Under the pieces are notes generated by a model. It was not told the DNA's origin. It made no database searches and saw only the letters and a list, made by a program, of their open reading frames with translations. This document shows positions 1 to 64,000 of a DNA stretch of 64,000 nt, piece by piece. Position 1 is the stretch's first letter, and each line of letters opens with the position of its first letter. Made by a program: the position numbers and the translations under genes. The stretch is from an uncultured Bacteroidales bacterium (GTDB lineage: Bacteria > Bacteroidota > Bacteroidia > Bacteroidales > UBA932): positions 24,334 to 88,333 of the forward strand of contig ONKO01000014.1 in assembly GCA_900318445.1 (NCBI GenBank), read 5' to 3'.

Positions 1-480
1 GGTGCGTTTGAGGTCTCCACGCATCATGTGATAGGTACGCATGAGCATGAGGCCCGTGAGTTCGCCATGGGCGCCGGCGCAGGGCTCGAAAGTGAAAGTA
101 TGCATTCCGGTAATCTCTGCAAGTGCTGCATTCATAGCCTCATACACCTTGCAGGCGCCTTGCGTGAGGCGGGCAGGCATGAGGGGATGCAGACCGGCAA
201 AACCGGGCAGGGCGCACACCTCTTCGTTGATCTTGGGGTTGTACTTCATGGTGCAGGAGCCCAGCGGATAGAAGCCGGTATCCACGCCGAAGTTCATCTG
301 GGAGAGGTTGTTGTAGTGGCGGACCACCTCCGGTTCGCTCACCTGGGGGAGACGGGGAGCGGAGGCGCGCTGCAACTGAACCGGAAGTTCCGGTGACTGA
401 GGGAACTTGTTCACAGGCAGGGAATAACCTTTGCGTCCTTCCTGGGAAAGTTCAAATATAAGCTTGTCGTAGTACTTCAT
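1..480 (-). CDS. gcvPB: Glycine dehydrogenase (decarboxylating) subunit 2, partial
   Basis: P-protein subunit 2 of the glycine cleavage system, the PLP-dependent half of the enzyme that decarboxylates glycine and passes the aminomethyl group to lipoylated GcvH. Only the N-terminal 160 residues lie inside the window; the gene runs off the left edge. The reading frame is open from ATG at 480 (MKYYDKLIFELSQEG), and the conserved stretch around GVDTGFYPLGSCTMKYNPK is visible at about residues 85-105. The PLP lysine lies beyond the edge. It starts 3 bp after the gcvPA stop, so the two subunits are probably co-translated. The split PA/PB form is one of the two known architectures of GcvP. Confidence 0.95.
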   Translation of the reverse strand, partial: MKYYDKLIFELSQEGRKGYSLPVNKFPQSPELPVQLQRASAPRLPQVSEPEVVRHYNNLSQMNFGVDTGFYPLGSCTMKYNPKINEEVCALPGFAGLHPLMPARLTQGACKVYEAMNAALAEITGMHTFTFEPCAGAHGELTGLMLMRTYHMMRGDLKRT

Positions 481-483
481 GGC

Positions 484-1809
484 TTATCCCTCCTTCACGG
501 CTGCGACCAGGGCGTCGACATCGGCCTTGGAACGCTTTTCGGTTACACAGAAACTCACATAGCCTTCCTCGGTGGGAAGAGCGGCAAAGAAGCCGGCTTT
601 CTCCAGGCGCTGCTGCAGCTGAGCGGCATCTTCCTTGGATTTGAGCACAAACTCCTTGAGGAACGGCTTGCCGGGGAATACTTCCTCGAACTTGCCGGTG
701 GCGAGCAGCTCATTATAGAGGTAATGGGCGCCGTCGGAGGAGATCCGGTTCACCTCCTTGAGGCCTTCGGGGCCCATCAGCGACAGGTAGATGGTGACCC
801 AGAGCGCCATAAGGCTTTCATTTGAACAAATGTTGGAAGTGGCTTTCTCGCGCTTGATGTGCTGCTCGCGGGCCTGCAGGGTGAGTACGAAAGCGCGCTT
901 TCCCTGTTTGTCCAGCGTCTGGCCCACAATGCGGCCGGGCATCTTGCGCATATGTTCCTTCTTCACGGCCATGAAGCCCACGTACGGGCCGCCGTAGCTC
1001 ATGGGAAGGCCCAGGGGCTGCCCGTCTCCTACGGCAATATCGGCCCCCCACTCGCCGGGCGTCTTCACCACAGCGAGGGCCGACGGGTCGCAGTATTCCA
1101 CGAGGAGTGCCTTGTGCGCATGGATGGCATCGGCAAAACCGGTGAGGTCTTCCACAATGCCGTAGCGGTTGACGGAAGGGACCATCACACCGGCGACGCC
1201 GCCCTTTTCGAGCTCGGCCTCAATGGCACCAAGCGGGGTGACACCGCCATCGGCCGGAATAATCGTGAGCTCCACGCCGTGGAACTTGGCGTAGGTCTTG
1301 ACCACCGCCAGCACATGCGGAAGGAGGGTGGCCGATACCAGCACGCGCGGGCATTTGCGCACACTGGCCGTGCACATCATGGCAGCCTCGGCGGCGGCGG
1401 TGGGGCCGTCGTACATGGAGGCGTTGGCCACATCGAGACCGGTGAGTTCCGCGATCATGCTCTGATACTCAAAGATGTAGCGGAGCGTGCCCTGCGAAAT
1501 CTCACACTGATAGGGCGTGTAGGCGGTAATGAATTCACTGCGCTGGGTGAGGTAGGGGATGACCGCCGGTGTATAGTGGTCATACGAGCCCTGGCCCACG
1601 AACACCTTCAGGCGGGCGTTCATGGCCTCCAGCGCCGCAAAGCAGTCGCGGATCTCCTGCTCGGAGAGCGCCTCCGGCAGGGCATAGGCGCCTTTGCGGA
1701 GGCAGCCTTCCGGGACATCGGCATAGAGGTCGTCGAGCGATTTTACGCCGATTTTCTCCAGCATGGCCCGGATATCCGCCTGAGTATGGGGAAGATACGG
1801 ATGGGCCAT
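484..1809 (-). CDS. gcvPA: Glycine dehydrogenase (decarboxylating) subunit 1
   Basis: 441 residues, the usual length for the N-terminal half-protein of split P-protein. Works with GcvPB as a heterotetramer in the cytoplasm to decarboxylate glycine. Recognisable stretches include the opening MAHPYLPHTQADIRAML, a YTPYQCEISQGTLRYIFEYQ segment at about residues 97-116, and SNICSNESLMAL near residue 325, all typical of this subunit. Sits between gcvH (3 bp upstream) and gcvPB (3 bp downstream) in a tight operon T-H-PA-PB. Confidence 0.97.
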   Translation of the reverse strand: MAHPYLPHTQADIRAMLEKIGVKSLDDLYADVPEGCLRKGAYALPEALSEQEIRDCFAALEAMNARLKVFVGQGSYDHYTPAVIPYLTQRSEFITAYTPYQCEISQGTLRYIFEYQSMIAELTGLDVANASMYDGPTAAAEAAMMCTASVRKCPRVLVSATLLPHVLAVVKTYAKFHGVELTIIPADGGVTPLGAIEAELEKGGVAGVMVPSVNRYGIVEDLTGFADAIHAHKALLVEYCDPSALAVVKTPGEWGADIAVGDGQPLGLPMSYGGPYVGFMAVKKEHMRKMPGRIVGQTLDKQGKRAFVLTLQAREQHIKREKATSNICSNESLMALWVTIYLSLMGPEGLKEVNRISSDGAHYLYNELLATGKFEEVFPGKPFLKEFVLKSKEDAAQLQQRLEKAGFFAALPTEEGYVSFCVTEKRSKADVDALVAAVKEG

Positions 1810-1812
1810 CTC

Positions 1813-2193
1813 CTACTCGCCGATAAAGGATTGATAGGCGGCGGCGTCCATGAGGGCGTCTACCTCAGAAGGATTGGACATTTCCACCTTGATGATCCAG
1901 GCGGCGTAGGCATCCTCGTTCACTTTCTCGGGGGTGTCTTCCAGCTCACCGTTCACGGCTACTACCACGCCCGAAACCGGGCTGAAGAGGTCGGAGGCGG
2001 CCTTTACGCTCTCGAGGGCGCCGAATTCCTCACCGGCCACCACATCATCACCTTCTGCGGGGAGATCCACGTAGGTGATGTCACCCATTTCCTTCTGGGC
2101 AAAATCGGATACGCCGATATAGGCCACATTGCCTTCTACCTTTACCCATTCGTGCGACTCGGAATACTTGAGTCCTTCCAAAATCTTAGACAT
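1813..2193 (-). CDS. gcvH: Glycine cleavage system H protein
   Basis: 126-residue lipoyl carrier that shuttles the aminomethyl group from P- to T-protein. The lipoylation site is K64 in GALESVKAASD, and the family hallmark ESHEWVKVEG opens the protein at residues 12-21. The frame stays open further upstream into the end of gcvT, but the start at 2193 (MSKILEGLKYSESHEW) fits the family length, and it leaves a 13-bp gap to the gcvT stop. It is the second gene of the gcvT-H-PA-PB cluster. Confidence 0.97.
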   Translation of the reverse strand: MSKILEGLKYSESHEWVKVEGNVAYIGVSDFAQKEMGDITYVDLPAEGDDVVAGEEFGALESVKAASDLFSPVSGVVVAVNGELEDTPEKVNEDAYAAWIIKVEMSNPSEVDALMDAAAYQSFIGE

Positions 2194-2206
2194 AGCGTTT
2201 TGTGTT

Positions 2207-3301
2207 TTATTTTTTGTAATTGGTTTGATAAAATCTTTTCTTGACAACCTTGCCGGGGAACACCTTCTTGCGGATGTGGACCCAGAGAGGCGTATCCAGT
2301 GCGGCATAGGCCTTGTCCACGAGGGCAAAGCAGATGCTCTTGTCCAGCGAAATGGAGTGGTACCCGGTGGTGACGACGCCTACCTCGGTGCCGTCTTCGA
2401 GCTCCACGGGATAGCCGGCGCGGGGGATGGCGTTGTCTTCAATCTCGATGCCCACGAGCTTACGGGCCAGGTTTCCGGCCTTCTGCTCCAGGAGGGCCTC
2501 CTTGCCGATGAAATCTTTCTCGAACTTGCAGAACATGGAAAGTCCTGCCATCACGGGACTGATCTCCGGGCTTAGCTCGTCTCCGTACAGCGGCAGTCCG
2601 GCCTCGAAGCGGAGCGTGTCGCGGCAGCCCAGGCCGCAGGGCTCTACGCCGGCCTTGAGAAGGACATCCCACAGTTCCACGGTGTTTTCCAGCGTGGTAT
2701 AGAGTTCAAAGCCGTCCTCTCCGGTGTAACCGGTGCGGCTCAGGATAAGGCGCTGCCCTTTGTACTCCACGTCGCAGAACGTGTAGAAGGAGAGGGCCTG
2801 GGCCTCTTTGTAGCCCAGTACCTCTACCATGATTTTCTCGGCCTCGGGGCCCTGGACGGCAATCTGGCCCCAGCGGGGAGATGCGTCTTCCACTTTGCAG
2901 GCAAAGCCGGTCGCCTGCTCCTGAATCCAGGCAAAGTCTTTGTCGATGTTGGCGGCGTTCACCACCAGGAGGAAGTGGTCCGGCTCAAACTCGCGGTATA
3001 CGAGGAGGTCGTCCACCGTACCGCCGTCCGGATAGCACATCATGCCGTAGAGCACCTTGCCGGGCTCAAAGCCGCGGATCTCATTGGTAAAGATGTGGTT
3101 GATGAAAGACTCGGCCTCGGGGCCTTCCACAAAGATTTCGCCCATATGGGATACGTCGAACATACCCACGTGCTGGCGTACGGCCAGGTGCTCCTGGGTA
3201 ATGCTGCTGTACTGGATGGGCATAATGAAGCCTGCAAAGGGGCTCATCTTGGCCTGCAGTGCTACATGCGCGTCATAAAGACATGTTTTTTTCTCTGACA
3301 T
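2207..3301 (-). CDS. gcvT: Aminomethyltransferase (glycine cleavage T protein)
   Basis: 364 residues, normal family length. Transfers the methylene group from aminomethylated GcvH to tetrahydrofolate, releasing ammonia. Family features seen: N-terminal YDAHVALQAKMSPFAGFIMPIQY, DVSHMGEIFVEG at about residues 49-60, and SRTGYTGEDGFELY near residues 190-203. Separated by 17 bp from the arginase-like gene upstream, so that gene and the gcv genes probably share one transcript. I looked for a glycine riboswitch ahead of gcvT and the gap is far too short for one. Confidence 0.97.
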   Translation of the reverse strand: MSEKKTCLYDAHVALQAKMSPFAGFIMPIQYSSITQEHLAVRQHVGMFDVSHMGEIFVEGPEAESFINHIFTNEIRGFEPGKVLYGMMCYPDGGTVDDLLVYREFEPDHFLLVVNAANIDKDFAWIQEQATGFACKVEDASPRWGQIAVQGPEAEKIMVEVLGYKEAQALSFYTFCDVEYKGQRLILSRTGYTGEDGFELYTTLENTVELWDVLLKAGVEPCGLGCRDTLRFEAGLPLYGDELSPEISPVMAGLSMFCKFEKDFIGKEALLEQKAGNLARKLVGIEIEDNAIPRAGYPVELEDGTEVGVVTTGYHSISLDKSICFALVDKAYAALDTPLWVHIRKKVFPGKVVKKRFYQTNYKK

Positions 3302-3318
3302 AGGAAGTGTTATGTGTT

Positions 3319-4014
3319 TTATTTTAAGTGTTTCTTTAAATACGCGTATAGTTCCCGGCTGGTTTCCCCGTTAATGCGGAGGTCTTCCGGCGAAGCGCCT
3401 TTCTCCACGGAAAGTGCCCCGCATACATCTACCGCCACCACCTGCACCACGCCGCTGAGCAGTTTTCCCAGCATGCGCATCACATCCTCCAGCGAATGCT
3501 CTCCCTGGCTCCAGTCCGTGCGGGCCCATTCCCGGCCCATCACATCCCTGTCCAGCGAGACATAGACCCTTTCTCCGCGCCGCTCCTCCAGCCATCCCTC
3601 AGGGATGTCATCCGGACAGTCTTCCGGGCCGATGGTAAGGACGTCCCTCAGAAGCGGACAGGACTCCCGGAGGGTCTTCACCCAGCCTCCGCAGCTGAGC
3701 ACTCCGCCAAACGCCGGCTCCTGGTTGTCGGGATGGTGGTCCATGAGGACCAGGTGAAAGGGCTCCTTTTCCTCTCCGGCCATGAGGCAGCTCATGTAGT
3801 GGTAGTCTCCACTGTCTGTCCAGCGCAGCCGGGGGAGCGGCTCCGGAAGATGGGCCAGGATTTTCTCCTGGGATTCCGGGTCGCAGTAGCAGCACACACC
3901 TTCCCATTCCTTCCAGTCCCGATACTCCACGGAGGCTCCGCTGGCCCTTAGCCAGGGCAGGAATCCTTCGGCCTCTGCGGTACCGGAAAAGTCTGTTACC
4001 AGGATGTCTTTCAT
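3319..4014 (-). CDS. Arginase/ureohydrolase-superfamily protein
   Basis: 231 residues. Three elements match the metal-binding motifs of the arginase fold: SGDYHYM at 68-74 (in place of GGDHS), DHHPD at 92-96 (the DxHxD motif) and SLDRDVM at 153-159 (SxDxD). The protein is shorter than true arginases or agmatinases (about 300 residues), so the substrate is unknown. It heads the glycine cleavage operon, 17 bp before gcvT, which hints at a link with amino-acid nitrogen metabolism, but that is inference from position only. A TACCTTTG promoter box ends four bases before the ATG. Confidence 0.7.
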   Translation of the reverse strand: MKDILVTDFSGTAEAEGFLPWLRASGASVEYRDWKEWEGVCCYCDPESQEKILAHLPEPLPRLRWTDSGDYHYMSCLMAGEEKEPFHLVLMDHHPDNQEPAFGGVLSCGGWVKTLRESCPLLRDVLTIGPEDCPDDIPEGWLEERRGERVYVSLDRDVMGREWARTDWSQGEHSLEDVMRMLGKLLSGVVQVVAVDVCGALSVEKGASPEDLRINGETSRELYAYLKKHLK

Positions 4015-4018
4015 CTTT

Positions 4019-4026
4019 CAAAGGTA
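4019..4026 (-). promoter_or_regulatory. Promoter -7 box TACCTTTG for the gcv operon
   Basis: Minus-strand TACCTTTG matches the Bacteroidota -7 consensus TAnnTTTG. Only four bases separate it from the ATG at 4014, so the transcript could be leaderless. No clear TTTG -33 element was found at the expected distance. Confidence 0.5.
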
Positions 4027-4226
4027 GTCATTTTTGGCATACTATACAACAGTATATGCTTCTTTACGCTTTTTTACACGGTTCTTTAGAAGAAGTTTGT
4101 AATATGTTGTATATTCGTTTCTGAAACATTAGAGTTATCGCGTATAACATTTTTGTTATTATCAAGTCTCGATAATCAATATGCGTCCTGCCCCTCCCTT
4201 ATAATATATGTTTAGGAGAATTTTCT

Positions 4227-4234
4227 TACCTTTG
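4227..4234 (+). promoter_or_regulatory. Promoter -7 box TACCTTTG for the RyR-like gene
   Basis: TACCTTTG matches TAnnTTTG and lies 26 bp upstream of the ATG at 4261. The divergent 240-bp region between the gcv operon and this gene is AT-rich and also holds an ATTATC...GATAAT inverted repeat near 4157-4175. Confidence 0.5.
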
Positions 4235-4260
4235 TATTATTTAGTTTAGACCGTACAAAG

Positions 4261-6348
4261 ATGCACAGTGTACCCACCCCCGACTTCCCCGTGTCCACGC
4301 CGTTAATGATTGCATGGGCCTTCCTTCTTCTGGCCGCCACGGCAGGCTTTATCCTGTCGCTCATCCACCTGAACCGGAAGGGGCACCGCTGGGCCATCGT
4401 CGCCATCTTCGGGCTGCTCCTTGTGGCCGGAACCGCCATGCACGTCGTCCTTCTGGCCGACTCTTCCCATACGGTTACAGAAGGCAACTGGATCCAGCTC
4501 GTGATGGTTTCCCTGGTGGCTGCCCTCGAGATGTTCATCGGCCATACCGTGGTGTTCGACGACATCATTGCGGCGGTCATCTTCCACGAGCCCGGCTTCA
4601 TGGTGGCCTACCTCACCATCTTCGTACTCGTCATCGCTTTCACCCTGAGCATGGTGCTCCTCATCATGCCGCGCCGCCTCCGGGACCGTACCTGGCTCAT
4701 CAGCCACGCCAGGATGGCAGCCCGCAGCAAGCGCAAGAACCATATTTTCCTGGGTCTTGACAGCCATTCCAAGGCGTTTGCCCGTTCTATCCTGACGGAA
4801 TGGGAGGCTGCCGGGGCCAAAGACCGCCAGGGAGACCTCATCTTCATCGAGTTCCCCCACGATGAGCAGCATCACTCCGAGCTTTCCATCGGTGAGCTCA
4901 TTTCCAATATCTTTGGCCACCAGCGGGAGCTCTCGCTGGAAAACCAGCTGGGCAGCAGCCGCTTCGTCCTTCTGAAGGGCCGCATGCCCGAGTCGGGCGG
5001 CAGTGCGCAGTCCCTGAGCGAAGCCATCGGCCTGGCTAAGCTGGCTCCCTGGTTCAACAGCCCCGACACCAACATCTACCTGCTTTCTCCCGACGAGGAA
5101 GACAACGTCCTGCTCCTGAAGTACCTCGCGACAGACGCCAGCGTCAAGGCCAAAATCCTGTGCTACAGCTACCGGGTCAACAGCTACACGTCCCTCCTTG
5201 CCTCCATGGGAGACCGCGTCCGCGTGCTCAACCTGCCGGAAATGTCGTTCAACGAGCTCCGGCAAAACCAGCCGCAGCTGCATCCCATCCACTTTGCGAA
5301 CATCGCCCGTAATGCCAAGGGAGAATCGCTGGGCTATATTGAGAAACCCAGTACGTCCCTTCTCATCGGCTTTGGAGAAGCCGGCCAGGAGGCTCTTCGC
5401 TATCTCTATGAATTTGGCTCGTTCATCGACAAGGACATGCAGCCTGTCAACAATACATTCAAGGTGTTCGACCCTCAGATTGAGTCGCTCAAGGGAGAAT
5501 TCCTGAACCGGACGCCCGCCCTTCGCTACAACGCCAACATCGAGTGGCTTACGGCATCCATCGGCTCGTCGCAGTTCTGGTTGGACTTTGCCATGTCGCT
5601 GCCGTCACTCACCTACGTGGTGGTCACGGTGGACAAGGGCCCGCGCAACGTGGAAATCGCCGTTCAGCTGCTGCAGGAGGCCGCCCGCTACGGGAAAGAC
5701 CTCTCGCGCATGTGCATCCTCGTGAGGGCCACCCAGGCCGATGCCGAAATGATCAAGCTCATCGACTTCTACAACGGGAGCTACTGCCCTGCCGGCATCC
5801 GGGTCATCCACCCCTTCGGCCTGCCCGAGAGGATCTGGAACCTGGATATCGCTACGGGCAAAAGCCTCAAGCAGCGCGCCCTGGCCTGCATGCCGGTTCC
5901 TGCCGGAAAAGATGCCCAGGCGGTGTGGGAAGAGCGCAGCCGCAGCATCCGCGGCCGCAGTGGAAACGAGCTCCTGAACCGCCAGGAACTGCTCCGCAAG
6001 CAGGCCGGCGATATCGGCCGGGGTCTCTTCGCCCCCACCCTGGTCACCCTGTGCCCGGAAAGTCTCCGGGACGCAGCCAACCTCATTCCTGACGAACTGG
6101 ATCCCCAGAATCCCGTGCACTTCACCGGCACCAAGGCACAGTATAAGGTAATGGAATACCTGGCTGCCGGCGAACACCTGCACTGGATGACCGCCCTGGA
6201 AGCCGCCGGTTACATTGATGGGGCCGGCGAGCAGGACGAGCTCAACAAAAAGATCAAGAACCTGGTTCCTTACAGCCTCATTCCCGACGAAGAAGCCAAG
6301 CACCTGTGCTGGCTGGCTCTCAAGCGGGCGCTTCTTAGCATGAAATAG
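4261..6348 (+). CDS. Membrane protein with Rossmann/RCK-like regions and RyR-like C-terminus
   Basis: 695 residues. Four hydrophobic segments at about 14-36, 44-66, 78-97 and 113-136 put the N-terminus in the inner membrane. The remainder is soluble: a strand-loop HIFLGLDSHSKAFARSI at 161-177 and a glycine motif SLLIGFGEAGQEALRYL at about 366-382 resemble two nucleotide-binding (TrkA-N/RCK-type) units. The C-terminal stretch from about residue 628 (AAGEHLHWMTALEAAGY, then LVPYSLIPDEEAKHL) resembles the RyR domain found in prokaryotic TrkA-N/RyR proteins, which have been proposed to sense nucleotide ligands. The fold calls rest on motif resemblance only. It is a single gene with its own promoter. 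Alternative: a plain RCK-gated channel relative. Confidence 0.55.
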   Translation: MHSVPTPDFPVSTPLMIAWAFLLLAATAGFILSLIHLNRKGHRWAIVAIFGLLLVAGTAMHVVLLADSSHTVTEGNWIQLVMVSLVAALEMFIGHTVVFDDIIAAVIFHEPGFMVAYLTIFVLVIAFTLSMVLLIMPRRLRDRTWLISHARMAARSKRKNHIFLGLDSHSKAFARSILTEWEAAGAKDRQGDLIFIEFPHDEQHHSELSIGELISNIFGHQRELSLENQLGSSRFVLLKGRMPESGGSAQSLSEAIGLAKLAPWFNSPDTNIYLLSPDEEDNVLLLKYLATDASVKAKILCYSYRVNSYTSLLASMGDRVRVLNLPEMSFNELRQNQPQLHPIHFANIARNAKGESLGYIEKPSTSLLIGFGEAGQEALRYLYEFGSFIDKDMQPVNNTFKVFDPQIESLKGEFLNRTPALRYNANIEWLTASIGSSQFWLDFAMSLPSLTYVVVTVDKGPRNVEIAVQLLQEAARYGKDLSRMCILVRATQADAEMIKLIDFYNGSYCPAGIRVIHPFGLPERIWNLDIATGKSLKQRALACMPVPAGKDAQAVWEERSRSIRGRSGNELLNRQELLRKQAGDIGRGLFAPTLVTLCPESLRDAANLIPDELDPQNPVHFTGTKAQYKVMEYLAAGEHLHWMTALEAAGYIDGAGEQDELNKKIKNLVPYSLIPDEEAKHLCWLALKRALLSMK

Positions 6349-6387
6349 CGTTCCGGATTGCGTGGCGCCTTATCCACGGCTCGCAGG

Positions 6388-6494
6388 CGTGGCGCTTAAG
6401 TCATTAATAATTAGTAAGTTAGCACAACTGACGGGTTGTGTTTGAATACCCGTCAGTTGTGCTAATCGATTGGCAGTCAATGAGATAAGTGCCA
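6388..6494. repeat. Family A nested palindromic repeat, copy 1
   Basis: Inner perfect 18-bp arms TTAGCACAACTGACGGGT (6419-6436) and its complement (6448-6465) around an 11-nt loop. Outer imperfect arms GTGGCGCTTAAG (from 6389) and ATAAGTGCCAC (6484-6494). Other copies are at 20410, 48868, 49218 and 56296. Confidence 0.85.
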
Positions 6495-6554
6495 CACTAT
6501 TTTCTGCCGATTACTCCTGCGGCCAAAGCCCCTGACTTTTCGTCGTGAAATCGA

Positions 6555-6625
6555 GCAAAAACGGCAAAAATGCCAAGTTTCGCGGCCGGGCTCGGGTAAA
6601 ACTTGGCAAAAACGGCAAAAATGCC
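6555..6625 (+). repeat. Pair of 20-bp direct repeats next to a promoter
   Basis: GCAAAAACGGCAAAAATGCC occurs at 6555-6574 and 6606-6625. Each contains a small dyad GGCaaaaatGCC. The inner flanks TGCCAAGTTT (6571-6580) and AAACTTGGCA (6599-6608) also form an inverted repeat. The second unit ends 4 bp before the TTTG -33 element of the following promoter, so a binding site is plausible. Confidence 0.7.
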
Positions 6626-6629
6626 GTGT

Positions 6630-6661
6630 TTTGGGCGGTTAAAGAAAAACTCGTATCTTTG
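6630..6661 (+). promoter_or_regulatory. Promoter TTTG-N20-TATCTTTG
   Basis: Complete Bacteroidota promoter: TTTG at 6630-6633, a 20-bp spacer, TATCTTTG at 6654-6661. The ATG of the SEC-C gene follows after seven bases, so the message would have almost no leader. Confidence 0.75.
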
Positions 6662-6668
6662 CAGTTCC

Positions 6669-7916
6669 ATGAAAGAACGTACGCTGCATACTATATTGGA
6701 CGGCTTTGGAAAACCGGAGCTGGAGGACCTTGCGACGCTGCTGGGACGGGATGTGAACCCGAAGACCCGGAAGTCGCAGCTGGTGGAGGAGATGGACGAC
6801 TACCTTAAGGCCGAGCCGCGCCGGTGGATGTCACATCTGCTGGAGAGGGATGTACGGCTCCTCAAGAACCTGGTGCATGCCGGGCCCGAGAAGATCCAGT
6901 ACATGGATTTTGCCGATTACCCGTCCCTGCTGGAAGTGACCGGCATTGTGGAGAGCGACGACTCCGACGAAAACTACCACAAGGTCTGGATCAGCCGTGA
7001 GGTGTACGACATTGTGTCGGCGGATATTGACAAGGTCATCCGGAGCGGAGAGAAAAGCGGCCAGTATGAGCTGGAACGCGTATGCCTCGGGTATCTCAAC
7101 CTTTACGGCATCCTGCCCACGGAGCGTTTCCTGGACGTAGTGATGGAGTGGTACGAGCAGACGCAGGAGAGCCCGGACTATGACCGTCTGTCCCGGATGC
7201 TGGCCCAGAGCCCGCTGGTGAAGATGTACCGCTACAACGACCGCTGGGGAGATTACGTGTGCAGTCCCTGCGTGGAGAATATCGACGAAATCTTTTCCAG
7301 AAGGGAAGAACTCAAGCAGCGTGGCTTTGAGAAATTCACGGCCGCGCAGGCGCGGGAAGCCGGTTCCGGAGCCCCGTACTTTACCGTGGGCATGAAAACC
7401 CAGGCCGGCATGCAGCTGGAGCAGATGTACCGCCGTGTGGGCTACGAAGGCTTCGAGCTGGTAAAGGCCCAGCACGACACCTGGGTAGAAGCCCAGTACA
7501 CCGAAGGCATCAACGACGCCCTCTTCCAGCCGCTCATCGACAGCCCCCTCTATCCGGAACTGGACGACGACAGCTGGCTGGCCTGCTGCGAAATTGTGGC
7601 CCAGTACGCCGACAGCATCCCCAAGTGGGTGCTCTGCGGACGCACGGCGGCCGATACCGGTCTTCTCAAGGCCGATTGGAGCATCTGGAAAACCCGTATG
7701 CGGGAAGAGAAAAAGGCCGCCGAGGCGGCATCGGCCAGCGAAGATTATCCGCACTGGACCATGCCCGAGCCCACCATCACCGACGGCTTTGCCACCGACC
7801 TCAATTCCGACTTCCTGCCTATGGGATTCGCCATCCCGCACGTGGCGCCCAACGATCCCTGCCCCTGCGGCAGCGGTCTCCGCTACTGCCGGTGCCACGG
7901 TAAATACCTGTCCTGA
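6669..7916 (+). CDS. SEC-C motif protein of unknown function
   Basis: 415 residues from ATG at 6669, chosen because a full promoter lies just upstream and no start further upstream makes sense with it. The N-terminal 50 residues (LEDLATLLGRDVNPKTRKSQLVEEMDDYL) look like a short helical Rho-N/SAP-like nucleic-acid-binding unit. The middle is helical without a recognised family. The C-terminus is a clear SEC-C zinc motif, PNDPCPCGSGLRYCRCHG, at about 394-411. It overlaps trmO by one base (TGATG), so the two are likely coupled. Role unknown; SEC-C motifs occur in SecA and many accessory proteins. Confidence 0.75.
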   Translation: MKERTLHTILDGFGKPELEDLATLLGRDVNPKTRKSQLVEEMDDYLKAEPRRWMSHLLERDVRLLKNLVHAGPEKIQYMDFADYPSLLEVTGIVESDDSDENYHKVWISREVYDIVSADIDKVIRSGEKSGQYELERVCLGYLNLYGILPTERFLDVVMEWYEQTQESPDYDRLSRMLAQSPLVKMYRYNDRWGDYVCSPCVENIDEIFSRREELKQRGFEKFTAAQAREAGSGAPYFTVGMKTQAGMQLEQMYRRVGYEGFELVKAQHDTWVEAQYTEGINDALFQPLIDSPLYPELDDDSWLACCEIVAQYADSIPKWVLCGRTAADTGLLKADWSIWKTRMREEKKAAEAASASEDYPHWTMPEPTITDGFATDLNSDFLPMGFAIPHVAPNDPCPCGSGLRYCRCHGKYLS

Positions 7917-8575
7917 TGGAGATTACCCCTGTCGCTTACTACCACGGCCCCTTCGGCGAGAAGTTCGGCATTCCCCGCCAGAGCTCCCTTGCCGGGGTGG
8001 AAGGCCGCATTGTCTTTACAGAAGCCTACTCCGTGCGGGAAGCCCTTCGCGGCCTCGAAGGCTTTGAAAGGCTTTGGCTCATCTGGGGCTTCAGCGCCAA
8101 CAGACCGGCAAAAGGGGAGTGGCAGCCCACCGTGCGCCCGCCCCGTCTTGGCGGTAACGCCGCCATGGGCGTCTGGGCCACCCGTTCTCCCTTCAGGCCC
8201 AATCCGCTGGGCCTCTCCTGCGTGGAACTGGTGAAAGTGGACGGCCTGGAACTGGTGGTCAAGGGAGCCGATCTCATGGATGGCACCCCCATCTACGACA
8301 TCAAGCCCTACATCCCCTATGCCGATGCCTACCCGGAGGCCCGCTCGGGCTTCGTAAGCGGCGCACCCGAGGCCCGGCTGCAGGTGGTGATCCCCGAAGA
8401 ACTGCCGCTGACCCAGGCCCAGAGAGAGGCGCTCACCGAGGTCCTGTCCCTGGATCCCCGCCCCGCCTACCAGGACACGCCCGGCCGGGAATATGGCATG
8501 ATTTTCGATAAAAGGAACATCCGGTTCTCCGTAGAGGACGGAGTTGTAACGGTACTAAAAGCAGACAAGATATGA
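7916..8575 (+). CDS. trmO: tRNA (N6-threonylcarbamoyladenosine(37)-N6)-methyltransferase, TrmO/TsaA family
   Basis: 219 residues. SAM-dependent methylation of t6A37 in threonine tRNA is the role known for TrmO. The single-sheet beta-barrel (UPF0066) hallmarks are present: GIPRQSSLAG near residue 19, a GFERLWLIWGFS strand, and ATRSPFRPNPLGLSCVELV at about 88-106, the most conserved block of the family. The start overlaps the stop of the SEC-C gene by one base, and the stop overlaps the next start (ATGA), so three genes form one translation unit. Confidence 0.93.
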   Translation: MEITPVAYYHGPFGEKFGIPRQSSLAGVEGRIVFTEAYSVREALRGLEGFERLWLIWGFSANRPAKGEWQPTVRPPRLGGNAAMGVWATRSPFRPNPLGLSCVELVKVDGLELVVKGADLMDGTPIYDIKPYIPYADAYPEARSGFVSGAPEARLQVVIPEELPLTQAQREALTEVLSLDPRPAYQDTPGREYGMIFDKRNIRFSVEDGVVTVLKADKI

Positions 8576-8979
8576 AAAAATGGATTTTGATGGCGGCCCT
8601 GGGGCTTTTCCTTCCCCTTGCGGGCCAGGCGCAGGACAACCAGCTGGACAAGAAGAACCTGGTAATCAAAGAGTGGAATACAGACCCCCGTGGCGGCCAT
8701 AAGGTGCTGGACCACGTAACCACCTACAGCCCCTCGGGCCAGAAAATAGAGGAGATCGAGTACGACAGCGCCGGCCAAAAGTGGCGCAAGCGCTTCGAGC
8801 GGGATGCCGCCGGCAAAGTGACCACCGAATACGTCTACGACAACCGCAACCGCCTCCAGACCTACAAGAAATTCGAATACAACGAGTTTGGCCGCAAGAA
8901 GGTGCAGTACACCTACAATCCCAAGGGAAAACTCCTTGGAATCAAGAACTACGAATACATAGCCGAGAAAACCCGCTAA
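8572..8979 (+). CDS. Small secreted protein with YD-like repeats
   Basis: 135 residues. A signal peptide (MKKWILMAALGLFLPLAGQAQ) is followed by short repeating units of the form YDSAGQKWRKRFERDAAG / YDNRNRLQTYKKFEYNEFG / YNPKGKLLGIKNYEY, reminiscent of the YD repeats of Rhs-type proteins and of the MORN/toxin-antitoxin YwqK-like folds. Probably periplasmic or surface exposed. Overlaps trmO by 4 bp. Its 3' end overlaps the convergent AraC gene by 4 bp, leaving no terminator between them. Function unknown. Confidence 0.75.
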   Translation: MKKWILMAALGLFLPLAGQAQDNQLDKKNLVIKEWNTDPRGGHKVLDHVTTYSPSGQKIEEIEYDSAGQKWRKRFERDAAGKVTTEYVYDNRNRLQTYKKFEYNEFGRKKVQYTYNPKGKLLGIKNYEYIAEKTR

Positions 8980-9734
8980 AGGCTGTTCCGGTACTCCGAG
9001 GGAGTGATTCCCATCTTCTTCTTGAAGAAACGTGAAAAGTAAGACTGGTCCACAAGGCCGGTCTTTTCTGCTATCTCGGCGATGGAGAGGGAACGGTTGC
9101 GCAGCAGCTGCTTGGCCATGTTCAGGCGTGCAATTTCAATCCAGTCGATGGCCGTGCGGTGCGTATGATTCTTGACGGTCTTGTTAAGGTAATTTGGTGT
9201 AACCTTAAGAATACCAGCATAATCGGATACATTGAGCGGGGCCTTTCCGCGCTCGAACACCAGCTGCAGGAACTTCTCCGGAATGACAGCCACATGGCCT
9301 CCGCTGCGAAGCTGTCCCAGCACAAGGTCGATGCCGCTCTGCAGGAAAGCCTTGTCTTTGTCTGCGCAGGCAGTGACCATGCGATTGAAAAGTGCCCCCA
9401 TGAAGACGGCGTCGTCGAACCAGAAGCTCTGGAGCAGCGGCTTGTCCATGCGAAGCGCAGAGTGCGTGGCGTCTTTCAGTGCATCCAGGGTGAATCGGCC
9501 GTCAAATCCCGTGCAATCCTTGAAATGCCGGATGAGGATGCTGCGGTTCTCGGGAACGAGCAGCAGCTGGCCGGGGCCGATAAGGATGTTGTGGCCGTCC
9601 ACCTCTACCAGGATTTCTCCTTCCATGAGATAGGTGAATGTGTAGAAGGGAAAGCAATACGGTGCGCTCGTGGAAAGAGGGTCGGCTCCTCCTTCATTGC
9701 TGATGGCATGAACGTAAATTCCTGTATTTCTCAT
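8976..9734 (-). CDS. AraC-family transcriptional regulator
   Basis: 252 residues. The N-terminal cupin-like ligand domain is seen at about 25-75 (FYTFTYLMEGEILVEVDGHNILIGPGQLLLV). Two helix-turn-helix units occupy the C-terminal 100 residues and end with the AraC signature SIAEIAEKTGLVDQSYFSRFFKKKMGITPSEYRNS. Inducer unknown. It starts 5 bp after the DUF5686 gene stop, so it is probably co-transcribed and could regulate that envelope and lipid cluster. Confidence 0.93.
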   Translation of the reverse strand: MRNTGIYVHAISNEGGADPLSTSAPYCFPFYTFTYLMEGEILVEVDGHNILIGPGQLLLVPENRSILIRHFKDCTGFDGRFTLDALKDATHSALRMDKPLLQSFWFDDAVFMGALFNRMVTACADKDKAFLQSGIDLVLGQLRSGGHVAVIPEKFLQLVFERGKAPLNVSDYAGILKVTPNYLNKTVKNHTHRTAIDWIEIARLNMAKQLLRNRSLSIAEIAEKTGLVDQSYFSRFFKKKMGITPSEYRNSL

Positions 9735-9739
9735 AGGCT

Positions 9740-11971
9740 TTAAAATGATAGTTCCAGTCCGACATTGACGCTGAAGTTCTTACTGCGCTGCTCCTGGCGC
9801 TGCGTCAGGCGCCAGAAGAAGTCTACCCGCAGTATCTGCAGGATATTGGAGATGCCGATACCGGCCTCCACATAAGGAATATTGAGGTTTTTGGTTTCCT
9901 GAAGCGTGTTGAGCCTGTTTTGCTCGGTGAGGTCTCCCCACGCAAAACGCACGGAAGCAACCTCCCGCAGGTCCAGCTGCTTGATGAGGGGAATCTTTCC
10001 CAGGAAGAAGCCTCCGAAATTGTGCTCGTAATAGCCCTCCAGCCAGCGGTCCGACGCAAACTCGTACGCGTCCATGCAGGAGAAGGCCGTCTTGTCCCTA
10101 TAGTAGGTGGTATTTCCCTTGTGCAGCTTGAGCAGGGTGTGCGGAACGCTGCCCCAGATGATGCCGCCGTTGATATTGAGGTCTCCGTAGCCGATGGCCG
10201 TAGACGGGAAGCGCCAGCGGAGGGCGGCGTAGGTGCGGACATAGCTGATGTCTCCCTCCGTAATGCCCTTGAAGGCCCCGGAAACACCCAGAAGCAGCAC
10301 CGGATACTGGGAGTACAGGTAGGTTTTCTTGAAATAGCCGCGGCCCACCCGCTCGTCGATGGAAAGGCGCAGGGCGGCGCTGAGCTGGTGCACGGCCATG
10401 CTCTCCATCACCGCGTGCGTGCCGTCTACCGAGTAGATGGGAACGGTGGGATTGCTCCACATGCGCTGGCTGGTCCACTGGAGCTCTGCGTTGAACGACG
10501 GGTTGAACTCGTGCTGATACAGGATGTCGGCGGTACGGACGAAAGTCTGGCGGTTGCCGTCCGAGCGCATGAGAATGGAAGAGAACATGTTGGGCGCCGA
10601 GAAAACGCCGCTTCCGCTGCCCAGCCACTCGTAGTCTGCCTTGTAAGTGACCGTGAGCTTTCGGGTGAGCTCCCGGCCGATCATCCACTCCACCTGGGCC
10701 TGTCCCTTGGGCTTCTTGTCCTTGAAGCCATAGGCCAGATAGCCTCCCAGGCGCACCTTGGGCGAGAACGTATGCCGTGTACGCCCGCCCAGCGACACGC
10801 GGAAGCCCTCCATCTCGTTGCTGGAGAACGTGCGGGCCCAGCGTCCCAGTTCCACCTTGCCGCCCGGCAGCTGCACATAACCGCTGATGAGCGTATACAG
10901 GATGCCGTAGGTCCATTTGTAGAAGCGCCCGTTCTGGATGCGGTCTACCATGTCGTAGATGCCCTGCTCGCGAAGGGACAGGGGATAGGGCCGCACGGAG
11001 CGCCAGTAGCGTTCGTCTCCCTGGATGGTCTTGCTGCGGATGACCTCACCCCCGGCCGCCAGCCGCTCCTTGTCCGGGAGCGTCCCGAACTCCGGCAGGC
11101 TGTAATGCATGCTGCGGCGCACGAGAAACGCGATGAGCCGGGAGTCGTTGGCGTGCGTGACGGAAAGGTCAATGTCCAGGTTCTCAGAGGCATAGAACCA
11201 TTTTCCTCCCACGCGCCGGTATTTGGCGTCAATGTCAAAGCGGCGGATCCAGTTGACTTCGGACTTGGCCGACAGGCTGGCGCGCACGCTGCGGATGCCG
11301 AAGTCCTCCGCGTCTATCCACATTTCTCCGTCCAGAACGGGCGAAGTGACCAGCTTCTTGGGGTGAAAACGCAGCACATAGGTCTTGTGCCCTTCCACCT
11401 GCAGGCTGTCTACCAGGAAGTAGTTATAAAGAACCTGCGAGGACGCAACGGCCGGATTGGGCAGGGACAGGTTGTAAATGCTGATGGAAGGCTTGTAAAA
11501 GCTGGTCTTGAGGATGTAGGAGCCGGTAAACTGTTGCAGTGCGTTCCCGGCGTCTATCCCCGAGATGCGGCTGGCCTGCATCTCTTCCCGGTTGAAGGAA
11601 GGGCTCTGGCTGTGGTAAAGCTCGCTGATGCTTTCCGAGAACAGGGCAGGGACATAGGTGTTGCCGGAAGAGGTATCGGCATATTCCATCACAAATCCCA
11701 GCGGCCCGTGGAGGATGCCGTCTTCCAGCATGCGTTCCATGTTGTCCACGTCCAGCTCGATTTTGGTGTACACGCGGGAGCGCCAGTCCTCGGCATTGTC
11801 GGGGTCGTTGGCGGCAAGGCTCCGGTCCAGTTTTTTCAGGAAAGCGCGGATGTAGCTGTCATCGGCCCGGACGACGGCAGCGTCCAGCGTGTCGGGCTCA
11901 AAAACCTGCGCCCCCGCCGGAAGCAGCGTGGCCAAAAACAGGAAAACGATGAGCCCCCACCTTTTGAACAT
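9740..11971 (-). CDS. DUF5686-family outer-membrane beta-barrel protein
   Basis: 743 residues with a signal peptide (ending LLPAGAQ). The body has the aromatic, alternating strands of a large barrel, with the last strand ending VNVGLELSF, a normal C-terminal outer-membrane signature. Conserved pieces such as DSYIRAFLKKLDRSLAANDP and YEHNFGGFFLGKIPLIKQLDLREVASVRFAWG fit DUF5686 proteins. Most relatives carry an N-terminal carboxypeptidase-regulatory-like domain; here it is absent, so this is the short form. Precise role unknown; an outer-membrane receptor or assembly role is inferred. Confidence 0.8.
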   Translation of the reverse strand: MFKRWGLIVFLFLATLLPAGAQVFEPDTLDAAVVRADDSYIRAFLKKLDRSLAANDPDNAEDWRSRVYTKIELDVDNMERMLEDGILHGPLGFVMEYADTSSGNTYVPALFSESISELYHSQSPSFNREEMQASRISGIDAGNALQQFTGSYILKTSFYKPSISIYNLSLPNPAVASSQVLYNYFLVDSLQVEGHKTYVLRFHPKKLVTSPVLDGEMWIDAEDFGIRSVRASLSAKSEVNWIRRFDIDAKYRRVGGKWFYASENLDIDLSVTHANDSRLIAFLVRRSMHYSLPEFGTLPDKERLAAGGEVIRSKTIQGDERYWRSVRPYPLSLREQGIYDMVDRIQNGRFYKWTYGILYTLISGYVQLPGGKVELGRWARTFSSNEMEGFRVSLGGRTRHTFSPKVRLGGYLAYGFKDKKPKGQAQVEWMIGRELTRKLTVTYKADYEWLGSGSGVFSAPNMFSSILMRSDGNRQTFVRTADILYQHEFNPSFNAELQWTSQRMWSNPTVPIYSVDGTHAVMESMAVHQLSAALRLSIDERVGRGYFKKTYLYSQYPVLLLGVSGAFKGITEGDISYVRTYAALRWRFPSTAIGYGDLNINGGIIWGSVPHTLLKLHKGNTTYYRDKTAFSCMDAYEFASDRWLEGYYEHNFGGFFLGKIPLIKQLDLREVASVRFAWGDLTEQNRLNTLQETKNLNIPYVEAGIGISNILQILRVDFFWRLTQRQEQRSKNFSVNVGLELSF

Positions 11972-11976
11972 AGGAC

Positions 11977-11984
11977 CAAAGGTA
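11977..11984 (-). promoter_or_regulatory. Promoter -7 box TACCTTTG for the DUF5686 gene
   Basis: Minus-strand TACCTTTG, five bases before the ATG at 11971. It suggests that DUF5686-AraC can be transcribed separately from the lipid genes upstream, perhaps as a leaderless message. Confidence 0.45.
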
Positions 11985-11995
11985 GGGTAAATTTG

Positions 11996-12808
11996 TTAAT
12001 TATACAAGAGGTTTACCAGCTTGAGGCGCCATTTCACAGGACAAATGCGGACAACGAATCCGATGAGCCCGTAATCGATGCGCGGAATGACCCTTGCGCG
12101 CATGTGCCGCCGCTGAAGCTGGCCCAGGATGCTGCGGCCGATGACGGCAGGCGACATTCCTCCCAGCTCGTCCTTCTCGATCTTGGCGAGGTTTTTCTTC
12201 ATGCGGGAAGCATAGGGGGAACCGGGGACCTTAGCCGCCTCGTTGAGTTTACGGGCCGATGTGAAGCCCGTGGCAACGTCTCCCGGAAGGACGCAGCAGC
12301 ACTCGATCCCGCTGCCGTCCAGTTCCATGGCGAGACCCTCGGTGAGGAACAGGAGCGCCGCCTTGGCGCTGGAGTAGAACACCTGGTAGGGCAGGGGCAG
12401 GATGCCCATGACGGACGACACCGTGACGATGCGCCCGAAGCCCTGCCGGCGGAAGGCGGGCAGGCAGGCCTCTATGGTTCTAAGCGAGCCGTAGAACGTG
12501 GTTTCGAACTGGTTACGGGCTTCCTCCTCAAGCGTTCCTTCAACCGGACCGTAGATGCCGTTGCCGGCATTGCAGATGACGGCGTCCAGGCGGCCTTCGC
12601 GGGAAAGGATATCGGCTACGACGGCCTCGATGACGGCGGCGTCGTTCACGTCCAGCTTCACGGGGACGATGCCCTCCTGCGGCTCGTCAATGGTTCCGCG
12701 GCGGCTGCCGGCATACACTTTCATGCCGGCCGATGCCAGCAGATGGGCGGTGGCGGCTCCAATGCCGCTGCTGCCTCCGGTGAGGAGGACCACTTTTACT
12801 TTTTCCAT
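11996..12808 (-). CDS. Short-chain dehydrogenase/reductase
   Basis: 270 residues, classical SDR. Cofactor motif TGGSSGIG at 10-17, NAG near residue 80, catalytic Ser in TVSSVMG and the YxxxK pair in FYSSAKAAL near 155. Ends with a hydrophobic C-terminal helix region (GLIGFVVRICPVKW). Overlaps the acyltransferase gene upstream by 13 bp. Given its neighbours it may reduce a lipid intermediate, for example a keto-acyl or ketosphinganine-type substrate, but that is inference; the motifs define only the fold and cofactor class. Confidence 0.85.
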   Translation of the reverse strand: MEKVKVVLLTGGSSGIGAATAHLLASAGMKVYAGSRRGTIDEPQEGIVPVKLDVNDAAVIEAVVADILSREGRLDAVICNAGNGIYGPVEGTLEEEARNQFETTFYGSLRTIEACLPAFRRQGFGRIVTVSSVMGILPLPYQVFYSSAKAALLFLTEGLAMELDGSGIECCCVLPGDVATGFTSARKLNEAAKVPGSPYASRMKKNLAKIEKDELGGMSPAVIGRSILGQLQRRHMRARVIPRIDYGLIGFVVRICPVKWRLKLVNLLYN

Positions 12809-13659
12809 AACTCAGAACGTAAGGTGAAGGATTCGGGCAGGGGCATGTCGTAGACGCTGGAGCGGAGAAACGTCTTGAAGTCTGCGTCGGAAACGGCATC
12901 CTGCTGTGCTGTACTGATGGTTTCGCCGATGCCTACGCGCGGATGCGTGCCCTTCTTGTTGAACAGTTCGTGGAACAGCCGCACAAAGCGGATGCGGTAA
13001 TCGATGAGGCCCAGCGCGTAGTAGAAGCGGGAGTTGCGGTCGAAAAAGCGGACGGGCACGATGGGAACGTGCGCCTTGCGGATGAGCCGGATGGCGGCGT
13101 CCTGCCAGTCCCGCTCGCTGAGGGACCAGCCTTCCCGCGGTTTGACATCGGCCACGGCTCCCGAAGGGAAAATGGCGAGGGGCTCCCCGCTGCGCAGCTG
13201 CAGGAGGGCGTTCTTGACGCCGTTGATGCTGGTAGCCGTTGTGCCGCTGCTGGCATTGGTGACGGGGTTCACGGAGATGAAATTGGGCGCGAGGCCCCAG
13301 ATCCACATGAGCATCTCGTTCACCATGACCTTGGTGCCCGGGCGCTGATGGCCCAGGAGGTCTACGAGACAGATGCCGTCCAGGTGTCCGTAAATATGGT
13401 TTGCGATGACGATGAAGGGGCCCTCGGGGAGGGCCTCCAGGCGTTCGGGATGGCCGATGCGGAAATCCACGCCAAGCCCCTCAAGCAGGGTGGTGGCAAA
13501 GGCCGGACCGGGGGCGATGCCCTGGTCTTCCACCCACTGGTGGATCTCGTTGACGTGGTCTATCCCGGTAATCTTGAGCCCCAGTTTCAATAAAAACTTC
13601 CCCCGTTTTCCTTTGAAAATAGGGGAAAGCTGAACTGCGTTTTCAGGAGTGATGACCAT
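12796..13659 (-). CDS. PlsC-type O-acyltransferase, GlsA/OlsA-like
   Basis: 287 residues. Lysophospholipid-acyltransferase fold: catalytic NHIYGHLDG at 87-95, the H(x)5D form typical of the hemolysin-associated acyltransferases, and a later FPSGAVADV block equivalent to the FPEG motif. In Bacteroides, a GNAT N-acyltransferase (GlsB) and a PlsC-type enzyme (GlsA) make glycine lipids; this gene sits one gene away from a GlsB-like protein. Assignment to that pathway is inferred from similarity and position. Overlaps the SDR start by 13 bp. Confidence 0.78.
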   Translation of the reverse strand: MVITPENAVQLSPIFKGKRGKFLLKLGLKITGIDHVNEIHQWVEDQGIAPGPAFATTLLEGLGVDFRIGHPERLEALPEGPFIVIANHIYGHLDGICLVDLLGHQRPGTKVMVNEMLMWIWGLAPNFISVNPVTNASSGTTATSINGVKNALLQLRSGEPLAIFPSGAVADVKPREGWSLSERDWQDAAIRLIRKAHVPIVPVRFFDRNSRFYYALGLIDYRIRFVRLFHELFNKKGTHPRVGIGETISTAQQDAVSDADFKTFLRSSVYDMPLPESFTLRSELWKK

Positions 13660-13660
13660 A

Positions 13661-14368
13661 TTATTCCTGATGCTTGGGAGGGTCTATCTTCGCAAAGTAT
13701 TTGACATCCTGGAAGAAGCCGCGCAGCCAGAAGAAGATGATGAGGAGGGCGGCGGCTACGGCGATGTAGTCGAAGATGCCGATCATGAAGTTGTTGTGGA
13801 ACAGCGTCATGGGCTTTTTCCACTCGGAGAGCCAGGGGATGTAGATGAAGCAGATGTTGGTGATTACCAGCAGGAGCCGGAATTCCGTGGGGCCCAGGCC
13901 GCTGTAGGTGAGCCGCATCTCTCCCTTGAGGTGACAGTCAATATATACGTACACGCTGAGCATGAGGTAGGCCACCAGGGCGAACATGGCAAAACTCATG
14001 TTCACGAGAGGGCTCACACCCACGCTGATGAACATGATGGTCTCGTTGATGACGTCTACGTTATGGTCGATGAAAAAGCCGTAAATCTTGCGCTGGGTGC
14101 CTCTCACGCGGGCCAGCGAACCATCCATGGAATCTCCGAACCAGTTGATGAAAAGACCCAGGCAGGAGAGCCACAGCCAATGCATGTTGAGATTGGACAG
14201 CGAATAGCCGGTTGCCATGACCAGGGCGCCCAGAAAGCCCACGAAGGTGAGCATGTCGGAGGTGACCCAGGCGGGCATGCGTTCTGCCATGTAGGTAAGG
14301 ATTTTCTTTTCGTAGGGATTCAGGATGGATGTCTGTATCCTTTGTGCTTGTTTTTTTTCTTCGTTCAT
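13661..14368 (-). CDS. CDP-alcohol phosphatidyltransferase family protein
   Basis: 235 residues with several membrane helices. The catalytic signature spans residues 79-105: D79, D82-G83, A86-R87, G97, D101, D105 match DxxDGxxAR...GxxxDxxxD. The acceptor alcohol cannot be told from the motif; candidates are inositol phosphate, glycerol phosphate or another polar head group. It lies one base upstream of the GlsA-like gene and 25 bp downstream of the GlsB-like gene. Confidence 0.88.
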   Translation of the reverse strand: MNEEKKQAQRIQTSILNPYEKKILTYMAERMPAWVTSDMLTFVGFLGALVMATGYSLSNLNMHWLWLSCLGLFINWFGDSMDGSLARVRGTQRKIYGFFIDHNVDVINETIMFISVGVSPLVNMSFAMFALVAYLMLSVYVYIDCHLKGEMRLTYSGLGPTEFRLLLVITNICFIYIPWLSEWKKPMTLFHNNFMIGIFDYIAVAAALLIIFFWLRGFFQDVKYFAKIDPPKHQE

Positions 14369-14393
14369 AGTAAGATAGGGTTATAGAAAGCTT

Positions 14394-15374
14394 TTATTTT
14401 CTTTGCAGCCTTTTCAGGAGCTTTCGGATGTTCTGCCAGCCCTGCTGCAGGAAGGAATCTGAGTGACGTTTGCGTTTTTCGGGGTACATATCCATGAAGG
14501 TGACGAGGAGGCCGGAGTCGTAGACGTCTCCGAACTCGTCATTGATGCCCGTCCCGAAGAAAATCATGGTGGGGGACAGGTTCATGTACGTGTTCACGAG
14601 CGGGGGAATGGATACGCCGCGTCTCTGGACTTCGGCCTTGAGCACGCGGTAGCCTTCCTTGAAATCCAGCCCTTTGAACAGGCGGTAGTAGCGCCGGCGG
14701 GTTTTTCTTTCCACTTTTACCTCCTTGCGGATTTTCAGGAGCCGGTGTCCTTTGCCAAAGTACTTTTTGAGGAAGCACATGATGAGCTCGCGGGCTTCGT
14801 CGGGGTATTCGGTATAGATGGTAGCTTTTCCGAAGAAGTATTTGATGCGTTTTTTATAGAGAATGCCGATGGCGGCGATTCCGTCGAAGAGGTTGTCGAG
14901 GGCGTAGAGGCTCTTGGCGCCGGCCTTGGAACTCTGGTATTCCACCGAGACGAAGCTGCGGCCCAGTTCCAGGGTGTAGGGCAGGTACTGCCGGATGAAC
15001 TTCTTGGTGAACTGGAACATGTGCGACGAGGTGAGGATGGGCTGGCCATCGCGGTTGAAAACAGCCTTGTCGCAGATGCAGAAGCGGTATCCGCCGATGA
15101 TTTCCTGCGCCTCCGGGTCCCACAGGACCAGCTGCTTGTAGCCGTAGGCGGGGTCTGTGTCAAACTCGTCTATGTCAAGGGGTTTGCCGGTGCCGCCGCC
15201 GTCGGCCCGGAAGGCGATTTCCCTGAGCCGGCCGATTTCACGGATGACGTTGACGGACTCCGGTCCCACGACGTAGAGCTCGTTGCCGGCTCGGTTGGTT
15301 GTTCTGAGAAGGGTGTCGGCGTTCAGTTCTTCAAGGAGCGCCTCTCTCGGGACAGGTTCTATAATGGGTTCCAT
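14394..15374 (-). CDS. GNAT-type N-acyltransferase, GlsB/OlsB-like
   Basis: 326 residues from the ATG at 15374; the frame is open 51 bp further upstream, but MEPIIEPVPRE looks like the natural start. The block YTLELGRSFVSVEYQ at about residue 150 matches the ELGRSxV hallmark of ornithine/glycine-lipid N-acyltransferases (PF13444-like, often annotated as hemolysin). Expected to transfer a 3-hydroxyacyl chain from ACP to an amino acid, giving a lyso-aminolipid. First gene of a divergent pair with the GtrA-like gene. Confidence 0.8.
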   Translation of the reverse strand: MEPIIEPVPREALLEELNADTLLRTTNRAGNELYVVGPESVNVIREIGRLREIAFRADGGGTGKPLDIDEFDTDPAYGYKQLVLWDPEAQEIIGGYRFCICDKAVFNRDGQPILTSSHMFQFTKKFIRQYLPYTLELGRSFVSVEYQSSKAGAKSLYALDNLFDGIAAIGILYKKRIKYFFGKATIYTEYPDEARELIMCFLKKYFGKGHRLLKIRKEVKVERKTRRRYYRLFKGLDFKEGYRVLKAEVQRRGVSIPPLVNTYMNLSPTMIFFGTGINDEFGDVYDSGLLVTFMDMYPEKRKRHSDSFLQQGWQNIRKLLKRLQRK

Positions 15375-15409
15375 AAAATACACGTTTGGAAAGGCTAAAT
15401 TAGTCTTAT

Positions 15410-15440
15410 TTTGTGACAAAAGCAAAAATTTGTATCTTTG
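15410..15440 (+). promoter_or_regulatory. Promoter TTTG-N19-TATCTTTG
   Basis: TTTG at 15410-15413, a 19-bp spacer, TATCTTTG at 15433-15440, 18 bp before the ATG of the GtrA-like gene. It drives the gtrA-pfp-cotH-GH13 operon. Confidence 0.8.
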
Positions 15441-15458
15441 TAAACTTTAAGAAAAGGT

Positions 15459-15947
15459 ATGAGCAGAAGTTGGAAAGAGCTTTTGAGTAAATTCGTGATG
15501 TTTGCCCTGACGAGCAGCGTGGGTACCGTCGTAGACCTCGGCCTGCACTGGGCGCTCAGTACCTATGCGTTCCGCGGTAACTACTGGGGCTCTTTCTGGA
15601 TTGCTCCTACCATCTCGTTCGAGGTGGCTGCCATCGCCAATTTCTGCATCGCGTATTTCTTTGTCTGGACGGAGCGCATCAGTCAGCACACCGTGCGTTC
15701 CTTCTTCCGCCATCTGGCCGCCTACAATGCGGCCTGCGTGGGCGCCTATCTTCTGAAGTTTGTGGCCATGCAGGGCATCCATTTCCTGTTCGTGAGCCTG
15801 GACTGGATGCAGGACTGGACGCTGGAACCCGTTATCTGTAACCTCCTGGGGCTTTTCTTCAGCGGCGGGTTCAACTTCTTCATGAGCGAGTTCGTCATCT
15901 TCAACAAGACCAAGAAAAACAACAATAATATAACACACAACATTTAA
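15459..15947 (+). CDS. GtrA-like membrane protein
   Basis: 162 residues with four predicted membrane helices (about 12-32, 45-67, 85-105, 120-145). The pattern KFVMFALTSSVGTVVDLGLHW at the start and NFFMSEFVIFNK at the end is that of the GtrA/DPMS family (PF04138), which moves lipid-linked sugars or supports glycan assembly. First gene of an operon with phosphofructokinase; the 8-bp gap supports co-transcription. Confidence 0.88.
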   Translation: MSRSWKELLSKFVMFALTSSVGTVVDLGLHWALSTYAFRGNYWGSFWIAPTISFEVAAIANFCIAYFFVWTERISQHTVRSFFRHLAAYNAACVGAYLLKFVAMQGIHFLFVSLDWMQDWTLEPVICNLLGLFFSGGFNFFMSEFVIFNKTKKNNNNITHNI

Positions 15948-15955
15948 TTTTCATT

Positions 15956-17185
15956 ATGAAAGATTCCATCATCATCCTCTGTGGCGGCGGTCCGGCTCCG
16001 GGCATGAACACCGTCGTTATGTCCGTTGCCAAGACGTTCCTGTCAAACGGTTACCGTGTCATCGGCCTGCATGGCGGTTACAGCGGTCTTTTCTCCAAGA
16101 CTCCCCGTACGGAGGACATCGACTTCTTCAAGGCCGACGCTTATTTCAACCGTGGCGGTTCCTACCTTCAGATGAGCCGTTTCAAGCCCACCGACAAGGA
16201 TTTTGAGGAGAACTTCAATCTGGGCCTGTTCCAGGAGAACAACATCAAGCTGCTGGTGACCGTGGGCGGTGATGATACCGCTTCTACCGCCAACCGTATT
16301 GCCAAGTTCCTGGAAGCCAAGCACTATCCCATCCACAACATTCACGTGCCCAAGACCATCGACAACGACCTTCCGCTGCCGAACAACACGCCTACCTTCG
16401 GCTTCAACAGCGCCAAGGACGAAGGCGCCCACCTGGCCCGCACCGTGTATGAGGATGCCCGTACCAGCGGCAACTGGCTCATCATCAGCGCTATGGGCCG
16501 CAGCGCCGGTCACCTGGCCCTCGGTATCGGCGAGGCTACGCACTGCCCCATGACCATCATCCCCGAGATGTTCAACAAGACGGAGATCACCCTGGACAAG
16601 ATTGTGAACCTGGCCCTTTCCGCCATTCTCAAGCGCAACATCCTGGGCATTCCTTACGGCACCGTGGTGGTGGCCGAGGGTGTGTTCCACGACCTCGATC
16701 CTCAGGAGATCAAGAACGCCGGCGTGTCCCTCACCTACGATGAGCACGGTCATCCGGAGCTGGGCAAGGTCTCCAAGGCTGTCCTTTTCAACGACATCCT
16801 GGAGAAGAAGTTCAAGGAAATCGGCCTCAAGGTGAAGACCCGTCCCGTGGAAATCGGCTACGATGTCCGCTGCCAGGATCCCATCGCCTTCGACCTCACG
16901 TACTGCACCGAGCTTGCCATGGGCGCTTATGAGCTCTTCTCCAAAGGCGAGACCGGCTGCATGGTGTATGTGGATGCTTTCGGCACGGCTCATCCGCTGT
17001 ACCTGAAGGATCTGCAGAATGAGGAAGGCAAGATTCCTCCGCGCCGCGTGGACATCTGCGGTGGTACTTCCCAGAACTACTACAACCACATCTGCCACTT
17101 CATCGGCGAGTCCGACTATGAAGCCGCCAAGAAGTACGTGGCCAATCCTGAGGCCTACGACTTCAAGAAGATTCTGAACTGGTAA
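15956..17185 (+). CDS. pfp: Phosphofructokinase, pyrophosphate-dependent type
   Basis: 409 residues. Phosphorylates fructose 6-phosphate at the committed step of glycolysis. The phosphoryl-donor loop reads GGDDT (104-108) and the catalytic loop PKTIDND (132-138). An Asp after GGD together with Lys in PKTIDND is the known signature of PPi-dependent enzymes, whereas ATP enzymes have GGDGS/T and PGTIDND. The reaction is therefore probably reversible and uses PPi. GRSAGHLALGIGEA near residue 182 is also typical. A 1-bp gap separates it from the CotH-family gene. Confidence 0.9.
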   Translation: MKDSIIILCGGGPAPGMNTVVMSVAKTFLSNGYRVIGLHGGYSGLFSKTPRTEDIDFFKADAYFNRGGSYLQMSRFKPTDKDFEENFNLGLFQENNIKLLVTVGGDDTASTANRIAKFLEAKHYPIHNIHVPKTIDNDLPLPNNTPTFGFNSAKDEGAHLARTVYEDARTSGNWLIISAMGRSAGHLALGIGEATHCPMTIIPEMFNKTEITLDKIVNLALSAILKRNILGIPYGTVVVAEGVFHDLDPQEIKNAGVSLTYDEHGHPELGKVSKAVLFNDILEKKFKEIGLKVKTRPVEIGYDVRCQDPIAFDLTYCTELAMGAYELFSKGETGCMVYVDAFGTAHPLYLKDLQNEEGKIPPRRVDICGGTSQNYYNHICHFIGESDYEAAKKYVANPEAYDFKKILNW

Positions 17186-17186
17186 G

Positions 17187-18509
17187 ATGTTCCTCCGGGT
17201 TCATCCCAAAGCGATATTCCTGCTGACAAGCCTTTTCCTTGTGGCCTGTCAGCGGGAATTTATCGTTTCTCCGGACTCTGAAATTATACCCGAAAAGCCG
17301 TCGGTCATCCCTGCCGGCATTGAAACGCTGCCGCGTATGTACATCACTACGCCATCGGCCATCGTCAGTAAGGATAACTGGATGGACGGGGCGACGCTGC
17401 GTCTCGAGGTACGGGTGGCGGGCCGTGACTCCGTGGTGTACGAAGGGGATACCCAGATCCGCGGACGCGGAAACAGTACCTGGGGGTCTTATCCCAAGAA
17501 GCCGTATGCGCTCAAGCTGGATACCAAGGCCAATTTCATCGGCACGGGAAAGACGCGGCACTGGGTGCTGCTTGCCAACTGGGGAGACCGCACGCTGCTG
17601 CGAAACCAGGTGGCCTTCGAGGCGGCCCGGCGCACGTCGCTGGAATGGACGCCTTCGGGCACGTTTGTAGACCTGTATATGAACGACCCTGACACTGGCG
17701 AACAGGATGTCTATCAGGGCATTTACTGGCTGGGAGAAAAGGTACGCGTGGAAGGCTCGCACTTCGAGGCCGACTACCTTTACAGCTTTGATACATCGGA
17801 CCGGGGGAAGGAAGATTACTCGGCCTGGTGCCATTATTATAAAGGGGGAGAGTGGCAGGAGGGAGAAGTTCCCGTGACCCTCAAGTACCCCGACAAGGAC
17901 GATTATCCGCTCTATTACTGGATTTCCTACCTGAAGGATGCCAGCCTCATGGCCCTTCAGGAGAAGGAAGACGCCATTTATCATCTGGCAACAGGGGAGT
18001 GGAAAAGGCAGCTGGACCTCAATTCTTTCTGCGACTGGTATCTGGTCAATGAGCTTTGTGTGAACGCGGAAGGCCGTCATCCCAAGAGCTGCTTCTATTA
18101 TATCAGGGACGGCATCATGTATGCGGGACCGGTATGGGACTTTGACTTTGGGACGTTCCGCAAGTCCTCGGAGGTTCCCAGGCTGCGTCTTCGCAGTTCC
18201 CTTTACTATTTCCAGCTGTTTCCGCTTCCGGAGTTCAGGAGCCACCTGATTGCCCGCTGGAAGTATCTGAGACCTCGTTTTGTGAGCCTTGTGGACTATG
18301 TGGACGAGCAGGCCGACTGGATACGTTCCCGCGAGGAGGCCAATCACGATATGTGGCCCTGCTATCCCAATCCGCTGGCTTCTCCGGAGGCCGGGGGCTA
18401 TGTGAACGGTGACGAGGACCTCTCCTTCCAGGAGGCGGTGGACAGGATGAAAGAGGCTATCCTGTGGCGCATCGAGGTGCTGGACGAACAACTTGCCATG
18501 CTGCAATGA
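17187..18509 (+). CDS. CotH-family lipoprotein (secreted kinase-like)
   Basis: 440 residues. Lipoprotein signal with lipobox LFLVAC (Cys about residue 19). The CotH domain covers most of the rest: IRGRGNSTWGSYPKKPYALKL near 90-110, RTLLRNQVAFE near 133, and the metal-binding end motif GPVWDFDFGTF near 315. CotH of Bacillus phosphorylates coat proteins, and CotH-like domains are common on secreted proteins of Bacteroidota; the target here is unknown. The stop overlaps the GH13 start (ATGA), so the two are translationally coupled. Confidence 0.85.
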   Translation: MFLRVHPKAIFLLTSLFLVACQREFIVSPDSEIIPEKPSVIPAGIETLPRMYITTPSAIVSKDNWMDGATLRLEVRVAGRDSVVYEGDTQIRGRGNSTWGSYPKKPYALKLDTKANFIGTGKTRHWVLLANWGDRTLLRNQVAFEAARRTSLEWTPSGTFVDLYMNDPDTGEQDVYQGIYWLGEKVRVEGSHFEADYLYSFDTSDRGKEDYSAWCHYYKGGEWQEGEVPVTLKYPDKDDYPLYYWISYLKDASLMALQEKEDAIYHLATGEWKRQLDLNSFCDWYLVNELCVNAEGRHPKSCFYYIRDGIMYAGPVWDFDFGTFRKSSEVPRLRLRSSLYYFQLFPLPEFRSHLIARWKYLRPRFVSLVDYVDEQADWIRSREEANHDMWPCYPNPLASPEAGGYVNGDEDLSFQEAVDRMKEAILWRIEVLDEQLAMLQ

Positions 18510-19942
18510 AACAACTGATCTATCAGCTGTTGCCCCGTCTCTGGGGGAACGGCCGCTTTTCCGGCATAGACCGTGATTCTCTCCGTTATATGAGGTCTAC
18601 GCTGGGCATGGACATGCTCTGGCTGACGGGTATAATCCGGCATGCTACCTCCACGGAGAACAAGGTGGTCAAGGGAGACGCCGGTTCTCCGTATGCCATA
18701 ACAGATTACTATGACGTGAATCCGTACCTGGCCGATGACCCTTCGTGCCGGCTGGATGAGTTTCGCTCGCTGGTGGAGCGCGTGCATGCCGCCGGGCTCA
18801 GGCTCATCATTGACTTTGTGCCCAACCATGTGGCGCGGGAGAACGTGAACTTTGGCCGGGAAGATGATACTTCCGTGCACTGGAAGCCGGAAAACGATTT
18901 CTACTATTATCCCGGAGAGGCGCTGCGGCTGCCTGTGGATGCGCATGGGTACGAGGAGTTTCCGGCGCGGGCTTCGGGCAATGCGTTTACATCGGCCCCG
19001 TCCGTGAATGACTGGTACGAGACCGTGAAACTCAATTACTGTGACACGCACACTGGCACCTGGGACAAGATGCTGGACATTGTGCAGTACTGGGCCGGGA
19101 TGGGCGTGGACGGGTTCCGCTGCGACATGGTGGAGCTGGTTCCGGTGCCGTTCATGGCCTGGCTGATTGCTCAGGTGAAGAAGGTGTATCCTTCGGTCCT
19201 GTTTATTGCCGAGGTCTACGAGAAGGAGAAGTACCGCATGTATGTGGAGGAAGTGGGATTTGACTTCCTGTACGACAAATCGGGGCTCTACGATACGCTG
19301 CGGGCGGTTACGTGCAGCGGGGCATCGGCACGGGGCATTACCTGGAACTGGCAGTTCCTTGGAGACCTGCAGCCGCACATGCTCAACTTCCTGGAGAATC
19401 ACGACGAGCAGCGCCTGGCCTCCGACTTCTTCTGCGGCAAGCCCGAGAAAGGCTACGCTGCCCTGGCGGTGTCGCTTCTGCTCAACGATGCTCCGTTCAT
19501 GCTCTACTTTGGGCAGGAAATGGGGGAGCGCGGCATGCAGAAAGAAGGTTTCAGCGGCCTGGACGGCCGTACATCCATCTTTGACTGGTGCAAGGTGCCG
19601 GCACTTTCGAAGCCGGATCCCCATGTACTGTCCCGCTATTCGGACATCCTCTTCTGGTCCAAGAACCCGGTCTTTTCGCGTGGCGCCACGTACGATCTGT
19701 GCTATGCGCAAGGGGGGCCGGCGGGTGCTAGCGTGGGTTTCAACCCGGACCGGCATTTCGCTTTCCTCCGTGCTCTGGGACACGAGTGCTACCTTGTGGT
19801 GGCCAACTTCGGCCCTGCCGCCACCATCCAGGTCTCCATCCCCGACGAAGCGCTATCCTTTCTCGGCGGCATCCACGCCCAGCGCACAGTCTTCAGCGTC
19901 TCGGTCCCGGCATTCGACTACGTTCTGGTGAGGGTGAGTTAA
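18506..19942 (+). CDS. Alpha-amylase family glycoside hydrolase (GH13)
   Basis: 478 residues from ATG 18506, which overlaps the CotH stop by 4 bp. All four GH13 regions are visible: DFVPNH (about 109-114), GFRCDMVE with the nucleophile Asp (about 203-210), AEVYE with the acid/base Glu (about 235), and FLENHDE (about 295). No signal peptide, so probably cytoplasmic, acting on maltooligosaccharides or glycogen-derived glucans. It is the last gene of gtrA-pfp-cotH-GH13, linking glucan breakdown with PPi-dependent glycolysis. Confidence 0.9.
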   Translation: MKQLIYQLLPRLWGNGRFSGIDRDSLRYMRSTLGMDMLWLTGIIRHATSTENKVVKGDAGSPYAITDYYDVNPYLADDPSCRLDEFRSLVERVHAAGLRLIIDFVPNHVARENVNFGREDDTSVHWKPENDFYYYPGEALRLPVDAHGYEEFPARASGNAFTSAPSVNDWYETVKLNYCDTHTGTWDKMLDIVQYWAGMGVDGFRCDMVELVPVPFMAWLIAQVKKVYPSVLFIAEVYEKEKYRMYVEEVGFDFLYDKSGLYDTLRAVTCSGASARGITWNWQFLGDLQPHMLNFLENHDEQRLASDFFCGKPEKGYAALAVSLLLNDAPFMLYFGQEMGERGMQKEGFSGLDGRTSIFDWCKVPALSKPDPHVLSRYSDILFWSKNPVFSRGATYDLCYAQGGPAGASVGFNPDRHFAFLRALGHECYLVVANFGPAATIQVSIPDEALSFLGGIHAQRTVFSVSVPAFDYVLVRVS

Positions 19943-19949
19943 CACCTTG

Positions 19950-20082
19950 GCCGCGTTGACAGGAAAATAGCATTCTGTGCATTTTGCGTGTCAACGCGGC
20001 AAGCATTTTGGCGAAAACGGCGCAAAACCCTGCCGCGTTGACAGGAAAATAGCATCCTGTGCGTTCTGCGTGTCGACGCGGC
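19950..20082. repeat. Two tandemly placed GCCGCGTTGACA hairpins
   Basis: Arms GCCGCGTTGACA / TGTCAACGCGGC at 19950-19961 and 19989-20000, repeated at 20032-20043 and 20071-20082 (TGTCGACGCGGC). Both enclose a similar core CAGGAAAATAGCATyCTG that can form a second inner stem, perfect in copy 2. Confidence 0.8.
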
Positions 20083-20113
20083 AATGGCGCCTGTGGTCTG
20101 TTGGCTGGCTTCA

Positions 20114-20325
20114 GCAGCGGTACTGCGGAGGGAGGAAGACCCGCCCGGGGGACTCCGTTCGCATGGGACGCCAGGTCGCTTCGCTCCCGTCGTCCCATTG
20201 CTCCCTCCGGCCCCTCCCACCGTTTCCTGCGTCCCCGCTTCGCGGGAACTTGTCTCCGGCGGGCCCCTCCCCCTGCCCTCGTCCGGGGGTGGACAAGCCA
20301 CCCCCTCCCTCCGCAGTGCCGCTGC
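20114..20325. repeat. 212-bp GC-rich segment with 21-bp terminal inverted repeats
   Basis: GCAGCGGTACTGCGGAGGGAG at 20114-20134 is matched with one mismatch by the complement at 20305-20325. The interior is strongly GC- and C-rich and carries no credible gene. Size and ends resemble a small non-autonomous element or a structured RNA; no flanking target duplication was established. Confidence 0.6.
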
Positions 20326-20409
20326 CGCTGCCTTATGTTATGAATACAGAGTGTTTCCAGCCAGTTTACCGTTGCAGGTGGAAAGGCTCATGGCAATGAC
20401 AAAACGGCC

Positions 20410-20516
20410 GTGGCGCTTATGTTGCTGATTACTAATGTGTTAGCACAACTGACGGGTGCGTTTTGAATACCCGTCAGTTGTGCTAACACATTGATTTCGA
20501 ATTATTTAACTGCCAC
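20410..20516. repeat. Family A nested palindromic repeat, copy 2
   Basis: Inner perfect 24-bp arms at 20434-20457 and 20469-20492 containing the same TTAGCACAACTGACGGGT core as copy 1; outer GTGGCGCTTA (20410-20419) and AACTGCCAC (20508-20516). Confidence 0.85.
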
Positions 20517-20613
20517 GGTACATGCGGTGTCCAGACTGCGTTGACTAAAAACGGACATTCTGTGTGTCAAAGGGAAGCCGTCCCGCCAGCCGGAAGCCCT
20601 GCCAGAGCCACCC

Positions 20614-21336
20614 TTACGCCTGTCGGCGGAACTCGGCGACGGTGATGGCGGTGGCGACGGCGGCGTTAAGGGATTCGGAGCCGGGGTCGTCGGGGGGGAA
20701 GGGAGGGATGTAGAGGCGGTCGGTTACGTGGGCGGCGGTGGGGGCGGAGATGCCGTTTGCCTCGTTGCCGATGACAATGACGGCGGGGGAGGAGGCTCCG
20801 TTGTCCAGCGGTATTCCGTACATGTTGTCGCCGTCGAGGAAGGTGCCGTAGACCTTGCCGCCGGCGGTGAGGGCCTGGCGGCAGAGGGCAGGGATGTCGG
20901 TGTAGTGGAACCTGACCCGGAAAATGGCGCCCATGGTAGCCTGGACCACCTTGGGGTTGAAGACGTCCACGGTGTCGGGAGAGGCGTAGACGGCGTCCAG
21001 GCCAAACCAGTCGGCAATGCGGAGGATGGTGCCTAGGTTGCCCGGGTCCCGGATGCCGTCGAGGGCCAGGAAGAGGCCGCGGGCGGGGAGGGCCGAGGAT
21101 TCCAGATCTACGGGCCGATGGACCAGTGCCAGGGCCGGAGAAGGAGACGACAGGGCCGAGATACGGGCCATGGCGGCCTCACCGACATCGGCCTTCCGGT
21201 AGACTTTCTCTACCTTGAAGCGAGAGGCGAGGGCCTCTGCCACCAGTTTTTCCCCTTCCACTACAAAAAGGCCGCTCTGGTCCCGGAACTTCTTCTGGGA
21301 CAGAGACTTGATGTATTTTATTTCATTCGTTGTCAT
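20614..21336 (-). CDS. TrmH/SpoU-family RNA 2'-O-methyltransferase
   Basis: 240 residues. N-terminal substrate-binding part (KKFRDQSGLFVVEGEKLVAEAL) followed by the SPOUT knot: ALDGIRDPGNLGTILRIADWFG near 90-112, VIGNEANGIS near 190, and ...DPGSESLNAAVATAITVAEF at the C-terminus. Methylates a ribose in rRNA or tRNA with SAM; the exact site is unknown. It follows the TamL gene on the same strand across a 99-bp gap that contains GC hairpins, so it may not be strictly co-transcribed. Confidence 0.93.
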   Translation of the reverse strand: MTTNEIKYIKSLSQKKFRDQSGLFVVEGEKLVAEALASRFKVEKVYRKADVGEAAMARISALSSPSPALALVHRPVDLESSALPARGLFLALDGIRDPGNLGTILRIADWFGLDAVYASPDTVDVFNPKVVQATMGAIFRVRFHYTDIPALCRQALTAGGKVYGTFLDGDNMYGIPLDNGASSPAVIVIGNEANGISAPTAAHVTDRLYIPPFPPDDPGSESLNAAVATAITVAEFRRQA

Positions 21337-21354
21337 TGACTCGAAGGTTTAAAA

Positions 21355-21402
21355 GCGCCCGGAGGGCGCCGGGGGTGTATTTAAAGGGGGCAGAGCCCCC
21401 TT
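21355..21402. repeat. GGGGGC hairpin pair between tamL and the methyltransferase gene
   Basis: GCGCCCggaGGGCGC (21355-21369) followed by GGGGTGTATTTAAA and AAGGGGGCagaGCCCCCTT (21384-21402). The same module appears inverted at 25069-25100, and a related one near 63921-63965. It may act as a terminator or a repeat-borne processing site. Confidence 0.6.
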
Positions 21403-21435
21403 GAGTATATCTTTGATATATCTTTGTTCCGTTCG

Positions 21436-23604
21436 CTAGAACGGATAGCCTACGCCAAAGTGGATGGCTGCATTATTCCCGTCAAACCAGTAGGCCGGAG
21501 CTACCCAGCGGTTGCCGGCGGGGCGGCCGGGGTCGTGGATGCGGATACCGGCGTCCAGGCGCAGGAGGATGAAGTCCAGGTTCAGGCGCAGTCCCAGGCC
21601 CCAGTTCATGGCAATGGTTTTCAGGGAGAAGGCATCGTCCTGGCCTCTGTCGGCAAAATCCCAGATGTTGCCGGCGTCCACGAAGAGGGCGCCCTCGAAT
21701 TTCCACACCAGCGGAATGCGGTATTCCACGTTGGCCTCCAGCTTGATGTCTCCGAGCTGTGTGGGAATGATAAAGTACTCTGCAAGGCGGGTGTCGCTGC
21801 CGGGGCCCAGCGTACGGGCCTGCCAGCCGCGCATGGACGTGGAACCGCCGCAGTAAAAGAGCTTCTCCATGGGCACCGATACGGAGTTCCCGTACCCGTA
21901 GCCTACGCCGCCCATCACGCGCAGCGCCAGTGCCTGCGGCAGCTGGTTGCCAAAATGGAACGTCTTTCCCAGGGTGAGTTCTGCCCTCACATACTGCGCA
22001 TAGGGCGTATTCCAAATGAGATGGTCTCCCAGCTCGTCCTGCGGCATGAGCTTGTTGAACAGGCTGATCACGTTACCCGAAAGGTCCAGGCTGAACCTGG
22101 CGTAGTGATAGGTATGCGTGGGAATAGCCGATGCATCCGTGGTGTAGTACAGCATGCTGCTCACGCCCATGTCAAAGTTGTCGGAGTAAACCTTCATCAG
22201 GTACAGGTTGTCTCCCATGGACTCGTAAAAGGAGTCGTCCACATTGAAAATACGGGAAATATTGGCCCTGACAGGCGTAAACTGATAGAAAAGGCGCTCG
22301 CTGAAGCGACCGCTGTAGGTATAGCCGGCCGATATGACCGTGCGGCGGAACTCCGGCCGGTTCTGGTAATTGAACGACAGGGAAACCTCCGTCCGGGGAA
22401 TGTACGGCCCCTTGAACAGGCGGTTGGGAAGGCCGATGAACTTGGGAAAGCGCAGGCTGGTGGAGACGCTCACTTCCGTGGAGGACGCCGTGTCCCGGGG
22501 CTTGAACTGGAAATTCCCCTTGAGGCCCAGGTTGAGCATCTCGCCGCCCTTGAACAGGTTCTTGTGGAAGTAGCTCAGCTGCGGCGATATGCCGATGAGC
22601 CCCGTCGAGTTCACCGATGCCTCCAGGTTGGTCTTGAAGCCCTGCAGGCCCGCATTACGCAGGCTGATGTTGGCATTCACCTTATCCTGCGACACAGGCT
22701 CCATATTGATGTTCACGCCCGCGAACATGTTGACGCTGGTAAGGCGCGTATACGTATTGCCAATGGCCTTCTCGCTGTAAGGCTGCCCGGGGCGCAGCAT
22801 ATTGAGCCCTTCCAGCACGCTGCGGCGAATCTTGAGATCTTCCGGGTAGGAGAGGGTCACTTCTCCGATGGAGAATTTCCGGTGCGGCTGGGCCGATGCG
22901 GGATCGTCCCCCAGGGCATAGTCCCGGATAGCCATCCTGAGCCGCGTCTTGCCTTCCTGGCCCACCGTATCGGCCTCGAAAGAGTAGAAACTCTTGGTGA
23001 AGCCGTAGTACCCCTGGTCGCGGAAGAACCGGGCCGACCGGTCCGCTTCCTCCTCCAGCAGCCGCTCCGACAGGAACTGCCCGGGCCGGATGGTCACGTT
23101 GGGAAGGTCCTTCTCGAAATCCTCCCGGAAAGTTCCGTAAGAGGGAATCTCGTAGTCGACGGCGCTGATTTCATAGCGCTTCCCGAGCGTAACATAGTAG
23201 TTTACATATACTTTTCTGCCGCTTACACGTACATCGCTTTCGATGACGGAACCGTAGTACCCCAGGTAGCGCAGGTGATTCTGCATGCTTGAGATGCTCT
23301 CGTCCACCTTGGCAGGGTCGTAGATCACGGGAGCCGTGCCGATACGGCGCAGGAAACGCTGGAAACCGCTGTTCCCGGTCCCGGCCCAGTTGTACACGGA
23401 GAGAAGGGGATTCACCCCCAGGAGATAGTTGTTGGGCTTTTGGACGATATAGGAAGATAATTCGCTGGAATTAAACGAGTTATCGTTAATCTTAACGCTA
23501 GCCTTCTTCAGGAGGAATTCTTCCTGTCTGAGTGCACGGGTGGTACTGCAGGCCCCTGCGGCCATGAGCGCCAGCACAAATAATATGTGTTTTCCCCGAT
23601 TCAT
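21436..23604 (-). CDS. BamA/TamA-family outer-membrane lipoprotein (TamL-like)
   Basis: 722 residues. The N-terminus is a lipoprotein signal with lipobox MAAGAC (Cys about residue 19). POTRA-like segments fill about residues 30-330, and the C-terminal half is a 16-strand Omp85 barrel with conserved FYCGGSTSMRGWQARTLGPG near 595 and a closing FHFGVGYPF-type strand (IHFGVGYPF). The lipidated N-terminus distinguishes Bacteroidota TamL from proteobacterial TamA. Probably works with TamB in envelope biogenesis. A TACTTTTG box lies five bases before the ATG. Confidence 0.88.
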   Translation of the reverse strand: MNRGKHILFVLALMAAGACSTTRALRQEEFLLKKASVKINDNSFNSSELSSYIVQKPNNYLLGVNPLLSVYNWAGTGNSGFQRFLRRIGTAPVIYDPAKVDESISSMQNHLRYLGYYGSVIESDVRVSGRKVYVNYYVTLGKRYEISAVDYEIPSYGTFREDFEKDLPNVTIRPGQFLSERLLEEEADRSARFFRDQGYYGFTKSFYSFEADTVGQEGKTRLRMAIRDYALGDDPASAQPHRKFSIGEVTLSYPEDLKIRRSVLEGLNMLRPGQPYSEKAIGNTYTRLTSVNMFAGVNINMEPVSQDKVNANISLRNAGLQGFKTNLEASVNSTGLIGISPQLSYFHKNLFKGGEMLNLGLKGNFQFKPRDTASSTEVSVSTSLRFPKFIGLPNRLFKGPYIPRTEVSLSFNYQNRPEFRRTVISAGYTYSGRFSERLFYQFTPVRANISRIFNVDDSFYESMGDNLYLMKVYSDNFDMGVSSMLYYTTDASAIPTHTYHYARFSLDLSGNVISLFNKLMPQDELGDHLIWNTPYAQYVRAELTLGKTFHFGNQLPQALALRVMGGVGYGYGNSVSVPMEKLFYCGGSTSMRGWQARTLGPGSDTRLAEYFIIPTQLGDIKLEANVEYRIPLVWKFEGALFVDAGNIWDFADRGQDDAFSLKTIAMNWGLGLRLNLDFILLRLDAGIRIHDPGRPAGNRWVAPAYWFDGNNAAIHFGVGYPF

Positions 23605-23609
23605 TCTTA

Positions 23610-23637
23610 CAAAAGTAATACTTTTTCCTTATATTTG
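23610..23637. promoter_or_regulatory. Divergent promoter boxes for tamL and the decarboxylase gene
   Basis: Minus-strand TACTTTTG at 23610-23617 (five bases from the tamL ATG) and plus-strand TATATTTG at 23630-23637 (29 bp before the ATG at 23667). They face opposite ways in a 62-bp gap. Confidence 0.5.
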
Positions 23638-23666
23638 CACGATTTTTAAAACCCTTACTCAGTGGA

Positions 23667-25070
23667 ATGAAAAACAAGTACATCGACCTGATTGACCAAA
23701 CCTTCGACTTCCCGCAGGACGAATTCATGGTAGCAGACGGCAACCTGCTGTTCAACGACATCGACCTCATGGAAATCATTGAGAAATACGGCACCCCTCT
23801 CAAGCTTACCTACCTTCCCAAGATTTCCTCCCAGATCCAGCGGGCCAAACGTCTTTTCAAGGTGGCCATGGCCAAGGCCGATTACCAGGGCGAGTACCAC
23901 TACAGCTACTGCACCAAGAGTTCCCAATTCGCCTTCGTGGTGCATGAGGCCCTCAAGAACGACATCCACCTGGAAACGTCATCGGCCTACGACCTGGACC
24001 TCATCCAGGCCCTTGAGCGCGACGGCTCCGTGAACAAGGAGGAACTCTACATCATCTGCAACGGCTTCAAGCGCCCCCAGTACGTCCAGAACATCGCCCG
24101 CCTGCGCAAGGACGGCTGGAAGAACATCATTCCCGTCCTGGACAACAAGAACGAGTTCGAAGACCTGGCCAGCCTCATCGAGGAAGATACCATGATGGGT
24201 ATCCGTATCGCCTCCGAGGAAGAGCCCAACTTCGATTTCTATACCTCCCGCCTGGGTATCCGCTACTCGGATATCGTCAAGTTCTACAAGGACACCGTGG
24301 CCAAGTACCCCAACTTCCACCTCAAGATGCTCCACTTCTTCATCAACACGGGCATCCGGGATACGGCGTACTACTGGAACGAACTTTCCAAGTGCGTGCG
24401 CGTGTACTGCGAGCTCAAGGCCATCTGCCCGGAGCTGGACAGCCTGAACATCGGCGGCGGCCTTCCCAACAAGACCTCCCTTGCCCAGGACTTCGACTAC
24501 GAGTACATGGTGGAGGAAATCATCAACCAGATCAAGGTTACCTGCAACTCCATGGGCGTCCAGGAACCCGACATCTTTACCGAATTCGGCTCCTTCACAG
24601 TGGGCGAGAGCGGTGCCACCATCTTCAAGATCCTCGACATCAAGCAGCAGAACGACCGCGAGAAGTGGTACATGATTGACAACTCCTTCATGACCTGCCT
24701 GCCGGACACCTGGGGCCTCAATCAGCGCTTCATCCTGCTTCCCATCAACAAGTGGAACGACGAGTACCAGCGCGTGTTCCTGGGCGGTCTCACCTGCGAC
24801 AGCCAGGACTTCTACAATGCCGACTACCACGCCAACGCCATCTTCCTTCCCACCATCCGCAGCCGCCGGGAAAACCTCTATATCGGCTTTTTCCACACCG
24901 GCGCGTACCAGGAAGCCCTCTCCGGCTTCGGCGGCATCAAGCACTGCCTCATGCCTTCCCCGAGGCACATCCTCATAGACCGCGACAAGGACGGCAACCT
25001 CATCACCTCCGTTTTCTCGGAGGAGCAGACGTCGGAATCGATGCTCAGAACCCTTGGTTACGTGCTGTAA
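23667..25070 (+). CDS. Arginine decarboxylase-like PLP enzyme (fold III, short form)
   Basis: 467 residues. Alanine-racemase-fold decarboxylase: the PLP lysine is probably K84 in EYHYSYCTKSS, followed by HFFINTGIRDTAYYW, the phosphate-binding GGGLPNK near 259, and EFGSFTVGESG near 310. Biosynthetic arginine decarboxylase (SpeA) makes agmatine for polyamines. True SpeA is about 630 residues with an extra helical insert and tail; this short form is common in Bacteroidota and annotated as arginine decarboxylase, but related diamine substrates are possible. It ends at a shared hairpin facing rarA. Confidence 0.8.
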   Translation: MKNKYIDLIDQTFDFPQDEFMVADGNLLFNDIDLMEIIEKYGTPLKLTYLPKISSQIQRAKRLFKVAMAKADYQGEYHYSYCTKSSQFAFVVHEALKNDIHLETSSAYDLDLIQALERDGSVNKEELYIICNGFKRPQYVQNIARLRKDGWKNIIPVLDNKNEFEDLASLIEEDTMMGIRIASEEEPNFDFYTSRLGIRYSDIVKFYKDTVAKYPNFHLKMLHFFINTGIRDTAYYWNELSKCVRVYCELKAICPELDSLNIGGGLPNKTSLAQDFDYEYMVEEIINQIKVTCNSMGVQEPDIFTEFGSFTVGESGATIFKILDIKQQNDREKWYMIDNSFMTCLPDTWGLNQRFILLPINKWNDEYQRVFLGGLTCDSQDFYNADYHANAIFLPTIRSRRENLYIGFFHTGAYQEALSGFGGIKHCLMPSPRHILIDRDKDGNLITSVFSEEQTSESMLRTLGYVL

Positions 25071-25100
25071 GGGGGCTCCCGCCCCCTTTAAATACACCCC
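25069..25100. terminator. Hairpin between convergent genes
   Basis: AAGGGGGCtcccGCCCCCTT at 25069-25088 begins inside the stop codon of the decarboxylase gene and precedes the rarA stop. The following TTTAAATACACCCC is the inverted copy of the module at 21366-21402. Confidence 0.55.
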
Positions 25101-25114
25101 TGGGGTCCCTTCGA

Positions 25115-26416
25115 TCAACCTTTAGGATAATACTTAGGCCAACAGGCCTCCAGATAGGCACGAAGCACGTCTTCGTGCTTGTTTTTTGCCGGCTCGTAGA
25201 AGACGGTGCCCCGGAGGCTGTCCGGCAGGAACTCCATGTCCACAAAGTGGCCGGGGTAGTCGTGGGCATACTTGTAGCCGTCGCTGTAGCCCAGCTCTTC
25301 CATGAGCTGCGTGGGCGCGTTGCGGATGGGCAGCGGAACAGGCTGGTTGCCGGTTTCCTTCACAAGGGCCAGGGCTTTGTCAATAGCCAGGTACGAGGCA
25401 TTGCTCTTGGGCGACGACGCCAGATAGACGGTAGCCTCGGCCAGCGGAATGCGTCCTTCGGGCATGCCGATCTTGGAGACAATCTCAAAGCAGGCATTGG
25501 CCAGGAGCAGGGCGTTGGGATTGGCCAGGCCCACGTCCTCGGACGCGCTGATGCACAGGCGGCGGGCAATGAACAGGGGGTCTTCGCCGCCGTCAATCAT
25601 GCGGGCCAGCCAGTAGAGGGCGGCGTTGGGGTCGCTTCCGCGGATGCTCTTGATAAAGGCCGATATGATGTCGTAGTGCATCTCTCCGCCCTTGTCGTAG
25701 ATAGCCATGTTCTCCTGGATGGAAGCCGTTACGGTTTCGTTGTCAATGATGACGGGACTGCGGCCCGCCTGTGCGTCAATCACCAGCTCCAGCACGTTGA
25801 GAAGCTTGCGGGCATCTCCTCCGCTGTAGCGCATGAGCGCCTCGCTTTCCCGGACTTCTATCGGCTTTTCCCGAAGGAGAACGTCTTCTTTAAGCGCTCT
25901 TTCAAGCAGCGTCTGTAAATCTTTCTTTTCCAGCGACTTGAGTACAAATACCTGGCAGCGGGAGAGAAGGGGGGTGATGACCTCGAAGGAGGGGTTTTCG
26001 GTGGTGGCGCCAATGAGGACGATGGTGCCGTTCTCCACGGCTCCGAGGAGGGCGTCCTGCTGGGCCTTGTTGAAGCGGTGGATTTCATCGATGAAAAGGA
26101 TGGGCGCCCCTTTCTGGTTGAAAAGGGAAGTGCCGCGGGCCTTTTCAAAGACATCACGGACATCTTTTACCCCGGCCGTGACGGCGCTCAGGGTAAAGAA
26201 ATCGCGGTCCAGGGTTTGGGCGATGATGTGGGCGAGGGTGGTTTTTCCTACGCCCGGAGGGCCCCAAAGGATGAAAGAGGACAGATTCCCGCTTTCGATC
26301 ATCTTCCTCAGGATGCAGCCTTCGCCCACCAGATGGCGCTGGCCTACATATTCGTCCAGCGTCCTTGGTCGCATGCGCTCGGGGAGCGGCGGCAGCATGG
26401 CGGAAGATGCACTCAT
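25115..26416 (-). CDS. rarA: Replication-associated recombination protein A (RarA/MgsA)
   Basis: 433-residue AAA+ ATPase related to clamp loaders, acting at stalled forks. Walker A GPPGVGKTTL at 52-61, Walker B ILFIDEIHRF near 105, sensor GATTENPSFEVITPLLSRC near 135. The C-terminal tetramerisation part contains RSDPNAALYWLARMIDGGEDP-type sequence (GSDPNAALYWLARM). The start overlaps the stop of the GNAT-like gene upstream by 4 bp. Confidence 0.95.
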   Translation of the reverse strand: MSASSAMLPPLPERMRPRTLDEYVGQRHLVGEGCILRKMIESGNLSSFILWGPPGVGKTTLAHIIAQTLDRDFFTLSAVTAGVKDVRDVFEKARGTSLFNQKGAPILFIDEIHRFNKAQQDALLGAVENGTIVLIGATTENPSFEVITPLLSRCQVFVLKSLEKKDLQTLLERALKEDVLLREKPIEVRESEALMRYSGGDARKLLNVLELVIDAQAGRSPVIIDNETVTASIQENMAIYDKGGEMHYDIISAFIKSIRGSDPNAALYWLARMIDGGEDPLFIARRLCISASEDVGLANPNALLLANACFEIVSKIGMPEGRIPLAEATVYLASSPKSNASYLAIDKALALVKETGNQPVPLPIRNAPTQLMEELGYSDGYKYAHDYPGHFVDMEFLPDSLRGTVFYEPAKNKHEDVLRAYLEACWPKYYPKG

Positions 26417-27543
26417 ATCTGTTTGGAGAAGACGCGGCGGCGGCGCTTGAATTCCTTCTCGTAGTCTCCCCAGAGGTTCTGGACCTTGTTGTTGGTCTCC
26501 ATCTCTCCGTTGGATTCTCCGTATCGGAAGCCGCCCTTGATGATGTTTCCAATCATCTCCTTGAACAGGATGGCGTGGACACCGCGGTTCTGGTATTCAG
26601 GGTCTACGGCAATCAGAAGCATCTCTACGCCCTCTTCATGCTTGAAATACATGGATTTTACAAGGTGCCACCAGCCCAGGGGCAGGAGGTATCCGTTTCC
26701 TTTCTGGACGGCATGGGCCAGGGAAGGCATGCAGATGGCAAGGCCTACCAGCTTGCCTTCGTTGTTCTCTACCAGGGTAACGTATTTGAGGTCCAGGAGG
26801 CCCAGGAAAGTGTTTACGTAGTGGTCGATGACATCGGCCGGCATTACCGTAAAGTCGAAGAGGGCGTTGTAGGTGCGGTTGATGAGGTCGAAGATCTTCT
26901 GGCCGTATTTCTCCTTTTTCACCTCTTTCTTGGTGATCTTCCTTACGTGCAGCTGGTAGCGGGTGGCTACGAGACCGGCGGCGCGGGTTACCTTTTCCGG
27001 GAGCTGCTCCGGCACAAAAATACGGTATTCCAGCCAGTCATTGACCTTGGCCATGCCCAGCGCCTCGAAGTGCTCGCCGTAATAGGAGTAGTTGTATTTG
27101 AGGAAGAAGGAGGAGATGTCGTCGAAACCTTCCACCACGCAGCCTTCGTTGTCAAAGTCCGTGAAGCCCAGCGGGCCGGAGATCTGGGTCATGCCATACT
27201 CCTTGCCAAAGGCGATGACGGCCTCGATGAGAGCCTTGGAAACCGCTTTGTCGTCAATGAAGTCTATCCAGCCAAAGCGTACTTCCTGGTGGTTCCAGTC
27301 CCGGTTGGCAATCTCGTTGATGATGGCGGCGACGCGGCCGGCTACCTTTCCGTCTTTGTAGGCCAGGAACAGAGCCGTTTTAGCGTACTTGCTCATGGGA
27401 TTCTTGGACGGGTCCAGGGTGCTCATCTCATCTATGTAAATGTTGGGAACATAGTAGGGGCAGCCCTTGTACAGCTCCAGGGGAAACTTGACGAAAGTCT
27501 TCAGATCTTTCTTTGACTCTACCTTTTTAATGGTAACGGACAT
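26413..27543 (-). CDS. GNAT-fold acyltransferase-like protein
   Basis: 376 residues. The C-terminal third has the GNAT cofactor region: GVEMLLIAVDPEYQNRGVHAILFKEMI near 305-331, where QNRGVH is the acetyl-CoA pyrophosphate loop. The N-terminal half (KTFVKFPLELYKGCPYYVPNIYIDE ... ISGPLGFTDFDNEGCVVEGFD) is that of a family common in Bacteroidota with no assigned substrate. Probably two tandem GNAT folds. Overlaps rarA by 4 bp. Promoter box TATCTTTG at 27570-27577. Confidence 0.8.
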   Translation of the reverse strand: MSVTIKKVESKKDLKTFVKFPLELYKGCPYYVPNIYIDEMSTLDPSKNPMSKYAKTALFLAYKDGKVAGRVAAIINEIANRDWNHQEVRFGWIDFIDDKAVSKALIEAVIAFGKEYGMTQISGPLGFTDFDNEGCVVEGFDDISSFFLKYNYSYYGEHFEALGMAKVNDWLEYRIFVPEQLPEKVTRAAGLVATRYQLHVRKITKKEVKKEKYGQKIFDLINRTYNALFDFTVMPADVIDHYVNTFLGLLDLKYVTLVENNEGKLVGLAICMPSLAHAVQKGNGYLLPLGWWHLVKSMYFKHEEGVEMLLIAVDPEYQNRGVHAILFKEMIGNIIKGGFRYGESNGEMETNNKVQNLWGDYEKEFKRRRRVFSKQI

Positions 27544-27569
27544 GGGTTTTCGGTTTAGTTACAATTTCA

Positions 27570-27577
27570 CAAAGATA
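27570..27577 (-). promoter_or_regulatory. Promoter -7 box TATCTTTG for GNAT-rarA
   Basis: Minus-strand TATCTTTG, 26 bp upstream of the ATG at 27543. Confidence 0.5.
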
Positions 27578-27589
27578 GTACTTTTTTAC

Positions 27590-27626
27590 GAAAAAATAAG
27601 CGCTCCGCCTTTGAGGGCGAAGCGCT
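27590..27626 (-). terminator. Rho-independent terminator after the 27648-28517 gene
   Basis: Minus-strand hairpin AGCGCTTCGCCC / GGCGGAGCGCT (about 27599-27626) followed by TTATTTTTTCG, a T-rich tail. Confidence 0.7.
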
Positions 27627-27647
27627 GTATCAGGTGCCGGAAGGGGA

Positions 27648-28517
27648 TTAAGCCTTGTTGGCGGTGATGGAAATCTTGCCGTTCATGTCGTTGGACTTCA
27701 CGTTCAGGGTGATGGTGACCGTTTTGTAGTCGCTGCTGAAGGCGAAAGAACCGGAAGCCTCGGCGGTGAACAGCTGGCCGTCCAGCTGCGCATCCAGCTT
27801 GTAGGTGAAGCTCTGCTGGGTAAGGTTCAGGCCCGACCAGATGCCCACGATGGGTTCCACTTTCGGATCTGCGAAGCTCACCTTGATGGTTTTCTCAGGA
27901 GCCTGGGACAGGCTGATGGTGCTGATGACATACTGGTTGAACAGATCCAGGTCCAGTTTTACCTCGCTCTGGTTGTCGTTGATGTACTTGGCGATGGCGC
28001 CCAGGTTGTAGGCGTCAGAACCGGTGAATTTGTGCTTGACGTAAGGCTTGTCAATGATTACTTCCAGCATGGAAATCTTCCAGTTCACGAACAGGGCCTG
28101 CTCTGTGGGGTTCGTGGGAGGAGGGGTCTGGGTGAAGCCGCCGTCGGTGGTGGTGGGCTCTTCGCCGGTCAGGGAGAAGGTAATCTGGTTGCCATTTACG
28201 TTGATCTTGCCGCTGAAGTCTCCGCCCAGCTGGAAATCGTCACCCACCTTGGTGAAGGTGCCGGAGAAGTAGTGGGTGTCGCCGGTAGCCTTGGCTACTT
28301 CCACGCCCAGTCCCACATATTCGCCTTCTCTCATGAATTCGATTTTCTGAATCTGGATTTTGACGCCGCTCTTGAGGCTGGCTTCTACCGGCTTGCCGGT
28401 AATCTTGATGACGCCGGCGTTGTTTTCCTGCCGGGCCGGTGCAATTTCTACGCCGCCTTTGTTGCCGCAGGAAATCACGGCAAGGGCTGCGGCAGCTGCC
28501 AAAAGAATTTTCTTCAT
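27648..28517 (-). CDS. Lipoprotein of unknown function
   Basis: 289 residues. Lipoprotein signal MKKILLAAAAALAVISCGNK, Cys at 17. The rest is beta-rich: a first half with paired strands (KINVNGNQITFSLTGEE), a threonine/proline linker near 120-135 (TQTPPPTNPTEQA), and a second half ending in strands FSSDYKTVTITLNVKS. It resembles the lipid-binding-like DUF4925/calycin proteins of Bacteroidales, but I cannot confirm the family. Follows the beta-barrel gene by 24 bp, so the two likely form an envelope pair. Confidence 0.7.
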   Translation of the reverse strand: MKKILLAAAAALAVISCGNKGGVEIAPARQENNAGVIKITGKPVEASLKSGVKIQIQKIEFMREGEYVGLGVEVAKATGDTHYFSGTFTKVGDDFQLGGDFSGKINVNGNQITFSLTGEEPTTTDGGFTQTPPPTNPTEQALFVNWKISMLEVIIDKPYVKHKFTGSDAYNLGAIAKYINDNQSEVKLDLDLFNQYVISTISLSQAPEKTIKVSFADPKVEPIVGIWSGLNLTQQSFTYKLDAQLDGQLFTAEASGSFAFSSDYKTVTITLNVKSNDMNGKISITANKA

Positions 28518-28541
28518 GGTATTGATTGTTTTAGTTTAAGC

Positions 28542-29435
28542 TTAGAAGAGTCTGACGGCCAGGGTGAAGCGCATGTAGGGCTGCACGGGGAAACCGTTGA
28601 CCATGTTCAGGTATTTGACGGTGTTGTCGTAATTCTCCTTGAGGTTGTCCTTGATGTCGGGGTTGGCGTCTATCCAGGCCTGGTTGAGTTCTACGTTGAC
28701 GGGCTTCTGAGGGTCTTCGTAGTAGCTCCTGGACACGAGGTGGAAGCCGCCGATGTAGGTGACGCCCAGGTCGAAGTTGAAGCTGACGCGGCTCTTCAGG
28801 GAGACGGCGCGGCCAAAGCCGATGCCGAGGTACGGCTGTACCACATTGAGACCGGACTGGACGCCCAGGTGAACCTTTCCTTCAGGGTCTGTGGTGATGC
28901 CGAAGAACTCGGTGTTGGCGTAGTTGGAAGGGTCTACGGCCGGCTCCGAGGAACTCTTGTTGACGAGGGTGGCGGTAAGGCTCACAAGTTGCGGGTGAAT
29001 GTTGAACATGACACCGCCCGTAATGTGGAAGGAGCTCTTTTTGGAAGGGAAAAAGTCTGCCAGGAGCGCCAGGCTTCTGTCGTGGATGTTACCGTTTACG
29101 TTTACTTCATCCACGTCGATGCGGGGGCTGGTCTGATGGACGCCCACCTGGAAAGTGGCCTGGACGGGGTTGATACTGTATTCGGGCGCGAATTTGGCTA
29201 CGATGGGATTGGCAATGGCGACAATCGGCGAGAGCGTGTTGTAGACGATACGGCCCTGCAGGTTAGGAAGGATGGTGGTTCCGGCGGTTATCTGGACGCC
29301 TTCGGAGAATCCGAAGCCCACGCCGATGGACCAATGGTTGAACAGGACGTTTTCCTGGTCCGCGATCTGTGCCTGAGCGTTAAAACTTGCTAACGTAAGG
29401 GCTACGGCACTTGCAATGGCTAGTACTTTTTTCAT
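28542..29435 (-). CDS. Outer-membrane beta-barrel protein, unknown function
   Basis: 297 residues. Signal peptide MKKVLAIASAVALTLASFNAQAQ, then about 10-12 amphipathic strands (HWSIGVGFGFSEGVQITAGT, VQPYLGIGFGRAVSLKSRVSFNFDLGVTYIGG) and a C-terminal RFTLAVRLF strand ending in Phe, the outer-membrane insertion signal. No family recognised beyond the general barrel. The 24-bp gap to the lipoprotein downstream suggests a joint function. Confidence 0.75.
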   Translation of the reverse strand: MKKVLAIASAVALTLASFNAQAQIADQENVLFNHWSIGVGFGFSEGVQITAGTTILPNLQGRIVYNTLSPIVAIANPIVAKFAPEYSINPVQATFQVGVHQTSPRIDVDEVNVNGNIHDRSLALLADFFPSKKSSFHITGGVMFNIHPQLVSLTATLVNKSSSEPAVDPSNYANTEFFGITTDPEGKVHLGVQSGLNVVQPYLGIGFGRAVSLKSRVSFNFDLGVTYIGGFHLVSRSYYEDPQKPVNVELNQAWIDANPDIKDNLKENYDNTVKYLNMVNGFPVQPYMRFTLAVRLF

Positions 29436-29495
29436 AGGTTGATTAGTTTAATTCGAACAAATATAGCAATTATTTCCTAAATGCGTCAAAACAGG

Positions 29496-30419
29496 TCAAT
29501 TTTGTTTGACGTGGATGTCCATCTGCGGGAACGGGAATTCGATGCCGTAGCTGGCCGGAAGCTCCGTGTAGATGGCTTCCTGCAGCTGGAAGCGGGCATC
29601 CCAGTAGTCTTTCCCGTTCACCCACGCGCGTACCACGAAGTTGACGCTGCTGTCGGCCAGTTCCGAAAGGCCCACGAAGGGGTCCTGCGCGCCGTGCGTA
29701 CTGCTGTCCAGGAAAAGCGGATTGGCCTTCACCAGTTCCAGGAGGGCGCTTTTGACGGCATCGGCCCCGGCCCCATAGGCTACGCTCACGGGAATGTCCA
29801 CCCGGCGGAGGTTCTGGCCGGTGACATTGTTGATGTTGCCGTTGGAGAGGGTGCCGTTGGGGAGGATGATGACACGGTTGTCGGTGGTGAGGAGCTTGGT
29901 GTTCACGATGGTGACTTCCGTCACTTTGCCCGCAAATCCCTGTGTCTCAATGAAGTCGCCCACCTTGAAGGGGCGGAAAACGAGCAGCATGATGCCGCCG
30001 GCGAAATTCTGCACCGTTCCGCTGAGGGCCATGCCGATGGCCATGCCGCCGGCGGCCAGGAGGGCAGCCAGGGACGTGGTGTTCACGCCCAGCGTTCCCA
30101 CTACGGCAATGATGAGGAGAATCCACAGGGCAATGGTGACGAGGCTTTCGGAGAAAGTGGCCACGGTCGCCTCCGTCTTCTTTTTGGCGAAGCTTTTCTT
30201 GAGGGCTTTCTTGACAAGGCCGATGACCCAGCCGCCCACGATGTACAGGGCGATGGCCGCCAGGACCTTGAGCCCGAAGTGGAGCGCCTGCTCCCCGAAC
30301 AGGGCCAGCAGGTCCTGGGGAGGCGTAGTGCGGATGAGTTCTTCAAACTGCTCTTTCTTGGCTGCCAGGGAGTCGGGGGAGACTTCCGGAATGGGGATGC
30401 TCTGGAGAAAATGGAACAT
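29496..30419 (-). CDS. Small-conductance mechanosensitive channel (MscS family)
   Basis: 307 residues. Three membrane helices between about 45 and 135; the pore helix and beta-domain block GGMAIGMALSGTVQNFAGGIM followed by FRPFKVGDFIETQGFAGKVTEVTIVNT is characteristic. Opens on membrane tension to release solutes on osmotic downshock. It starts 3 bp after the antiporter stop, so it shares its transcript. Confidence 0.95.
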   Translation of the reverse strand: MFHFLQSIPIPEVSPDSLAAKKEQFEELIRTTPPQDLLALFGEQALHFGLKVLAAIALYIVGGWVIGLVKKALKKSFAKKKTEATVATFSESLVTIALWILLIIAVVGTLGVNTTSLAALLAAGGMAIGMALSGTVQNFAGGIMLLVFRPFKVGDFIETQGFAGKVTEVTIVNTKLLTTDNRVIILPNGTLSNGNINNVTGQNLRRVDIPVSVAYGAGADAVKSALLELVKANPLFLDSSTHGAQDPFVGLSELADSSVNFVVRAWVNGKDYWDARFQLQEAIYTELPASYGIEFPFPQMDIHVKQN

Positions 30420-30422
30420 GGA

Positions 30423-31376
30423 TTACAGGTTTATGATAAGGTAGCTCATATAGCCGGCGAAAAGAAGGAGGAACAGGGCTCCGTCCACTTTGTCCAGCAT
30501 GTTCTTTTTCCCAACATAGCTTGAGGTAAGAAGTACTAATGCGCTAACTATGAGCGCACCAAGGTCTACATAAGTAATCCCTTCGAAGGAGAGGGGATGG
30601 ATGATGGCCGCACCTCCCAGGATGAGGAGGATGTTGAAGATGTTGGAGCCGATGATGTTTCCGAGCGCCAGCTGCCCCTTTTTCTTGACGGCGGCGGCTA
30701 CGCAGGTGGCCAGCTCCGGCATGGACGTGCCGCCGGCCAGGATGGTGATGGCGATGAACTTGTCGCTCACCCCGAGTGCCTTGGCAATATGGGTGGCCGA
30801 ATCTACGAACCAGTTGCCGCCGAGGATGAGGGCGGTAAGGCCGAGGACAATCCAGAGAGCAGCCTTCCACAGGGGCATTTTCTCCGCTTCTGGAGTCTCC
30901 TCCTGGCCGGCTCCCTGGCGGAAACTCCGGCCTATGTAGAGCGCGAAGACGGCGACCAGGAGGAGGCCGTCCCAGCGGGACAGTCCGTCGGTTCCAAAGC
31001 CGAAGAGCGTGTGCTCCAGGCCCAGGCCGATGAGAAGAAGCGTGATGACAATGTTCATGGGGATGTCCTTCTTCCGGTTCTCCGGGGTGACGGGCATGGG
31101 AAGGAGGAGGGCGGTGATGCCCAGGATGAGCAGCGTGTTGAACACGTTGGAGCCCACCACGTTGCCCAGGGAGATATCGGCATTCCCCTCGGCGGCGCCG
31201 ATGAAGCTCACCACCATCTCGGGGGCCGATGTGCCCATGCCCACGATGGTGAGGCCGATGATGAACTCGCTGAGCCCGAAGCGGCGGGCGACGGCCGATG
31301 CTCCGTCTACGAGGGCGTCGGCGCCCCAGACGACAAGGGCGAGGCCTGCGACGAGTATGAGAATCTGAACAATCAT
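30423..31376 (-). CDS. Calcium/sodium antiporter (YrbG-like CaCA family)
   Basis: 317 residues from ATG 31376 (MIVQILILVAG); an in-frame ATG at 31400 would add eight non-hydrophobic residues. Two inverted halves carry the alpha-repeats: GLTIVGMGTSAPEMVVSFIGA with NVVGSNVFNTLLILG, and ITILAGGTSMPELATCVAAA with NIIGSNIFNILLILG. The GTSxPE acidic residues bind the cations. About ten membrane helices. In an operon with mscS, suggesting ion and osmotic homeostasis. Confidence 0.93.
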   Translation of the reverse strand: MIVQILILVAGLALVVWGADALVDGASAVARRFGLSEFIIGLTIVGMGTSAPEMVVSFIGAAEGNADISLGNVVGSNVFNTLLILGITALLLPMPVTPENRKKDIPMNIVITLLLIGLGLEHTLFGFGTDGLSRWDGLLLVAVFALYIGRSFRQGAGQEETPEAEKMPLWKAALWIVLGLTALILGGNWFVDSATHIAKALGVSDKFIAITILAGGTSMPELATCVAAAVKKKGQLALGNIIGSNIFNILLILGGAAIIHPLSFEGITYVDLGALIVSALVLLTSSYVGKKNMLDKVDGALFLLLFAGYMSYLIINL

Positions 31377-31478
31377 TTCATGTACTAAAAAAACGCACAA
31401 AAATAGTAATTATTTCCGGATAATGCCTACATTTGTAAGTACGCAACGTGTGACCCGAACCTAATCCTTACCTTTGCC

Positions 31479-31922
31479 ATGAAAGGCATCTCCCCGCATC
31501 GGCTGTTTACCCTTGTGGTTTCAGCTTTTTTTCTTGCCGGATGTGACCATCCGGCGGTTCCCGTTCCCCCTGAGCCTCCCGTTCCCGAAGACCCTGTCAC
31601 GCAGGTTTTCATCCCGGGCGCCTATGGCGTCAAAGGGGGAGACCAGGTGGTGGATCCTTCGCGTCAGGCAGGGGTCTATATAAGTGGCAATACATTGTCT
31701 TACAGGATATTGGACCCTGCTTCGCTCACGGTTGTCTCCCTGTCGGGGCTGCCGGTTCCGCTCCAGGAGGGAAGTTCTGTTTCGGTCCATTACCGGCTGG
31801 CGAGGGGCGGACGTACGCTCGAGAGCGAAGTGTATGAGAACGTCCGGATTTTACGGATAAACGACAAAATGGCCTGGCTCAAGAAATCGGACCAGATTTT
31901 CTTTGTTATCCAGCTGTTGTAG
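31479..31922 (+). CDS. Small lipoprotein preceding an M6 protease
   Basis: 147 residues. Lipoprotein signal with lipobox FFLAGC (Cys near 22), a proline-rich spacer (PAVPVPPEPPVPEDP) and a beta-rich remainder. No family recognised. The gene lies 11 bp upstream of the M6 metalloprotease and probably shares its transcript. TACCTTTG at 31469-31476 is only two bases from the ATG; TACATTTG at 31428-31435 is a second candidate box. Confidence 0.7.
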   Translation: MKGISPHRLFTLVVSAFFLAGCDHPAVPVPPEPPVPEDPVTQVFIPGAYGVKGGDQVVDPSRQAGVYISGNTLSYRILDPASLTVVSLSGLPVPLQEGSSVSVHYRLARGGRTLESEVYENVRILRINDKMAWLKKSDQIFFVIQLL

Positions 31923-31933
31923 AGGGAGTTAAC

Positions 31934-34144
31934 ATGAAAAAATGGTTTATATCGGCGATGCTCCTTCTATGCTGCCAGGGGGTGTTTTCCCGGGGTATTC
32001 CGCCGCGGTATCCGGTGGTGCTGGTCGAGTTCAAGGACGTCCGCTTCCAGCTGGAAGACCCGGCTTCGCTGGTGAAGGATCTCCTGACGAAGCCCGGCTT
32101 CGATTATGATGGTGCAAATGGCTCTGTAATAGATTATTACAGAGATAATCTGGGAGACTTCTTCGCTCCTTCCTTCGATGTCTACGGCCCGGTGACCCTG
32201 GAAGGGCGCTTGCAGGACTATGGCCGCGATGTCTTCGAGCACGGTGAGCGGGTGGGGGATAAAGCTCCCGAGGAAGCGCTCCTCAAGGCCCTGCAGGCCC
32301 TTTCCCTGGATCCCACGGCCTATGACGCCGACGGAGACGGGGCGCCGGATCTGGCCATCATGGTGTATGCCGGTTACGACCAGGCGGCCGGGGCCTCTGC
32401 CGATGCCATCTGGGCGCATCAGGGGAGTGTGGCGTCCATGAATTACATCGCCGTGCCGGAGCTTTCGGGCGCGTCCGGAAGCCATCTGGGCGGCATCGGC
32501 CTGGTCTGTCACGAACTGGGCCACTACCTGGGCCTGCCGGATTTCTACGACACCGACTTCGCCATGGGCGGGAATGCCGGAGGCGTCTATGGCTTTTCCC
32601 TCATGGGAAAGGGCCTTTACAACAACGACGGTCACACGCCGCCGTCCCTGAATGCGCTGGAAAAGAGCCTGATAGGCCTCCAGACAGACATTCCGCCGCT
32701 ACCGGAGGGTGTGGTCCGCCTGGGGCCGGGTGAGATGTACCGGAGCGAGACCGCTACGGAAGGGGAGTACTTCCTCTACGAATACCGGGACGGAAAGGGC
32801 TGGGATGCTCCGCTGCCCCGGGGACTGGTGATTTACCATGTAGACCGCTCTGGGAGGAAGGTAGGGGATTATACCGCAGAAGAACTTTGGATAAACTGGC
32901 GTAACTTTAACGGAGTCAATGCATTTGCTTCGCATCCTTGTTACCGTCTGGTGCCTTCTTTCAACCCCTGGCTGCTGGAGTTTGACGCGGCCCTTGCACA
33001 GGGTCGCATGGTATTTCCCGGGCTGGACGAGGTCCTCTTTTACGAGCCCGTAGACTGGGAAGGGAACTATACCGGAGTGCAGATTACGGGCATCGGCCTC
33101 GGTGAAGACGGTGTCTCGTTCCGCGTGCTCCGGGATGCCGGCGCCAATCTGAACGGCACGGTGCGCGATGCCGACGGGCATCCGCTGGAGGGCGTGACGG
33201 TGCGTGCCGGGGATGTATCGGCCTGCACCGGGGCGGACGGCTTTTTCTGTCTGGAACTGCCCGAAGGAGCACTTTCCAACGTGTCGCTGGCAGCGTCCCT
33301 GGAAGGGTATCAGCCTTATTATGAGGAGGTTTCCATGGGAAAATACCGCATGAAGAGCCTCTCGGTCACCCTCCGGCGGGCCGATGCTCCGCGCGAGTCG
33401 ACGCTCTCTCCGTACGATACAGAGGCGTCCATGGGCTATTTTGCGAATATGCGCATCCTCGGCGGCGTGCATCTTTCGCCGGAGGAACTCTATCCGTATG
33501 TGGGGCAGGAGCTGGGAGAAGTAGTGTTCTACCCTTATATGACTTCTGCTTTCGATGGGGAGGTCTATCTGGTTGTAGATGTGGAAGGTAGGCGCGTCCT
33601 CACCCGCAAGCTGGAGAATCTGGTGAAGGGCCCTTACTGCAAACAGGTGGTGGATCTTTCGGGTGAGCATATCGTCATTCCGGAGGGGATGTCCCTCTAC
33701 ATCGGCTATGGAAGCCCTGCGGCAGACTCCGACCTCAATTTCCGCGTAGGAACCGTCTATCCGGCGGCGAAGGGGCGCAGCTGCTACAGCCCGTTTTCCC
33801 TCCTGCAGTCTTCGTGGCAGGACATGTTCGTTAAGAGCGCCGGCATTTACATGGATGTGGCGCTTACGGTGACGGCCGTGGAGAATACGCAGGCGAAGGA
33901 CCTTGTGGAACTGGGCTACTCCTACATTGAGCGGCCGCAGGGAAAGATCAAGGCAGGGGAGCGCATTCCCCTGAAACTGCATGCGCCGGACAACGTCATT
34001 TCTGTAAACTGGACGCTGGACACGGAGCGTGTCAACGGTGAATTCACCCCGGCCCTCAAGGCGGGGACACACAGGCTACAGGCCCGCATCACGCACAGGG
34101 AGGGGATAGAGGAAGTACTTGAAGTGTTACTTAAAGTAGACTAG
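31934..34144 (+). CDS. M6-family secreted metalloprotease
   Basis: 736 residues. Signal peptide MKKWFISAMLLLCCQGVFSRG. The catalytic zinc motif is in GLVCHELGHYLGLPDFYDTD near 192-211 (HELGH plus D), as in immune-inhibitor-A type M6 peptidases; the upstream YDADGDGAPDLAIMVYAGYDQ block is also typical. A CarboxypepD-regulatory-like beta-sandwich follows near 398-445 (LNGTVRDADGHPLEGVTVRAG), then further beta domains. No C-terminal sorting domain seen. Its last 4 bp overlap the convergent rlmD stop. Confidence 0.9.
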   Translation: MKKWFISAMLLLCCQGVFSRGIPPRYPVVLVEFKDVRFQLEDPASLVKDLLTKPGFDYDGANGSVIDYYRDNLGDFFAPSFDVYGPVTLEGRLQDYGRDVFEHGERVGDKAPEEALLKALQALSLDPTAYDADGDGAPDLAIMVYAGYDQAAGASADAIWAHQGSVASMNYIAVPELSGASGSHLGGIGLVCHELGHYLGLPDFYDTDFAMGGNAGGVYGFSLMGKGLYNNDGHTPPSLNALEKSLIGLQTDIPPLPEGVVRLGPGEMYRSETATEGEYFLYEYRDGKGWDAPLPRGLVIYHVDRSGRKVGDYTAEELWINWRNFNGVNAFASHPCYRLVPSFNPWLLEFDAALAQGRMVFPGLDEVLFYEPVDWEGNYTGVQITGIGLGEDGVSFRVLRDAGANLNGTVRDADGHPLEGVTVRAGDVSACTGADGFFCLELPEGALSNVSLAASLEGYQPYYEEVSMGKYRMKSLSVTLRRADAPRESTLSPYDTEASMGYFANMRILGGVHLSPEELYPYVGQELGEVVFYPYMTSAFDGEVYLVVDVEGRRVLTRKLENLVKGPYCKQVVDLSGEHIVIPEGMSLYIGYGSPAADSDLNFRVGTVYPAAKGRSCYSPFSLLQSSWQDMFVKSAGIYMDVALTVTAVENTQAKDLVELGYSYIERPQGKIKAGERIPLKLHAPDNVISVNWTLDTERVNGEFTPALKAGTHRLQARITHREGIEEVLEVLLKVD

Positions 34145-35541
34145 GCTTTTCTTGTAAGCGCCACTACGTTCTCTACATGCATGGTATGCGGGAACATGTC
34201 TACGGGCTGCACGGCTGTAATCTTGTAATCCTTGCAAAGGATGGCTAAATCGCGGGCCTGCGAAGCCGGGTTACAACTTACATACACCATTCTCTCCGGA
34301 GCGGCGGAAAGGATCACTTTGGCAACGTCCGGGTGGATGCCGGCGCGGGGAGGATCCAGGATGATGACGTCGGGGCGGCCGTGCTCCTTGATGAAGCTTT
34401 CGCTGAGGACGTCCTTCATGTCTCCGGCAAAGAACTCGCAGTTTTCTATGTGGTTGCGGCGGGCGTTGTCCTTGGCGTCTTCAATGGCCTCGGGGACGTA
34501 TTCGATGCCCACCACCTTGGTAGCCTTGCGGCTCACGAACTGGGCGATGGTGCCGGTGCCGGTGTAGAGGTCATAGACTACCTCATGGCCCTCCAGGGCA
34601 GCGAACTCGCGGGCGACGCTGTACAGGCGGTAGGCCTGGCGGGAGTTGGTCTGGTAGAAGGACTTGGGGCCAATCTTGAAGGAAAGGTCTTCCATTTTCT
34701 CGTAGATGGCGTCCTGCCCGTAGTAGAGGACGGGGGACTGGTCTGCGATGGAGTCGTTGAGCTTCTCGTTGATGACGTAGTAGAGGCAGGTAATCTGCGG
34801 AAATTCCTTGATGAGGGCATCCAGGAGGGCTTTCCGGGGTGCTTCATCCGGCTGGGCCAGGCAGAGGATGAGCATGACCTGGCCGTCCTCGGTGGTGCGG
34901 ATGAACATGTTGCGGAAAAAGCCGTGGTTTTCCCGGATGTTGTAGAATTCCAGGCCGTTTTCAAGGCAGAACTTCTTGATAAAGAGGCGGATAGCGTTGG
35001 AAGGCTCTGCCTGCAGGTGGCACTTCCGGATGTCCAGCACTTTGTCGAAGAACTTGCCCACGTGGAAGCCAAGACCGGGCTCCACCAGGTCCTGGGGCTC
35101 ATCGCGGAGGAGCCATCGCTTGTTGGAAGCGCTGAATTCCAGCTTGTTACGATAGTAACGGGTGAGCTCGGAGGGGAGTGTGGGCCTGATTTCGGGCACT
35201 TCCAGGTGTCCGATTCTAACCAGTTGGTCTTCTACCTGCTGCCGTTTGGCCTCTAGCTGCATTTCGTAGGGCAGCGGCTGCCAGCGGCAGCCTCCACAGA
35301 CGCCGAAATGCTCGCAGAAGGGCTCCAGGCGGTGGGCGGAGGGCTTCACTATGCGTTTGATGAAGCCTTCCATATAGTTTTTCTTTTTCTTGTATACCTG
35401 GATGTCCACGACGTCTCCGGGAACGGCGAAGTCTACGAACACAACCATGCCGTCTACGTGCGTGAGCGCTTTGCCCTCGGCTGCAACGGCTTCAATCTCA
35501 ACGTTCTCCAGGAGGAGGTCGATTTTCTTTTTTCTGGTCAT
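34141..35541 (-). CDS. rlmD: 23S rRNA (uracil-C5)-methyltransferase, RlmD/RumA family
   Basis: 466 residues. N-terminal TRAM domain (about 8-65), iron-sulfur cysteines in CEHFGVCGGC near 75-84 plus IRKC near 170, a SAM-binding YDLYTGTGTIAQFV near 315, the DPPRAGIHP block near 395, and the nucleophile Cys in YVSCNPASQARDL near 420. Methylates U1939 (or U747) of 23S rRNA; which site cannot be told. An inverted repeat TGTTAAC...GTTAACA lies just upstream at 35548-35571. Confidence 0.93.
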   Translation of the reverse strand: MTRKKKIDLLLENVEIEAVAAEGKALTHVDGMVVFVDFAVPGDVVDIQVYKKKKNYMEGFIKRIVKPSAHRLEPFCEHFGVCGGCRWQPLPYEMQLEAKRQQVEDQLVRIGHLEVPEIRPTLPSELTRYYRNKLEFSASNKRWLLRDEPQDLVEPGLGFHVGKFFDKVLDIRKCHLQAEPSNAIRLFIKKFCLENGLEFYNIRENHGFFRNMFIRTTEDGQVMLILCLAQPDEAPRKALLDALIKEFPQITCLYYVINEKLNDSIADQSPVLYYGQDAIYEKMEDLSFKIGPKSFYQTNSRQAYRLYSVAREFAALEGHEVVYDLYTGTGTIAQFVSRKATKVVGIEYVPEAIEDAKDNARRNHIENCEFFAGDMKDVLSESFIKEHGRPDVIILDPPRAGIHPDVAKVILSAAPERMVYVSCNPASQARDLAILCKDYKITAVQPVDMFPHTMHVENVVALTRKA

Positions 35542-35547
35542 AGGGGA

Positions 35548-35571
35548 TGTTAACCTATAAGCAAGTTAACA
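35548..35571. promoter_or_regulatory. TGTTAAC inverted repeat upstream of rlmD
   Basis: TGTTAAC (35548-35554) and GTTAACA (35565-35571), spaced 10 bp, seven bases before the rlmD start. It is positioned like an operator or a weak hairpin. Confidence 0.35.
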
Positions 35572-35591
35572 TAATATAAATTGTGTAACAA

Positions 35592-36734
35592 TTACAGATT
35601 TTCCTTGGAGGAGACCGGATTGCTGTAAATCTTGAGCAGTTCTTCCATGAGCTCGCCGCGGTCCAGCGTAGATTCTACAAGGATAATCTGCTGTGCCAGG
35701 TAGCCTTCGAACTTTTCCAGGTCTTCCATGGTGTACTCGCTGGCGTACTTGTTGGTCTTGTTCAGGAGGTCGTAGGCCATGTAGTTGGTCTTCCAGAGTT
35801 TGTAACCCTTAATGACGCGGCGGTCCACAGCGTGGCGGATGCTCTGGTAGCGGTCGTTCTTGTCACAGAACGAAGCCTCGCGGATTTCTTCCTCGGTGAG
35901 CGGGTCTCCCACCTGCAGGTGCACGTGGCCCTTGGGCTGCTTGATGCCGATCATGATGCTCTGGAGATCCTCGTCTTCGCCTTTTACGTAGGAACCGGTA
36001 TTGCGCTTGATGAGGGTTTCGCGGGCCTTCATGACGTCGCAGGGCTCGTATTCGTAGGAAATGGACATGGGAACGATGTGCACCTCCATGAAATTCTGGA
36101 CAAAATCCTTGGTGCCGCTCATGTCCACCATCTTGAGGAGGCCCTGCTCGGTGATGTCAATGCCGTCCTTGGTGCGTCCCTGGCGCTGGGCAATCCAGAC
36201 GGAGCCGGTGCCCGACGTGATGGTTTCGCGGATATACTTGGACAGCACCTGCGACGACAGGTACAGTTCGCGGGCCGATATACCGCGGATGACCTTGATC
36301 ATGCGGTTGGAGCGGATGAGGAGCTCCACCGTCTTCTGCTTGAGGAGGTTGTCTCCCACGCAGATCTGGGTCTCGGGCAGGCCGTTCCACATGAGGACCA
36401 TCTGCGTGAGCGCGGGATCCAGGATGATGTCGCGGTGGTTGGACATGGCCAGGTACGTGGTGCCCAGCTTCTTGATATTGTCTACGCCGTCGTAGGTGAA
36501 TTCGGTGATGGTGTTGTCAATCACCCACTGGATGGCCTTGGACATGACAATTTCCTGGAACTCGTCTACCGTGTGGATATTACGGAGGACATCTCCCAGG
36601 AACGTGTTGGGCTTGTCCGGGAACAGGAATTTGGAAATCCAGGGTACGTTGGGGTGAATGGATACGCGGGCCAGTGCGGCAGCCGCTTCTTCGTCGTTAA
36701 AGGGAGCAATATCGCTGAAATCGGTATAGTCCAT
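35592..36734 (-). CDS. Glycerolipid acyltransferase-like protein (PlsB/PlsC superfamily)
   Basis: 380 residues from ATG 36734 (MDYTDFSDIAPFN); an upstream ATG at 36770 would add 12 residues. The acyltransferase motif NHRDIILDPAL is at 99-109, followed by IRGISARELYLSSQVL and SVWIAQRQGRTKDG, the equivalent of the FPEGTRS block. The length and motif set resemble glycerol-3-phosphate acyltransferase-like proteins conserved in Bacteroidota rather than AGPAT. Likely acts in phospholipid synthesis at the membrane. It follows queA within 44 bp. Confidence 0.8.
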   Translation of the reverse strand: MDYTDFSDIAPFNDEEAAAALARVSIHPNVPWISKFLFPDKPNTFLGDVLRNIHTVDEFQEIVMSKAIQWVIDNTITEFTYDGVDNIKKLGTTYLAMSNHRDIILDPALTQMVLMWNGLPETQICVGDNLLKQKTVELLIRSNRMIKVIRGISARELYLSSQVLSKYIRETITSGTGSVWIAQRQGRTKDGIDITEQGLLKMVDMSGTKDFVQNFMEVHIVPMSISYEYEPCDVMKARETLIKRNTGSYVKGEDEDLQSIMIGIKQPKGHVHLQVGDPLTEEEIREASFCDKNDRYQSIRHAVDRRVIKGYKLWKTNYMAYDLLNKTNKYASEYTMEDLEKFEGYLAQQIILVESTLDRGELMEELLKIYSNPVSSKENL

Positions 36735-36778
36735 ATTCTTAAGGTTCAAATTAAAGGTTGGAACTTGCAAAAAACATG

Positions 36779-37993
36779 CTAAAGGCTACGCCTTTCGAGG
36801 AGAGAACTGTCTCCGTAGCTGAGGAAGCGGAACCCGTGGGACAGCGCGTAGTTGTAAATGGTGCGCCAGTCTCCGTCCACAAAGGCCGATACCAAGAGGA
36901 TGAGCGTGCTCTCCGGCTGATGGAAGTTGGTGACGAGCATGTCCACCAGGCGGAAGGTAAAGCCCGGAACGATGATGATGCGCGTACCGGCGACGAGTTC
37001 CTCAAGGCCTTCGCGGTCCAGGTAATCGACGATGGCCTGAAGGGCTTCCGCCGTGCTGTAGGGATACTCACGCTCATACGGTGCCCACTGGGCGACATCG
37101 GCCGGCCTCCCCGTCTCGATGCAGCTGACGCCTACGTAGTAAAGCGACTCCAGCGTGCGAACGGAAGTAGTTCCTACTGCAATTAATTTTCGGTCTTTAT
37201 GTGCAAGCTCTTGAAGTAAAGCTTTAGATACGGTAAAAGGTTCCCTGTGCATCGGGTGCTCGGAGACCAGCGAGCTTTTCACGGGCAGGAAGGTGCCGGC
37301 GCCCACGTGCAGGCACACGGTTTCGGTCTCTATCCCCTTTTCCCGGATGCGGTCCAGGACGTCCTGGGTAAAATGCAGGCCGGCCGTCGGGGCCGCCACC
37401 GATCCGCGGATATGGGCGTAGAGCGTCTGGTACCGCTCCGTGTCAATGGCCTCGGACTCGCGGTTCAGATACGGCGGAATGGGAACGGTGCCGGCTATCT
37501 CCAGGATGCGGGAGAACGGGAGGCCGCCCTCCCAGGAAAAACGCACGGTGCCGGTCTGGCCGTTCCGCATCTCAAGTACTGCTTTAAGTGCGATGGCGCT
37601 GATCTCTCCGTTATCTTCCGGATTGTACAGGCTGAGGGTATCCTCCTTCCACTTCTTGGCATTGCCGATGACGCATTTCCAGCTGCAGGTTTCCGTAGCG
37701 GCGAACGCGGTGTTGTACTCTACGGGCTCCACGGGCTCCAGGCAGAATACTTCGATGATGGCGCCGGTTTCCCGCTGGAAGTGCAGGCGGGCCGGGACTA
37801 CCTTGGTATCATTGAATACCATGAGCGCGCCTTCGGGGAGAAGGCCGGGCAGCTCACGGAAAATTTTCTCTTCCACTGCTCCGTCTTTGTAATGGAGCAG
37901 TTTGGATGCATCCCTTTCCGGGAGCGGGTATTTCGCGATCCTGGAGTCCTCCAGGCCGTAATTGTAATCCTCTATATGGATTTCAGGAATCAT
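36779..37993 (-). CDS. queA: S-adenosylmethionine:tRNA ribosyltransferase-isomerase
   Basis: 404 residues. Transfers the ribosyl group of SAM to preQ1 in tRNA to form epoxyqueuosine. Conserved blocks: EDSRIAKYPLPERDASKLL near 16-34, GALMVFNDTKVVPARLHFQRETGA near 55-78, PTAGLHFTQDVLDRIREKG near 206, HVGAGTFLPVK near 230. Longer than the E. coli enzyme (356 residues) as is usual in this phylum. Promoter box TACCTTTG at 38012-38019. Confidence 0.95.
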   Translation of the reverse strand: MIPEIHIEDYNYGLEDSRIAKYPLPERDASKLLHYKDGAVEEKIFRELPGLLPEGALMVFNDTKVVPARLHFQRETGAIIEVFCLEPVEPVEYNTAFAATETCSWKCVIGNAKKWKEDTLSLYNPEDNGEISAIALKAVLEMRNGQTGTVRFSWEGGLPFSRILEIAGTVPIPPYLNRESEAIDTERYQTLYAHIRGSVAAPTAGLHFTQDVLDRIREKGIETETVCLHVGAGTFLPVKSSLVSEHPMHREPFTVSKALLQELAHKDRKLIAVGTTSVRTLESLYYVGVSCIETGRPADVAQWAPYEREYPYSTAEALQAIVDYLDREGLEELVAGTRIIIVPGFTFRLVDMLVTNFHQPESTLILLVSAFVDGDWRTIYNYALSHGFRFLSYGDSSLLERRSL

Positions 37994-38011
37994 GAGATTT
38001 TAAAATTTGTG

Positions 38012-38019
38012 CAAAGGTA
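38012..38019 (-). promoter_or_regulatory. Promoter -7 box TACCTTTG for queA
   Basis: Minus-strand TACCTTTG, 18 bp upstream of the queA ATG. Confidence 0.5.
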
Positions 38020-38065
38020 ACACTATTTATCGGAAATCGGGAATTCTCGGGCCGGTTGTACAACT

Positions 38066-38094
38066 GTTTACAAATGTGTTTACAAATGTAAACA
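38066..38094. promoter_or_regulatory. GTTTACAAATGT direct repeat with palindrome
   Basis: GTTTACAAATGT occurs twice back to back (38066-38077, 38078-38089). The second unit with its flanks forms the perfect dyad TGTTTACaaatGTAAACA (38077-38094). It looks like a transcription-factor site upstream of queA or of the divergent HTH gene. Confidence 0.5.
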
Positions 38095-38160
38095 CAACGG
38101 AAGGGGTGAAAGGTTCGGAAATGTGAAGTTCCGGGCGCATTCTTGTATATTCCACTAAAT

Positions 38161-38215
38161 ATTTGCTAAAACACTATAAATATTTCTTATGGCTATTTTA
38201 GTGATTTTAGCAAAT
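38161..38215. repeat. Long inverted repeat in the regulatory region
   Basis: ATTTGCTAAAACACTA (38161-38176) faces TAGTGATTTTAGCAAAT (38199-38215), complementary apart from one extra base, with a 22-bp spacer. Could be a two-site operator or a hairpin in a leader. Confidence 0.55.
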
Positions 38216-38433
38216 GCCATTTAATCAGTTAGTTACATATCTTTATATAAAGTATAGATACGTGTATTGCCGCCTGGAAGGGCCTCCAGGGCCCGAATGG
38301 GGTTTAAATCGGTGAATTATATATAACTAATAGTTAGATAATCAGCTATAAAAGCGCACTTACTTATCATAAAACTACAAGCGTATTTTGCCGTTTTCTA
38401 CCCTCCCCTGTTCAGACTTGTAACTTGTTGATA

Positions 38434-38465
38434 TTTGGATATCTCGAATTTTTTGTGTATATTTG
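38434..38465 (+). promoter_or_regulatory. Promoter TTTG-N20-TATATTTG
   Basis: TTTG at 38434-38437, a 20-bp spacer, TATATTTG at 38458-38465, 20 bp before the ATG of the HTH gene. Confidence 0.75.
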
Positions 38466-38485
38466 TAAAGTTAAAGTTGTAAATT

Positions 38486-38866
38486 ATGAATCGACGGCTT
38501 TTACAATTTTTACAGGCCGAAAACATTACGCAGGCCCAGTTTGCCGACACCCTTTCCGTTGCGCGCGGAAGCGTTTCGCATATCCTGGCCGGCCGCAACA
38601 AACCCGGCTACGATTTCCTGGAGAGTCTCCTTCTTCACTATCCCCGCCTCAATCTGGACTGGCTCATGACCGGAAAAGGCAAAATGTACCGCGAAGATAT
38701 GGCTCCCGAGGCTCCTGAGACCCCTGCCGGCGAGCTTTTCCCCGTCATCCAGGCTCCTTCTGCCCCTGTTGTGGCCGCCGTTCAGGCCGCTCCTGCCCGA
38801 AAAATCGAGCACATTACTGTTTTCTACTCCGATAATACCTTCGAGGAGTTCGTTTCCAAGGAATAA
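38486..38866 (+). CDS. Cro/CI (Xre)-type helix-turn-helix regulator
   Basis: 126 residues. An HTH_3 domain fills residues 1-65: MNRRLLQFLQAENITQAQFADTLSVARGSVSHILAGRNKPGYDFLESLL, followed by LDWLMTGKGKMYRED, a pattern seen in phage-repressor-like chromosomal regulators of Bacteroidales. A Pro/Ala-rich linker (about 70-105) leads to a short basic/acidic tail EHITVFYSDNTFEEFV. The dyads upstream (38066-38215) are possible autoregulatory sites. Target genes unknown. Confidence 0.88.
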   Translation: MNRRLLQFLQAENITQAQFADTLSVARGSVSHILAGRNKPGYDFLESLLLHYPRLNLDWLMTGKGKMYREDMAPEAPETPAGELFPVIQAPSAPVVAAVQAAPARKIEHITVFYSDNTFEEFVSKE

Positions 38867-38871
38867 ATTGC

Positions 38872-38879
38872 TATCTTTG
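38872..38879 (+). promoter_or_regulatory. Promoter -7 box TATCTTTG for the DHODH-like gene
   Basis: TATCTTTG, 20 bp before the ATG at 38900. No good -33 element at the usual distance. Confidence 0.5.
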
Positions 38880-38899
38880 TTTTCCTATAGAAAGCTCAG

Positions 38900-39574
38900 A
38901 TGATGTTCCGTAAAAACAACGTTCAGCATTTGCAGACAGAGGTAGCCGGCCTGGTTTTCCCGAATCCGGCAGGAGTCCCCTTCGTTATCCATAAAACTCG
39001 CTTTTCCTGGCTCCACAGGGCCCCTGAAGCCGGTTTTCTGGTGCTGACGCCCCCTTCCCACGAGGAAGTACTCCCCTGGATCAAAGGGCTTTCCGGAGAG
39101 CGCGAGAGCTCCATTCTGGCGGTAGACATCAAAACCGACATTGTGCGGTCTTTCTCCCTGGTCTATGACTTCGCAGATTTCATCATCATAGACCCCGACT
39201 CCGACATGGGCATAGATGCCGTAGATATTTCGGATACACAATCACTTCTGGATGAATTAGTTAGCCTGCGTCTTTGCTACGAACGCTACACCCCCGTCTT
39301 CCTTCGCCTGGCCCATGGGACCAGCCCCGACGAGCTCAAGTTCCTCCTGGGCGCCTGCCGGCTCAACGGTCTGGACGGCGTGGTGGTTTCCCACTTGTCC
39401 ATGCTGGGGACCGTCCGGGAACTGACGCAGGGCCGCGTCCCTGTCATCTGCAGGGTCAATACCCCCGAAGAAGGCCTCCAGGCCCTTGAGGGCGGTGCTT
39501 CCCTATTGGAACTCCCGGATGCAAAACCGCTGGGGAAGCTTCTCAAAGCACTTGAAAACAAGCAAGAAATATGA
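38900..39574 (+). CDS. Degenerate dihydroorotate dehydrogenase-like TIM-barrel protein
   Basis: 224 residues against about 300-340 for PyrD. The start VAGLVFPNPAGVPFVIHKTRFSWL resembles the DHODH opening GLxFPNPVGLA, and the end VISCRV/VICRVNTPEEGLQALEGGASLLELPDA resembles the GGI...A...GA...VQLY phosphate-binding end. Between them the usual FMN-binding and catalytic Ser/Cys blocks and the NxSSPN motif are missing, so pyrimidine synthesis activity is unlikely. It overlaps the cinA start by 4 bp, suggesting a coupled, perhaps regulatory, role. The family call is tentative. Confidence 0.6.
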   Translation: MMFRKNNVQHLQTEVAGLVFPNPAGVPFVIHKTRFSWLHRAPEAGFLVLTPPSHEEVLPWIKGLSGERESSILAVDIKTDIVRSFSLVYDFADFIIIDPDSDMGIDAVDISDTQSLLDELVSLRLCYERYTPVFLRLAHGTSPDELKFLLGACRLNGLDGVVVSHLSMLGTVRELTQGRVPVICRVNTPEEGLQALEGGASLLELPDAKPLGKLLKALENKQEI

Positions 39575-40833
39575 TTGAAGCATCGATCGTCACCATTGGT
39601 GACGAAATTCTTATCGGCCAGGTTCTGGATACCAATTCCCAGCAGCTGGCCCGCGCCCTCGAAGAAGTGGGTATCCACGTGGTGCGCATGGTTTCCATTG
39701 GCGACAAGCGCGAGGAAATTGCCCAGACCCTCCTTCAGGAGCTCTCCAGGGCCAGGATTGTGTTCTCTACCGGAGGCCTGGGACCCACCAAGGACGACAT
39801 TACCAAGGCAGTCCTGGCCCAGATTTCCGGCAGCAAGGGCTATGTGAAGCATGAGGGCCAGATGCAGAAGGTGGTGGAAATCCTCCACGGCCGCGGCCTG
39901 GACGTGCTTCCTTCCAATGAAAACCAGGCCATGGTGCCGGACAGGGCCCATGTCATTGTGAACCAGCTGGGAACTGCTCCTATTATGGTATTCCGGGACA
40001 TGCCGGGCTCTGGAAGCACGCTGTATGCCCTTCCCGGCGTTCCGCACGAGGCTGTGGGCGCCATTCCTTCCATTATGGAGGACATCCGGGCGCATCAGCC
40101 GCTCACCCAGATCCTGCACCGCAGCCTCATGGTCTACGGCATTGCCGAGAGCGCTCTCTCGGAGAAAATCGCCGCCTGGGAAGACGCCCTTCCGGCCGAT
40201 ATGCATCTGGCGTACCTCCCGAATACCCTCACCGGTATCCGGCTGCGGCTCTCCCTGTACGGCTGCACCACCGGAGATGAGAAGGAGCGGATGGAGGCGC
40301 AGCTCATCGGCCTGAAAGCGCTCCTCGGAGATCTTCTCTATGCCGATGGTGACTCCGACCTTGAAACCACCATCGGCGGCATCTGCCGCGAAAAGGGACT
40401 TACGCTCTCCTGCGCCGAGTCCTGCACGGGCGGAATGATTGCGCACATGATTACTTCGGTGCCCGGCTCTTCCGGCTACTTCCTGGGCTCCGTCACCTCT
40501 TACGCCATCCCGGTCAAGGAGAAGGTGCTGGGAGTTCCGGCCCGCATCATCGAGGAGAAGGGCGTGGTCTCTTCGGAGGTGGCTGCGGCCATGGCCGAGG
40601 GAGTCCGCCGGCTCACCGGCTCGGATTACGCCGTCTCCACCACCGGGCTTGCCGGCCCGTCCGGAGATGCGTTCAATCCGGTGGGAACAGTGTGGATTGG
40701 AGTGGCCGGTCCCCGGGGTTCACGCACCGTACGCTATGTTTACAAGAATGACCGGAAGCGCAATATCGAGCGTTTTGCGGCCTCGGCGCTCAACTTCCTG
40801 CGCCTGTACATGCTTGAGGACTTAAAACATTAG
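39571..40833 (+). CDS. cinA: CinA-family nicotinamide-nucleotide amidohydrolase
   Basis: 420 residues with both CinA modules: an N-terminal MoaB/MoCF-like domain (TIGDEILIGQVLDTNSQQLA at 7-26; FSTGGLGPTKDD near 69) and a C-terminal PncC amidase domain (TLSCAESCTGGMIAHMIT near 279, STTGLAGPSGDAFNPVGTVWI near 356). Recycles NMN to nicotinate mononucleotide and has ADP-ribose pyrophosphatase activity in characterised homologues. Coupled by a 4-bp overlap to the DHODH-like protein. Confidence 0.95.
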   Translation: MIEASIVTIGDEILIGQVLDTNSQQLARALEEVGIHVVRMVSIGDKREEIAQTLLQELSRARIVFSTGGLGPTKDDITKAVLAQISGSKGYVKHEGQMQKVVEILHGRGLDVLPSNENQAMVPDRAHVIVNQLGTAPIMVFRDMPGSGSTLYALPGVPHEAVGAIPSIMEDIRAHQPLTQILHRSLMVYGIAESALSEKIAAWEDALPADMHLAYLPNTLTGIRLRLSLYGCTTGDEKERMEAQLIGLKALLGDLLYADGDSDLETTIGGICREKGLTLSCAESCTGGMIAHMITSVPGSSGYFLGSVTSYAIPVKEKVLGVPARIIEEKGVVSSEVAAAMAEGVRRLTGSDYAVSTTGLAGPSGDAFNPVGTVWIGVAGPRGSRTVRYVYKNDRKRNIERFAASALNFLRLYMLEDLKH

Positions 40834-40841
40834 TATATAAT

Positions 40842-40886
40842 AAAAGAAACAAAAATGTTAGCACGTATAACATTTTTGTTTCTTTT
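40842..40886. terminator. Bidirectional terminator between cinA and the dipeptidase gene
   Basis: Perfect 19-bp arms: AAAAGAAACAAAAATGTTA (40842-40860) and its complement (40868-40886) with a 7-nt loop. A/T tails on both sides suit termination of both convergent units. Confidence 0.8.
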
Positions 40887-40908
40887 CTGCTAAAACGGCG
40901 TAATTGCC

Positions 40909-41874
40909 TTATTCTGAGCAATTTGCAATTCTACTCCAAACAGCCAGCAAATTCTGTCCGGACACCTTCAAAATGTCCTTTTCGCTGTAGCCGCGGCGCT
41001 GCATTTCCTCCAGGACCCGCTGCGTTTCGGAGATATTTTCCACTCCTTCGGGGGTGACTTCAATGCCGTCGAAATCGCTTCCGATTCCCACGTGGTCGAT
41101 GCCGGCAATGGCAACGGCATGGTCAATGTGATCTACAATTTCCTTGACGCCGGGGCGCCAGGGTTTCTCGGGGTCATAGGCATCGGAGAGGAAATACGGA
41201 TAAAAGTTGATGCCCACATAACCGTTCTTTTCTCCCAGCGCACGGAGCATCTCGTCGGTGAGATTGCGGCGGTGCGAGCAAAGGGCGCGGCAGCAGGAAT
41301 GGGTTGCCACGACGGGTGCCTTGGACAGGCCGATGACATCCCAGAACGTCTCGTCCGATGCATGGGAGAGGTCTATCATCATGCCCAGCGCGTTCATCTC
41401 GGCCACCACTTCCCTGCCAAACGGACTCAGGCCTCCCCAGCGCTTCCCTTCCGCGGCGCTGTCGGCTACGGCGTTGTCTTCGTTGTGGGTAAGGGTGACG
41501 TAGCTTACGCCCAGACGGTAGAAGGTCCTGAGGAGCGACAGCGATTCCTGGATGGGGGCTGCGTTCTCCATGCCCATGAAGACGGAGATGAGGCCTTTTT
41601 TCTCATGGGCGGGCACTTCGTCGGGGCCGAACGTGAGGACGGCATAGTCCTCGTTGGCCTCGCAGGCGTCGTAGGTGGCGCTGAGCATCTCCAGGGCACG
41701 GCGGGTGGCCGCATCGGGCGCTGTGCCGGGTGCGGTATAGAGGGCAAAGAAGGCGCCGCCCACTTCCCCGGCCTTCATTTTGGGAAAATCTACCTGTACG
41801 CCGGGATTGTCTATGCCGATGTTTCGCTGCCGCAGCAGCTCGGACGGGGTGTCCAGATGGGAATCGTAGATCAT
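40909..41874 (-). CDS. Membrane dipeptidase (M19 family)
   Basis: 321 residues. Zinc-binding HLD at 6-8 (YDSHLDTPSELL), a bridging Glu in SVFMGMENAAP near 118, THNEDN near 146 and histidines in LSHASDETFWD and VATHSCCRALCSHRRNLTDEML, with a final IGSDFDGIEVTPEG. No signal peptide, so probably cytoplasmic. Cleaves dipeptides, including dehydropeptides. Last gene of the valS operon; its start overlaps the DUF2807 stop by 4 bp. Confidence 0.93.
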   Translation of the reverse strand: MIYDSHLDTPSELLRQRNIGIDNPGVQVDFPKMKAGEVGGAFFALYTAPGTAPDAATRRALEMLSATYDACEANEDYAVLTFGPDEVPAHEKKGLISVFMGMENAAPIQESLSLLRTFYRLGVSYVTLTHNEDNAVADSAAEGKRWGGLSPFGREVVAEMNALGMMIDLSHASDETFWDVIGLSKAPVVATHSCCRALCSHRRNLTDEMLRALGEKNGYVGINFYPYFLSDAYDPEKPWRPGVKEIVDHIDHAVAIAGIDHVGIGSDFDGIEVTPEGVENISETQRVLEEMQRRGYSEKDILKVSGQNLLAVWSRIANCSE

Positions 41875-42644
41875 TTTTCGTAAGGGGCAAAGGTGGATTT
41901 GAGAATCTGGTCCACGGTGATGGCCGGAATGCCGGTATAGTAGAGGGCGCTTCCGCCGGTGAGGTTGACAAAGAGAAATTCCTCGGCATGGACGCAGGCT
42001 TCGCTGGAGCCTTTCATATCGGCCTTCACGCGGCGCGAGTTGCAGGAGAGGCTGTTCAGGCGGGCTTTTCTTTCACTGCGGAAAGAGAGCGTCCCGGTTT
42101 CGCCGGAGAGGGTGCAGTCGGCGTTTCCGCTCAGCTCCAGCGAGATGACCTCGCCGCTGTAGGAAAGGCTGGCCTGTGCACTCCGGTCCATGATGACCCG
42201 GGGAGACGGTACCCGCAGGAGGATGTCCCGCGCGACGGATTTGTCTGAGAGTGTGAGCGTATCGGCCACAACTCCCCCGTAGCTGGTGATGAGGGCGCTA
42301 CCGGTGCCGGAGACCTTGAAAAGGGAGGGGGCCGATACCAGGACGCGCGTGACGGGCACGGGGGCGTTCTTTCCCTTGTAGAGCTTCCGGACGTCGGAGG
42401 GAATGGATTTCTCGTCCATGTCCACGTAGAGCACGCGCGAGCGTACATACACCTGGATGTAGGGCATGAGGGCTTTGTCGGCGATGATCTTTACGCTGGG
42501 CTGGCTGCTTTCCTGCAGCGCAAGCTCCATGGTGCTGCCGGCCACGACGGAGTGAAACTCCCCTACGGGACAGATTTTCTCGTCCTGGCTCCAGACGGCT
42601 GTACTTAAAGTGATACTTAAGATAAAAGTAAGAAGTTTCTTCAT
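41871..42644 (-). CDS. DUF2807 (GIN-type) secreted protein
   Basis: 257 residues. Signal peptide MKKLLTFILSITLSTAVWSQ, then a right-handed beta-helix-like run of short strands (KVSGTGSALITSY, ISLELSGNADCTLSGETGTLSFRSERKARLNSLSCNS, VKADMKGSSEACVHAEEFLFVNLTGGSALYYTG), which is the head GIN domain pattern of DUF2807. Found on the cell surface or in the periplasm in Bacteroidota; role unknown. Sits 3 bp after the ABC-F gene. Confidence 0.83.
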   Translation of the reverse strand: MKKLLTFILSITLSTAVWSQDEKICPVGEFHSVVAGSTMELALQESSQPSVKIIADKALMPYIQVYVRSRVLYVDMDEKSIPSDVRKLYKGKNAPVPVTRVLVSAPSLFKVSGTGSALITSYGGVVADTLTLSDKSVARDILLRVPSPRVIMDRSAQASLSYSGEVISLELSGNADCTLSGETGTLSFRSERKARLNSLSCNSRRVKADMKGSSEACVHAEEFLFVNLTGGSALYYTGIPAITVDQILKSTFAPYEK

Positions 42645-42647
42645 ATC

Positions 42648-44576
42648 TTATGCTTCTAATTGTTCCATCAGGTTGGTCCATTCCTCGGTGGCGGCATCCA
42701 GCGAGCGCTTGAGCTCCAGGTATTCGCGGGTGAGTTCCATGATGTCGTCCTTCTCTCCGGGGGCGGCCAGCACCGCTTCGATCTCCTTCATGCGTTTCTC
42801 GTCCTTCCCAATCTCTTTTTCCAGGTAGTCTATGCGGTTCTTGAGCTTTTTCTGCTCCTTGCTCTGGGCCTTGAAAGCGGTATTGTCGGCTTTGGCGGGC
42901 TTCACGGGCTGCTGAGTGGCCGGGGCTGCCTGCTGGGGCGCTTTCCTCTCCAGCTCCTGCAGGCTCTCCAGCTTGCGGCGGCGGAGGAAGTCCTCTACCC
43001 CGCCCAGGTGCTCCTGCACCTTTCCGTCGCGGAACTCGTAGAGCTTGTCCACCAGGCCTTCCAGGAAGTCACGGTCATGGGAAACGACAATTAATGTGCC
43101 GTCAAAGCTCTTCAGGGCCTGTTTGAGCACGTCCTTGGAACGGATGTCCATGTGGTTGGTGGGTTCATCGAGTGCCAGTACATTATAAGGAGAGAGCATG
43201 AGTTTGGCCATGCCCAGGCGGGCGCGTTCGCCGCCGGAGAGCACGGAAACCTTCTTGTCAATGTCTTCTCCCTTGAACAGGAAGGCGCCGAGGAGGTCCC
43301 TGAGGCGGGTGCGGATGTCCCCCACCGCAATGCGGTCCAGCGTGCCCAGTACGGTCTCGGACGGGTCCAGGATGTCTTCCTGGTTCTGGGCATAATAGCC
43401 GATGTGCACGTTGTGCCCCACGCGGGCCTCTCCTTCCATGGGGTCGAGTTCCCGCATGATCACGCGCATGAGGGTAGTCTTACCTTCTCCGTTTCGGCCG
43501 ATGAGGGCTACCTTCTCGCCGCGCTTGATCTCGATGTTGGCGCCGCGGAAAACCACCTTCTGGGGGTAGCCCACCGTGAGGTCGGTTCCCTTGAACACCA
43601 CGTCTCCGGAGCGCTCGGCCGGCGGGAATTTGAGGGCCATCTGCGCGCTGTCGGTCTCGTCAATCTCAATGCGGTCCAGCTTCTCCAAAGCTTTAATTCG
43701 GGACTGTACCTGATTGCTCTTCGTGGGTTTATAGCGAAAACGGTTGATGAAATCTTCCGTCTTTTCAATCATGCGCTGCTGGTTCTCGTAGGCAGCGGTC
43801 TGCTGGGCAATGCGCTCGGCGCGCAGCTCAACGTACTGGCTGTAGGGAACCTTGTAGTCGTGGACGTGCCCCAGCAGGATTTCCACGGTGCGGGTGGTGA
43901 CGTTGTCCAGGAACTTGCGGTCGTGGGAAACGAGGAGCACGCTCCCCCGGTAGGCCTTGAGGTAGTCCTCGAACCACTCGATGGACTCGATGTCCAGGTG
44001 GTTGGTGGGCTCGTCCAGAAGCAGCACGTCGGGGCCGGCCAGGAGAATCTTGGCCAGTTCAATACGCATGTTCCACCCCTGGGAGAAGGTTTCCGTGAGG
44101 CGGCCCAGTTCATCGGCCTTGAATCCCAGTCCGAAGAGCACCTTCTGCGCCTGCGCCTCCGGGGAAAGCCCGCTTTCCAGCGCCAGGCGGTCGTTGAGCT
44201 CATTGAGGCGGTCGATAAGACGGGCATATTCGGCCGATTCGTAGTCTTCGCGCTCCCCCAGCTCGGCGGTGATGCGCGCGAGTTCGGCTTCCATGTCGTG
44301 CAGGTAGTCGAAGACGGAAAGGACCTCTTCCAGCACGGTGTGGCCGCGGTGGTGCTCCATGATCTGGGGCAGATAGCCGATACGCACGCCCGTGGGCTTT
44401 TCGATGCTGCCGGAGGTGGGCTGCTCCTGCCCGGTGATGAGTTTCATGAGGGTACTCTTGCCGGCACCGTTCTTTCCGACGAGACCTATCTTGTCCCCAT
44501 CAGAGATGTGGAAGTTGATGCAGTCCAGGAGGTTATAGCTGCCGAAGGATACGGTAACGTTATTGACAGAAATCAT
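42648..44576 (-). CDS. ABC-F family ATPase
   Basis: 642 residues from ATG 44576, which overlaps the tatC stop by 4 bp. Two ABC domains in one chain without membrane parts: Walker A GLVGKNGAGKSTLMKL and ALIGRNGEGKTTLMRV; signatures FSQGWNMRIELAKIL (degenerate) and LSGGERARLGMAKLM; Walker B LLLDEPTNHLD and LALDEPTNHMD. A P-site interaction linker lies between them and a charged C-terminal coiled coil spans about 545-640 (KAQSKEQKKLKNRIDYLEKEIGKDEKRM). Most like Uup/YdiF-type ribosome-associated factors; a specific translation role or antibiotic protection cannot be assigned. Confidence 0.93.
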   Translation of the reverse strand: MISVNNVTVSFGSYNLLDCINFHISDGDKIGLVGKNGAGKSTLMKLITGQEQPTSGSIEKPTGVRIGYLPQIMEHHRGHTVLEEVLSVFDYLHDMEAELARITAELGEREDYESAEYARLIDRLNELNDRLALESGLSPEAQAQKVLFGLGFKADELGRLTETFSQGWNMRIELAKILLAGPDVLLLDEPTNHLDIESIEWFEDYLKAYRGSVLLVSHDRKFLDNVTTRTVEILLGHVHDYKVPYSQYVELRAERIAQQTAAYENQQRMIEKTEDFINRFRYKPTKSNQVQSRIKALEKLDRIEIDETDSAQMALKFPPAERSGDVVFKGTDLTVGYPQKVVFRGANIEIKRGEKVALIGRNGEGKTTLMRVIMRELDPMEGEARVGHNVHIGYYAQNQEDILDPSETVLGTLDRIAVGDIRTRLRDLLGAFLFKGEDIDKKVSVLSGGERARLGMAKLMLSPYNVLALDEPTNHMDIRSKDVLKQALKSFDGTLIVVSHDRDFLEGLVDKLYEFRDGKVQEHLGGVEDFLRRRKLESLQELERKAPQQAAPATQQPVKPAKADNTAFKAQSKEQKKLKNRIDYLEKEIGKDEKRMKEIEAVLAAPGEKDDIMELTREYLELKRSLDAATEEWTNLMEQLEA

Positions 44577-45304
44577 GCTTTGCAAAGAAGAATGGACAGT
44601 TCATACAGGCCGTAGAGCGGCACGGCCAGCACAAACATGGAAAAAGGGTCGCTGGGGGTGATGAGGGCGGCGAGAAGGAGCGTCGCCACCACGGCGTACC
44701 GCCGGCCTTTCCGCAGCATGGGCCGATGAACGACGCCCAGGGCCGACAGCGCCAGGATGATGGTGGGAAATTCGAAAAGGAGGCCGATGAGAAACACCAT
44801 GGAGACGAACATGGACATGTACGAGCTCAGGGAGATGGTATTTACAATGGCGTCGGAGATGCTGAAGTTGGTGAAGAACATCAGGCACACCGGCAGCACC
44901 ACGAAATAGCCCACGGCTACTCCCAGGTAAAACAGGCCCGATGCCAGCGTGAAGGCCTTGCGCACGGCCCTTTTCTCGTTGTCATAGAGGGCGGGCGCAA
45001 TGAATTTCCACAGTTCGTAGATAAGGTACGGGAAAGAGAGGACGATGCCGCAGAGGACCGCCACCTTCATGTAGGTGAAGAACTGGGCGCTGAGCTCAAT
45101 GTTGATGAGCTCCATGGAAAAGTCCACTCCCGGCAGCCGGTACAGCGGAAAATCCGGCTGTGTGGGCCAGAAGACGGCTTTGAAAAGCGGTTTGGGGATG
45201 CACAGAAAGACAACGGATACCATCACAATGGATAGCACCGAGCGGAACAGGGTTCCCCTCAGTGCTTCCAGGTGGTCCCAGAAGGACATTTCTGTGTCAT
45301 TCAT
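44573..45304 (-). CDS. tatC: Sec-independent translocase subunit TatC
   Basis: 243 residues, six membrane helices. The start [17 protein letters not shown] is the conserved twin-arginine-binding N-terminus, and [22 protein letters not shown] near 90-111 carries the conserved F-P-E. Binds Tat signal peptides and, with TatA, exports folded proteins. The start overlaps tatA by 8 bp. Confidence 0.96.
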
Positions 45305-45482
45305 CCTCCTTCTTGATTTCCTTCTCCACCTCGTTCATGCCTTCTTTGAAACTCTTGACGCCTTTACCGAGGCCTTTCATGAGTTCGGGAATCTTCTTTC
45401 CTCCGAAAAGAAGGAGAACGACGGCTACGATGGCAACGATTTCCCACGTGCCGAGCATCAGAAGCGGGTAAACAAAGAACAT
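45297..45482 (-). CDS. tatA: Sec-independent translocase subunit TatA
   Basis: 61 residues. One N-terminal membrane helix ([13 protein letters not shown]), the [16 protein letters not shown] hinge and amphipathic helix, and a charged tail [11 protein letters not shown]. Forms the pore with TatC. No TatB is visible, as usual for minimal TatAC systems. Confidence 0.95.
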
Positions 45483-45487
45483 AACTA

Positions 45488-45901
45488 TCAGTCGTTTAAG
45501 TGTTTCTCAAAAATGGCGGCAACGGGCTCGGGGCACCGTACGGGGCGGAAGGTCTCCTTGGAGATGAAGCCCAGCACCACGGTACCATCGGCCAAAAGGA
45601 CGCCGTCCTGGTTGTAGACGGCCTGCTTGATGGTCATCTTGGCCAGCGGCACTTTGTCGAACTCCGCTACGGCGGTGAGGACGTCTCCCATGCGGGCCGG
45701 ATGATGGAAGTGACATTCCACGCTCACGATGGGGACCTGGATGCCTAACTCTTTCTCGCAGCGTTCGATAGGGAATCCTACCTGCACCATCATTTCATCT
45801 CTTGCAATCTCGAAATAACGGATGTAGTTGGAGTGGTGCACCACGGCCATCTGGTCGGTCTCGTAGTAGCGGACGGGGAACGTTGTCTTGAAAGTGGCCA
45901 T
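45488..45901 (-). CDS. Acyl-CoA thioesterase (4HBT hotdog fold)
   Basis: 137 residues. The block [29 protein letters not shown] at 10-38 is the YbgC/FadM-type catalytic region; D16 is the expected catalytic residue. Hydrolyses acyl-CoA (or acyl-ACP) thioesters in the cytoplasm; chain preference unknown. Five bp separate it from valS upstream and from tatA downstream. Confidence 0.9.
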
Positions 45902-45906
45902 ACCTT

Positions 45907-48555
45907 TTATTTACTCAGCTGGGCAATCTTGGCCTCCAGGCTCTCGATCTTGGAGAGGGCGTCGGCCTCTTTCTTGCGCTCGTTCTCAATGACCTGGGCG
46001 GGAGCGTGGGCGGTGAACTTCTCGTTGGAGAGTTTGGCGCGCACGCCCGCGAGGAACTTCTGCTGGTACTCAAGGTCTTTCTGGGCCTTGGCCAGTTCCT
46101 CGGCTACGTTCACCAGGCCTTCGAGGGCGATGAACAGCTCGATGGTGCGCACCATGAAGCCTACACCCTGGGCATCGGCGAAATCGGCCACACGCTCGAC
46201 GGTGACGTTGGCAAGCTTCTCCACAACGGGGATGACGCTCTCCGGGAACTCGTTCCCTTTGATCTTAAGGGTAAGGTTCTCCTTGGGAGCGATGTTGCGC
46301 TGGCTGCGAACGCCGCGCACACCGTTCACGGCCTCGGTGGCGAGGGTGAAGTTCTCCAGGACCTTTGCATCGATGGCATCGGCCTTGGGAGTAGCGGCAT
46401 ACATGATGGTCTCCCCCTCCTTGCGCTCGGCAAGATCCTGCCACAGTTCCTCGGTGATGAAGGGCATCACAGGGTGGATGAGTTTGAGAAGAGCCTCGAA
46501 GAAATTCAGGGTGGCTTGCTGGGTTCCAGCGTCGATGGGCTGGCCAAAGGCAGGCTTGATGGCCTCCAGGTACCAGCTGCAGTACTCGTCCCAGAACAGC
46601 TTGTAGATGGTCATGAGGGCGTCGGAGATGCGGAACTTGCTGTAGTGGTCTTCCACCAGGGCGATGGACTCGGAGAGCTTGGCGCGGAACCACTCGATGG
46701 CTACCTTCTGGGCCTCGGTCTGGGGCACATCGGCCACCTGGAAGCCCTTTATGAGACGGTAGCTGTTCCAGATCTTGTTGCAGAAGGCTGCACCCTGTTT
46801 GATCTGGGCCTCGTCATAGAAGATATCGTTGCCGGCGCTGGAGCAAAGAAGCATGCCGATACGCACGGCGTCTGCGCCATAGGTTTCGATGAGGTCGAGG
46901 GGATTCGGCGAATTTCCGAGTGTTTTCGACATTTTTCGGCCGATTTTGTCCCGCACAATGCCTGTGAAATACACATTGGAGAAAGGCTCCTTTCCCATGA
47001 ACTCTTCGCCGGCCATGATCATGCGGGCAACCCAGAAGAAGATGATGTCCGGGCCGGTGACGAGGTCGTTGGTGGGATAGTAGTAAGCGAGGTCCTTGTT
47101 GGGCTGGTGCTCGGGGTGGCCGGGTTTTTCGGGGTCGAACACGGAGATGGGCCAGAGCCAGGAGGAGAACCAGGTGTCCAGTACGTCTTCGTCCTGGCGA
47201 AGGTCTTCGGCCTTGATATTCGGGTTAATGGCCTGAGCGGCCTTCAGGGCTTCTTCCGGTGTGGATTCTACCACGTAGGTGCCGTCGGGCAGGTAGTAGG
47301 CGGGAATGCGCTGGCCCCACCACAGCTGGCGGGAGATGCACCAGTCGCGGGCGTTCTCCATCCAGTGGCGGTAGGTGTTCACGTATTTCTCGGGCACGAA
47401 GTTGGTGCGGCCGCTTTCCACGGTTTCGAGGGCCATCTTGGCCAGCTCCTCCATCTTGAGGAACCACTGGGCGCTGAGCTTGGGCTCGATGACGGCGTTG
47501 GTGCGCTCGGAGTAGCCGATGGGAGAGGTGTAGTCTTCCACCTTGAGAAGGTTGCCGGCTTCTTCCAGCATCTTCACAATCTTCTTGCGGGCTACGAAGC
47601 GGTCCTCCCCTACGAGGATCTGGGCTTTTTCGTTGAGCTTGCCGTGGTCGTCGATGATTTCGAGGACGGGCAGGTTGTGGCGAAGGCCGATCTCGTAGTC
47701 GTGGACGTCGTGGGCGGGCGTAACCTTAAGGCAGCCGGTACCGAAGTCCATCTCCACGTAGGAGTCCTCGATGACGGGGATTTCGCGGTTGATCAGGGGG
47801 ATGAGCACTTTCTTGCCCTTGAGCCAGTGGTGGCGCTCATCGGCGGGGTTCACGCAGATGGCGGCATCGGCCATGATGGTCTCCGGACGGGTGGTGGCAA
47901 TGACCAGGTACTTGTCGGTGGGGTTGCCCTGGCCGTCGGAGATGTAATACTTCAGGTGATAGAAGTGGCTGGGGGTGTCCTTGTGGATGACTTCGTCGTC
48001 GCTCACGGCGGTGAGGGCCTCGGGGTCCCAGTTTACCATGCGCACGCCTTTGTAGATCCAGCCCTTCTTGTAGAAATACACGAAGGTGTTGATGACGGCC
48101 TTGGAAAGCTCGGGCTCCATGGTGAAGCGGGTGCGGTCCCAGTCGCAGGAGCAGCCGAGTTTGCGGAGCTGCTGCAGGATAATGCCGCCGTGCTCTTCCT
48201 TCCATTCCCAGGCGTGCTTGAGGAATTCCTCACGGCCAATCTGCTCCTTGGTAATGCCCATGGTCTTGAGCTTGGCTACCACTTTGGATTCGGTGGCGAT
48301 GGAAGCGTGGTCCGTTCCCGGTACCCAGCAGGCGTTCTTGCCGTCCATGCGGGCCTTGCGGATGAGGACGTCGTTCAGGGTATTGTTGAGCACGTGTCCC
48401 ATGTGCAGGATTCCCGTCACGTTGGGCGGCGGAATCACAATGGTATACGGCTGTTTCTCATTGGGTTCGCTGTGGAAAAACTTGTGGGCCAGCCAGTAGG
48501 CATACCACTTGTCTTCCACTTCCTTGGCACTGTACTTTGCAGCTAATTCGTTCAT
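45907..48555 (-). CDS. valS: Valyl-tRNA synthetase
   Basis: 882 residues, full length. Class I motifs: PPPNVTGILHMGH at 42-54 (HIGH) and KIGRKMSKTLGNSPNP near 530 (KMSKS). The editing domain (TTRPETIMADAAICVNP near 216) and the C-terminal coiled coil (about 815-882) are present. First gene of the operon running to the dipeptidase. Promoter box TAAATTTG at 48586-48593. Confidence 0.97.
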   Translation of the reverse strand: MNELAAKYSAKEVEDKWYAYWLAHKFFHSEPNEKQPYTIVIPPPNVTGILHMGHVLNNTLNDVLIRKARMDGKNACWVPGTDHASIATESKVVAKLKTMGITKEQIGREEFLKHAWEWKEEHGGIILQQLRKLGCSCDWDRTRFTMEPELSKAVINTFVYFYKKGWIYKGVRMVNWDPEALTAVSDDEVIHKDTPSHFYHLKYYISDGQGNPTDKYLVIATTRPETIMADAAICVNPADERHHWLKGKKVLIPLINREIPVIEDSYVEMDFGTGCLKVTPAHDVHDYEIGLRHNLPVLEIIDDHGKLNEKAQILVGEDRFVARKKIVKMLEEAGNLLKVEDYTSPIGYSERTNAVIEPKLSAQWFLKMEELAKMALETVESGRTNFVPEKYVNTYRHWMENARDWCISRQLWWGQRIPAYYLPDGTYVVESTPEEALKAAQAINPNIKAEDLRQDEDVLDTWFSSWLWPISVFDPEKPGHPEHQPNKDLAYYYPTNDLVTGPDIIFFWVARMIMAGEEFMGKEPFSNVYFTGIVRDKIGRKMSKTLGNSPNPLDLIETYGADAVRIGMLLCSSAGNDIFYDEAQIKQGAAFCNKIWNSYRLIKGFQVADVPQTEAQKVAIEWFRAKLSESIALVEDHYSKFRISDALMTIYKLFWDEYCSWYLEAIKPAFGQPIDAGTQQATLNFFEALLKLIHPVMPFITEELWQDLAERKEGETIMYAATPKADAIDAKVLENFTLATEAVNGVRGVRSQRNIAPKENLTLKIKGNEFPESVIPVVEKLANVTVERVADFADAQGVGFMVRTIELFIALEGLVNVAEELAKAQKDLEYQQKFLAGVRAKLSNEKFTAHAPAQVIENERKKEADALSKIESLEAKIAQLSK

Positions 48556-48585
48556 ATGTATTGTAGTCTATTCCTTTTAAACCTA

Positions 48586-48593
48586 CAAATTTA
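48586..48593 (-). promoter_or_regulatory. Promoter -7 box TAAATTTG for the valS operon
   Basis: Minus-strand TAAATTTG, 30 bp upstream of the valS ATG. Confidence 0.45.
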
Positions 48594-48670
48594 CTCATTT
48601 TTTGCGGGAGTTGCAAGTACGAGCGTCCTCTGGCACATAATCCCGCCGGGCCAACGGCCGAGCGCAGCTG

Positions 48671-48722
48671 TCATTCTGAGCGCAGCGTTTTGTCATTCCG
48701 AGCTTGCCGAGGAATCTCTTCG
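48671..48722. repeat. TCATTCCGAGCTTGCCGAGG-type interspersed repeat
   Basis: TCATTCTGAGCGCAGCG (48671-48687) and a second unit TCATTCCGAGCTTGCCGAGG continuing to 48722. The inverse form is at 56442-56500. Such units are widespread in bacterial intergenic DNA and produce spurious peptides of the CHSExxEESL type. Confidence 0.7.
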
Positions 48723-48738
48723 TTTCCGCTGGGCCAAC

Positions 48739-48793
48739 GGCCGAAGGAATTTATTTTTCGGGACGGGGCCCGAAAAACCAAATTCCTTCGGCC
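48739..48793. repeat. Family C hairpin, copy 1
   Basis: Arms GGCCGAAGGAATTT-ATTTTTCGGG and CCCGAAAAA-CC-AAATTCCTTCGGCC around a short loop. The CC in the right arm is unpaired and marks orientation. Confidence 0.85.
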
Positions 48794-48867
48794 ATCGCAA
48801 CGCCCCCGCGCGTTTTCATTCCATCGGCTTACTGTTTTTATTCCATCGGCCTTCTGTCTCTTAAAAT

Positions 48868-48978
48868 GCGTGGCGCTTAAGTGGCTCTGTATGAGCTGTT
48901 TAGCACACCGGACGGGTGCGATTTTGGTACCCGTCAGGTGTGCTAAGTTGTTGAACGTGAGCTTGTTAAGCGCCACGC
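48868..48978. repeat. Family A nested palindromic repeat, copy 3
   Basis: Perfect outer arms GCGTGGCGCTTAA (48868-48880) and TTAAGCGCCACGC (48966-48978); inner arms TTAGCACACCGGACGGGT (48900-48917) and ACCCGTCAGGTGTGCTAA (48929-48946), one mismatch. Confidence 0.85.
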
Positions 48979-49013
48979 CCCTGCGCGTGTTCATCCTGGT
49001 TCGTAAGCCGGTG

Positions 49014-49050
49014 TGACAATCTTAAGCAGGATTTGGGCGATATTCTGCTT
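49014..49050. repeat. Family B fragment
   Basis: GACAATCTTAAGCAGGATTTGGGCGATATT, one half of the double hairpin seen at 54748 and 56163, with its closing arm decayed. Confidence 0.65.
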
Positions 49051-49086
49051 TTGTTCGTAATACTGCCCTAATCTCGCTGGGCCATC

Positions 49087-49142
49087 GGCCTTCGAAAATT
49101 ATTTTTCGGGCTGCCCGCCCGAAAAACCAATTTTCGACGGCC
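49087..49142. repeat. Family C hairpin, copy 2
   Basis: GGCCTTCGAAAATT-ATTTTTCGGG paired with CCCGAAAAA-CC-AATTTTCGACGGCC. The stem base differs from copy 1 (TTCGAAAATT instead of GAAGGAATTT), yet both arms changed together. Confidence 0.85.
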
Positions 49143-49217
49143 ATCGCAACGCCCTCGCGCATTTTCATTCCGTCGGCTCACTTTTTTATTCCATCGGCCT
49201 TCTGCCTCTTAAAATGC

Positions 49218-49326
49218 CGTGGCGCTTAAGTGGCTCTATATGAACTGTTTAGCACACCGGACGGGTGCGATTTTGGTACCCGTCCGGTGTGCTAAGTTGT
49301 TGAACGTGAGCTTGTTAAGCGCCACG
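49218..49326. repeat. Family A nested palindromic repeat, copy 4
   Basis: Outer CGTGGCGCTTAA (49218-49229) / TTAAGCGCCACG (49315-49326); inner perfect TTAGCACACCGGACGGGT (49249-49266) / complement (49278-49295). Confidence 0.85.
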
Positions 49327-49354
49327 CCCGTGGGACGTCGTGCACGATTGGCCC

Positions 49355-49717
49355 CTACTTCGTTTTCTCTTTGACGAAGCCGTAGCACAGAAGGCCGATG
49401 CGGAATGCGGCGATGAAGAGAAAGAGATAGCCAAAGCGGCTAAGGGCGTCGCTGTTAAACAGATAGACGGCAAGAAGGATGTCAAAGCCGATGTTGCCGA
49501 TGGTGTCTTCTGCGTTGCTGGCAAACTGCATGTAGTACTCCTTACTGCGGATGGAGGCAATGAAGGTGTAAATGACAGTGGGGAGAAGGAGCAGGGCTGC
49601 CAAAATGAGGAAAATGGTTTTGAGGGGCTCCAGGTCCTGATTCAGGAACAAATAGCCCAGGAACAGAAAGGAGCCGACCAGCTCCAGTCGGTTCAGGAAT
49701 TGGATTTGCTTTTTCAT
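49355..49717 (-). CDS. Small membrane protein, unknown function
   Basis: 120 residues with four hydrophobic segments at about 10-26, 31-54, 72-87 and 91-112. Basic C-terminus (GFVKEKTK). No family recognised. It lies alone between a repeat-rich gap and the glycosyltransferase gene, 56 bp downstream of the latter's stop on the same strand. The even membrane topology and length resemble small YrdB-like or DUF-type inner-membrane proteins, without firm support. Confidence 0.65.
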   Translation of the reverse strand: MKKQIQFLNRLELVGSFLFLGYLFLNQDLEPLKTIFLILAALLLLPTVIYTFIASIRSKEYYMQFASNAEDTIGNIGFDILLAVYLFNSDALSRFGYLFLFIAAFRIGLLCYGFVKEKTK

Positions 49718-49773
49718 ACGGGTGTTAAGTTGTTTTACTGAACGAAGTTACATTAATCTCCTGATGTGCAAAT

Positions 49774-50940
49774 CTATTTGCTGGCGGTGAAGCGGCAGTA
49801 ATCGGCGTAGACGTCGCGGACGACGTCGTCCCAATTGAGGTAGAGGTCCCGGTGGGCGGCGGCGCTGATGCGGGCGTAGGCGCTGTCATCGGCCATGATG
49901 TCCAGGATGAGGCGGGCGTAATTCTCCTCGCCGGGGGCCGATACGTACCCGTTGACGCCGGGGGTGACGGTGGCGCTGGTGCGCGCGCCCTCGAGGAAGA
50001 CGGTGGGCGTGCCCTGGCAGGCGGCTTCGATCTGGACGAGGGAGTTGGCGTCGTACAGGGACGGGAACAGGAAGAGTTTGGCGCGGGAGTAGATTTTTTC
50101 CAGCTGGTCGCGTCCGGAGACGAGGCCGCACATGACGACTTCGTCCTCAAGGCCCTGTTCCCGGACGAGCTCCGCGAGGCGTTCCTCGTCCTGACCTTTT
50201 CCTACAAATAACATCCGGAAGTTCTTGAGGCCCATCTTCTTGGCAATAGCGAGGGAGCGTACGGTGAAGTCGATGTTCTTGATGAAGTTAATGCGGCCCA
50301 CGAAGAGGAAGACGGTGGCATCGGCAGGGATGCCGTAGGTGCTGTTGACCCACGCTGCGGCGGAAGGGACATCGGCCACGGGCATGTGATCCGTCGCATT
50401 GAGACGGACCTTGCACGGTGCGGTGAGCCCGTACTCCTTCTGGTAGAGTTCCTGGATGCCGGCATTGACGGCCCAGCATTCGTCGCAGGCGTTGAAAACG
50501 CCCATGATGCTTTTCATGGCTACGTCTACGGCGGGCTTGAAGTGGAGCGTCTTTTCGTAGTCCTGCCGGTACTGCGAGTGGAGCGTGGCGACGGCGGGAA
50601 TGCCGTGCAGCTTGGCATGCAGCACGCCGTTCAGGCTTACGGCAAAGGGCGAATGGATGTGCACGATATCGATGCCGCTCGCAACCAGCTGGGCCTCGAA
50701 GATGGGGTCCAGTACGGGTGTGGGGATGTCGTAGTCGGAGTTGATGAGCGGTAAAGAGCTGCAGCGCACGACTTTATAGGGAAGGGATTCATCCATTTCT
50801 TTCGTTGCGCCACGGGTCTCGGGGCAGAAAACCACTACATCACAATACTTCATGAGACGGCGGGCATAATTGTCCACCACTTTGATGACACCGTCCACCA
50901 TGGGATACCAGGTGTCTATAAACAGTCCAACTTTTTTCAT
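49774..50940 (-). CDS. Glycosyltransferase family 4
   Basis: 388 residues from ATG 50940 (MKKVGLFIDTWYPMVDGVIKVVDNYARRL); the frame is open further upstream but this start follows a TATCTTTG box by ten bases. GT-B fold: N-terminal acceptor domain with HIHSPFAVSLNG near 118, C-terminal domain with FVGRINFIKNIDFTVRSL near 238 and FPSLYDANSLVQIEAACQGTP near 318, where the first Glu of the E(x)7E motif is Asp. Similar to diacylglycerol glucosyltransferases and other lipid glycosyltransferases; substrate unproven. Confidence 0.9.
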   Translation of the reverse strand: MKKVGLFIDTWYPMVDGVIKVVDNYARRLMKYCDVVVFCPETRGATKEMDESLPYKVVRCSSLPLINSDYDIPTPVLDPIFEAQLVASGIDIVHIHSPFAVSLNGVLHAKLHGIPAVATLHSQYRQDYEKTLHFKPAVDVAMKSIMGVFNACDECWAVNAGIQELYQKEYGLTAPCKVRLNATDHMPVADVPSAAAWVNSTYGIPADATVFLFVGRINFIKNIDFTVRSLAIAKKMGLKNFRMLFVGKGQDEERLAELVREQGLEDEVVMCGLVSGRDQLEKIYSRAKLFLFPSLYDANSLVQIEAACQGTPTVFLEGARTSATVTPGVNGYVSAPGEENYARLILDIMADDSAYARISAAAHRDLYLNWDDVVRDVYADYCRFTASK

Positions 50941-50950
50941 AGCTACAATG

Positions 50951-50958
50951 CAAAGATA
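50951..50958 (-). promoter_or_regulatory. Promoter -7 box TATCTTTG for the GT4 gene
   Basis: Minus-strand TATCTTTG, ten bases upstream of the ATG at 50940, in the 43-bp divergent gap to the OB-fold gene. Confidence 0.55.
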
Positions 50959-50983
50959 GTCATAATAGTTGTAAATTAGCCGC

Positions 50984-51655
50984 ATGAAACGGGTTTTACT
51001 TTTGCTTCTGGCGCTGTGTGTGGCTGTTAACGGCCTGGCACAGCAGCATTTAACGGTTAAGGAATTTTTGCGGCTCTCCCCTTCCGACACCACCAGCTAT
51101 GTCGTCACCGGCGTGGTGGAAAAGGTGCGAAGTTCCACCAGCGGCAGCTTCTATCTGAAGGACGCAACCGGCACCCTGCTGGTTTACGGCCTGCAGGATC
51201 CCGCCGCTGCGGGGCGCTCGTTCAAGCAGATGGATATTGTGAAGGGAGACACCCTCACCGTTCTGGGCCGATTCACCATCTACGCCGGCACCACCCTGGA
51301 GATGAAGGACGGCCGGCTGCTGAGAAAGGCCGATGGTCCCGAGCACAATGTCTCGTTCTATGACCGCATGGAGCGCCGCCCGGTGTTCCAGGGCAAGGAA
51401 GGCCGCGAAGGCCTGGCCGCTTTTGGCCGATGGGTGCAGACCCACGTGCGCCGCGATGTGGGAAAGGGCCTTGTCACCGTGAGCTTTGTGGTGGGCCGCA
51501 ACGGCCGTGTGCAGGAGGTGCAGGTTTTCAGGAGCACCAACCCCGCGCTGAACGAAGAAGCCATGCGCGTCGTCAAGAGTTCCCCGAAGTGGAAACCGGC
51601 CCTGGCCGATGGCGAACCGGTGCGGATGCCGTATAAGGTGGATGTGGTGTTTTGA
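50984..51655 (+). CDS. Secreted protein with OB-like fold and TonB C-terminal domain
   Basis: 223 residues. Signal peptide MKRVLLLLLALCVAVNGLAQ. Residues about 22-115 look like an OB fold (SYVVTGVVEKVRSSTSGSFYLKDATGTLLVYGL ... DTLTVLGRFTIYAGTTLEMKDGRLL). Residues about 135-223 form a TonB C-terminal domain (VRRDVGKGLVTVSFVVGRNGRVQEVQVFRSTNPALNEEAMRVV). There is no TonB N-terminal anchor or proline linker, so it is unlikely to energise receptors in the usual way; it may bind a partner in the periplasm. Stands alone with a divergent GT4 gene. Confidence 0.8.
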   Translation: MKRVLLLLLALCVAVNGLAQQHLTVKEFLRLSPSDTTSYVVTGVVEKVRSSTSGSFYLKDATGTLLVYGLQDPAAAGRSFKQMDIVKGDTLTVLGRFTIYAGTTLEMKDGRLLRKADGPEHNVSFYDRMERRPVFQGKEGREGLAAFGRWVQTHVRRDVGKGLVTVSFVVGRNGRVQEVQVFRSTNPALNEEAMRVVKSSPKWKPALADGEPVRMPYKVDVVF

Positions 51656-51669
51656 GCGGGGGGGGCTTT

Positions 51670-51733
51670 GAGGCTCTGAGGCTCTGAGGTTCTGGGGCTC
51701 TGAGGTTCTGGGGCTCTGAGGTTCTGGGGCTCT
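51670..51733 (+). repeat. 16-bp tandem repeat
   Basis: Three exact copies of GAGGTTCTGGGGCTCT (51686-51701, 51702-51717, 51718-51733) preceded by a diverged copy from 51670. Confidence 0.85.
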
Positions 51734-51741
51734 GGCGGCTT

Positions 51742-51766
51742 GGCGCAGGTTCGGTGGACCTGCGCC
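51742..51766. repeat. GGCGCAGGT hairpin
   Basis: Perfect arms GGCGCAGGT and ACCTGCGCC with a 7-nt loop. The same GGCGCAGGTTCC motif recurs at 61158-61276. Confidence 0.75.
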
Positions 51767-51778
51767 AGCATACGGAGA

Positions 51779-51866
51779 CGTATAACGCGAAAAAGGCCGT
51801 TTTGTGCGTTATACGTTCCTCTTGAGCGGGACCAATAACGCACTTTTGCCGGAAAAACGCGTTATA
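51779..51866. repeat. Two ATAACGC inverted repeats
   Basis: CGTATAACGC (51779-51788) pairs with GCGTTATACG (51806-51815); ATAACGC (51834-51840) pairs with GCGTTATA (51859-51866). The loops share an A-rich plus TTTTG/TTTTGC-like content. Confidence 0.65.
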
Positions 51867-51937
51867 GGTTAGCGCAAAATAAAGGGGGGGCATCGTGCCG
51901 ATATGGGAAAGGCTGAAGGAAAAGATGAAAAACACTA

Positions 51938-51968
51938 TTTGTTTTTCTATATTTCTTTTGTAACTTTA
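51938..51968 (+). promoter_or_regulatory. Promoter TTTG-N19-TAACTTTA
   Basis: TTTG at 51938-51941 and TAACTTTA at 51961-51968; the last base of the -7 box deviates from consensus (A for G). A leader of about 100 nt precedes the small ORF at 52073. Confidence 0.5.
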
Positions 51969-52072
51969 CAAAGTTTAACCACGCTAGTAACCAGCGACTT
52001 AACTATGAAAATGCTATTTGGATGCAATGCATGCATATTTATAGCTAATAACCAATTAATTCTATATTGCTT

Positions 52073-52213
52073 ATGACTCAAAAAGAGCTTTACACTTCCC
52101 CCGAAGTGGCCGTCCTCACGTTGCAGAGCGAGGGCGTGGTTTGTCAGAGTATTACCACTACTGACGCAATGACTCTCCCGGATTGGCAGAGTGGCATTGA
52201 GATTACCTTCTAA
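52073..52213 (+). CDS. Small 46-residue ORF upstream of the surface lipoprotein
   Basis: MTQKELYTSPEVAVLTLQSE at 1-20, then GVVCQSITTTDAMTLPDWQS and GIEITF to a TAA at 52211-52213. It resembles the short peptides of the form M(T/K)KKxYxxPxVxVLxLxxExVVCxS that precede surface-protein genes in Bacteroidales, with a conserved central Cys. It lies 15 bp upstream of the lipoprotein start and probably shares its mRNA. No signal peptide or membrane helix. Function unknown; a leader peptide, secreted signal or translational coupler are all possible. Confidence 0.7.
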   Translation: MTQKELYTSPEVAVLTLQSEGVVCQSITTTDAMTLPDWQSGIEITF

Positions 52214-52513
52214 CCTGTTGCGTCAACTATGAAAAGAATGAATTATTTTGGCGCACTGGCAGTAGCTGCTATCGCTTTTGTGGGTTGCAACAAGGTTGAA
52301 CAATCCATTGAAAATGAAATCGAAAAGAGTGGTATTCCTTTTGAGTTCGTAGCTTCCGGTATGGAAACCAAGACCACTTCGGATGGTTATAACGCTACTT
52401 TATGGGCTACCGGTGATGAAGTGAATCTGTTTCATGCCGTTGCGGGTTCCACAACGTATGTATCGGACGGCGCATTCGAGGCTACTGCCGATGGCGCAAG
52501 TGTGACCTTCTCC

Positions 52514-52563
52514 GGCACGCTGGCATCGGCCCTTACCGGGCACGCTGGCATCGGCCCTTACCG
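52514..52563 (+). repeat. 25-bp perfect tandem duplication inside the lipoprotein gene
   Basis: The unit GGCACGCTGGCATCGGCCCT plus TACCG occurs twice without a mismatch. Removing one unit joins FSGTLASALTADNYDWYAIYP in one frame. Confidence 0.9.
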
Positions 52564-52788
52564 CCGACAATTATGACTGGTATGCCATCTATCCTCAGAA
52601 TAACAACATTGAAACCCCTGCTAACACCGGCGACGAAGGTTATGTAACGATTGGTAGTTATGCTACTGCAAAGCAGGCCCAAAATGGCAACGACAGCAAA
52701 CTTCATCTGGCCGGAACCCGCATCCCCGTGGCTGGTAAAGTACTTGGTGTAGCCAAGGATACCAAGCCCTCCATTGCCATGCAGCATC

Positions 52789-52810
52789 TTGTTTCGGTGT
52801 TGTTTCGGTG
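52789..52810 (+). repeat. 11-bp perfect tandem duplication inside the lipoprotein gene
   Basis: TTGTTTCGGTG occurs twice back to back. Removing one copy gives the continuous reading MQHLVSVICVHLVNGTSS. Confidence 0.9.
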
Positions 52811-54679
52811 ATTTGCGTGCATCTTGTCAACGGAACGTCCAGCCCCATCACGGTGTCGGAAATCTCCTTCACCGGCACCGAGGACATTGTGGGTACCTAT
52901 TTCATTGACTTTGTGAGCTCTCCCGTTGTGTATACGCCCAGCGGTGCAAAGTATGTGAGTTCGACGGCTCAACTTCATATTAATAACGGGACAAAGATTA
53001 ATGCCGGGTCTGATGCTACATTCTACATGGCTATAAAGCCTTTCACTGCTCCTGCTGGTGAAACTATTTCCCTGTCTGTAACAGCAGACAACGGCGCTCA
53101 GGTCCGTCAGAAAGTATTGACTGCCGACGCAGTGTTTGAAGCGGGTTCGCTCAACTCGCTTAACTTCACCTATGATTTGGCACCTCAGGTTGTAACGCTC
53201 CCGTTTAGTATTGATGGAAAAGCTGGTAAAGCCGCATATACTACCATTCCAGGACTGTCAGCCTCCGGTCTTGGATCTGATTATGCCAGTGCTAATTCAC
53301 CTTATCTTACGAAATTAGATGGAACAGGAGATTATATTCAAGTCCGTTTTGATGCAGCAGCCGGGAAAGCCAGTATTGGTGTAAAGAAGTTAGGAGGTGC
53401 CGCCAATTCTTCATTTGACGTAATGGGCTCCGCTGATGGAGACGATTTTACGAAAATTGAAACGTTGGATGTAACTGGCGCAGTAAATGCTACTATGACT
53501 TTGGAAACCAGCGTGCCTATTGATGCATCTTATCGTTTTATCCGTTTTGTATTCAATAAGGGCGCTAATGTGGGTGTTGGCCCTCTCGCAATCACCCTGC
53601 CTTCATTAGATCCCGAGATTAAAGCTTCAAATGTCTCTGACATTCCCGCAATTGGAGGTACAGATCTTTCATTTACGTATGAAATTTTAAATTTCTCGGG
53701 CGCGGACGATGTTGCTGTTACTGCCTTTGATGGGGAGGTAGTTGCTTCTGCAAGTGTTAATACTGCAGGAACGGTCACTTACTCTATTTTTCCTAACTAC
53801 AGTGAAACGGCTAAGAATGGTTCTATTACGCTGAACTCTGCTTCAGAGGGAGTTTCTAAAATTGTTTCTGTATCTCAACTCGGTGAGACTTTTGTTGCAT
53901 CTGCGGAGGAAGTCGTTATTCCTAATAATGCAACGACCGCAACATTTACAATTACCAGCCCTACGTTTGGTTGGAATGCTGTTGCGAATGCCGAATCCGA
54001 AAAGAATCTTACCATTTCCGGTTCAGCCTCCGGTTCTGGTAGTGCTTCTGCACAGACCATTACTGTTAGTTCCACTACAGTAGCAGGTGCCACTGAGCAG
54101 ACTCTTGGTACTATTACCGTTTATCGTAATGGAAATACGTCTGATATACAGAAAAAGTCCATTACAGTTAAGAAGGCATCATCTGCTGTCGCTTCTACAT
54201 ATACTAAGGTAACGAGTTTGACTGCAGGTGCCCAGTATTTGCTTGTCAATACAAGTACTAACAAGGTCGCTACCGGAGTAGTTTCCAGCAGCACTTTGCA
54301 GTCGGCGTCTGTAATAATTACTGGTGGGACTACGATTGCTGGAAATGATACAATCGATGGGTATACCGTCACTATCACCGCTTTGACAGGAGGTGATGCT
54401 GGTTATTATACCCTTAAATTCGGATCTAAGTATCTTAAATATACTAGTAGCTCCAGTGTTGCATTAAATGATACTGCTACCACAAATAGTGAGAAGTGGT
54501 CAATTGAAATTGATAGTGAAACTGGATTGGCTACTATTAAGAACAAAGCGACCAATACTCGTTTTATCGGGTGGAACAATAATAATGGTTGGAAAGCCTA
54601 CTCGACAGGCAATTTGAACACTTATCCAAGACCTTATTTGTTCATTAAGCAATAAGTACTCGGCATAATCAATATTGAA

Positions 54680-54720
54680 GGCATCAGTTCAAAGGCATTG
54701 GACTGATGCCTTTTTCTTTT
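54680..54720 (+). terminator. Rho-independent terminator of the lipoprotein gene
   Basis: GGCATCAGTT (54680-54689) pairs with GACTGATGCC (54701-54710), followed by TTTTTCTTTT. Confidence 0.85.
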
Positions 54721-54747
54721 TGCAGATTGTAAAATTGTTCTTTGATT

Positions 54748-54844
54748 GACGATCTTAAGCAGGATTTCGCGGGAAAAGATGCTTTAGATCGTCAGCGCAT
54801 GCGATCTTAAGCAGGATTTGGGCCATATTACGCTTAAGATTGTC
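54748..54844. repeat. Family B double hairpin, copy 1
   Basis: First hairpin GACGATCTTAAGCA ... TGCTTTAGATCGTC (54748-54792); second hairpin GCGATCTTAAGC ... GCTTAAGATTG (54801-54842). Both open with GATCTTAAGCAGGATTT. A near-identical copy lies at 56163-56260. Confidence 0.85.
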
Positions 54845-54894
54845 TGAATGACGAGATTGGAGTTGAATTGGATTCTGTGCGTGGGCGTCGCGAT

Positions 54895-54949
54895 GGCCGA
54901 AGGAATTTGGTTTTTCGGGCCCCGTCCCGAAAAATAAATTCCTTCGGCC
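54895..54949. repeat. Family C hairpin, copy 3
   Basis: GGCCGAAGGAATTT-GG-TTTTTCGGG paired with CCCGAAAAATAAATTCCTTCGGCC. The unpaired GG is now in the left arm, so this copy is inverted relative to copies 1 and 2. Confidence 0.85.
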
Positions 54950-55021
54950 GATGGCCCAGCGAGGCATCCTTTCGAAAAGTCCAGCAATTTGCGTAAATTT
55001 ACACACTTAAAACAAAGACCA

Positions 55022-56149
55022 ATGAAACGATTCGCACTTCTGAGCATCCTCGTGGCACTCCCCTTCATGGCGCAGGCGCAAGGCATCAAGGCCGGGCCGT
55101 GGGTGACAGATGCATCAGAAACACAACTCACCATCCTCTGGACCAGCGAGGTGCCGGGGCAGGCATACGTGGAGCTTGAAGACGGCACAAAGCTGTACGA
55201 CACCTTCGCCGGACGGCGCATCTTCCGCCGCCTGCACAGCATAACCATAAACGGCCTCCAGGCGGGCCAGAACCTCAAATACCGCCTGGGCGGCCTCAAT
55301 ATCAAGGACGACTCCAACGCCCGCGACCCCGAGTTCGGCACCTCTTATATCGGCCCGTGGGAGTGCACCCGAACCTTCGACTACAGCGCTCCCAGCTGCC
55401 GTTTCTCGGTGTTCAACGACACGCACATGAAGGTGAAAAAGTACCGCAGGCTCGCCGCGCAGGTAGACTCGGCCCGCACCGATTTCCTGTTCCTGAACGG
55501 AGACATCGTATCGGCCGGCAACTACGTGCTGGACACGCTGGTGCGCTACGCTGTGGAGCCCCTTGGCACCCTCACCCACGGTCTTCCGCTGCTATTCGCG
55601 CGCGGCAACCACGAGGGCCGCGGAAACAACACATGGCTTGTGGCCGATGTCTTCCCGCACAAGTCCCCCGCCCCCTTTTATTACACCTTCCGACAGGGCC
55701 CGGTAGCCTTCATCGTCTTTGATGGCGGTGAAACCCACGAGAAACGAAGCCGCGCCTATGCCGGGGCCGATGTCTTTGAAGACTACATCAACGAGCAAAT
55801 CGAATGGGCCAAAGGCGCCATGCAGGAGAAGGACTTCCAGGAAGCCCCCATCAAGATTTGCCTTGTCCACGTACCCATGATCGACCATGAGGACAAGACC
55901 GATTTCTACCTCCAGCGCTGGCTCAACGTACACGTGGTCCCTCTGCTCAACAAAGCCGGAATAGACCTCATGATTGGCGCCGACCTCCACGAATTCATGC
56001 TCTGCGAAGCCGGCACCATGGGCAACAACTTCCCTATCCTGGTGAACGACGACGTCCGCAGGCTGGATGTTCAGTGTAGCCCCTCAGAAGGCATTGCCGT
56101 GAAGATGTTTAACGACAAGGGCGTGCTCGAATTCGAGAGGACGTTCTAG
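55022..56149 (+). CDS. Secreted metallophosphoesterase
   Basis: 375 residues from ATG 55022 (MKRFALLSILVALPFMAQAQ, a signal peptide); the frame is open further upstream but only through a leader that is also conserved ahead of the esterase gene. A purple-acid-phosphatase-like N-terminal Fn3 region (ETQLTILWTSEVPGQAYVEL) precedes the metallophosphatase core: FNDTH near 133, LNGDIVS near 158, ARGNHEGRG near 195, VHVPM near 280 and GADLHEFML near 318. Cleaves phosphoesters in the periplasm; substrate unknown. Bounded by family B double hairpins on both sides. Confidence 0.9.
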   Translation: MKRFALLSILVALPFMAQAQGIKAGPWVTDASETQLTILWTSEVPGQAYVELEDGTKLYDTFAGRRIFRRLHSITINGLQAGQNLKYRLGGLNIKDDSNARDPEFGTSYIGPWECTRTFDYSAPSCRFSVFNDTHMKVKKYRRLAAQVDSARTDFLFLNGDIVSAGNYVLDTLVRYAVEPLGTLTHGLPLLFARGNHEGRGNNTWLVADVFPHKSPAPFYYTFRQGPVAFIVFDGGETHEKRSRAYAGADVFEDYINEQIEWAKGAMQEKDFQEAPIKICLVHVPMIDHEDKTDFYLQRWLNVHVVPLLNKAGIDLMIGADLHEFMLCEAGTMGNNFPILVNDDVRRLDVQCSPSEGIAVKMFNDKGVLEFERTF

Positions 56150-56162
56150 GGTTGTTACCGCC

Positions 56163-56260
56163 GACGATCTTAAGCAGGATTTCCCGGGAAAAGATGCTTT
56201 AGATCGTCAGCGCATACGATCTTAAGCAGGATTTGGGCAATATTACGCTTAAGATCGTCG
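56163..56260. repeat. Family B double hairpin, copy 2
   Basis: GACGATCTTAAGCAGGATTT ... AGATCGTC then ACGATCTTAAGCAGGATTTG ... CTTAAGATCGTCG. Nearly identical to 54748-54844; in this copy the closing arm AAGATCGTCG pairs better. Confidence 0.85.
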
Positions 56261-56295
56261 CACCGGCTTACGAACCAGGATGAACACGCGCAGGA

Positions 56296-56405
56296 GCGTG
56301 GCGCTTAACAAGCTCACGTTCAACAACTTAGCACACCAGACGGGTGCCAAAATCGCACCCGTCTGGTGTGCTAAACAGTTCATATAGAGCTACTTAAGCG
56401 CCACG
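56296..56405. repeat. Family A nested palindromic repeat, copy 5 (inverted)
   Basis: Outer GCGTGGCGCTTAA (56296-56308) / TTAAGCGCCACG (56394-56405); inner perfect TTAGCACACCAGACGGGT (56328-56345) / complement (56357-56374). The stem carries CCAGACGGG where copies 3 and 4 have CCGGACGGG, and both arms differ together. Flanks show that it is in the opposite orientation to copies 3 and 4. Confidence 0.85.
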
Positions 56406-56441
56406 GCATTTTAAGAGGCAGAAGGCCGATGGCCCATGGAG

Positions 56442-56500
56442 ACGAAGAGATTCCTCGGCAAGCTCGGAATGACAAAGGGGGCAAGCTCGGAATGACAAAG
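56442..56500. repeat. Inverse TCATTCCGAGC-type repeats
   Basis: CGAAGAGATTCCTCGGCAAG continuing to AGCTCGGAATGAC (56442-56473), then a second short unit GCAAGCTCGGAATGAC (56481-56496). Inverse of 48691-48722. Confidence 0.7.
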
Positions 56501-56528
56501 GGGTACAGCTGTGCGCGGGCGTTGCGGT

Positions 56529-56584
56529 GGCCGTCGAAAATTGGTTTTTCGGGCGGGCAGCCCGAAAAATAATTTTCGAAGGCC
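56529..56584. repeat. Family C hairpin, copy 4
   Basis: GGCCGTCGAAAATT-GG-TTTTTCGGG paired with CCCGAAAAATAATTTTCGAAGGCC. Same stem variant as copy 2, opposite orientation. Confidence 0.85.
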
Positions 56585-56648
56585 GATGGCCCAGCATGAT
56601 TAGGGCAGTATTACGAACAATGATGAAAGTGCGCGCGGGCGTTGCGAT

Positions 56649-56704
56649 GGCCGAAGGAATTTGGTTTTTCGCAAAGCCTTGCGAAAAATAAATTCCTTTG
56701 GCCG
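56649..56704. repeat. Family C hairpin, copy 5
   Basis: GGCCGAAGGAATTT-GG-TTTTTCGCAA paired with TTGCGAAAAATAAATTCCTTTGGCC. The top of the stem is CGCAA/TTGCG instead of CGGG/CCCG, a paired change. Confidence 0.85.
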
Positions 56705-56735
56705 ATGGCCCAGCAAGGATGAATAAAAAAATGTG

Positions 56736-56743
56736 TAAATTTG
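56736..56743 (+). promoter_or_regulatory. Promoter -7 box TAAATTTG for the esterase gene
   Basis: TAAATTTG, 20 bp upstream of the ATG at 56764. The aligned position ahead of the metallophosphoesterase gene (54994-55001) reads TAAATTTA. Confidence 0.5.
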
Positions 56744-56763
56744 TATGCTTAAAACTAAAACCT

Positions 56764-57594
56764 ATGAAACGATTTGTTCTTCTGAGCCTACTCGTTGTCC
56801 TGCCCTTCATGACACGGGCGCAGCAAAAATACACCCTGCAAGACGCCGGCGAGGAGCGCGAGTATTACCTCTTTGTGCCGGACAGTCTGGGACCGCACCG
56901 CTCGCTCGTTTTTATCCTTCACGGCTACGGCGGAAAGGCAGAGGGCTATTTTCCGGAAATGCACAGGGCCGCTCAGAAGTACGGCTTCATCCTCTGCTAC
57001 CCCCAGGGCCTCAAGGCACCGCAGGGCAAGACCGGCTGGAATGTAGGCTATCCCAAGCAGGCAGGCTGGGAGCAGGACGACGTCGCCTTCATCCTGCACC
57101 TGCAGGACCACCTCGTAAAACAGTACAACATTAAGAACACCTTCTTCTCCGGCATGTCCAATGGAGGCGAAATGTGCTACATCATGGCCTACAAGCATCC
57201 GGAGCGTTTCAACGCCATCTGTTCGCTGGCCGGCCTTACCATGGAATGGCTCTACACCGGACCCAAGCCCGTGGGCCCCGTTCCCTTCATGGAAATCCAC
57301 GGCACCGCCGACAAAACCTCCTACTGGCAGGGAGACCCCGAAAACCAGGGCGGCTGGGGCGCGTACGTAGCCGTTCCTCTCGCTGTAGGCCGCATGGCCA
57401 GCACCAACAACTGCACCCATGAAGTGTGCGACACGCTCCCCCAGATTCGCAACGTCGTGATAAAACACATCTTCAAAGGCGACGGCCCCGAAGTACGTCT
57501 CTACGAAATCAAAAACGGCAAGCACGCTATTGGAAACAAAGACCTTGACGTTCCGGAAGAAATGTGGTCATTCTTCAAGCAATACATTAAATAA
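56764..57594 (+). CDS. Secreted CE1-like esterase (feruloyl/PHB-depolymerase type)
   Basis: 276 residues from ATG 56764; signal peptide MKRFVLLSLLVVLPFMTRAQ, strikingly like that of the metallophosphoesterase upstream. Alpha/beta hydrolase: oxyanion region VFILHGYGGKAEGYF near 48, nucleophile Ser in FFSGMSNGGEMCY near 135, Asp in EIHGTADKTSYW near 185, His in IKNGKHAIGNKDLDVPEEMW near the end. The family includes feruloyl esterases, acetylxylan esterases and PHB depolymerases; substrate unknown, plant-polysaccharide side chains are plausible. Followed after 9 bp by the LiaF-like gene. Confidence 0.88.
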   Translation: MKRFVLLSLLVVLPFMTRAQQKYTLQDAGEEREYYLFVPDSLGPHRSLVFILHGYGGKAEGYFPEMHRAAQKYGFILCYPQGLKAPQGKTGWNVGYPKQAGWEQDDVAFILHLQDHLVKQYNIKNTFFSGMSNGGEMCYIMAYKHPERFNAICSLAGLTMEWLYTGPKPVGPVPFMEIHGTADKTSYWQGDPENQGGWGAYVAVPLAVGRMASTNNCTHEVCDTLPQIRNVVIKHIFKGDGPEVRLYEIKNGKHAIGNKDLDVPEEMWSFFKQYIK

Positions 57595-57603
57595 CTCCCC
57601 AAT

Positions 57604-58302
57604 ATGAAAAACACTGGAAAAGTTATCATCGGCCTGTGCCTTATCACCGCCGGTGTCCTCTGGATTCTGAACATCGTCGGAGTCCTTCCCTTCACCTTCT
57701 CCACCAAAGGCTGGTGGGCCCTCTTTGTGATTGTCCCCTGCCTCTGCGCCCTCTTCTCCGAGCAAAAGGACAAGGTGGGCCCGTGCATCGGCATCGGCCT
57801 GGGTGTCCTCCTGCTTCTGGCTGCCCGCGGCGTCATTACCTGGAACATGATGTGGCAGATTGGCGTGGCGCTCATGATTATCGGCTTTGGCCTGCAGCTC
57901 ATCCTCTTCAAATGGACCGGCTGCTTCCGTCCTGCCGGTGAATGCACCGACACCACCATTAACCGCGACGGCAAGAACATCCGCCGCATTGAAACGGCCT
58001 TCGGCAAACAGGACATCTCCTTCAACGGAGAAAAATTCGAGGGGGCCGATGTCGAAACCTCCTTTGGCGGTCTCACACTCAACCTTCGCGGGGCCGAAAT
58101 CCAAGACCAGGCCTTCATCAACCTGAACGTAGGCTTTGCCGGCGTCACCATCATCGTGCCTGACGGCCTGGCCGTCCAGACCTCCGTGGGCAGCGGTTTT
58201 GGCGGCCTGGCAGACCACCGCTACACCAAAGTATCAAGCGGCACTCCCCTTCTTATTATTACCGGAAAGATTGGCTTTGGCGGCGTAGAAATCCGCAACT
58301 AA
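57604..58302 (+). CDS. LiaF-like membrane protein with cell-wall-stress domain
   Basis: 232 residues. Four hydrophobic segments in the first 105 residues (DUF5668-like), then a soluble C-terminal beta-rich domain (IETAFGKQDISFNGEKFEGADVETSFGGLTLNLRGAEI ... GFGGLADHRYT) with the repeating FGG motifs of the LiaF/VraT C-terminal (DUF2154) domain. In Firmicutes LiaF restrains a cell-envelope stress two-component system; in Bacteroidota the partner is unknown and no two-component genes are nearby. The stop overlaps the convergent hrpB stop by 4 bp. Confidence 0.85.
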   Translation: MKNTGKVIIGLCLITAGVLWILNIVGVLPFTFSTKGWWALFVIVPCLCALFSEQKDKVGPCIGIGLGVLLLLAARGVITWNMMWQIGVALMIIGFGLQLILFKWTGCFRPAGECTDTTINRDGKNIRRIETAFGKQDISFNGEKFEGADVETSFGGLTLNLRGAEIQDQAFINLNVGFAGVTIIVPDGLAVQTSVGSGFGGLADHRYTKVSSGTPLLIITGKIGFGGVEIRN

Positions 58303-60650
58303 GCCTTCTTTTTAACACCTCTCACTGGCTCGGCTTCCAAAGGGTTGTCGGGCCAGTAGTGTTTTGGATAGCGGCGCCGGAGCTCCTTGCGCACCTCGAA
58401 GTACGTTCCGCTCCAGAAGCTGGCGAGGTCGGAGGTAAGCTGCACCGGCTTGTACCCCGGCGACAGCAGTTCCATCAGAACCGGCCGGCGGCCGTCGTCC
58501 ACGCGCGGCGTGCCTGTGAGCCCGAAGCACTCCTGCAGACGTACACGGAGAACCGGCGCATCGGCCCCCTGCCGGTACTCCAGCGCGATGCGGCTCCCCG
58601 TGGGCACCGTGATGTGCGTAGGCGCGAGCCGCTCCACAGCCTGCTGCTGCTCAAACGAAAGCAGCCCCCAGAGCACCGCGCAAAGGTCGATTTTCTTCAG
58701 CTGAGTCGCGCTGGTAGCCTTGCCGATGTAGAGTGGGACCCATTCATCGGCCCGCCTCAAAACCTCCTCCGTGGAGAGGCTCGGAAGTTCCAGCGAAGGG
58801 TGCCAGGCCGCGACCGACGCCACGCGTCGCTGCAGGTTTTCCACGGCCTCGTTGAAGTCGAAGAGCGACGTCCCCTCCTTCCGCGCGGTCTCCACAATCA
58901 CCTGCACCAGCTCTTCGCGCACGCCCTCCGACAGGGTGCGGGACTCCACCAGGAGGTTCCCGATGCGCCATTCCCGCCGGGCGACGGCCGCCCCCTGCGC
59001 CTTGTCCCACAGCACAACGTCCCTTTCTGTGGTGAAGGCCGATAAGTCCTCCGCCGCCAGCGGTGCCGCCAGGAAAACCCTCCCCACACCGCCGGGACGG
59101 GCGCTCATGGACGCCACCGCGATCCACTCCTCTCCGGCGATGGCAGCATCGGCCTCAAGCATCACGCGCTCGCCGCACGCGAGGAGGTATTCGCCGCTTT
59201 TCCAGGCTTTGCCGATGCGTTCCGGGTAGGCCGATGCCAGGAGCATCCCCACCTCGTAGGGATTGGCTCTGAGGGCCACCAAACGGGGATTTCGCTCCTC
59301 GAGAAGGTCGGCAAGGCGCGCGGCGAGGGCTTTCCGCGCGGGGGTATCGGCCCGTAGCTGCATGCGCGCAAGTCGCGGATGGCAAGGGAGGGTGGCCATC
59401 TTGCGGCCGACAGCCGTGATGCTTCCTGCACCGTCCATTGCCCCCAGCGCCTGCAACAACTTCCGCGCTTCGGTAATACGGGCCGATGCCGGTGGCGTGA
59501 GCCAGGGCAGCGCCATGGGATCGTTTTCTCCCCACGCTGCGATGTCCAGCACCAGCGGCGCCAGGTCGGCATGGAGAATTTCCGGCGTACGCACCAGCGG
59601 CATGCGGGCCTCGGTGGCGGTGCTCCAGAGCCGATAACACACGCCCGGGGCTACACGCCCGGCACGGCCGCTTCGCTGGGTGGCCATGTCCAGGCTAATG
59701 CGTTCGGTCTCCAGGTGGCTGAGGCCGCTGCGCGCATCTACCACTAGATGCTTGTACAGTCCGCCGTCTATGACAATACGAACGCCTTCTATGGTAAGGG
59801 ACGTTTCCGCCACCGGCGTTGCCAGCACCACTTTTCGTTCTCCGGGCGCACTGGGGGCGATGGCCGCCTTCTGCTCTGCATTGGAAAGCATGCCGTAGAG
59901 CGGGCAAATGTGCGTAGCGCCTAGGGCGGTTCCCAGGAGTTCCTCGCAGCGGCGGATTTCGGCCTCTCCGGGGAGGAAGGCCAGGATATCCCCTGCCTCG
60001 GTTTTATGGGCTTCCCGGATATAATGGGCCACCAGCTCGGAGACGTTTTCCGGCGTGGCTTCCTTGGCGGTATGCTTGATTTCTACCGGGAACATGCGGC
60101 CTTCGCTCTCGATGACGGGGGCCTGCAAGGCTGTAGCCAGCGCCTCAGTATCAATGGTAGCCGACATAATAATGATGCGAAGGTCTTCCCGCAGGAGCGC
60201 CTGCGACTGCCGCGTGAGGGCCAGAGCCTCGTCGCTGTGGATGCTGCGCTCATGGAATTCGTCAAAGATAACGGCCGATACGCCATCCAGGGTTGGATCC
60301 TCGATGAGCATGCGGGTAAGGATGCCCTCCGTAATGACCTCGATGCGGGTATCCCTTGAAACCTTGGTGTCCTGCTTCACGCGATAGCCGATGCTCCGCC
60401 CAACGGGCTCTCCCACGAGCCAGGCCATGCGCTCGGCAATTTGGCGCGCGGCTACGCGGCGGGGCTCCAGCATGAGGAGTTTGCCGCTCCCGAGCCCTTC
60501 CAGGATGGTGAGCGGCAGCACCGTGGACTTACCGGCACCCGGCGGTGCCGTAATAATAAGCCGGTTCCCTTCCGTAAGCACACGGTTCACCTCTCCGGCA
60601 ATTTGGTAGGCCGGGAGCGAAGTGATTTCTTTGACGTCTGCCGTTTTCAC
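58299..60650 (-). CDS. hrpB: ATP-dependent helicase HrpB
   Basis: 783 residues. DExH-box RNA helicase: Walker A TAPPGAGKSTVLPL near 34-47, DEFHERS near 130 (DEAH-type), SATIDTEAL near 163, QRSGRAGRVAPGVCYRLW near 330. The C-terminal HA2 and HrpB-specific domains (LMELLSPGYKPVQLTSDLASFWSGTYFEVRKELRRRYPKHYWPDNP) are complete. RNA metabolism, precise role not established even in E. coli. Promoter box TATCTTTG at 60655-60662 ends four bases before the ATG. Confidence 0.94.
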   Translation of the reverse strand: MKTADVKEITSLPAYQIAGEVNRVLTEGNRLIITAPPGAGKSTVLPLTILEGLGSGKLLMLEPRRVAARQIAERMAWLVGEPVGRSIGYRVKQDTKVSRDTRIEVITEGILTRMLIEDPTLDGVSAVIFDEFHERSIHSDEALALTRQSQALLREDLRIIIMSATIDTEALATALQAPVIESEGRMFPVEIKHTAKEATPENVSELVAHYIREAHKTEAGDILAFLPGEAEIRRCEELLGTALGATHICPLYGMLSNAEQKAAIAPSAPGERKVVLATPVAETSLTIEGVRIVIDGGLYKHLVVDARSGLSHLETERISLDMATQRSGRAGRVAPGVCYRLWSTATEARMPLVRTPEILHADLAPLVLDIAAWGENDPMALPWLTPPASARITEARKLLQALGAMDGAGSITAVGRKMATLPCHPRLARMQLRADTPARKALAARLADLLEERNPRLVALRANPYEVGMLLASAYPERIGKAWKSGEYLLACGERVMLEADAAIAGEEWIAVASMSARPGGVGRVFLAAPLAAEDLSAFTTERDVVLWDKAQGAAVARREWRIGNLLVESRTLSEGVREELVQVIVETARKEGTSLFDFNEAVENLQRRVASVAAWHPSLELPSLSTEEVLRRADEWVPLYIGKATSATQLKKIDLCAVLWGLLSFEQQQAVERLAPTHITVPTGSRIALEYRQGADAPVLRVRLQECFGLTGTPRVDDGRRPVLMELLSPGYKPVQLTSDLASFWSGTYFEVRKELRRRYPKHYWPDNPLEAEPVRGVKKKA

Positions 60651-60654
60651 AGTG

Positions 60655-60700
60655 CAAAGATACGCTTTCTTGCGAATCCAGCTATTATTTCGTAAGTTTG
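60655..60700. promoter_or_regulatory. Divergent -7 boxes for hrpB and the DUF3467 gene
   Basis: Minus-strand TATCTTTG at 60655-60662 (four bases from the hrpB ATG) and plus-strand TAAGTTTG at 60693-60700 (19 bp before the ATG at 60720). Confidence 0.5.
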
Positions 60701-60719
60701 TGTAGAAAATTCAATAACC

Positions 60720-61067
60720 ATGGATAACAATCAGCCCAAACAGCCCCAGAACCAGCTTCAGCTGGAACTCAATCCCCAGCTTACCAAAACGTCCTATTCC
60801 AACCTGGCCATCATCTCCCACTCCCGCAGTGAGTTCGTGATAGACTTTGCCGCTACCCTGCCCGGTCTTCCCAAGGCCGTCATCGGAGACCGCATTGTCA
60901 TGACCCCGGAGCACACCAAGCGCCTCATGAACGCCCTGTTCGACAACATTTCCAAGTACGAGGCCCAGTTTGGTGTCATCGACCTGGGTGGCGGCAAGGG
61001 TCCCCAGCCCGGCACCACCTTCAACCTCGGAGACTTCGGCCCCATGGGCGGTGGCGCCAAGTCCTGA
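60720..61067 (+). CDS. DUF3467-family protein
   Basis: 115 residues. After a Gln/Asn-rich head (MDNNQPKQPQNQLQLELNPQ) the core SYSNLAIISHSRSEFVIDFAATLPG and RIVMTPEHTKRLMNALFDNISKYEAQFG match DUF3467, a small conserved cytoplasmic family of unknown function in Bacteroidota and others. Gly/Pro-rich tail (GGGKGPQPGTTFNLGDFGPMGGG). Single gene with its own promoter. Confidence 0.88.
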   Translation: MDNNQPKQPQNQLQLELNPQLTKTSYSNLAIISHSRSEFVIDFAATLPGLPKAVIGDRIVMTPEHTKRLMNALFDNISKYEAQFGVIDLGGGKGPQPGTTFNLGDFGPMGGGAKS

Positions 61068-61073
61068 ACGGCG

Positions 61074-61133
61074 GCGGTGCGTTGCGCTGGCGAGCGGTGC
61101 GTTGCGCTGGCGAGCGGTGCGTTGCGCTGGCGA
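61074..61133 (+). repeat. 20-bp tandem repeat, three copies
   Basis: GCGGTGCGTTGCGCTGGCGA repeated at 61074-61093, 61094-61113 and 61114-61133, directly after the DUF3467 stop, then running into the GGTTCC hairpins. Confidence 0.9.
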
Positions 61134-61157
61134 GCGGTGCAGGTTCCCCTGACGAAC

Positions 61158-61276
61158 GGCGCAGGTTCCAAAATGTTGTTGGAACCTGCGCCGCATTTCT
61201 TTATTCTATGTAGTACAGTGGCGCAGGTTCCGGGCCTAAAATGGAACCTGCACCGCTTACGTGCAGAACCTGCGCC
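61158..61276. repeat. GGCGCAGGTTCC hairpin cluster
   Basis: Perfect hairpin GGCGCAGGTTCCA (61158-61170) / TGGAACCTGCGCC (61180-61192); second GGCGCAGGTTCC (61220-61231) / GGAACCTGCACC (61243-61254); a lone arm AGAACCTGCGCC at 61265-61276. Lies between convergent DUF3467 and citF and may terminate either. Confidence 0.8.
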
Positions 61277-61282
61277 GCTTGC

Positions 61283-62701
61283 CTACTGGATGTTGTAGAT
61301 TTTATCCAGCACAGAACCGTCTCGGTTCATCACAACGCCCACCACCTGGTCTCCGAAGGGCAGAGGGTCTGGCGTGCCAATGATGGACGTGGCCTTGGCG
61401 GCGAGGTCTTCGATGGGAACCAGCTTGAGGCCGGCGGCAGCGAGGCGCTCCGCAATCTCCGGACGGGCGGGGTTCACGGCAATGCCGTACTCGGTGACCA
61501 CTACGTCCACGGACTTGCCGGGAGTAATGAGGGTGGTCACCTTGGGAACCACGCAGGGGATGCGGCCGCGCAGCAGCGGGCACACGATGATGCTGAGGGC
61601 GCTGTCGGCTGCGGTATCCTGGTGACCGCCGATGGCACCGCGGATGATGCCGTCAGAGCCTACCAGCACGTTCACGTTGAACTGCGTATCCACTTCCAGG
61701 GCGCTGAGGATAACGATATCCAGGGCGTGGGTGGCGCTTCCCAGGTGCTGGCCGGAAGCATACTCCACAGCCGAAACCTCCTGGTGATAAGGGTCGTTTT
61801 TGATGGACTCCGCCGCTACCTTGTCAAAGGACTGGACGTCGATGAGTTTGCCAATAAGGCCTTCCTCGTGCAGTTTCACCATGTGGGCGGTGATGCCGCC
61901 GAGGGCGAAGGAAGCCTTAATTCCACGGTTGATCATCTCCTCACGGATGTACTTGACGGCCGCAAGGGATGCGCCGCCGGTACCGGTCTGGATGCTGAAG
62001 CCATCCTCGAAATAACCGGAGTTAATGATCACTTTTGCAGCCTGTTTGGCAAGGAGGATATCGCGGGGGTTCTTGGAATCACGGATGGCGCCGGCAGCAA
62101 TCTTGGAGCTGTCGCCTACGCTGTCTACCACCACCACACTCTCTACGTCGGCGGCAGAGATGGACTGGGGCATGTTGGGATACTCTACGAGGTCATCGGT
62201 GAGGACCACCACGTGCTTGGCATAACGGGCATCGGGCAGGGCGTAACCCAGCGAGCCGCAGATGCTCTTGGCGTTCTCGCTGCGGGAGAAGCCACAGGCG
62301 TTGCCCAGTTCATCGGCCGATGATGCGCCCAGGAAGGCGACGTCAATCTTGAGCTCACCGTTTGCGATGGCGCTGCCGCGGCCGCCGTGGGAGCGGAACA
62401 CCACCGGCTCTTTCATGAGGCCGTGGGAGATGGCATCGGCCAGCGTGCCGCGAAGGCCGGAGGTGGAGATGCCGGTGATGACGCCGTTTTTGATGTGCTC
62501 TACCAGCGGAGCGTGGACGTCGGAGAGGCTGGATGCAGCCAGCTTGAGGTCTTTGAAGCCCATCTGGGCCAGTTTATCCACTACCAGGTTCACCACCTTG
62601 TCACCTCCGCGGAAGTGATGGTGGAAGCTGATGGTCATTCCGTCCCGGAGGCCCGAACGCTTGATGGCCTCTTCCAGGGTAACTACTTTGCTGTTTCTCA
62701 T
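61283..62701 (-). CDS. citF: Citrate lyase alpha subunit (citrate CoA-transferase)
   Basis: 472 residues. Exchanges acetyl for citryl on the acyl carrier subunit. Opens with SKVVTLEEAIKRSGLRDGMTISFHHHFRGGDKVVNLV, the CitF N-terminus, and includes SSLSDVHAPLVEHIKNGVITGISTSGLRG. Glutamate in VVTEYGIAVNPARPEIAERL near 415 is in the conserved C-terminal block. Slightly shorter than the enterobacterial subunit (about 500). It follows citE with a 1-bp stop/start overlap (TAATG). Confidence 0.93.
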   Translation of the reverse strand: MRNSKVVTLEEAIKRSGLRDGMTISFHHHFRGGDKVVNLVVDKLAQMGFKDLKLAASSLSDVHAPLVEHIKNGVITGISTSGLRGTLADAISHGLMKEPVVFRSHGGRGSAIANGELKIDVAFLGASSADELGNACGFSRSENAKSICGSLGYALPDARYAKHVVVLTDDLVEYPNMPQSISAADVESVVVVDSVGDSSKIAAGAIRDSKNPRDILLAKQAAKVIINSGYFEDGFSIQTGTGGASLAAVKYIREEMINRGIKASFALGGITAHMVKLHEEGLIGKLIDVQSFDKVAAESIKNDPYHQEVSAVEYASGQHLGSATHALDIVILSALEVDTQFNVNVLVGSDGIIRGAIGGHQDTAADSALSIIVCPLLRGRIPCVVPKVTTLITPGKSVDVVVTEYGIAVNPARPEIAERLAAAGLKLVPIEDLAAKATSIIGTPDPLPFGDQVVGVVMNRDGSVLDKIYNIQ

Positions 62702-63588
62702 TACAGTTCCTCCTCAGAAATGACGCCGGCGGCTACGGCCAGGGCGATGGTACGCTCGGCACGGAGCACAACCGGACGGTCTACCATTTTACCGTTCACG
62801 GCAATGACGCCGGATCCCTTGGCCTGGGCCTCCTTGATGGCGGCCACCACGGCGCGGGCCTTGTTGATTTCCTTCTCGGTGGGGGTGAACACGCTGTTCA
62901 CCACCTCAATCTGGCGCGGGTTGATGATGGATTTACCGTCAAAGCCCAGCGTTTTGATGAGTTCCACTTCCTTGCGGAAGGTTTCCATGTCATCGAGGTT
63001 GGAGTAGACGGTATCGAAGCAGCAGATGCCGGCGGCACGGGCTGCCACCACTATCTGCTCGCGGGCCAGGAGGAGTTCTGCGCCGCCCGGCGTGCGGTTG
63101 GTCTTGAGGTTGGCACTGTAGTCCTCGGCTCCGAGGGCAATACCCATCATGCGGGGAGAGGCCGTTGCAATGGCGTAGGCGTTCACAATGCCCAGGGCGC
63201 TCTCGATGGCGGCCATGATCCGGGTGCGGCCCACGGCGCCAATTTCCTCTTCTACTTTGAGGATTTCGGCTTCCAGTTCCTTCACTTCCTCGGCGGTCTC
63301 GGTCTTGGGCATGCGGATGACCTGAACGCCGGCCTTCACCACGGCCTCTACGTCTTTCTTGCCGTAGGGGGTGTTGAGCGGATTAATACGGACCACCATC
63401 TCCGTGTTGCCAAAGTCGATGGTTTTGAGGGCGTTATGAACAAGAAGACGGGCAGCGTCCTTCTCTGCCATGGTAACGGAGTCTTCCAGGTCCAGCATAA
63501 TGCTGTCGGGGCCGTAGATATGGGCATCGGCCATCATTCCCGGATTATTGCCGGGAACGAACATCATGGTTCTTCTTAGTCTTTCCAT
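62701..63588 (-). CDS. citE: Citrate lyase beta subunit (citryl-ACP lyase)
   Basis: 295 residues from ATG 63588 (MERLRRTMMFVPGNNPGMM). Cleaves citryl-ACP to acetyl-ACP and oxaloacetate. Conserved blocks: DSIMLDLEDSVTMAEKDAARLLV near 28-50, VVRINPLNTPYGKKDVE near 64, RIMAAIESALGIVNAYAIA near 120, ALGAEDYSANLKTNRTPGG near 149 and GFDGKSIINPRQIEVVN near 225. The start overlaps citD by 13 bp. Confidence 0.95.
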   Translation of the reverse strand: MERLRRTMMFVPGNNPGMMADAHIYGPDSIMLDLEDSVTMAEKDAARLLVHNALKTIDFGNTEMVVRINPLNTPYGKKDVEAVVKAGVQVIRMPKTETAEEVKELEAEILKVEEEIGAVGRTRIMAAIESALGIVNAYAIATASPRMMGIALGAEDYSANLKTNRTPGGAELLLAREQIVVAARAAGICCFDTVYSNLDDMETFRKEVELIKTLGFDGKSIINPRQIEVVNSVFTPTEKEINKARAVVAAIKEAQAKGSGVIAVNGKMVDRPVVLRAERTIALAVAAGVISEEEL

Positions 63589-63845
63589 ACGTCCTTTCCG
63601 GTTGCGCGCACCGCGGCTGCAGTGACGCGGGCTCTGATGGTACAATCCAGGGCGCCCTTGTCGATGGCTTCTACCTGAGCGTCCTTCACGCCCAGACCCT
63701 CGAGGGTTTCCGTAATGACGGCCTTGATTTGCCGGCCGAACTGAGCGGCCACGGAGCTCTGCAGATTCACCTGCAGGCCTTCTCCCGGGCCGATGGTGAC
63801 CATGATGTCACCGCTTTCGAGTGTTCCAGCTGTTGCTTCTTTCAT
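63576..63845 (-). CDS. citD: Citrate lyase acyl carrier protein (gamma subunit)
   Basis: 89 residues. The opening AGTLESGDIMVTIGPGEG contains the serine (S11) that carries the phosphoribosyl-dephospho-CoA prosthetic group. Forms the complex with CitE and CitF. First gene of citD-E-F. The accessory genes citC, citX and citG needed for activation are not in the window; they may lie just beyond the right edge. Confidence 0.93.
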   Translation of the reverse strand: MKEATAGTLESGDIMVTIGPGEGLQVNLQSSVAAQFGRQIKAVITETLEGLGVKDAQVEAIDKGALDCTIRARVTAAAVRATGKDVWKD

Positions 63846-64000
63846 AGTTATATTTTAAAATTTACTCTTCTATTCTATTTGTATACTATTAAACAATTCT
63901 TCTTAAAGGCCGGCCGGAGGCCGCGGGGGATAATAGGGGGCAGCGCCCCCTCAAGCAAAGTTTGAAGGGTGGGCCTGCGGGATAGCTAACTTTGATGTGC
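63846..64000. other. 155-bp region upstream of citD with a GGGGGC hairpin
   Basis: AT-rich start (63846-63905), then GGCCGGCCGGAGGCC and the hairpin GGGGGCagcGCCCCC (63936-63950) followed by TCAAGCAAAGTTTGA. It resembles the modules at 21355 and 25069. No gene or clear promoter seen before the window ends. Confidence 0.5.

Follow-up and report, generated by a model that had tools for sequence, protein, structure and literature searches.

What are the nested palindromes that recur between the genes of this 64,000-nucleotide stretch of DNA (hereafter the window), and why do their two arms change together from copy to copy? We argue that each copy is very probably a non-autonomous REP-type element belonging to a RAYT (REP-associated tyrosine transposase) system. 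The host is a Bacteroidales bacterium, whose relatives are rumen-dwelling.

Architecture of the elements and their stem families

The five copies proposed in the first-pass annotation are real, with starts placed at most one base off (Table 1). They are 109-nt palindromes: an outer stem, a 19-nt spacer, an inner stem and a loop, followed by the mirror image. With up to three mismatches allowed, TTAGCACAMNNGACGGGT matches the window 10 times, on both arms of every one of the five copies, where 0.51 matches are expected; this count is reached in 0 of 100 shuffles. The inner cores are as claimed, the opposite arm agreeing in four of five copies and copy 3 (48869) having one mismatch. In the stem family of these copies (family A), GTGG stands at positions 2-5, each base being present in 75 or 76 of 76 half-sites, and a genome scan with loop length left free returned a loop of 11 nt in 37/37 copies. 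The elements are also recognizable from outside: an element model made from other genomes' sequence alone, with none from the genome studied here (R2), recovers all five window copies at best-strand E values of 2.1e-11 to 1.6e-12.

Table 1. Positions of the five copies in the window, with the parts of copy 2.
Feature	Position	Strand	Remarks
Copy 1, family A	6388-6496	.	inner arm TTAGCACAACTGACGGGT; inner arms 6419-6436 and 6448-6465
Copy 2, family A	20409-20517	.	in G330, the syntenic interval is occupied by an element whose stems differ
Copy 2, outer left arm CGTGGCGCTTAT	20409-20420	.	partner 20506-20517
Copy 2, left spacer box, YTGATWATCAR type	20425-20435	.	right box 20491-20501; resembles the IHF consensus
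Copy 2, inner left arm TTAGCACAACTGACGGGT	20440-20457	.	partner 20469-20486; loop 20458-20468
Copy 3, CACCGG core, one inner mismatch	48869-48977	.	
Copy 4, CACCGG core, perfect inner stem	49218-49326	.	
Copy 5, CACCAG core, perfect inner stem	56297-56405	.	in the opposite orientation to copies 3 and 4

Loop and spacer had been described as less conserved; this was left standing for the loop and had to be corrected for the spacer, which carries an 11-nt box at a constant position. The spacers keep the motif TAA-N4-YTGATWATCAR-N4-TTA while remaining unpaired. The motif resembles the E. coli IHF consensus, WATCAANNNNTTR, with which a sequence logo of the box agrees in both directions; such a motif may point to protein binding. 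Two HU/IHF-family matches in the genome exceed the cut-off (83.7 and 23.0 bits). A mini-hairpin inside the box was considered and rejected: internal covariation is absent, and positions 17-27 give 32 Watson-Crick pairs of 76 against 33.5 expected. Outside bacterial genomes, IMG/VR contigs have the spacer motif too, next to DnaA-box-like sequence. The half-element motif is present in 33 stretches of these viral contigs; when run there with loose settings, our detector produced hits of 33-42, many of them in A+T-rich sequence and none a clear nested element.

A search of the whole assembly, as the first-pass annotation had advised, extends the family far beyond the five window copies, to 49 unique family-A copies in a scan requiring the fixed element geometry; about 45 copies of other stem families accompany them. 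Among 40 non-A places read in the genome, 20 belong to family B, in which the inner stem is kept and the outer arms are poorly paired, and 3 to family C. One genome holds several stem families of a two-stem palindrome with a fixed layout, and three of these families are without a RAYT in the 88%-complete assembly. Within family A, an 8-nt inner-arm stretch that includes the varying bases is the same on both arms in 39 of 49 copies and different in 10; the AGTA type (TTAGAGTAACTG) accounts for 18 copies with both arms alike. The copies are scattered between genes, none of the 49 reaching more than 50 nt into a called gene (gene calls being rough). This bears on whether the repeat could be a coding palindrome inserted in frame, as the Rickettsia palindromic elements are. 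One frame across the GCACA type is open in places, but the AGTA type has a TAA in that frame; because of this stop and the lack of any such gene overlap, we dropped the coding repeat, whose probability we consider negligible.

The paired stem change first noticed in the window copies holds well beyond this genome. Of 97 elements, 47 were used here, all from other genomes, each exactly 108 nt long and no two from the same locus; their stems show 397 double changes against 134.6 when shuffled. Pairing and covariation were sought in the spacer arms of the same elements and were absent. Family A alone draws its covariation support from 43 cells against 17.6 shuffled; its pairs with double changes number 6, equal to the shuffled mean, and its further pair types 16 against 16.2.

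Transposase genes between the elements

The linked RAYT-type gene that the first-pass annotation had proposed to look for exists: RAYT-like genes, encoding HUH/Y1-type transposases, lie between two copies of one family. The genome carries three RAYT homologues and a distant fourth, and R2 places an element on both sides of all three (L108, 591 and 1959; L109, 933 and 2090; L110, 775 and 1926). The stem families found at these flanks are A, B and C, each with additional copies in the genome. The window copies share their family with the elements around the RAYT on contig C8, a gene of this assembly that lies outside the window. In 80 named RAYT loci, an element lies within 500 bp in 68, on both sides in 29 and on one side in 39, leaving 12 with none; a further 34 loci gave 10, 14 and 10, respectively, with a detector that overlooked both L109 flanks detected by R2. 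The RAYT-flanking elements have two stems and measure 105-119 nt between the limits set by the detector (108 nt in 70/97), and 3' elements begin a median 15 nt beyond the RAYT match. A GT[AG]G lies within 7 nt of the end in 38 of their 194 ends. As a general signal upstream of RAYTs, GGCTAAAAC was discarded, its 9-mer occurring within 260 nt in 0 of the 80 named loci and a 7-mer in 4.

Stems agree within a locus and drift along with the transposase. Similarity between the stems of a flank pair is 0.81 versus 0.48 between loci (10 loci; 0 of 100,000 permutations), and RAYT identity correlates with stem identity over 67 of the 80 named loci (Mantel r 0.28 for outer and 0.36 for inner stems; 0/2000 each) and again over 55 non-redundant loci (0.28 and 0.26; 0/2000 each).

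The transposase itself, of about 310 aa, is predicted to fold with a pLDDT of 93.8, and its best fold match in the PDB is 4er8, the REP-bound RAYT that is the E. coli REP transposase (E 4.7e-5; TM 0.72 on the target and 0.40 on the query; 144 columns). A C-terminal helical part lies beyond these matched columns. H58, H60 and Y118 do not vary in sets of 22 and 30 proteins, within motifs that are mostly PDHxH and Y[LVI]xNN; Y118 is presumably the catalytic tyrosine, judging from the motif. For the set of 30 (A3), 2 of the 80 loci were dropped as having no ORF of 295-340 aa and 30 of the other 78 were chosen. All 30 match NF047646 (REP_Tyr_transpos) at E <= 0.01; among the matches listed, scores are 48.9 and 28.8, under the 80-bit cut-off, and those for Y1_Tnp 21.4 and 16.7, under the cut-off of 23. 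By sequence search, IS200/IS605 transposases in the PDB are matched weakly (best E 0.0023).

A DDE-type MITE would account for the outer arms, which resemble 12-bp terminal inverted repeats, but the flanked transposase is of the HUH/Y1 type, and exact adjacent duplications of 4-10 bp occur in 0/49 copies, making this origin scarcely tenable. Covarying stems could also reflect a transcribed RNA, either a regulatory RNA or an mRNA-stabilising hairpin, with selection acting on the RNA, and 3' ends make up 50 of the 82 gene ends called next to the copies. This lean is not significant, however (50 versus 32, p 0.06; convergent 11 versus divergent 3, p 0.06), the spacers are unpaired, and the stems track the RAYT. 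G-T mismatches do not exceed A-C mismatches in the stems on the RAYT-transcribed strand, whether in 3' elements (outer 35 versus 34, inner 20 versus 25) or in 5' elements (outer 26 versus 27, inner 23 versus 17); the sole G-T lean is in the unpaired spacer of 5' elements (115 versus 85, p 0.04). The family-A figures, 14 G-T against 37 A-C, are uninterpretable because the strand was picked alphabetically. With no wobble signature in the stems and with every Rfam family below its gathering score in the window, the RNA structure first envisaged for these repeats goes unsupported, and we judge it very unlikely.

The elements could instead be owned by the host, serving as terminators in both directions or as binding sites for nucleoid proteins (IHF/HU), with RAYTs simply attracted to them or carried along. 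Many RAYT-flanking elements have an A-tract and a T-tract beside the core (3 or 4 T of 4 in 52/97), and the short distance of 3' elements from the RAYT match, the spacer motif beside DnaA-box-like sequence in IMG/VR contigs and the two HU/IHF-family matches would fit such a role. Family A is without a T-tract (3 or more T of 4 in 0/49 copies), and a terminator was dropped for this family; our terminator scan accepted loops of 3-8 only and was unable to list copies 3-5. Host ownership also leaves RAYT-specific stems unexplained. We regard it as unlikely in itself; it is nevertheless compatible with a REP origin, as the host can take over REPs.

Among the possibilities first raised for these repeats, the REP/RAYT one is borne out by the cognate RAYT-like genes between two copies and by paired stem change beyond this genome. 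Since an HUH/Y1 transposase is flanked by the elements, their stems track it and the E. coli REP transposase comes out as its best match in fold, we very probably face a REP/RAYT system of unusual layout. In single-stranded DNA, for example at a replication fork, the stems would fold into hairpins recognised by the cognate RAYT, which would cut one strand and join it elsewhere without target duplication. An IHF/HU-type host protein might bend the duplex at the fixed spacer motif, drawing the two arms together. Paired stem changes would then arise because selection on RAYT recognition keeps the drifting arms complementary. That the elements are mobile is our inference.

Distribution and same-site elements in a relative

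In one genus, RAYT is present in 89 of 151 genomes. With element matches taken from model R1, 63 of the 151 hold both element and RAYT, 8 the element only, 26 RAYT only and 54 neither (Fisher p 7e-13, counting genomes as independent and ignoring kinship); the 8 of 71 element genomes with no RAYT hit come from a collection in which many assemblies are incomplete. Among 394 other genomes of the class, there is one distant hit.

A relative, G330, has one strong family-A match and three RAYTs that are 42-46% identical to the C8 type. Both flanks could be placed there for 4/49 family-A copies and 4/40 others, giving eight syntenic sites, this small number being partly due to coverage of about 1.18 of its 2.2 Mb. 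At three of the eight, the same interval holds an element with different stems. In two of these three pairs, both genomes have one element end only 1-2 bases away from the same gene boundary, which is a stop codon at L381 and a start codon at L396. Compared in shared orientation, the spacers within each of the three pairs are somewhat more similar than background, agreeing at 22, 20 and 20 of 38 positions against 16.6 (sd 2.9). A clean empty site was sought at the five element-free syntenic sites: four could be aligned, with the exact target in none. One speculative possibility, which we think rather doubtful, is that the elements are a fixed scaffold (host-protein sites with a set spacing and genomic place) in which both stems form an exchangeable 'address', rewritten in place when one RAYT family replaces another rather than inserted elsewhere as a new copy. 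Alternatively, repeated independent insertion at favoured sites may have produced the same-site elements (n=8 sites).

Relation to known REP/RAYT systems

REP/RAYT systems are described mainly from Proteobacteria in the available passages of three sources (PMC2817692, PMC8266576, PMC6006769), and a search of the open PMC literature, outside of which lay Bertels et al. 2017, found no description of a nested two-stem element. The Bacteroidales version matters in three ways: (i), covariation sets recognition, in the stems, apart from a conserved spacer motif that is likely a host-factor scaffold; (ii), dozens of natural transposase-element pairs form a data set on how RAYTs recognise palindromes and how new REP families originate; (iii), the same-site, different-stem cases make the question of insertion or rewriting testable through strain comparison.

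Like the REP/RAYT (TnpAREP), REPtron and REPIN systems of Proteobacteria, as portrayed in those parts of PMC2817692 and PMC8266576 available to us, the system described here has its transposase gene enclosed by a pair of palindromes of the matching type, with a 3' element near the stop codon, many genomic copies, stem-protein co-evolution and an HUH/Y1 fold. In contrast to the 20-40 nt REPs and their GT[AG]G foot in the same passages, we find a nested two-stem palindrome, mostly 107-109 nt with fixed spacing, and GT[AG]G near only a minority of ends; the protein has roughly double the length and includes the C-terminal helical part outside the 4er8 match (PMC2817692, PMC8266576).

Two TnpAREP subclasses are also similar, going by the available text of PMC6006769. 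Subclass 2.6 (Bertels group 5) is likewise from Bacteroidetes and is flanked by atypical structures without GT[AG]G that have copies elsewhere in the genome; its proteins have a median of 179 aa with NH[LIV]H and YIH[QN]NP, unlike the roughly 310 aa and mostly PDHxH and Y[LVI]xNN seen here, though the flanking structures could be alike. Subclass 2.4 (Bertels group 4), with 'double foot' REPs, shares a close Y motif, YIxNNP, and reverse-complement element ends, family A bearing GTGG...CCAC; however, it has NH[IFV]H, GT[AG]G is not general here, and the nested spacer motif is absent from its description in that text (PMC6006769). Finally, E. coli BIME-1, in which IHF lies between inverted REPs according to the relevant passage of PMC2817692, likewise combines inverted palindromes with an IHF-type site in intergenic DNA, whereas the Bacteroidales elements place two putative IHF-type boxes between nested arms, in mirror symmetry.

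Copies of family A and other stem families

The five palindromic repeats that the first-pass annotation had singled out in the window (6388, 20409, 48869, 49218 and 56297) are real: each is 109 nt long and all share a layout of 12-nt outer arm (CGTGGCGCTTAA), 19-nt spacer, 18-nt inner arm and 11-nt loop, then the mirror image. The inner-arm pattern matches 10 times in the window against 0.51 expected from a dinucleotide-shuffle control. Across the own assembly (2.31 Mb, 32 contigs, 88% complete), 37 copies were found with loop length left free, all 37 with an 11-nt loop, and a wider scan imposing the family-A geometry gave 49 unique copies; 38 copies, selected with the inner geometry fixed, align without gaps. 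AGTA stands on both arms in 18 of the 49 and CACA in 17, the inner arms being identical over the 8-nt stretch compared in 39 and unlike in 10. With genes called roughly from codon scores, no copy among the 49 overlaps a gene by more than 50 nt, and the 33 copies with both neighbours called lie between converging (11), tandem (19) or diverging (3) genes; this lean to 3' gene ends falls short of significance (p 0.06). Reading family A as a terminator was rejected because the T-tract is absent; about half of the RAYT-flanking elements (52/97) have one.

The layout is shared by other stems. A model built from other genomes' elements only recovers all five window copies and picks up further families in the own genome: the 40 extra places inspected comprise 20 of family B (core like CTCTTTAGGC), 3 of family C (core CGGGTGCACC) and 17 of about three more families. 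Of 151 genomes from the genus, 71 contain matches to the family-A model, and the matched elements inspected there keep the layout with different stems; among 198 genomes of the order the own genome is the sole match, which is weak evidence of absence elsewhere because this model leans towards family A. In 1.18 Mb of a relative's genome, G330, a detector ignoring stem sequence finds 36 elements, and 0 in shuffled G330 sequence. Close to window copies 3-5 there are also long palindromes of a second family (GGCCGAAGGAATTTGGTTTTTCGGG with its variants), some of them mutually inverted, and other repeats (see table).

Coordinates of repeats and transposase-related features
Feature	Location	Remark
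Second palindrome family (GGCCGAAGGAATTTGGTTTTTCGGG)	window 48727-48819, 49073-49161, 54876-54964, 56510-56718	
Repeats with CGATCTTAAGCAGGATTT	window 49016-49058, 54748-54844, 56163-56259	near copies 3-5
Apparent repeat-rich island	window 48689-56720	looks to hold inverted duplications
Short tandem repeats, 8 and 20 bases	window 51646-51741 and 61074-61140	
Transposase gene	C8 (L108)	between two family-A copies
Transposase gene	C21 (L109)	between two elements with family-B core
Transposase gene	C15 (L110)	between two elements with family-C core
GGCTAAAAC/GTTTTAGCC repeats	L108:1853-1938 (C8), L109:2017-2047 (C21), L110:905-951 (C15)	upstream of RAYT genes
Fourth, distant transposase-like gene	G000:C21:251770-252183 (L107)	QNHIH, 313 aa

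Paired stems around a conserved spacer

Among 97 elements adjoining transposase genes of 80 named loci in relatives, pairing is far above expectation at outer positions 1-8 and in the inner core, 42-51 (position 6, 86/97 against 28 expected; position 44, 95/97 against 28), and close to expectation in the spacer (13-31). The paired stem changes proposed from the window copies are borne out in 47 elements, one per locus, by 397 double changes against 134.6 in shuffles and a covariation of 0.753 against 0.218 (at most 0.193 with partners slid). Within family A alone, 43 cells carry two-sided changes against 17.6 in shuffles; the pairs that show them number 6, the same as in shuffles. A wobble-type mismatch test gave no sign of RNA-level selection in the stems.

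The spacer is conserved at the sequence level (TAA, N4, YTGATWATCAR, N4, TTA), with no covariation above control in the spacer alone (0.208 against 0.220) and none found within its box. Its motif fits, in both directions, the E. coli IHF consensus. Two matches to the HU/IHF family exceed the cut-off in the own genome; the first is strong (83.7 bits), the other partial (23.0). In some IMG/VR contigs (L330, L337, L345, L361) the motif, as TAAnnnnTTGATWATCAAnnnnTTA or a close variant, adjoins the DnaA-box-like TTATCCACA or TGTGGATAA, in a setting that resembles a replication origin; it may therefore be a general host-protein site. Another contig, L351, has the motif with one mismatch.

By both flanks, 8 of the own copies (from 49 of family A and 40 others) could be placed in G330, and three of these sites hold an element with other stems there: window copy 20409; L381, where the element begins two bases after an apparent stop codon (one in G330); and L396, where it ends one base ahead of an apparent start codon (two in G330). 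A fourth, L372, may correspond to a decayed element, judging from AAGCGTGAAAGTAAGTGTTTCATAACTTATGACTTA at L195:19645-19784, where the detector gave none; the remaining placed sites are without a detected element. In the three pairs with other stems, the spacers resemble each other modestly more than background. Such cases could reflect rewriting of the arms in place or repeated insertion at favoured places.

Transposase genes and their flanking elements

The linked RAYT-type gene that the annotation proposed to seek exists: three genes of this type, plus a distant fourth, are present in the own genome, and the C8 gene is framed by family A itself. In L091 an element directly follows a gene with a DHIH motif; around the fourth gene no long palindrome pair is among those listed. 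The detector found elements on both sides of 10 of 34 transposase loci, on one side of 14 and on neither side of 10, a count that missed the C21 pair; for the 80 named loci the figures are 29, 39 and 12. The loose detector settings give 3 matches in 613,485 bases of shuffled sequence. Stems of the two flanks of one locus agree at 0.81, against 0.48 between loci (10 loci; 0 of 100,000 permutations), and more alike transposases have more alike stems (67 loci; also 55 non-redundant). In the 151 genomes, transposase and family-A-model match occur together in 63, element only in 8, transposase only in 26 and neither in 54, counts that take no account of relatedness. A single strong family-A match occurs in G330, whose three RAYTs are just 42-46% identical to the C8 type. 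All three own genes, though divergent, have GGCTAAAAC/GTTTTAGCC repeats just upstream, perhaps reflecting a shared regulator; the 9-mer of these repeats occurs in none of the 80 named relatives (260 nt upstream searched).

The predicted structure of a RAYT (309 residues, pLDDT 93.8) best matches, among solved structures, 4er8, a RAYT in complex with a REP hairpin; the match spans 144 columns (E 4.7e-5). In this model (mb3d029188bf3, L319:1501-2427) the C-terminal half has a confidently predicted helical part outside the match. By sequence alone, the PDB gives weak IS200/IS605 matches, and the curated-model scores shown are below cut-off. A profile search of 394 genomes of the class gave one match besides the own genome (9.6e-21, partial length). 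Relatives of the protein are encoded by 304 stretches in the named collection; the titles of the 80 retained give uncultured Bacteroidales or Bacteroidia, and rumen, omasum or reticulum is the source of many.

A probable REP/RAYT system and its known relatives

The simplest account of element and transposase is a REP/RAYT system, the mobile-palindrome option already raised from the sequence. A single-strand transposase would recognise, in folded form, the stems that belong to its family and would spread them, the arms staying complementary because recognition needs the fold, and an IHF-type protein would bend the element. HUH/Y1 enzymes are expected to insert without target duplication, and the absence of an exact 4-10 bp flanking duplication in all 49 family-A copies fits them and not most DDE elements.

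No published description of this element was found in the open PMC literature searched. PMC2817692 describes REP-rayt-REP units and co-evolution, as well as BIME-1, where IHF binds between the REPs. PMC6006769 reports that subclass 2.6 genes of Bacteroidetes have atypical structures lacking GT[AG]G at their flanks; the motifs and length given there for these genes are unlike those of the present transposase. The portions available of PMC3733652 and PMC12306157 describe nothing closer.
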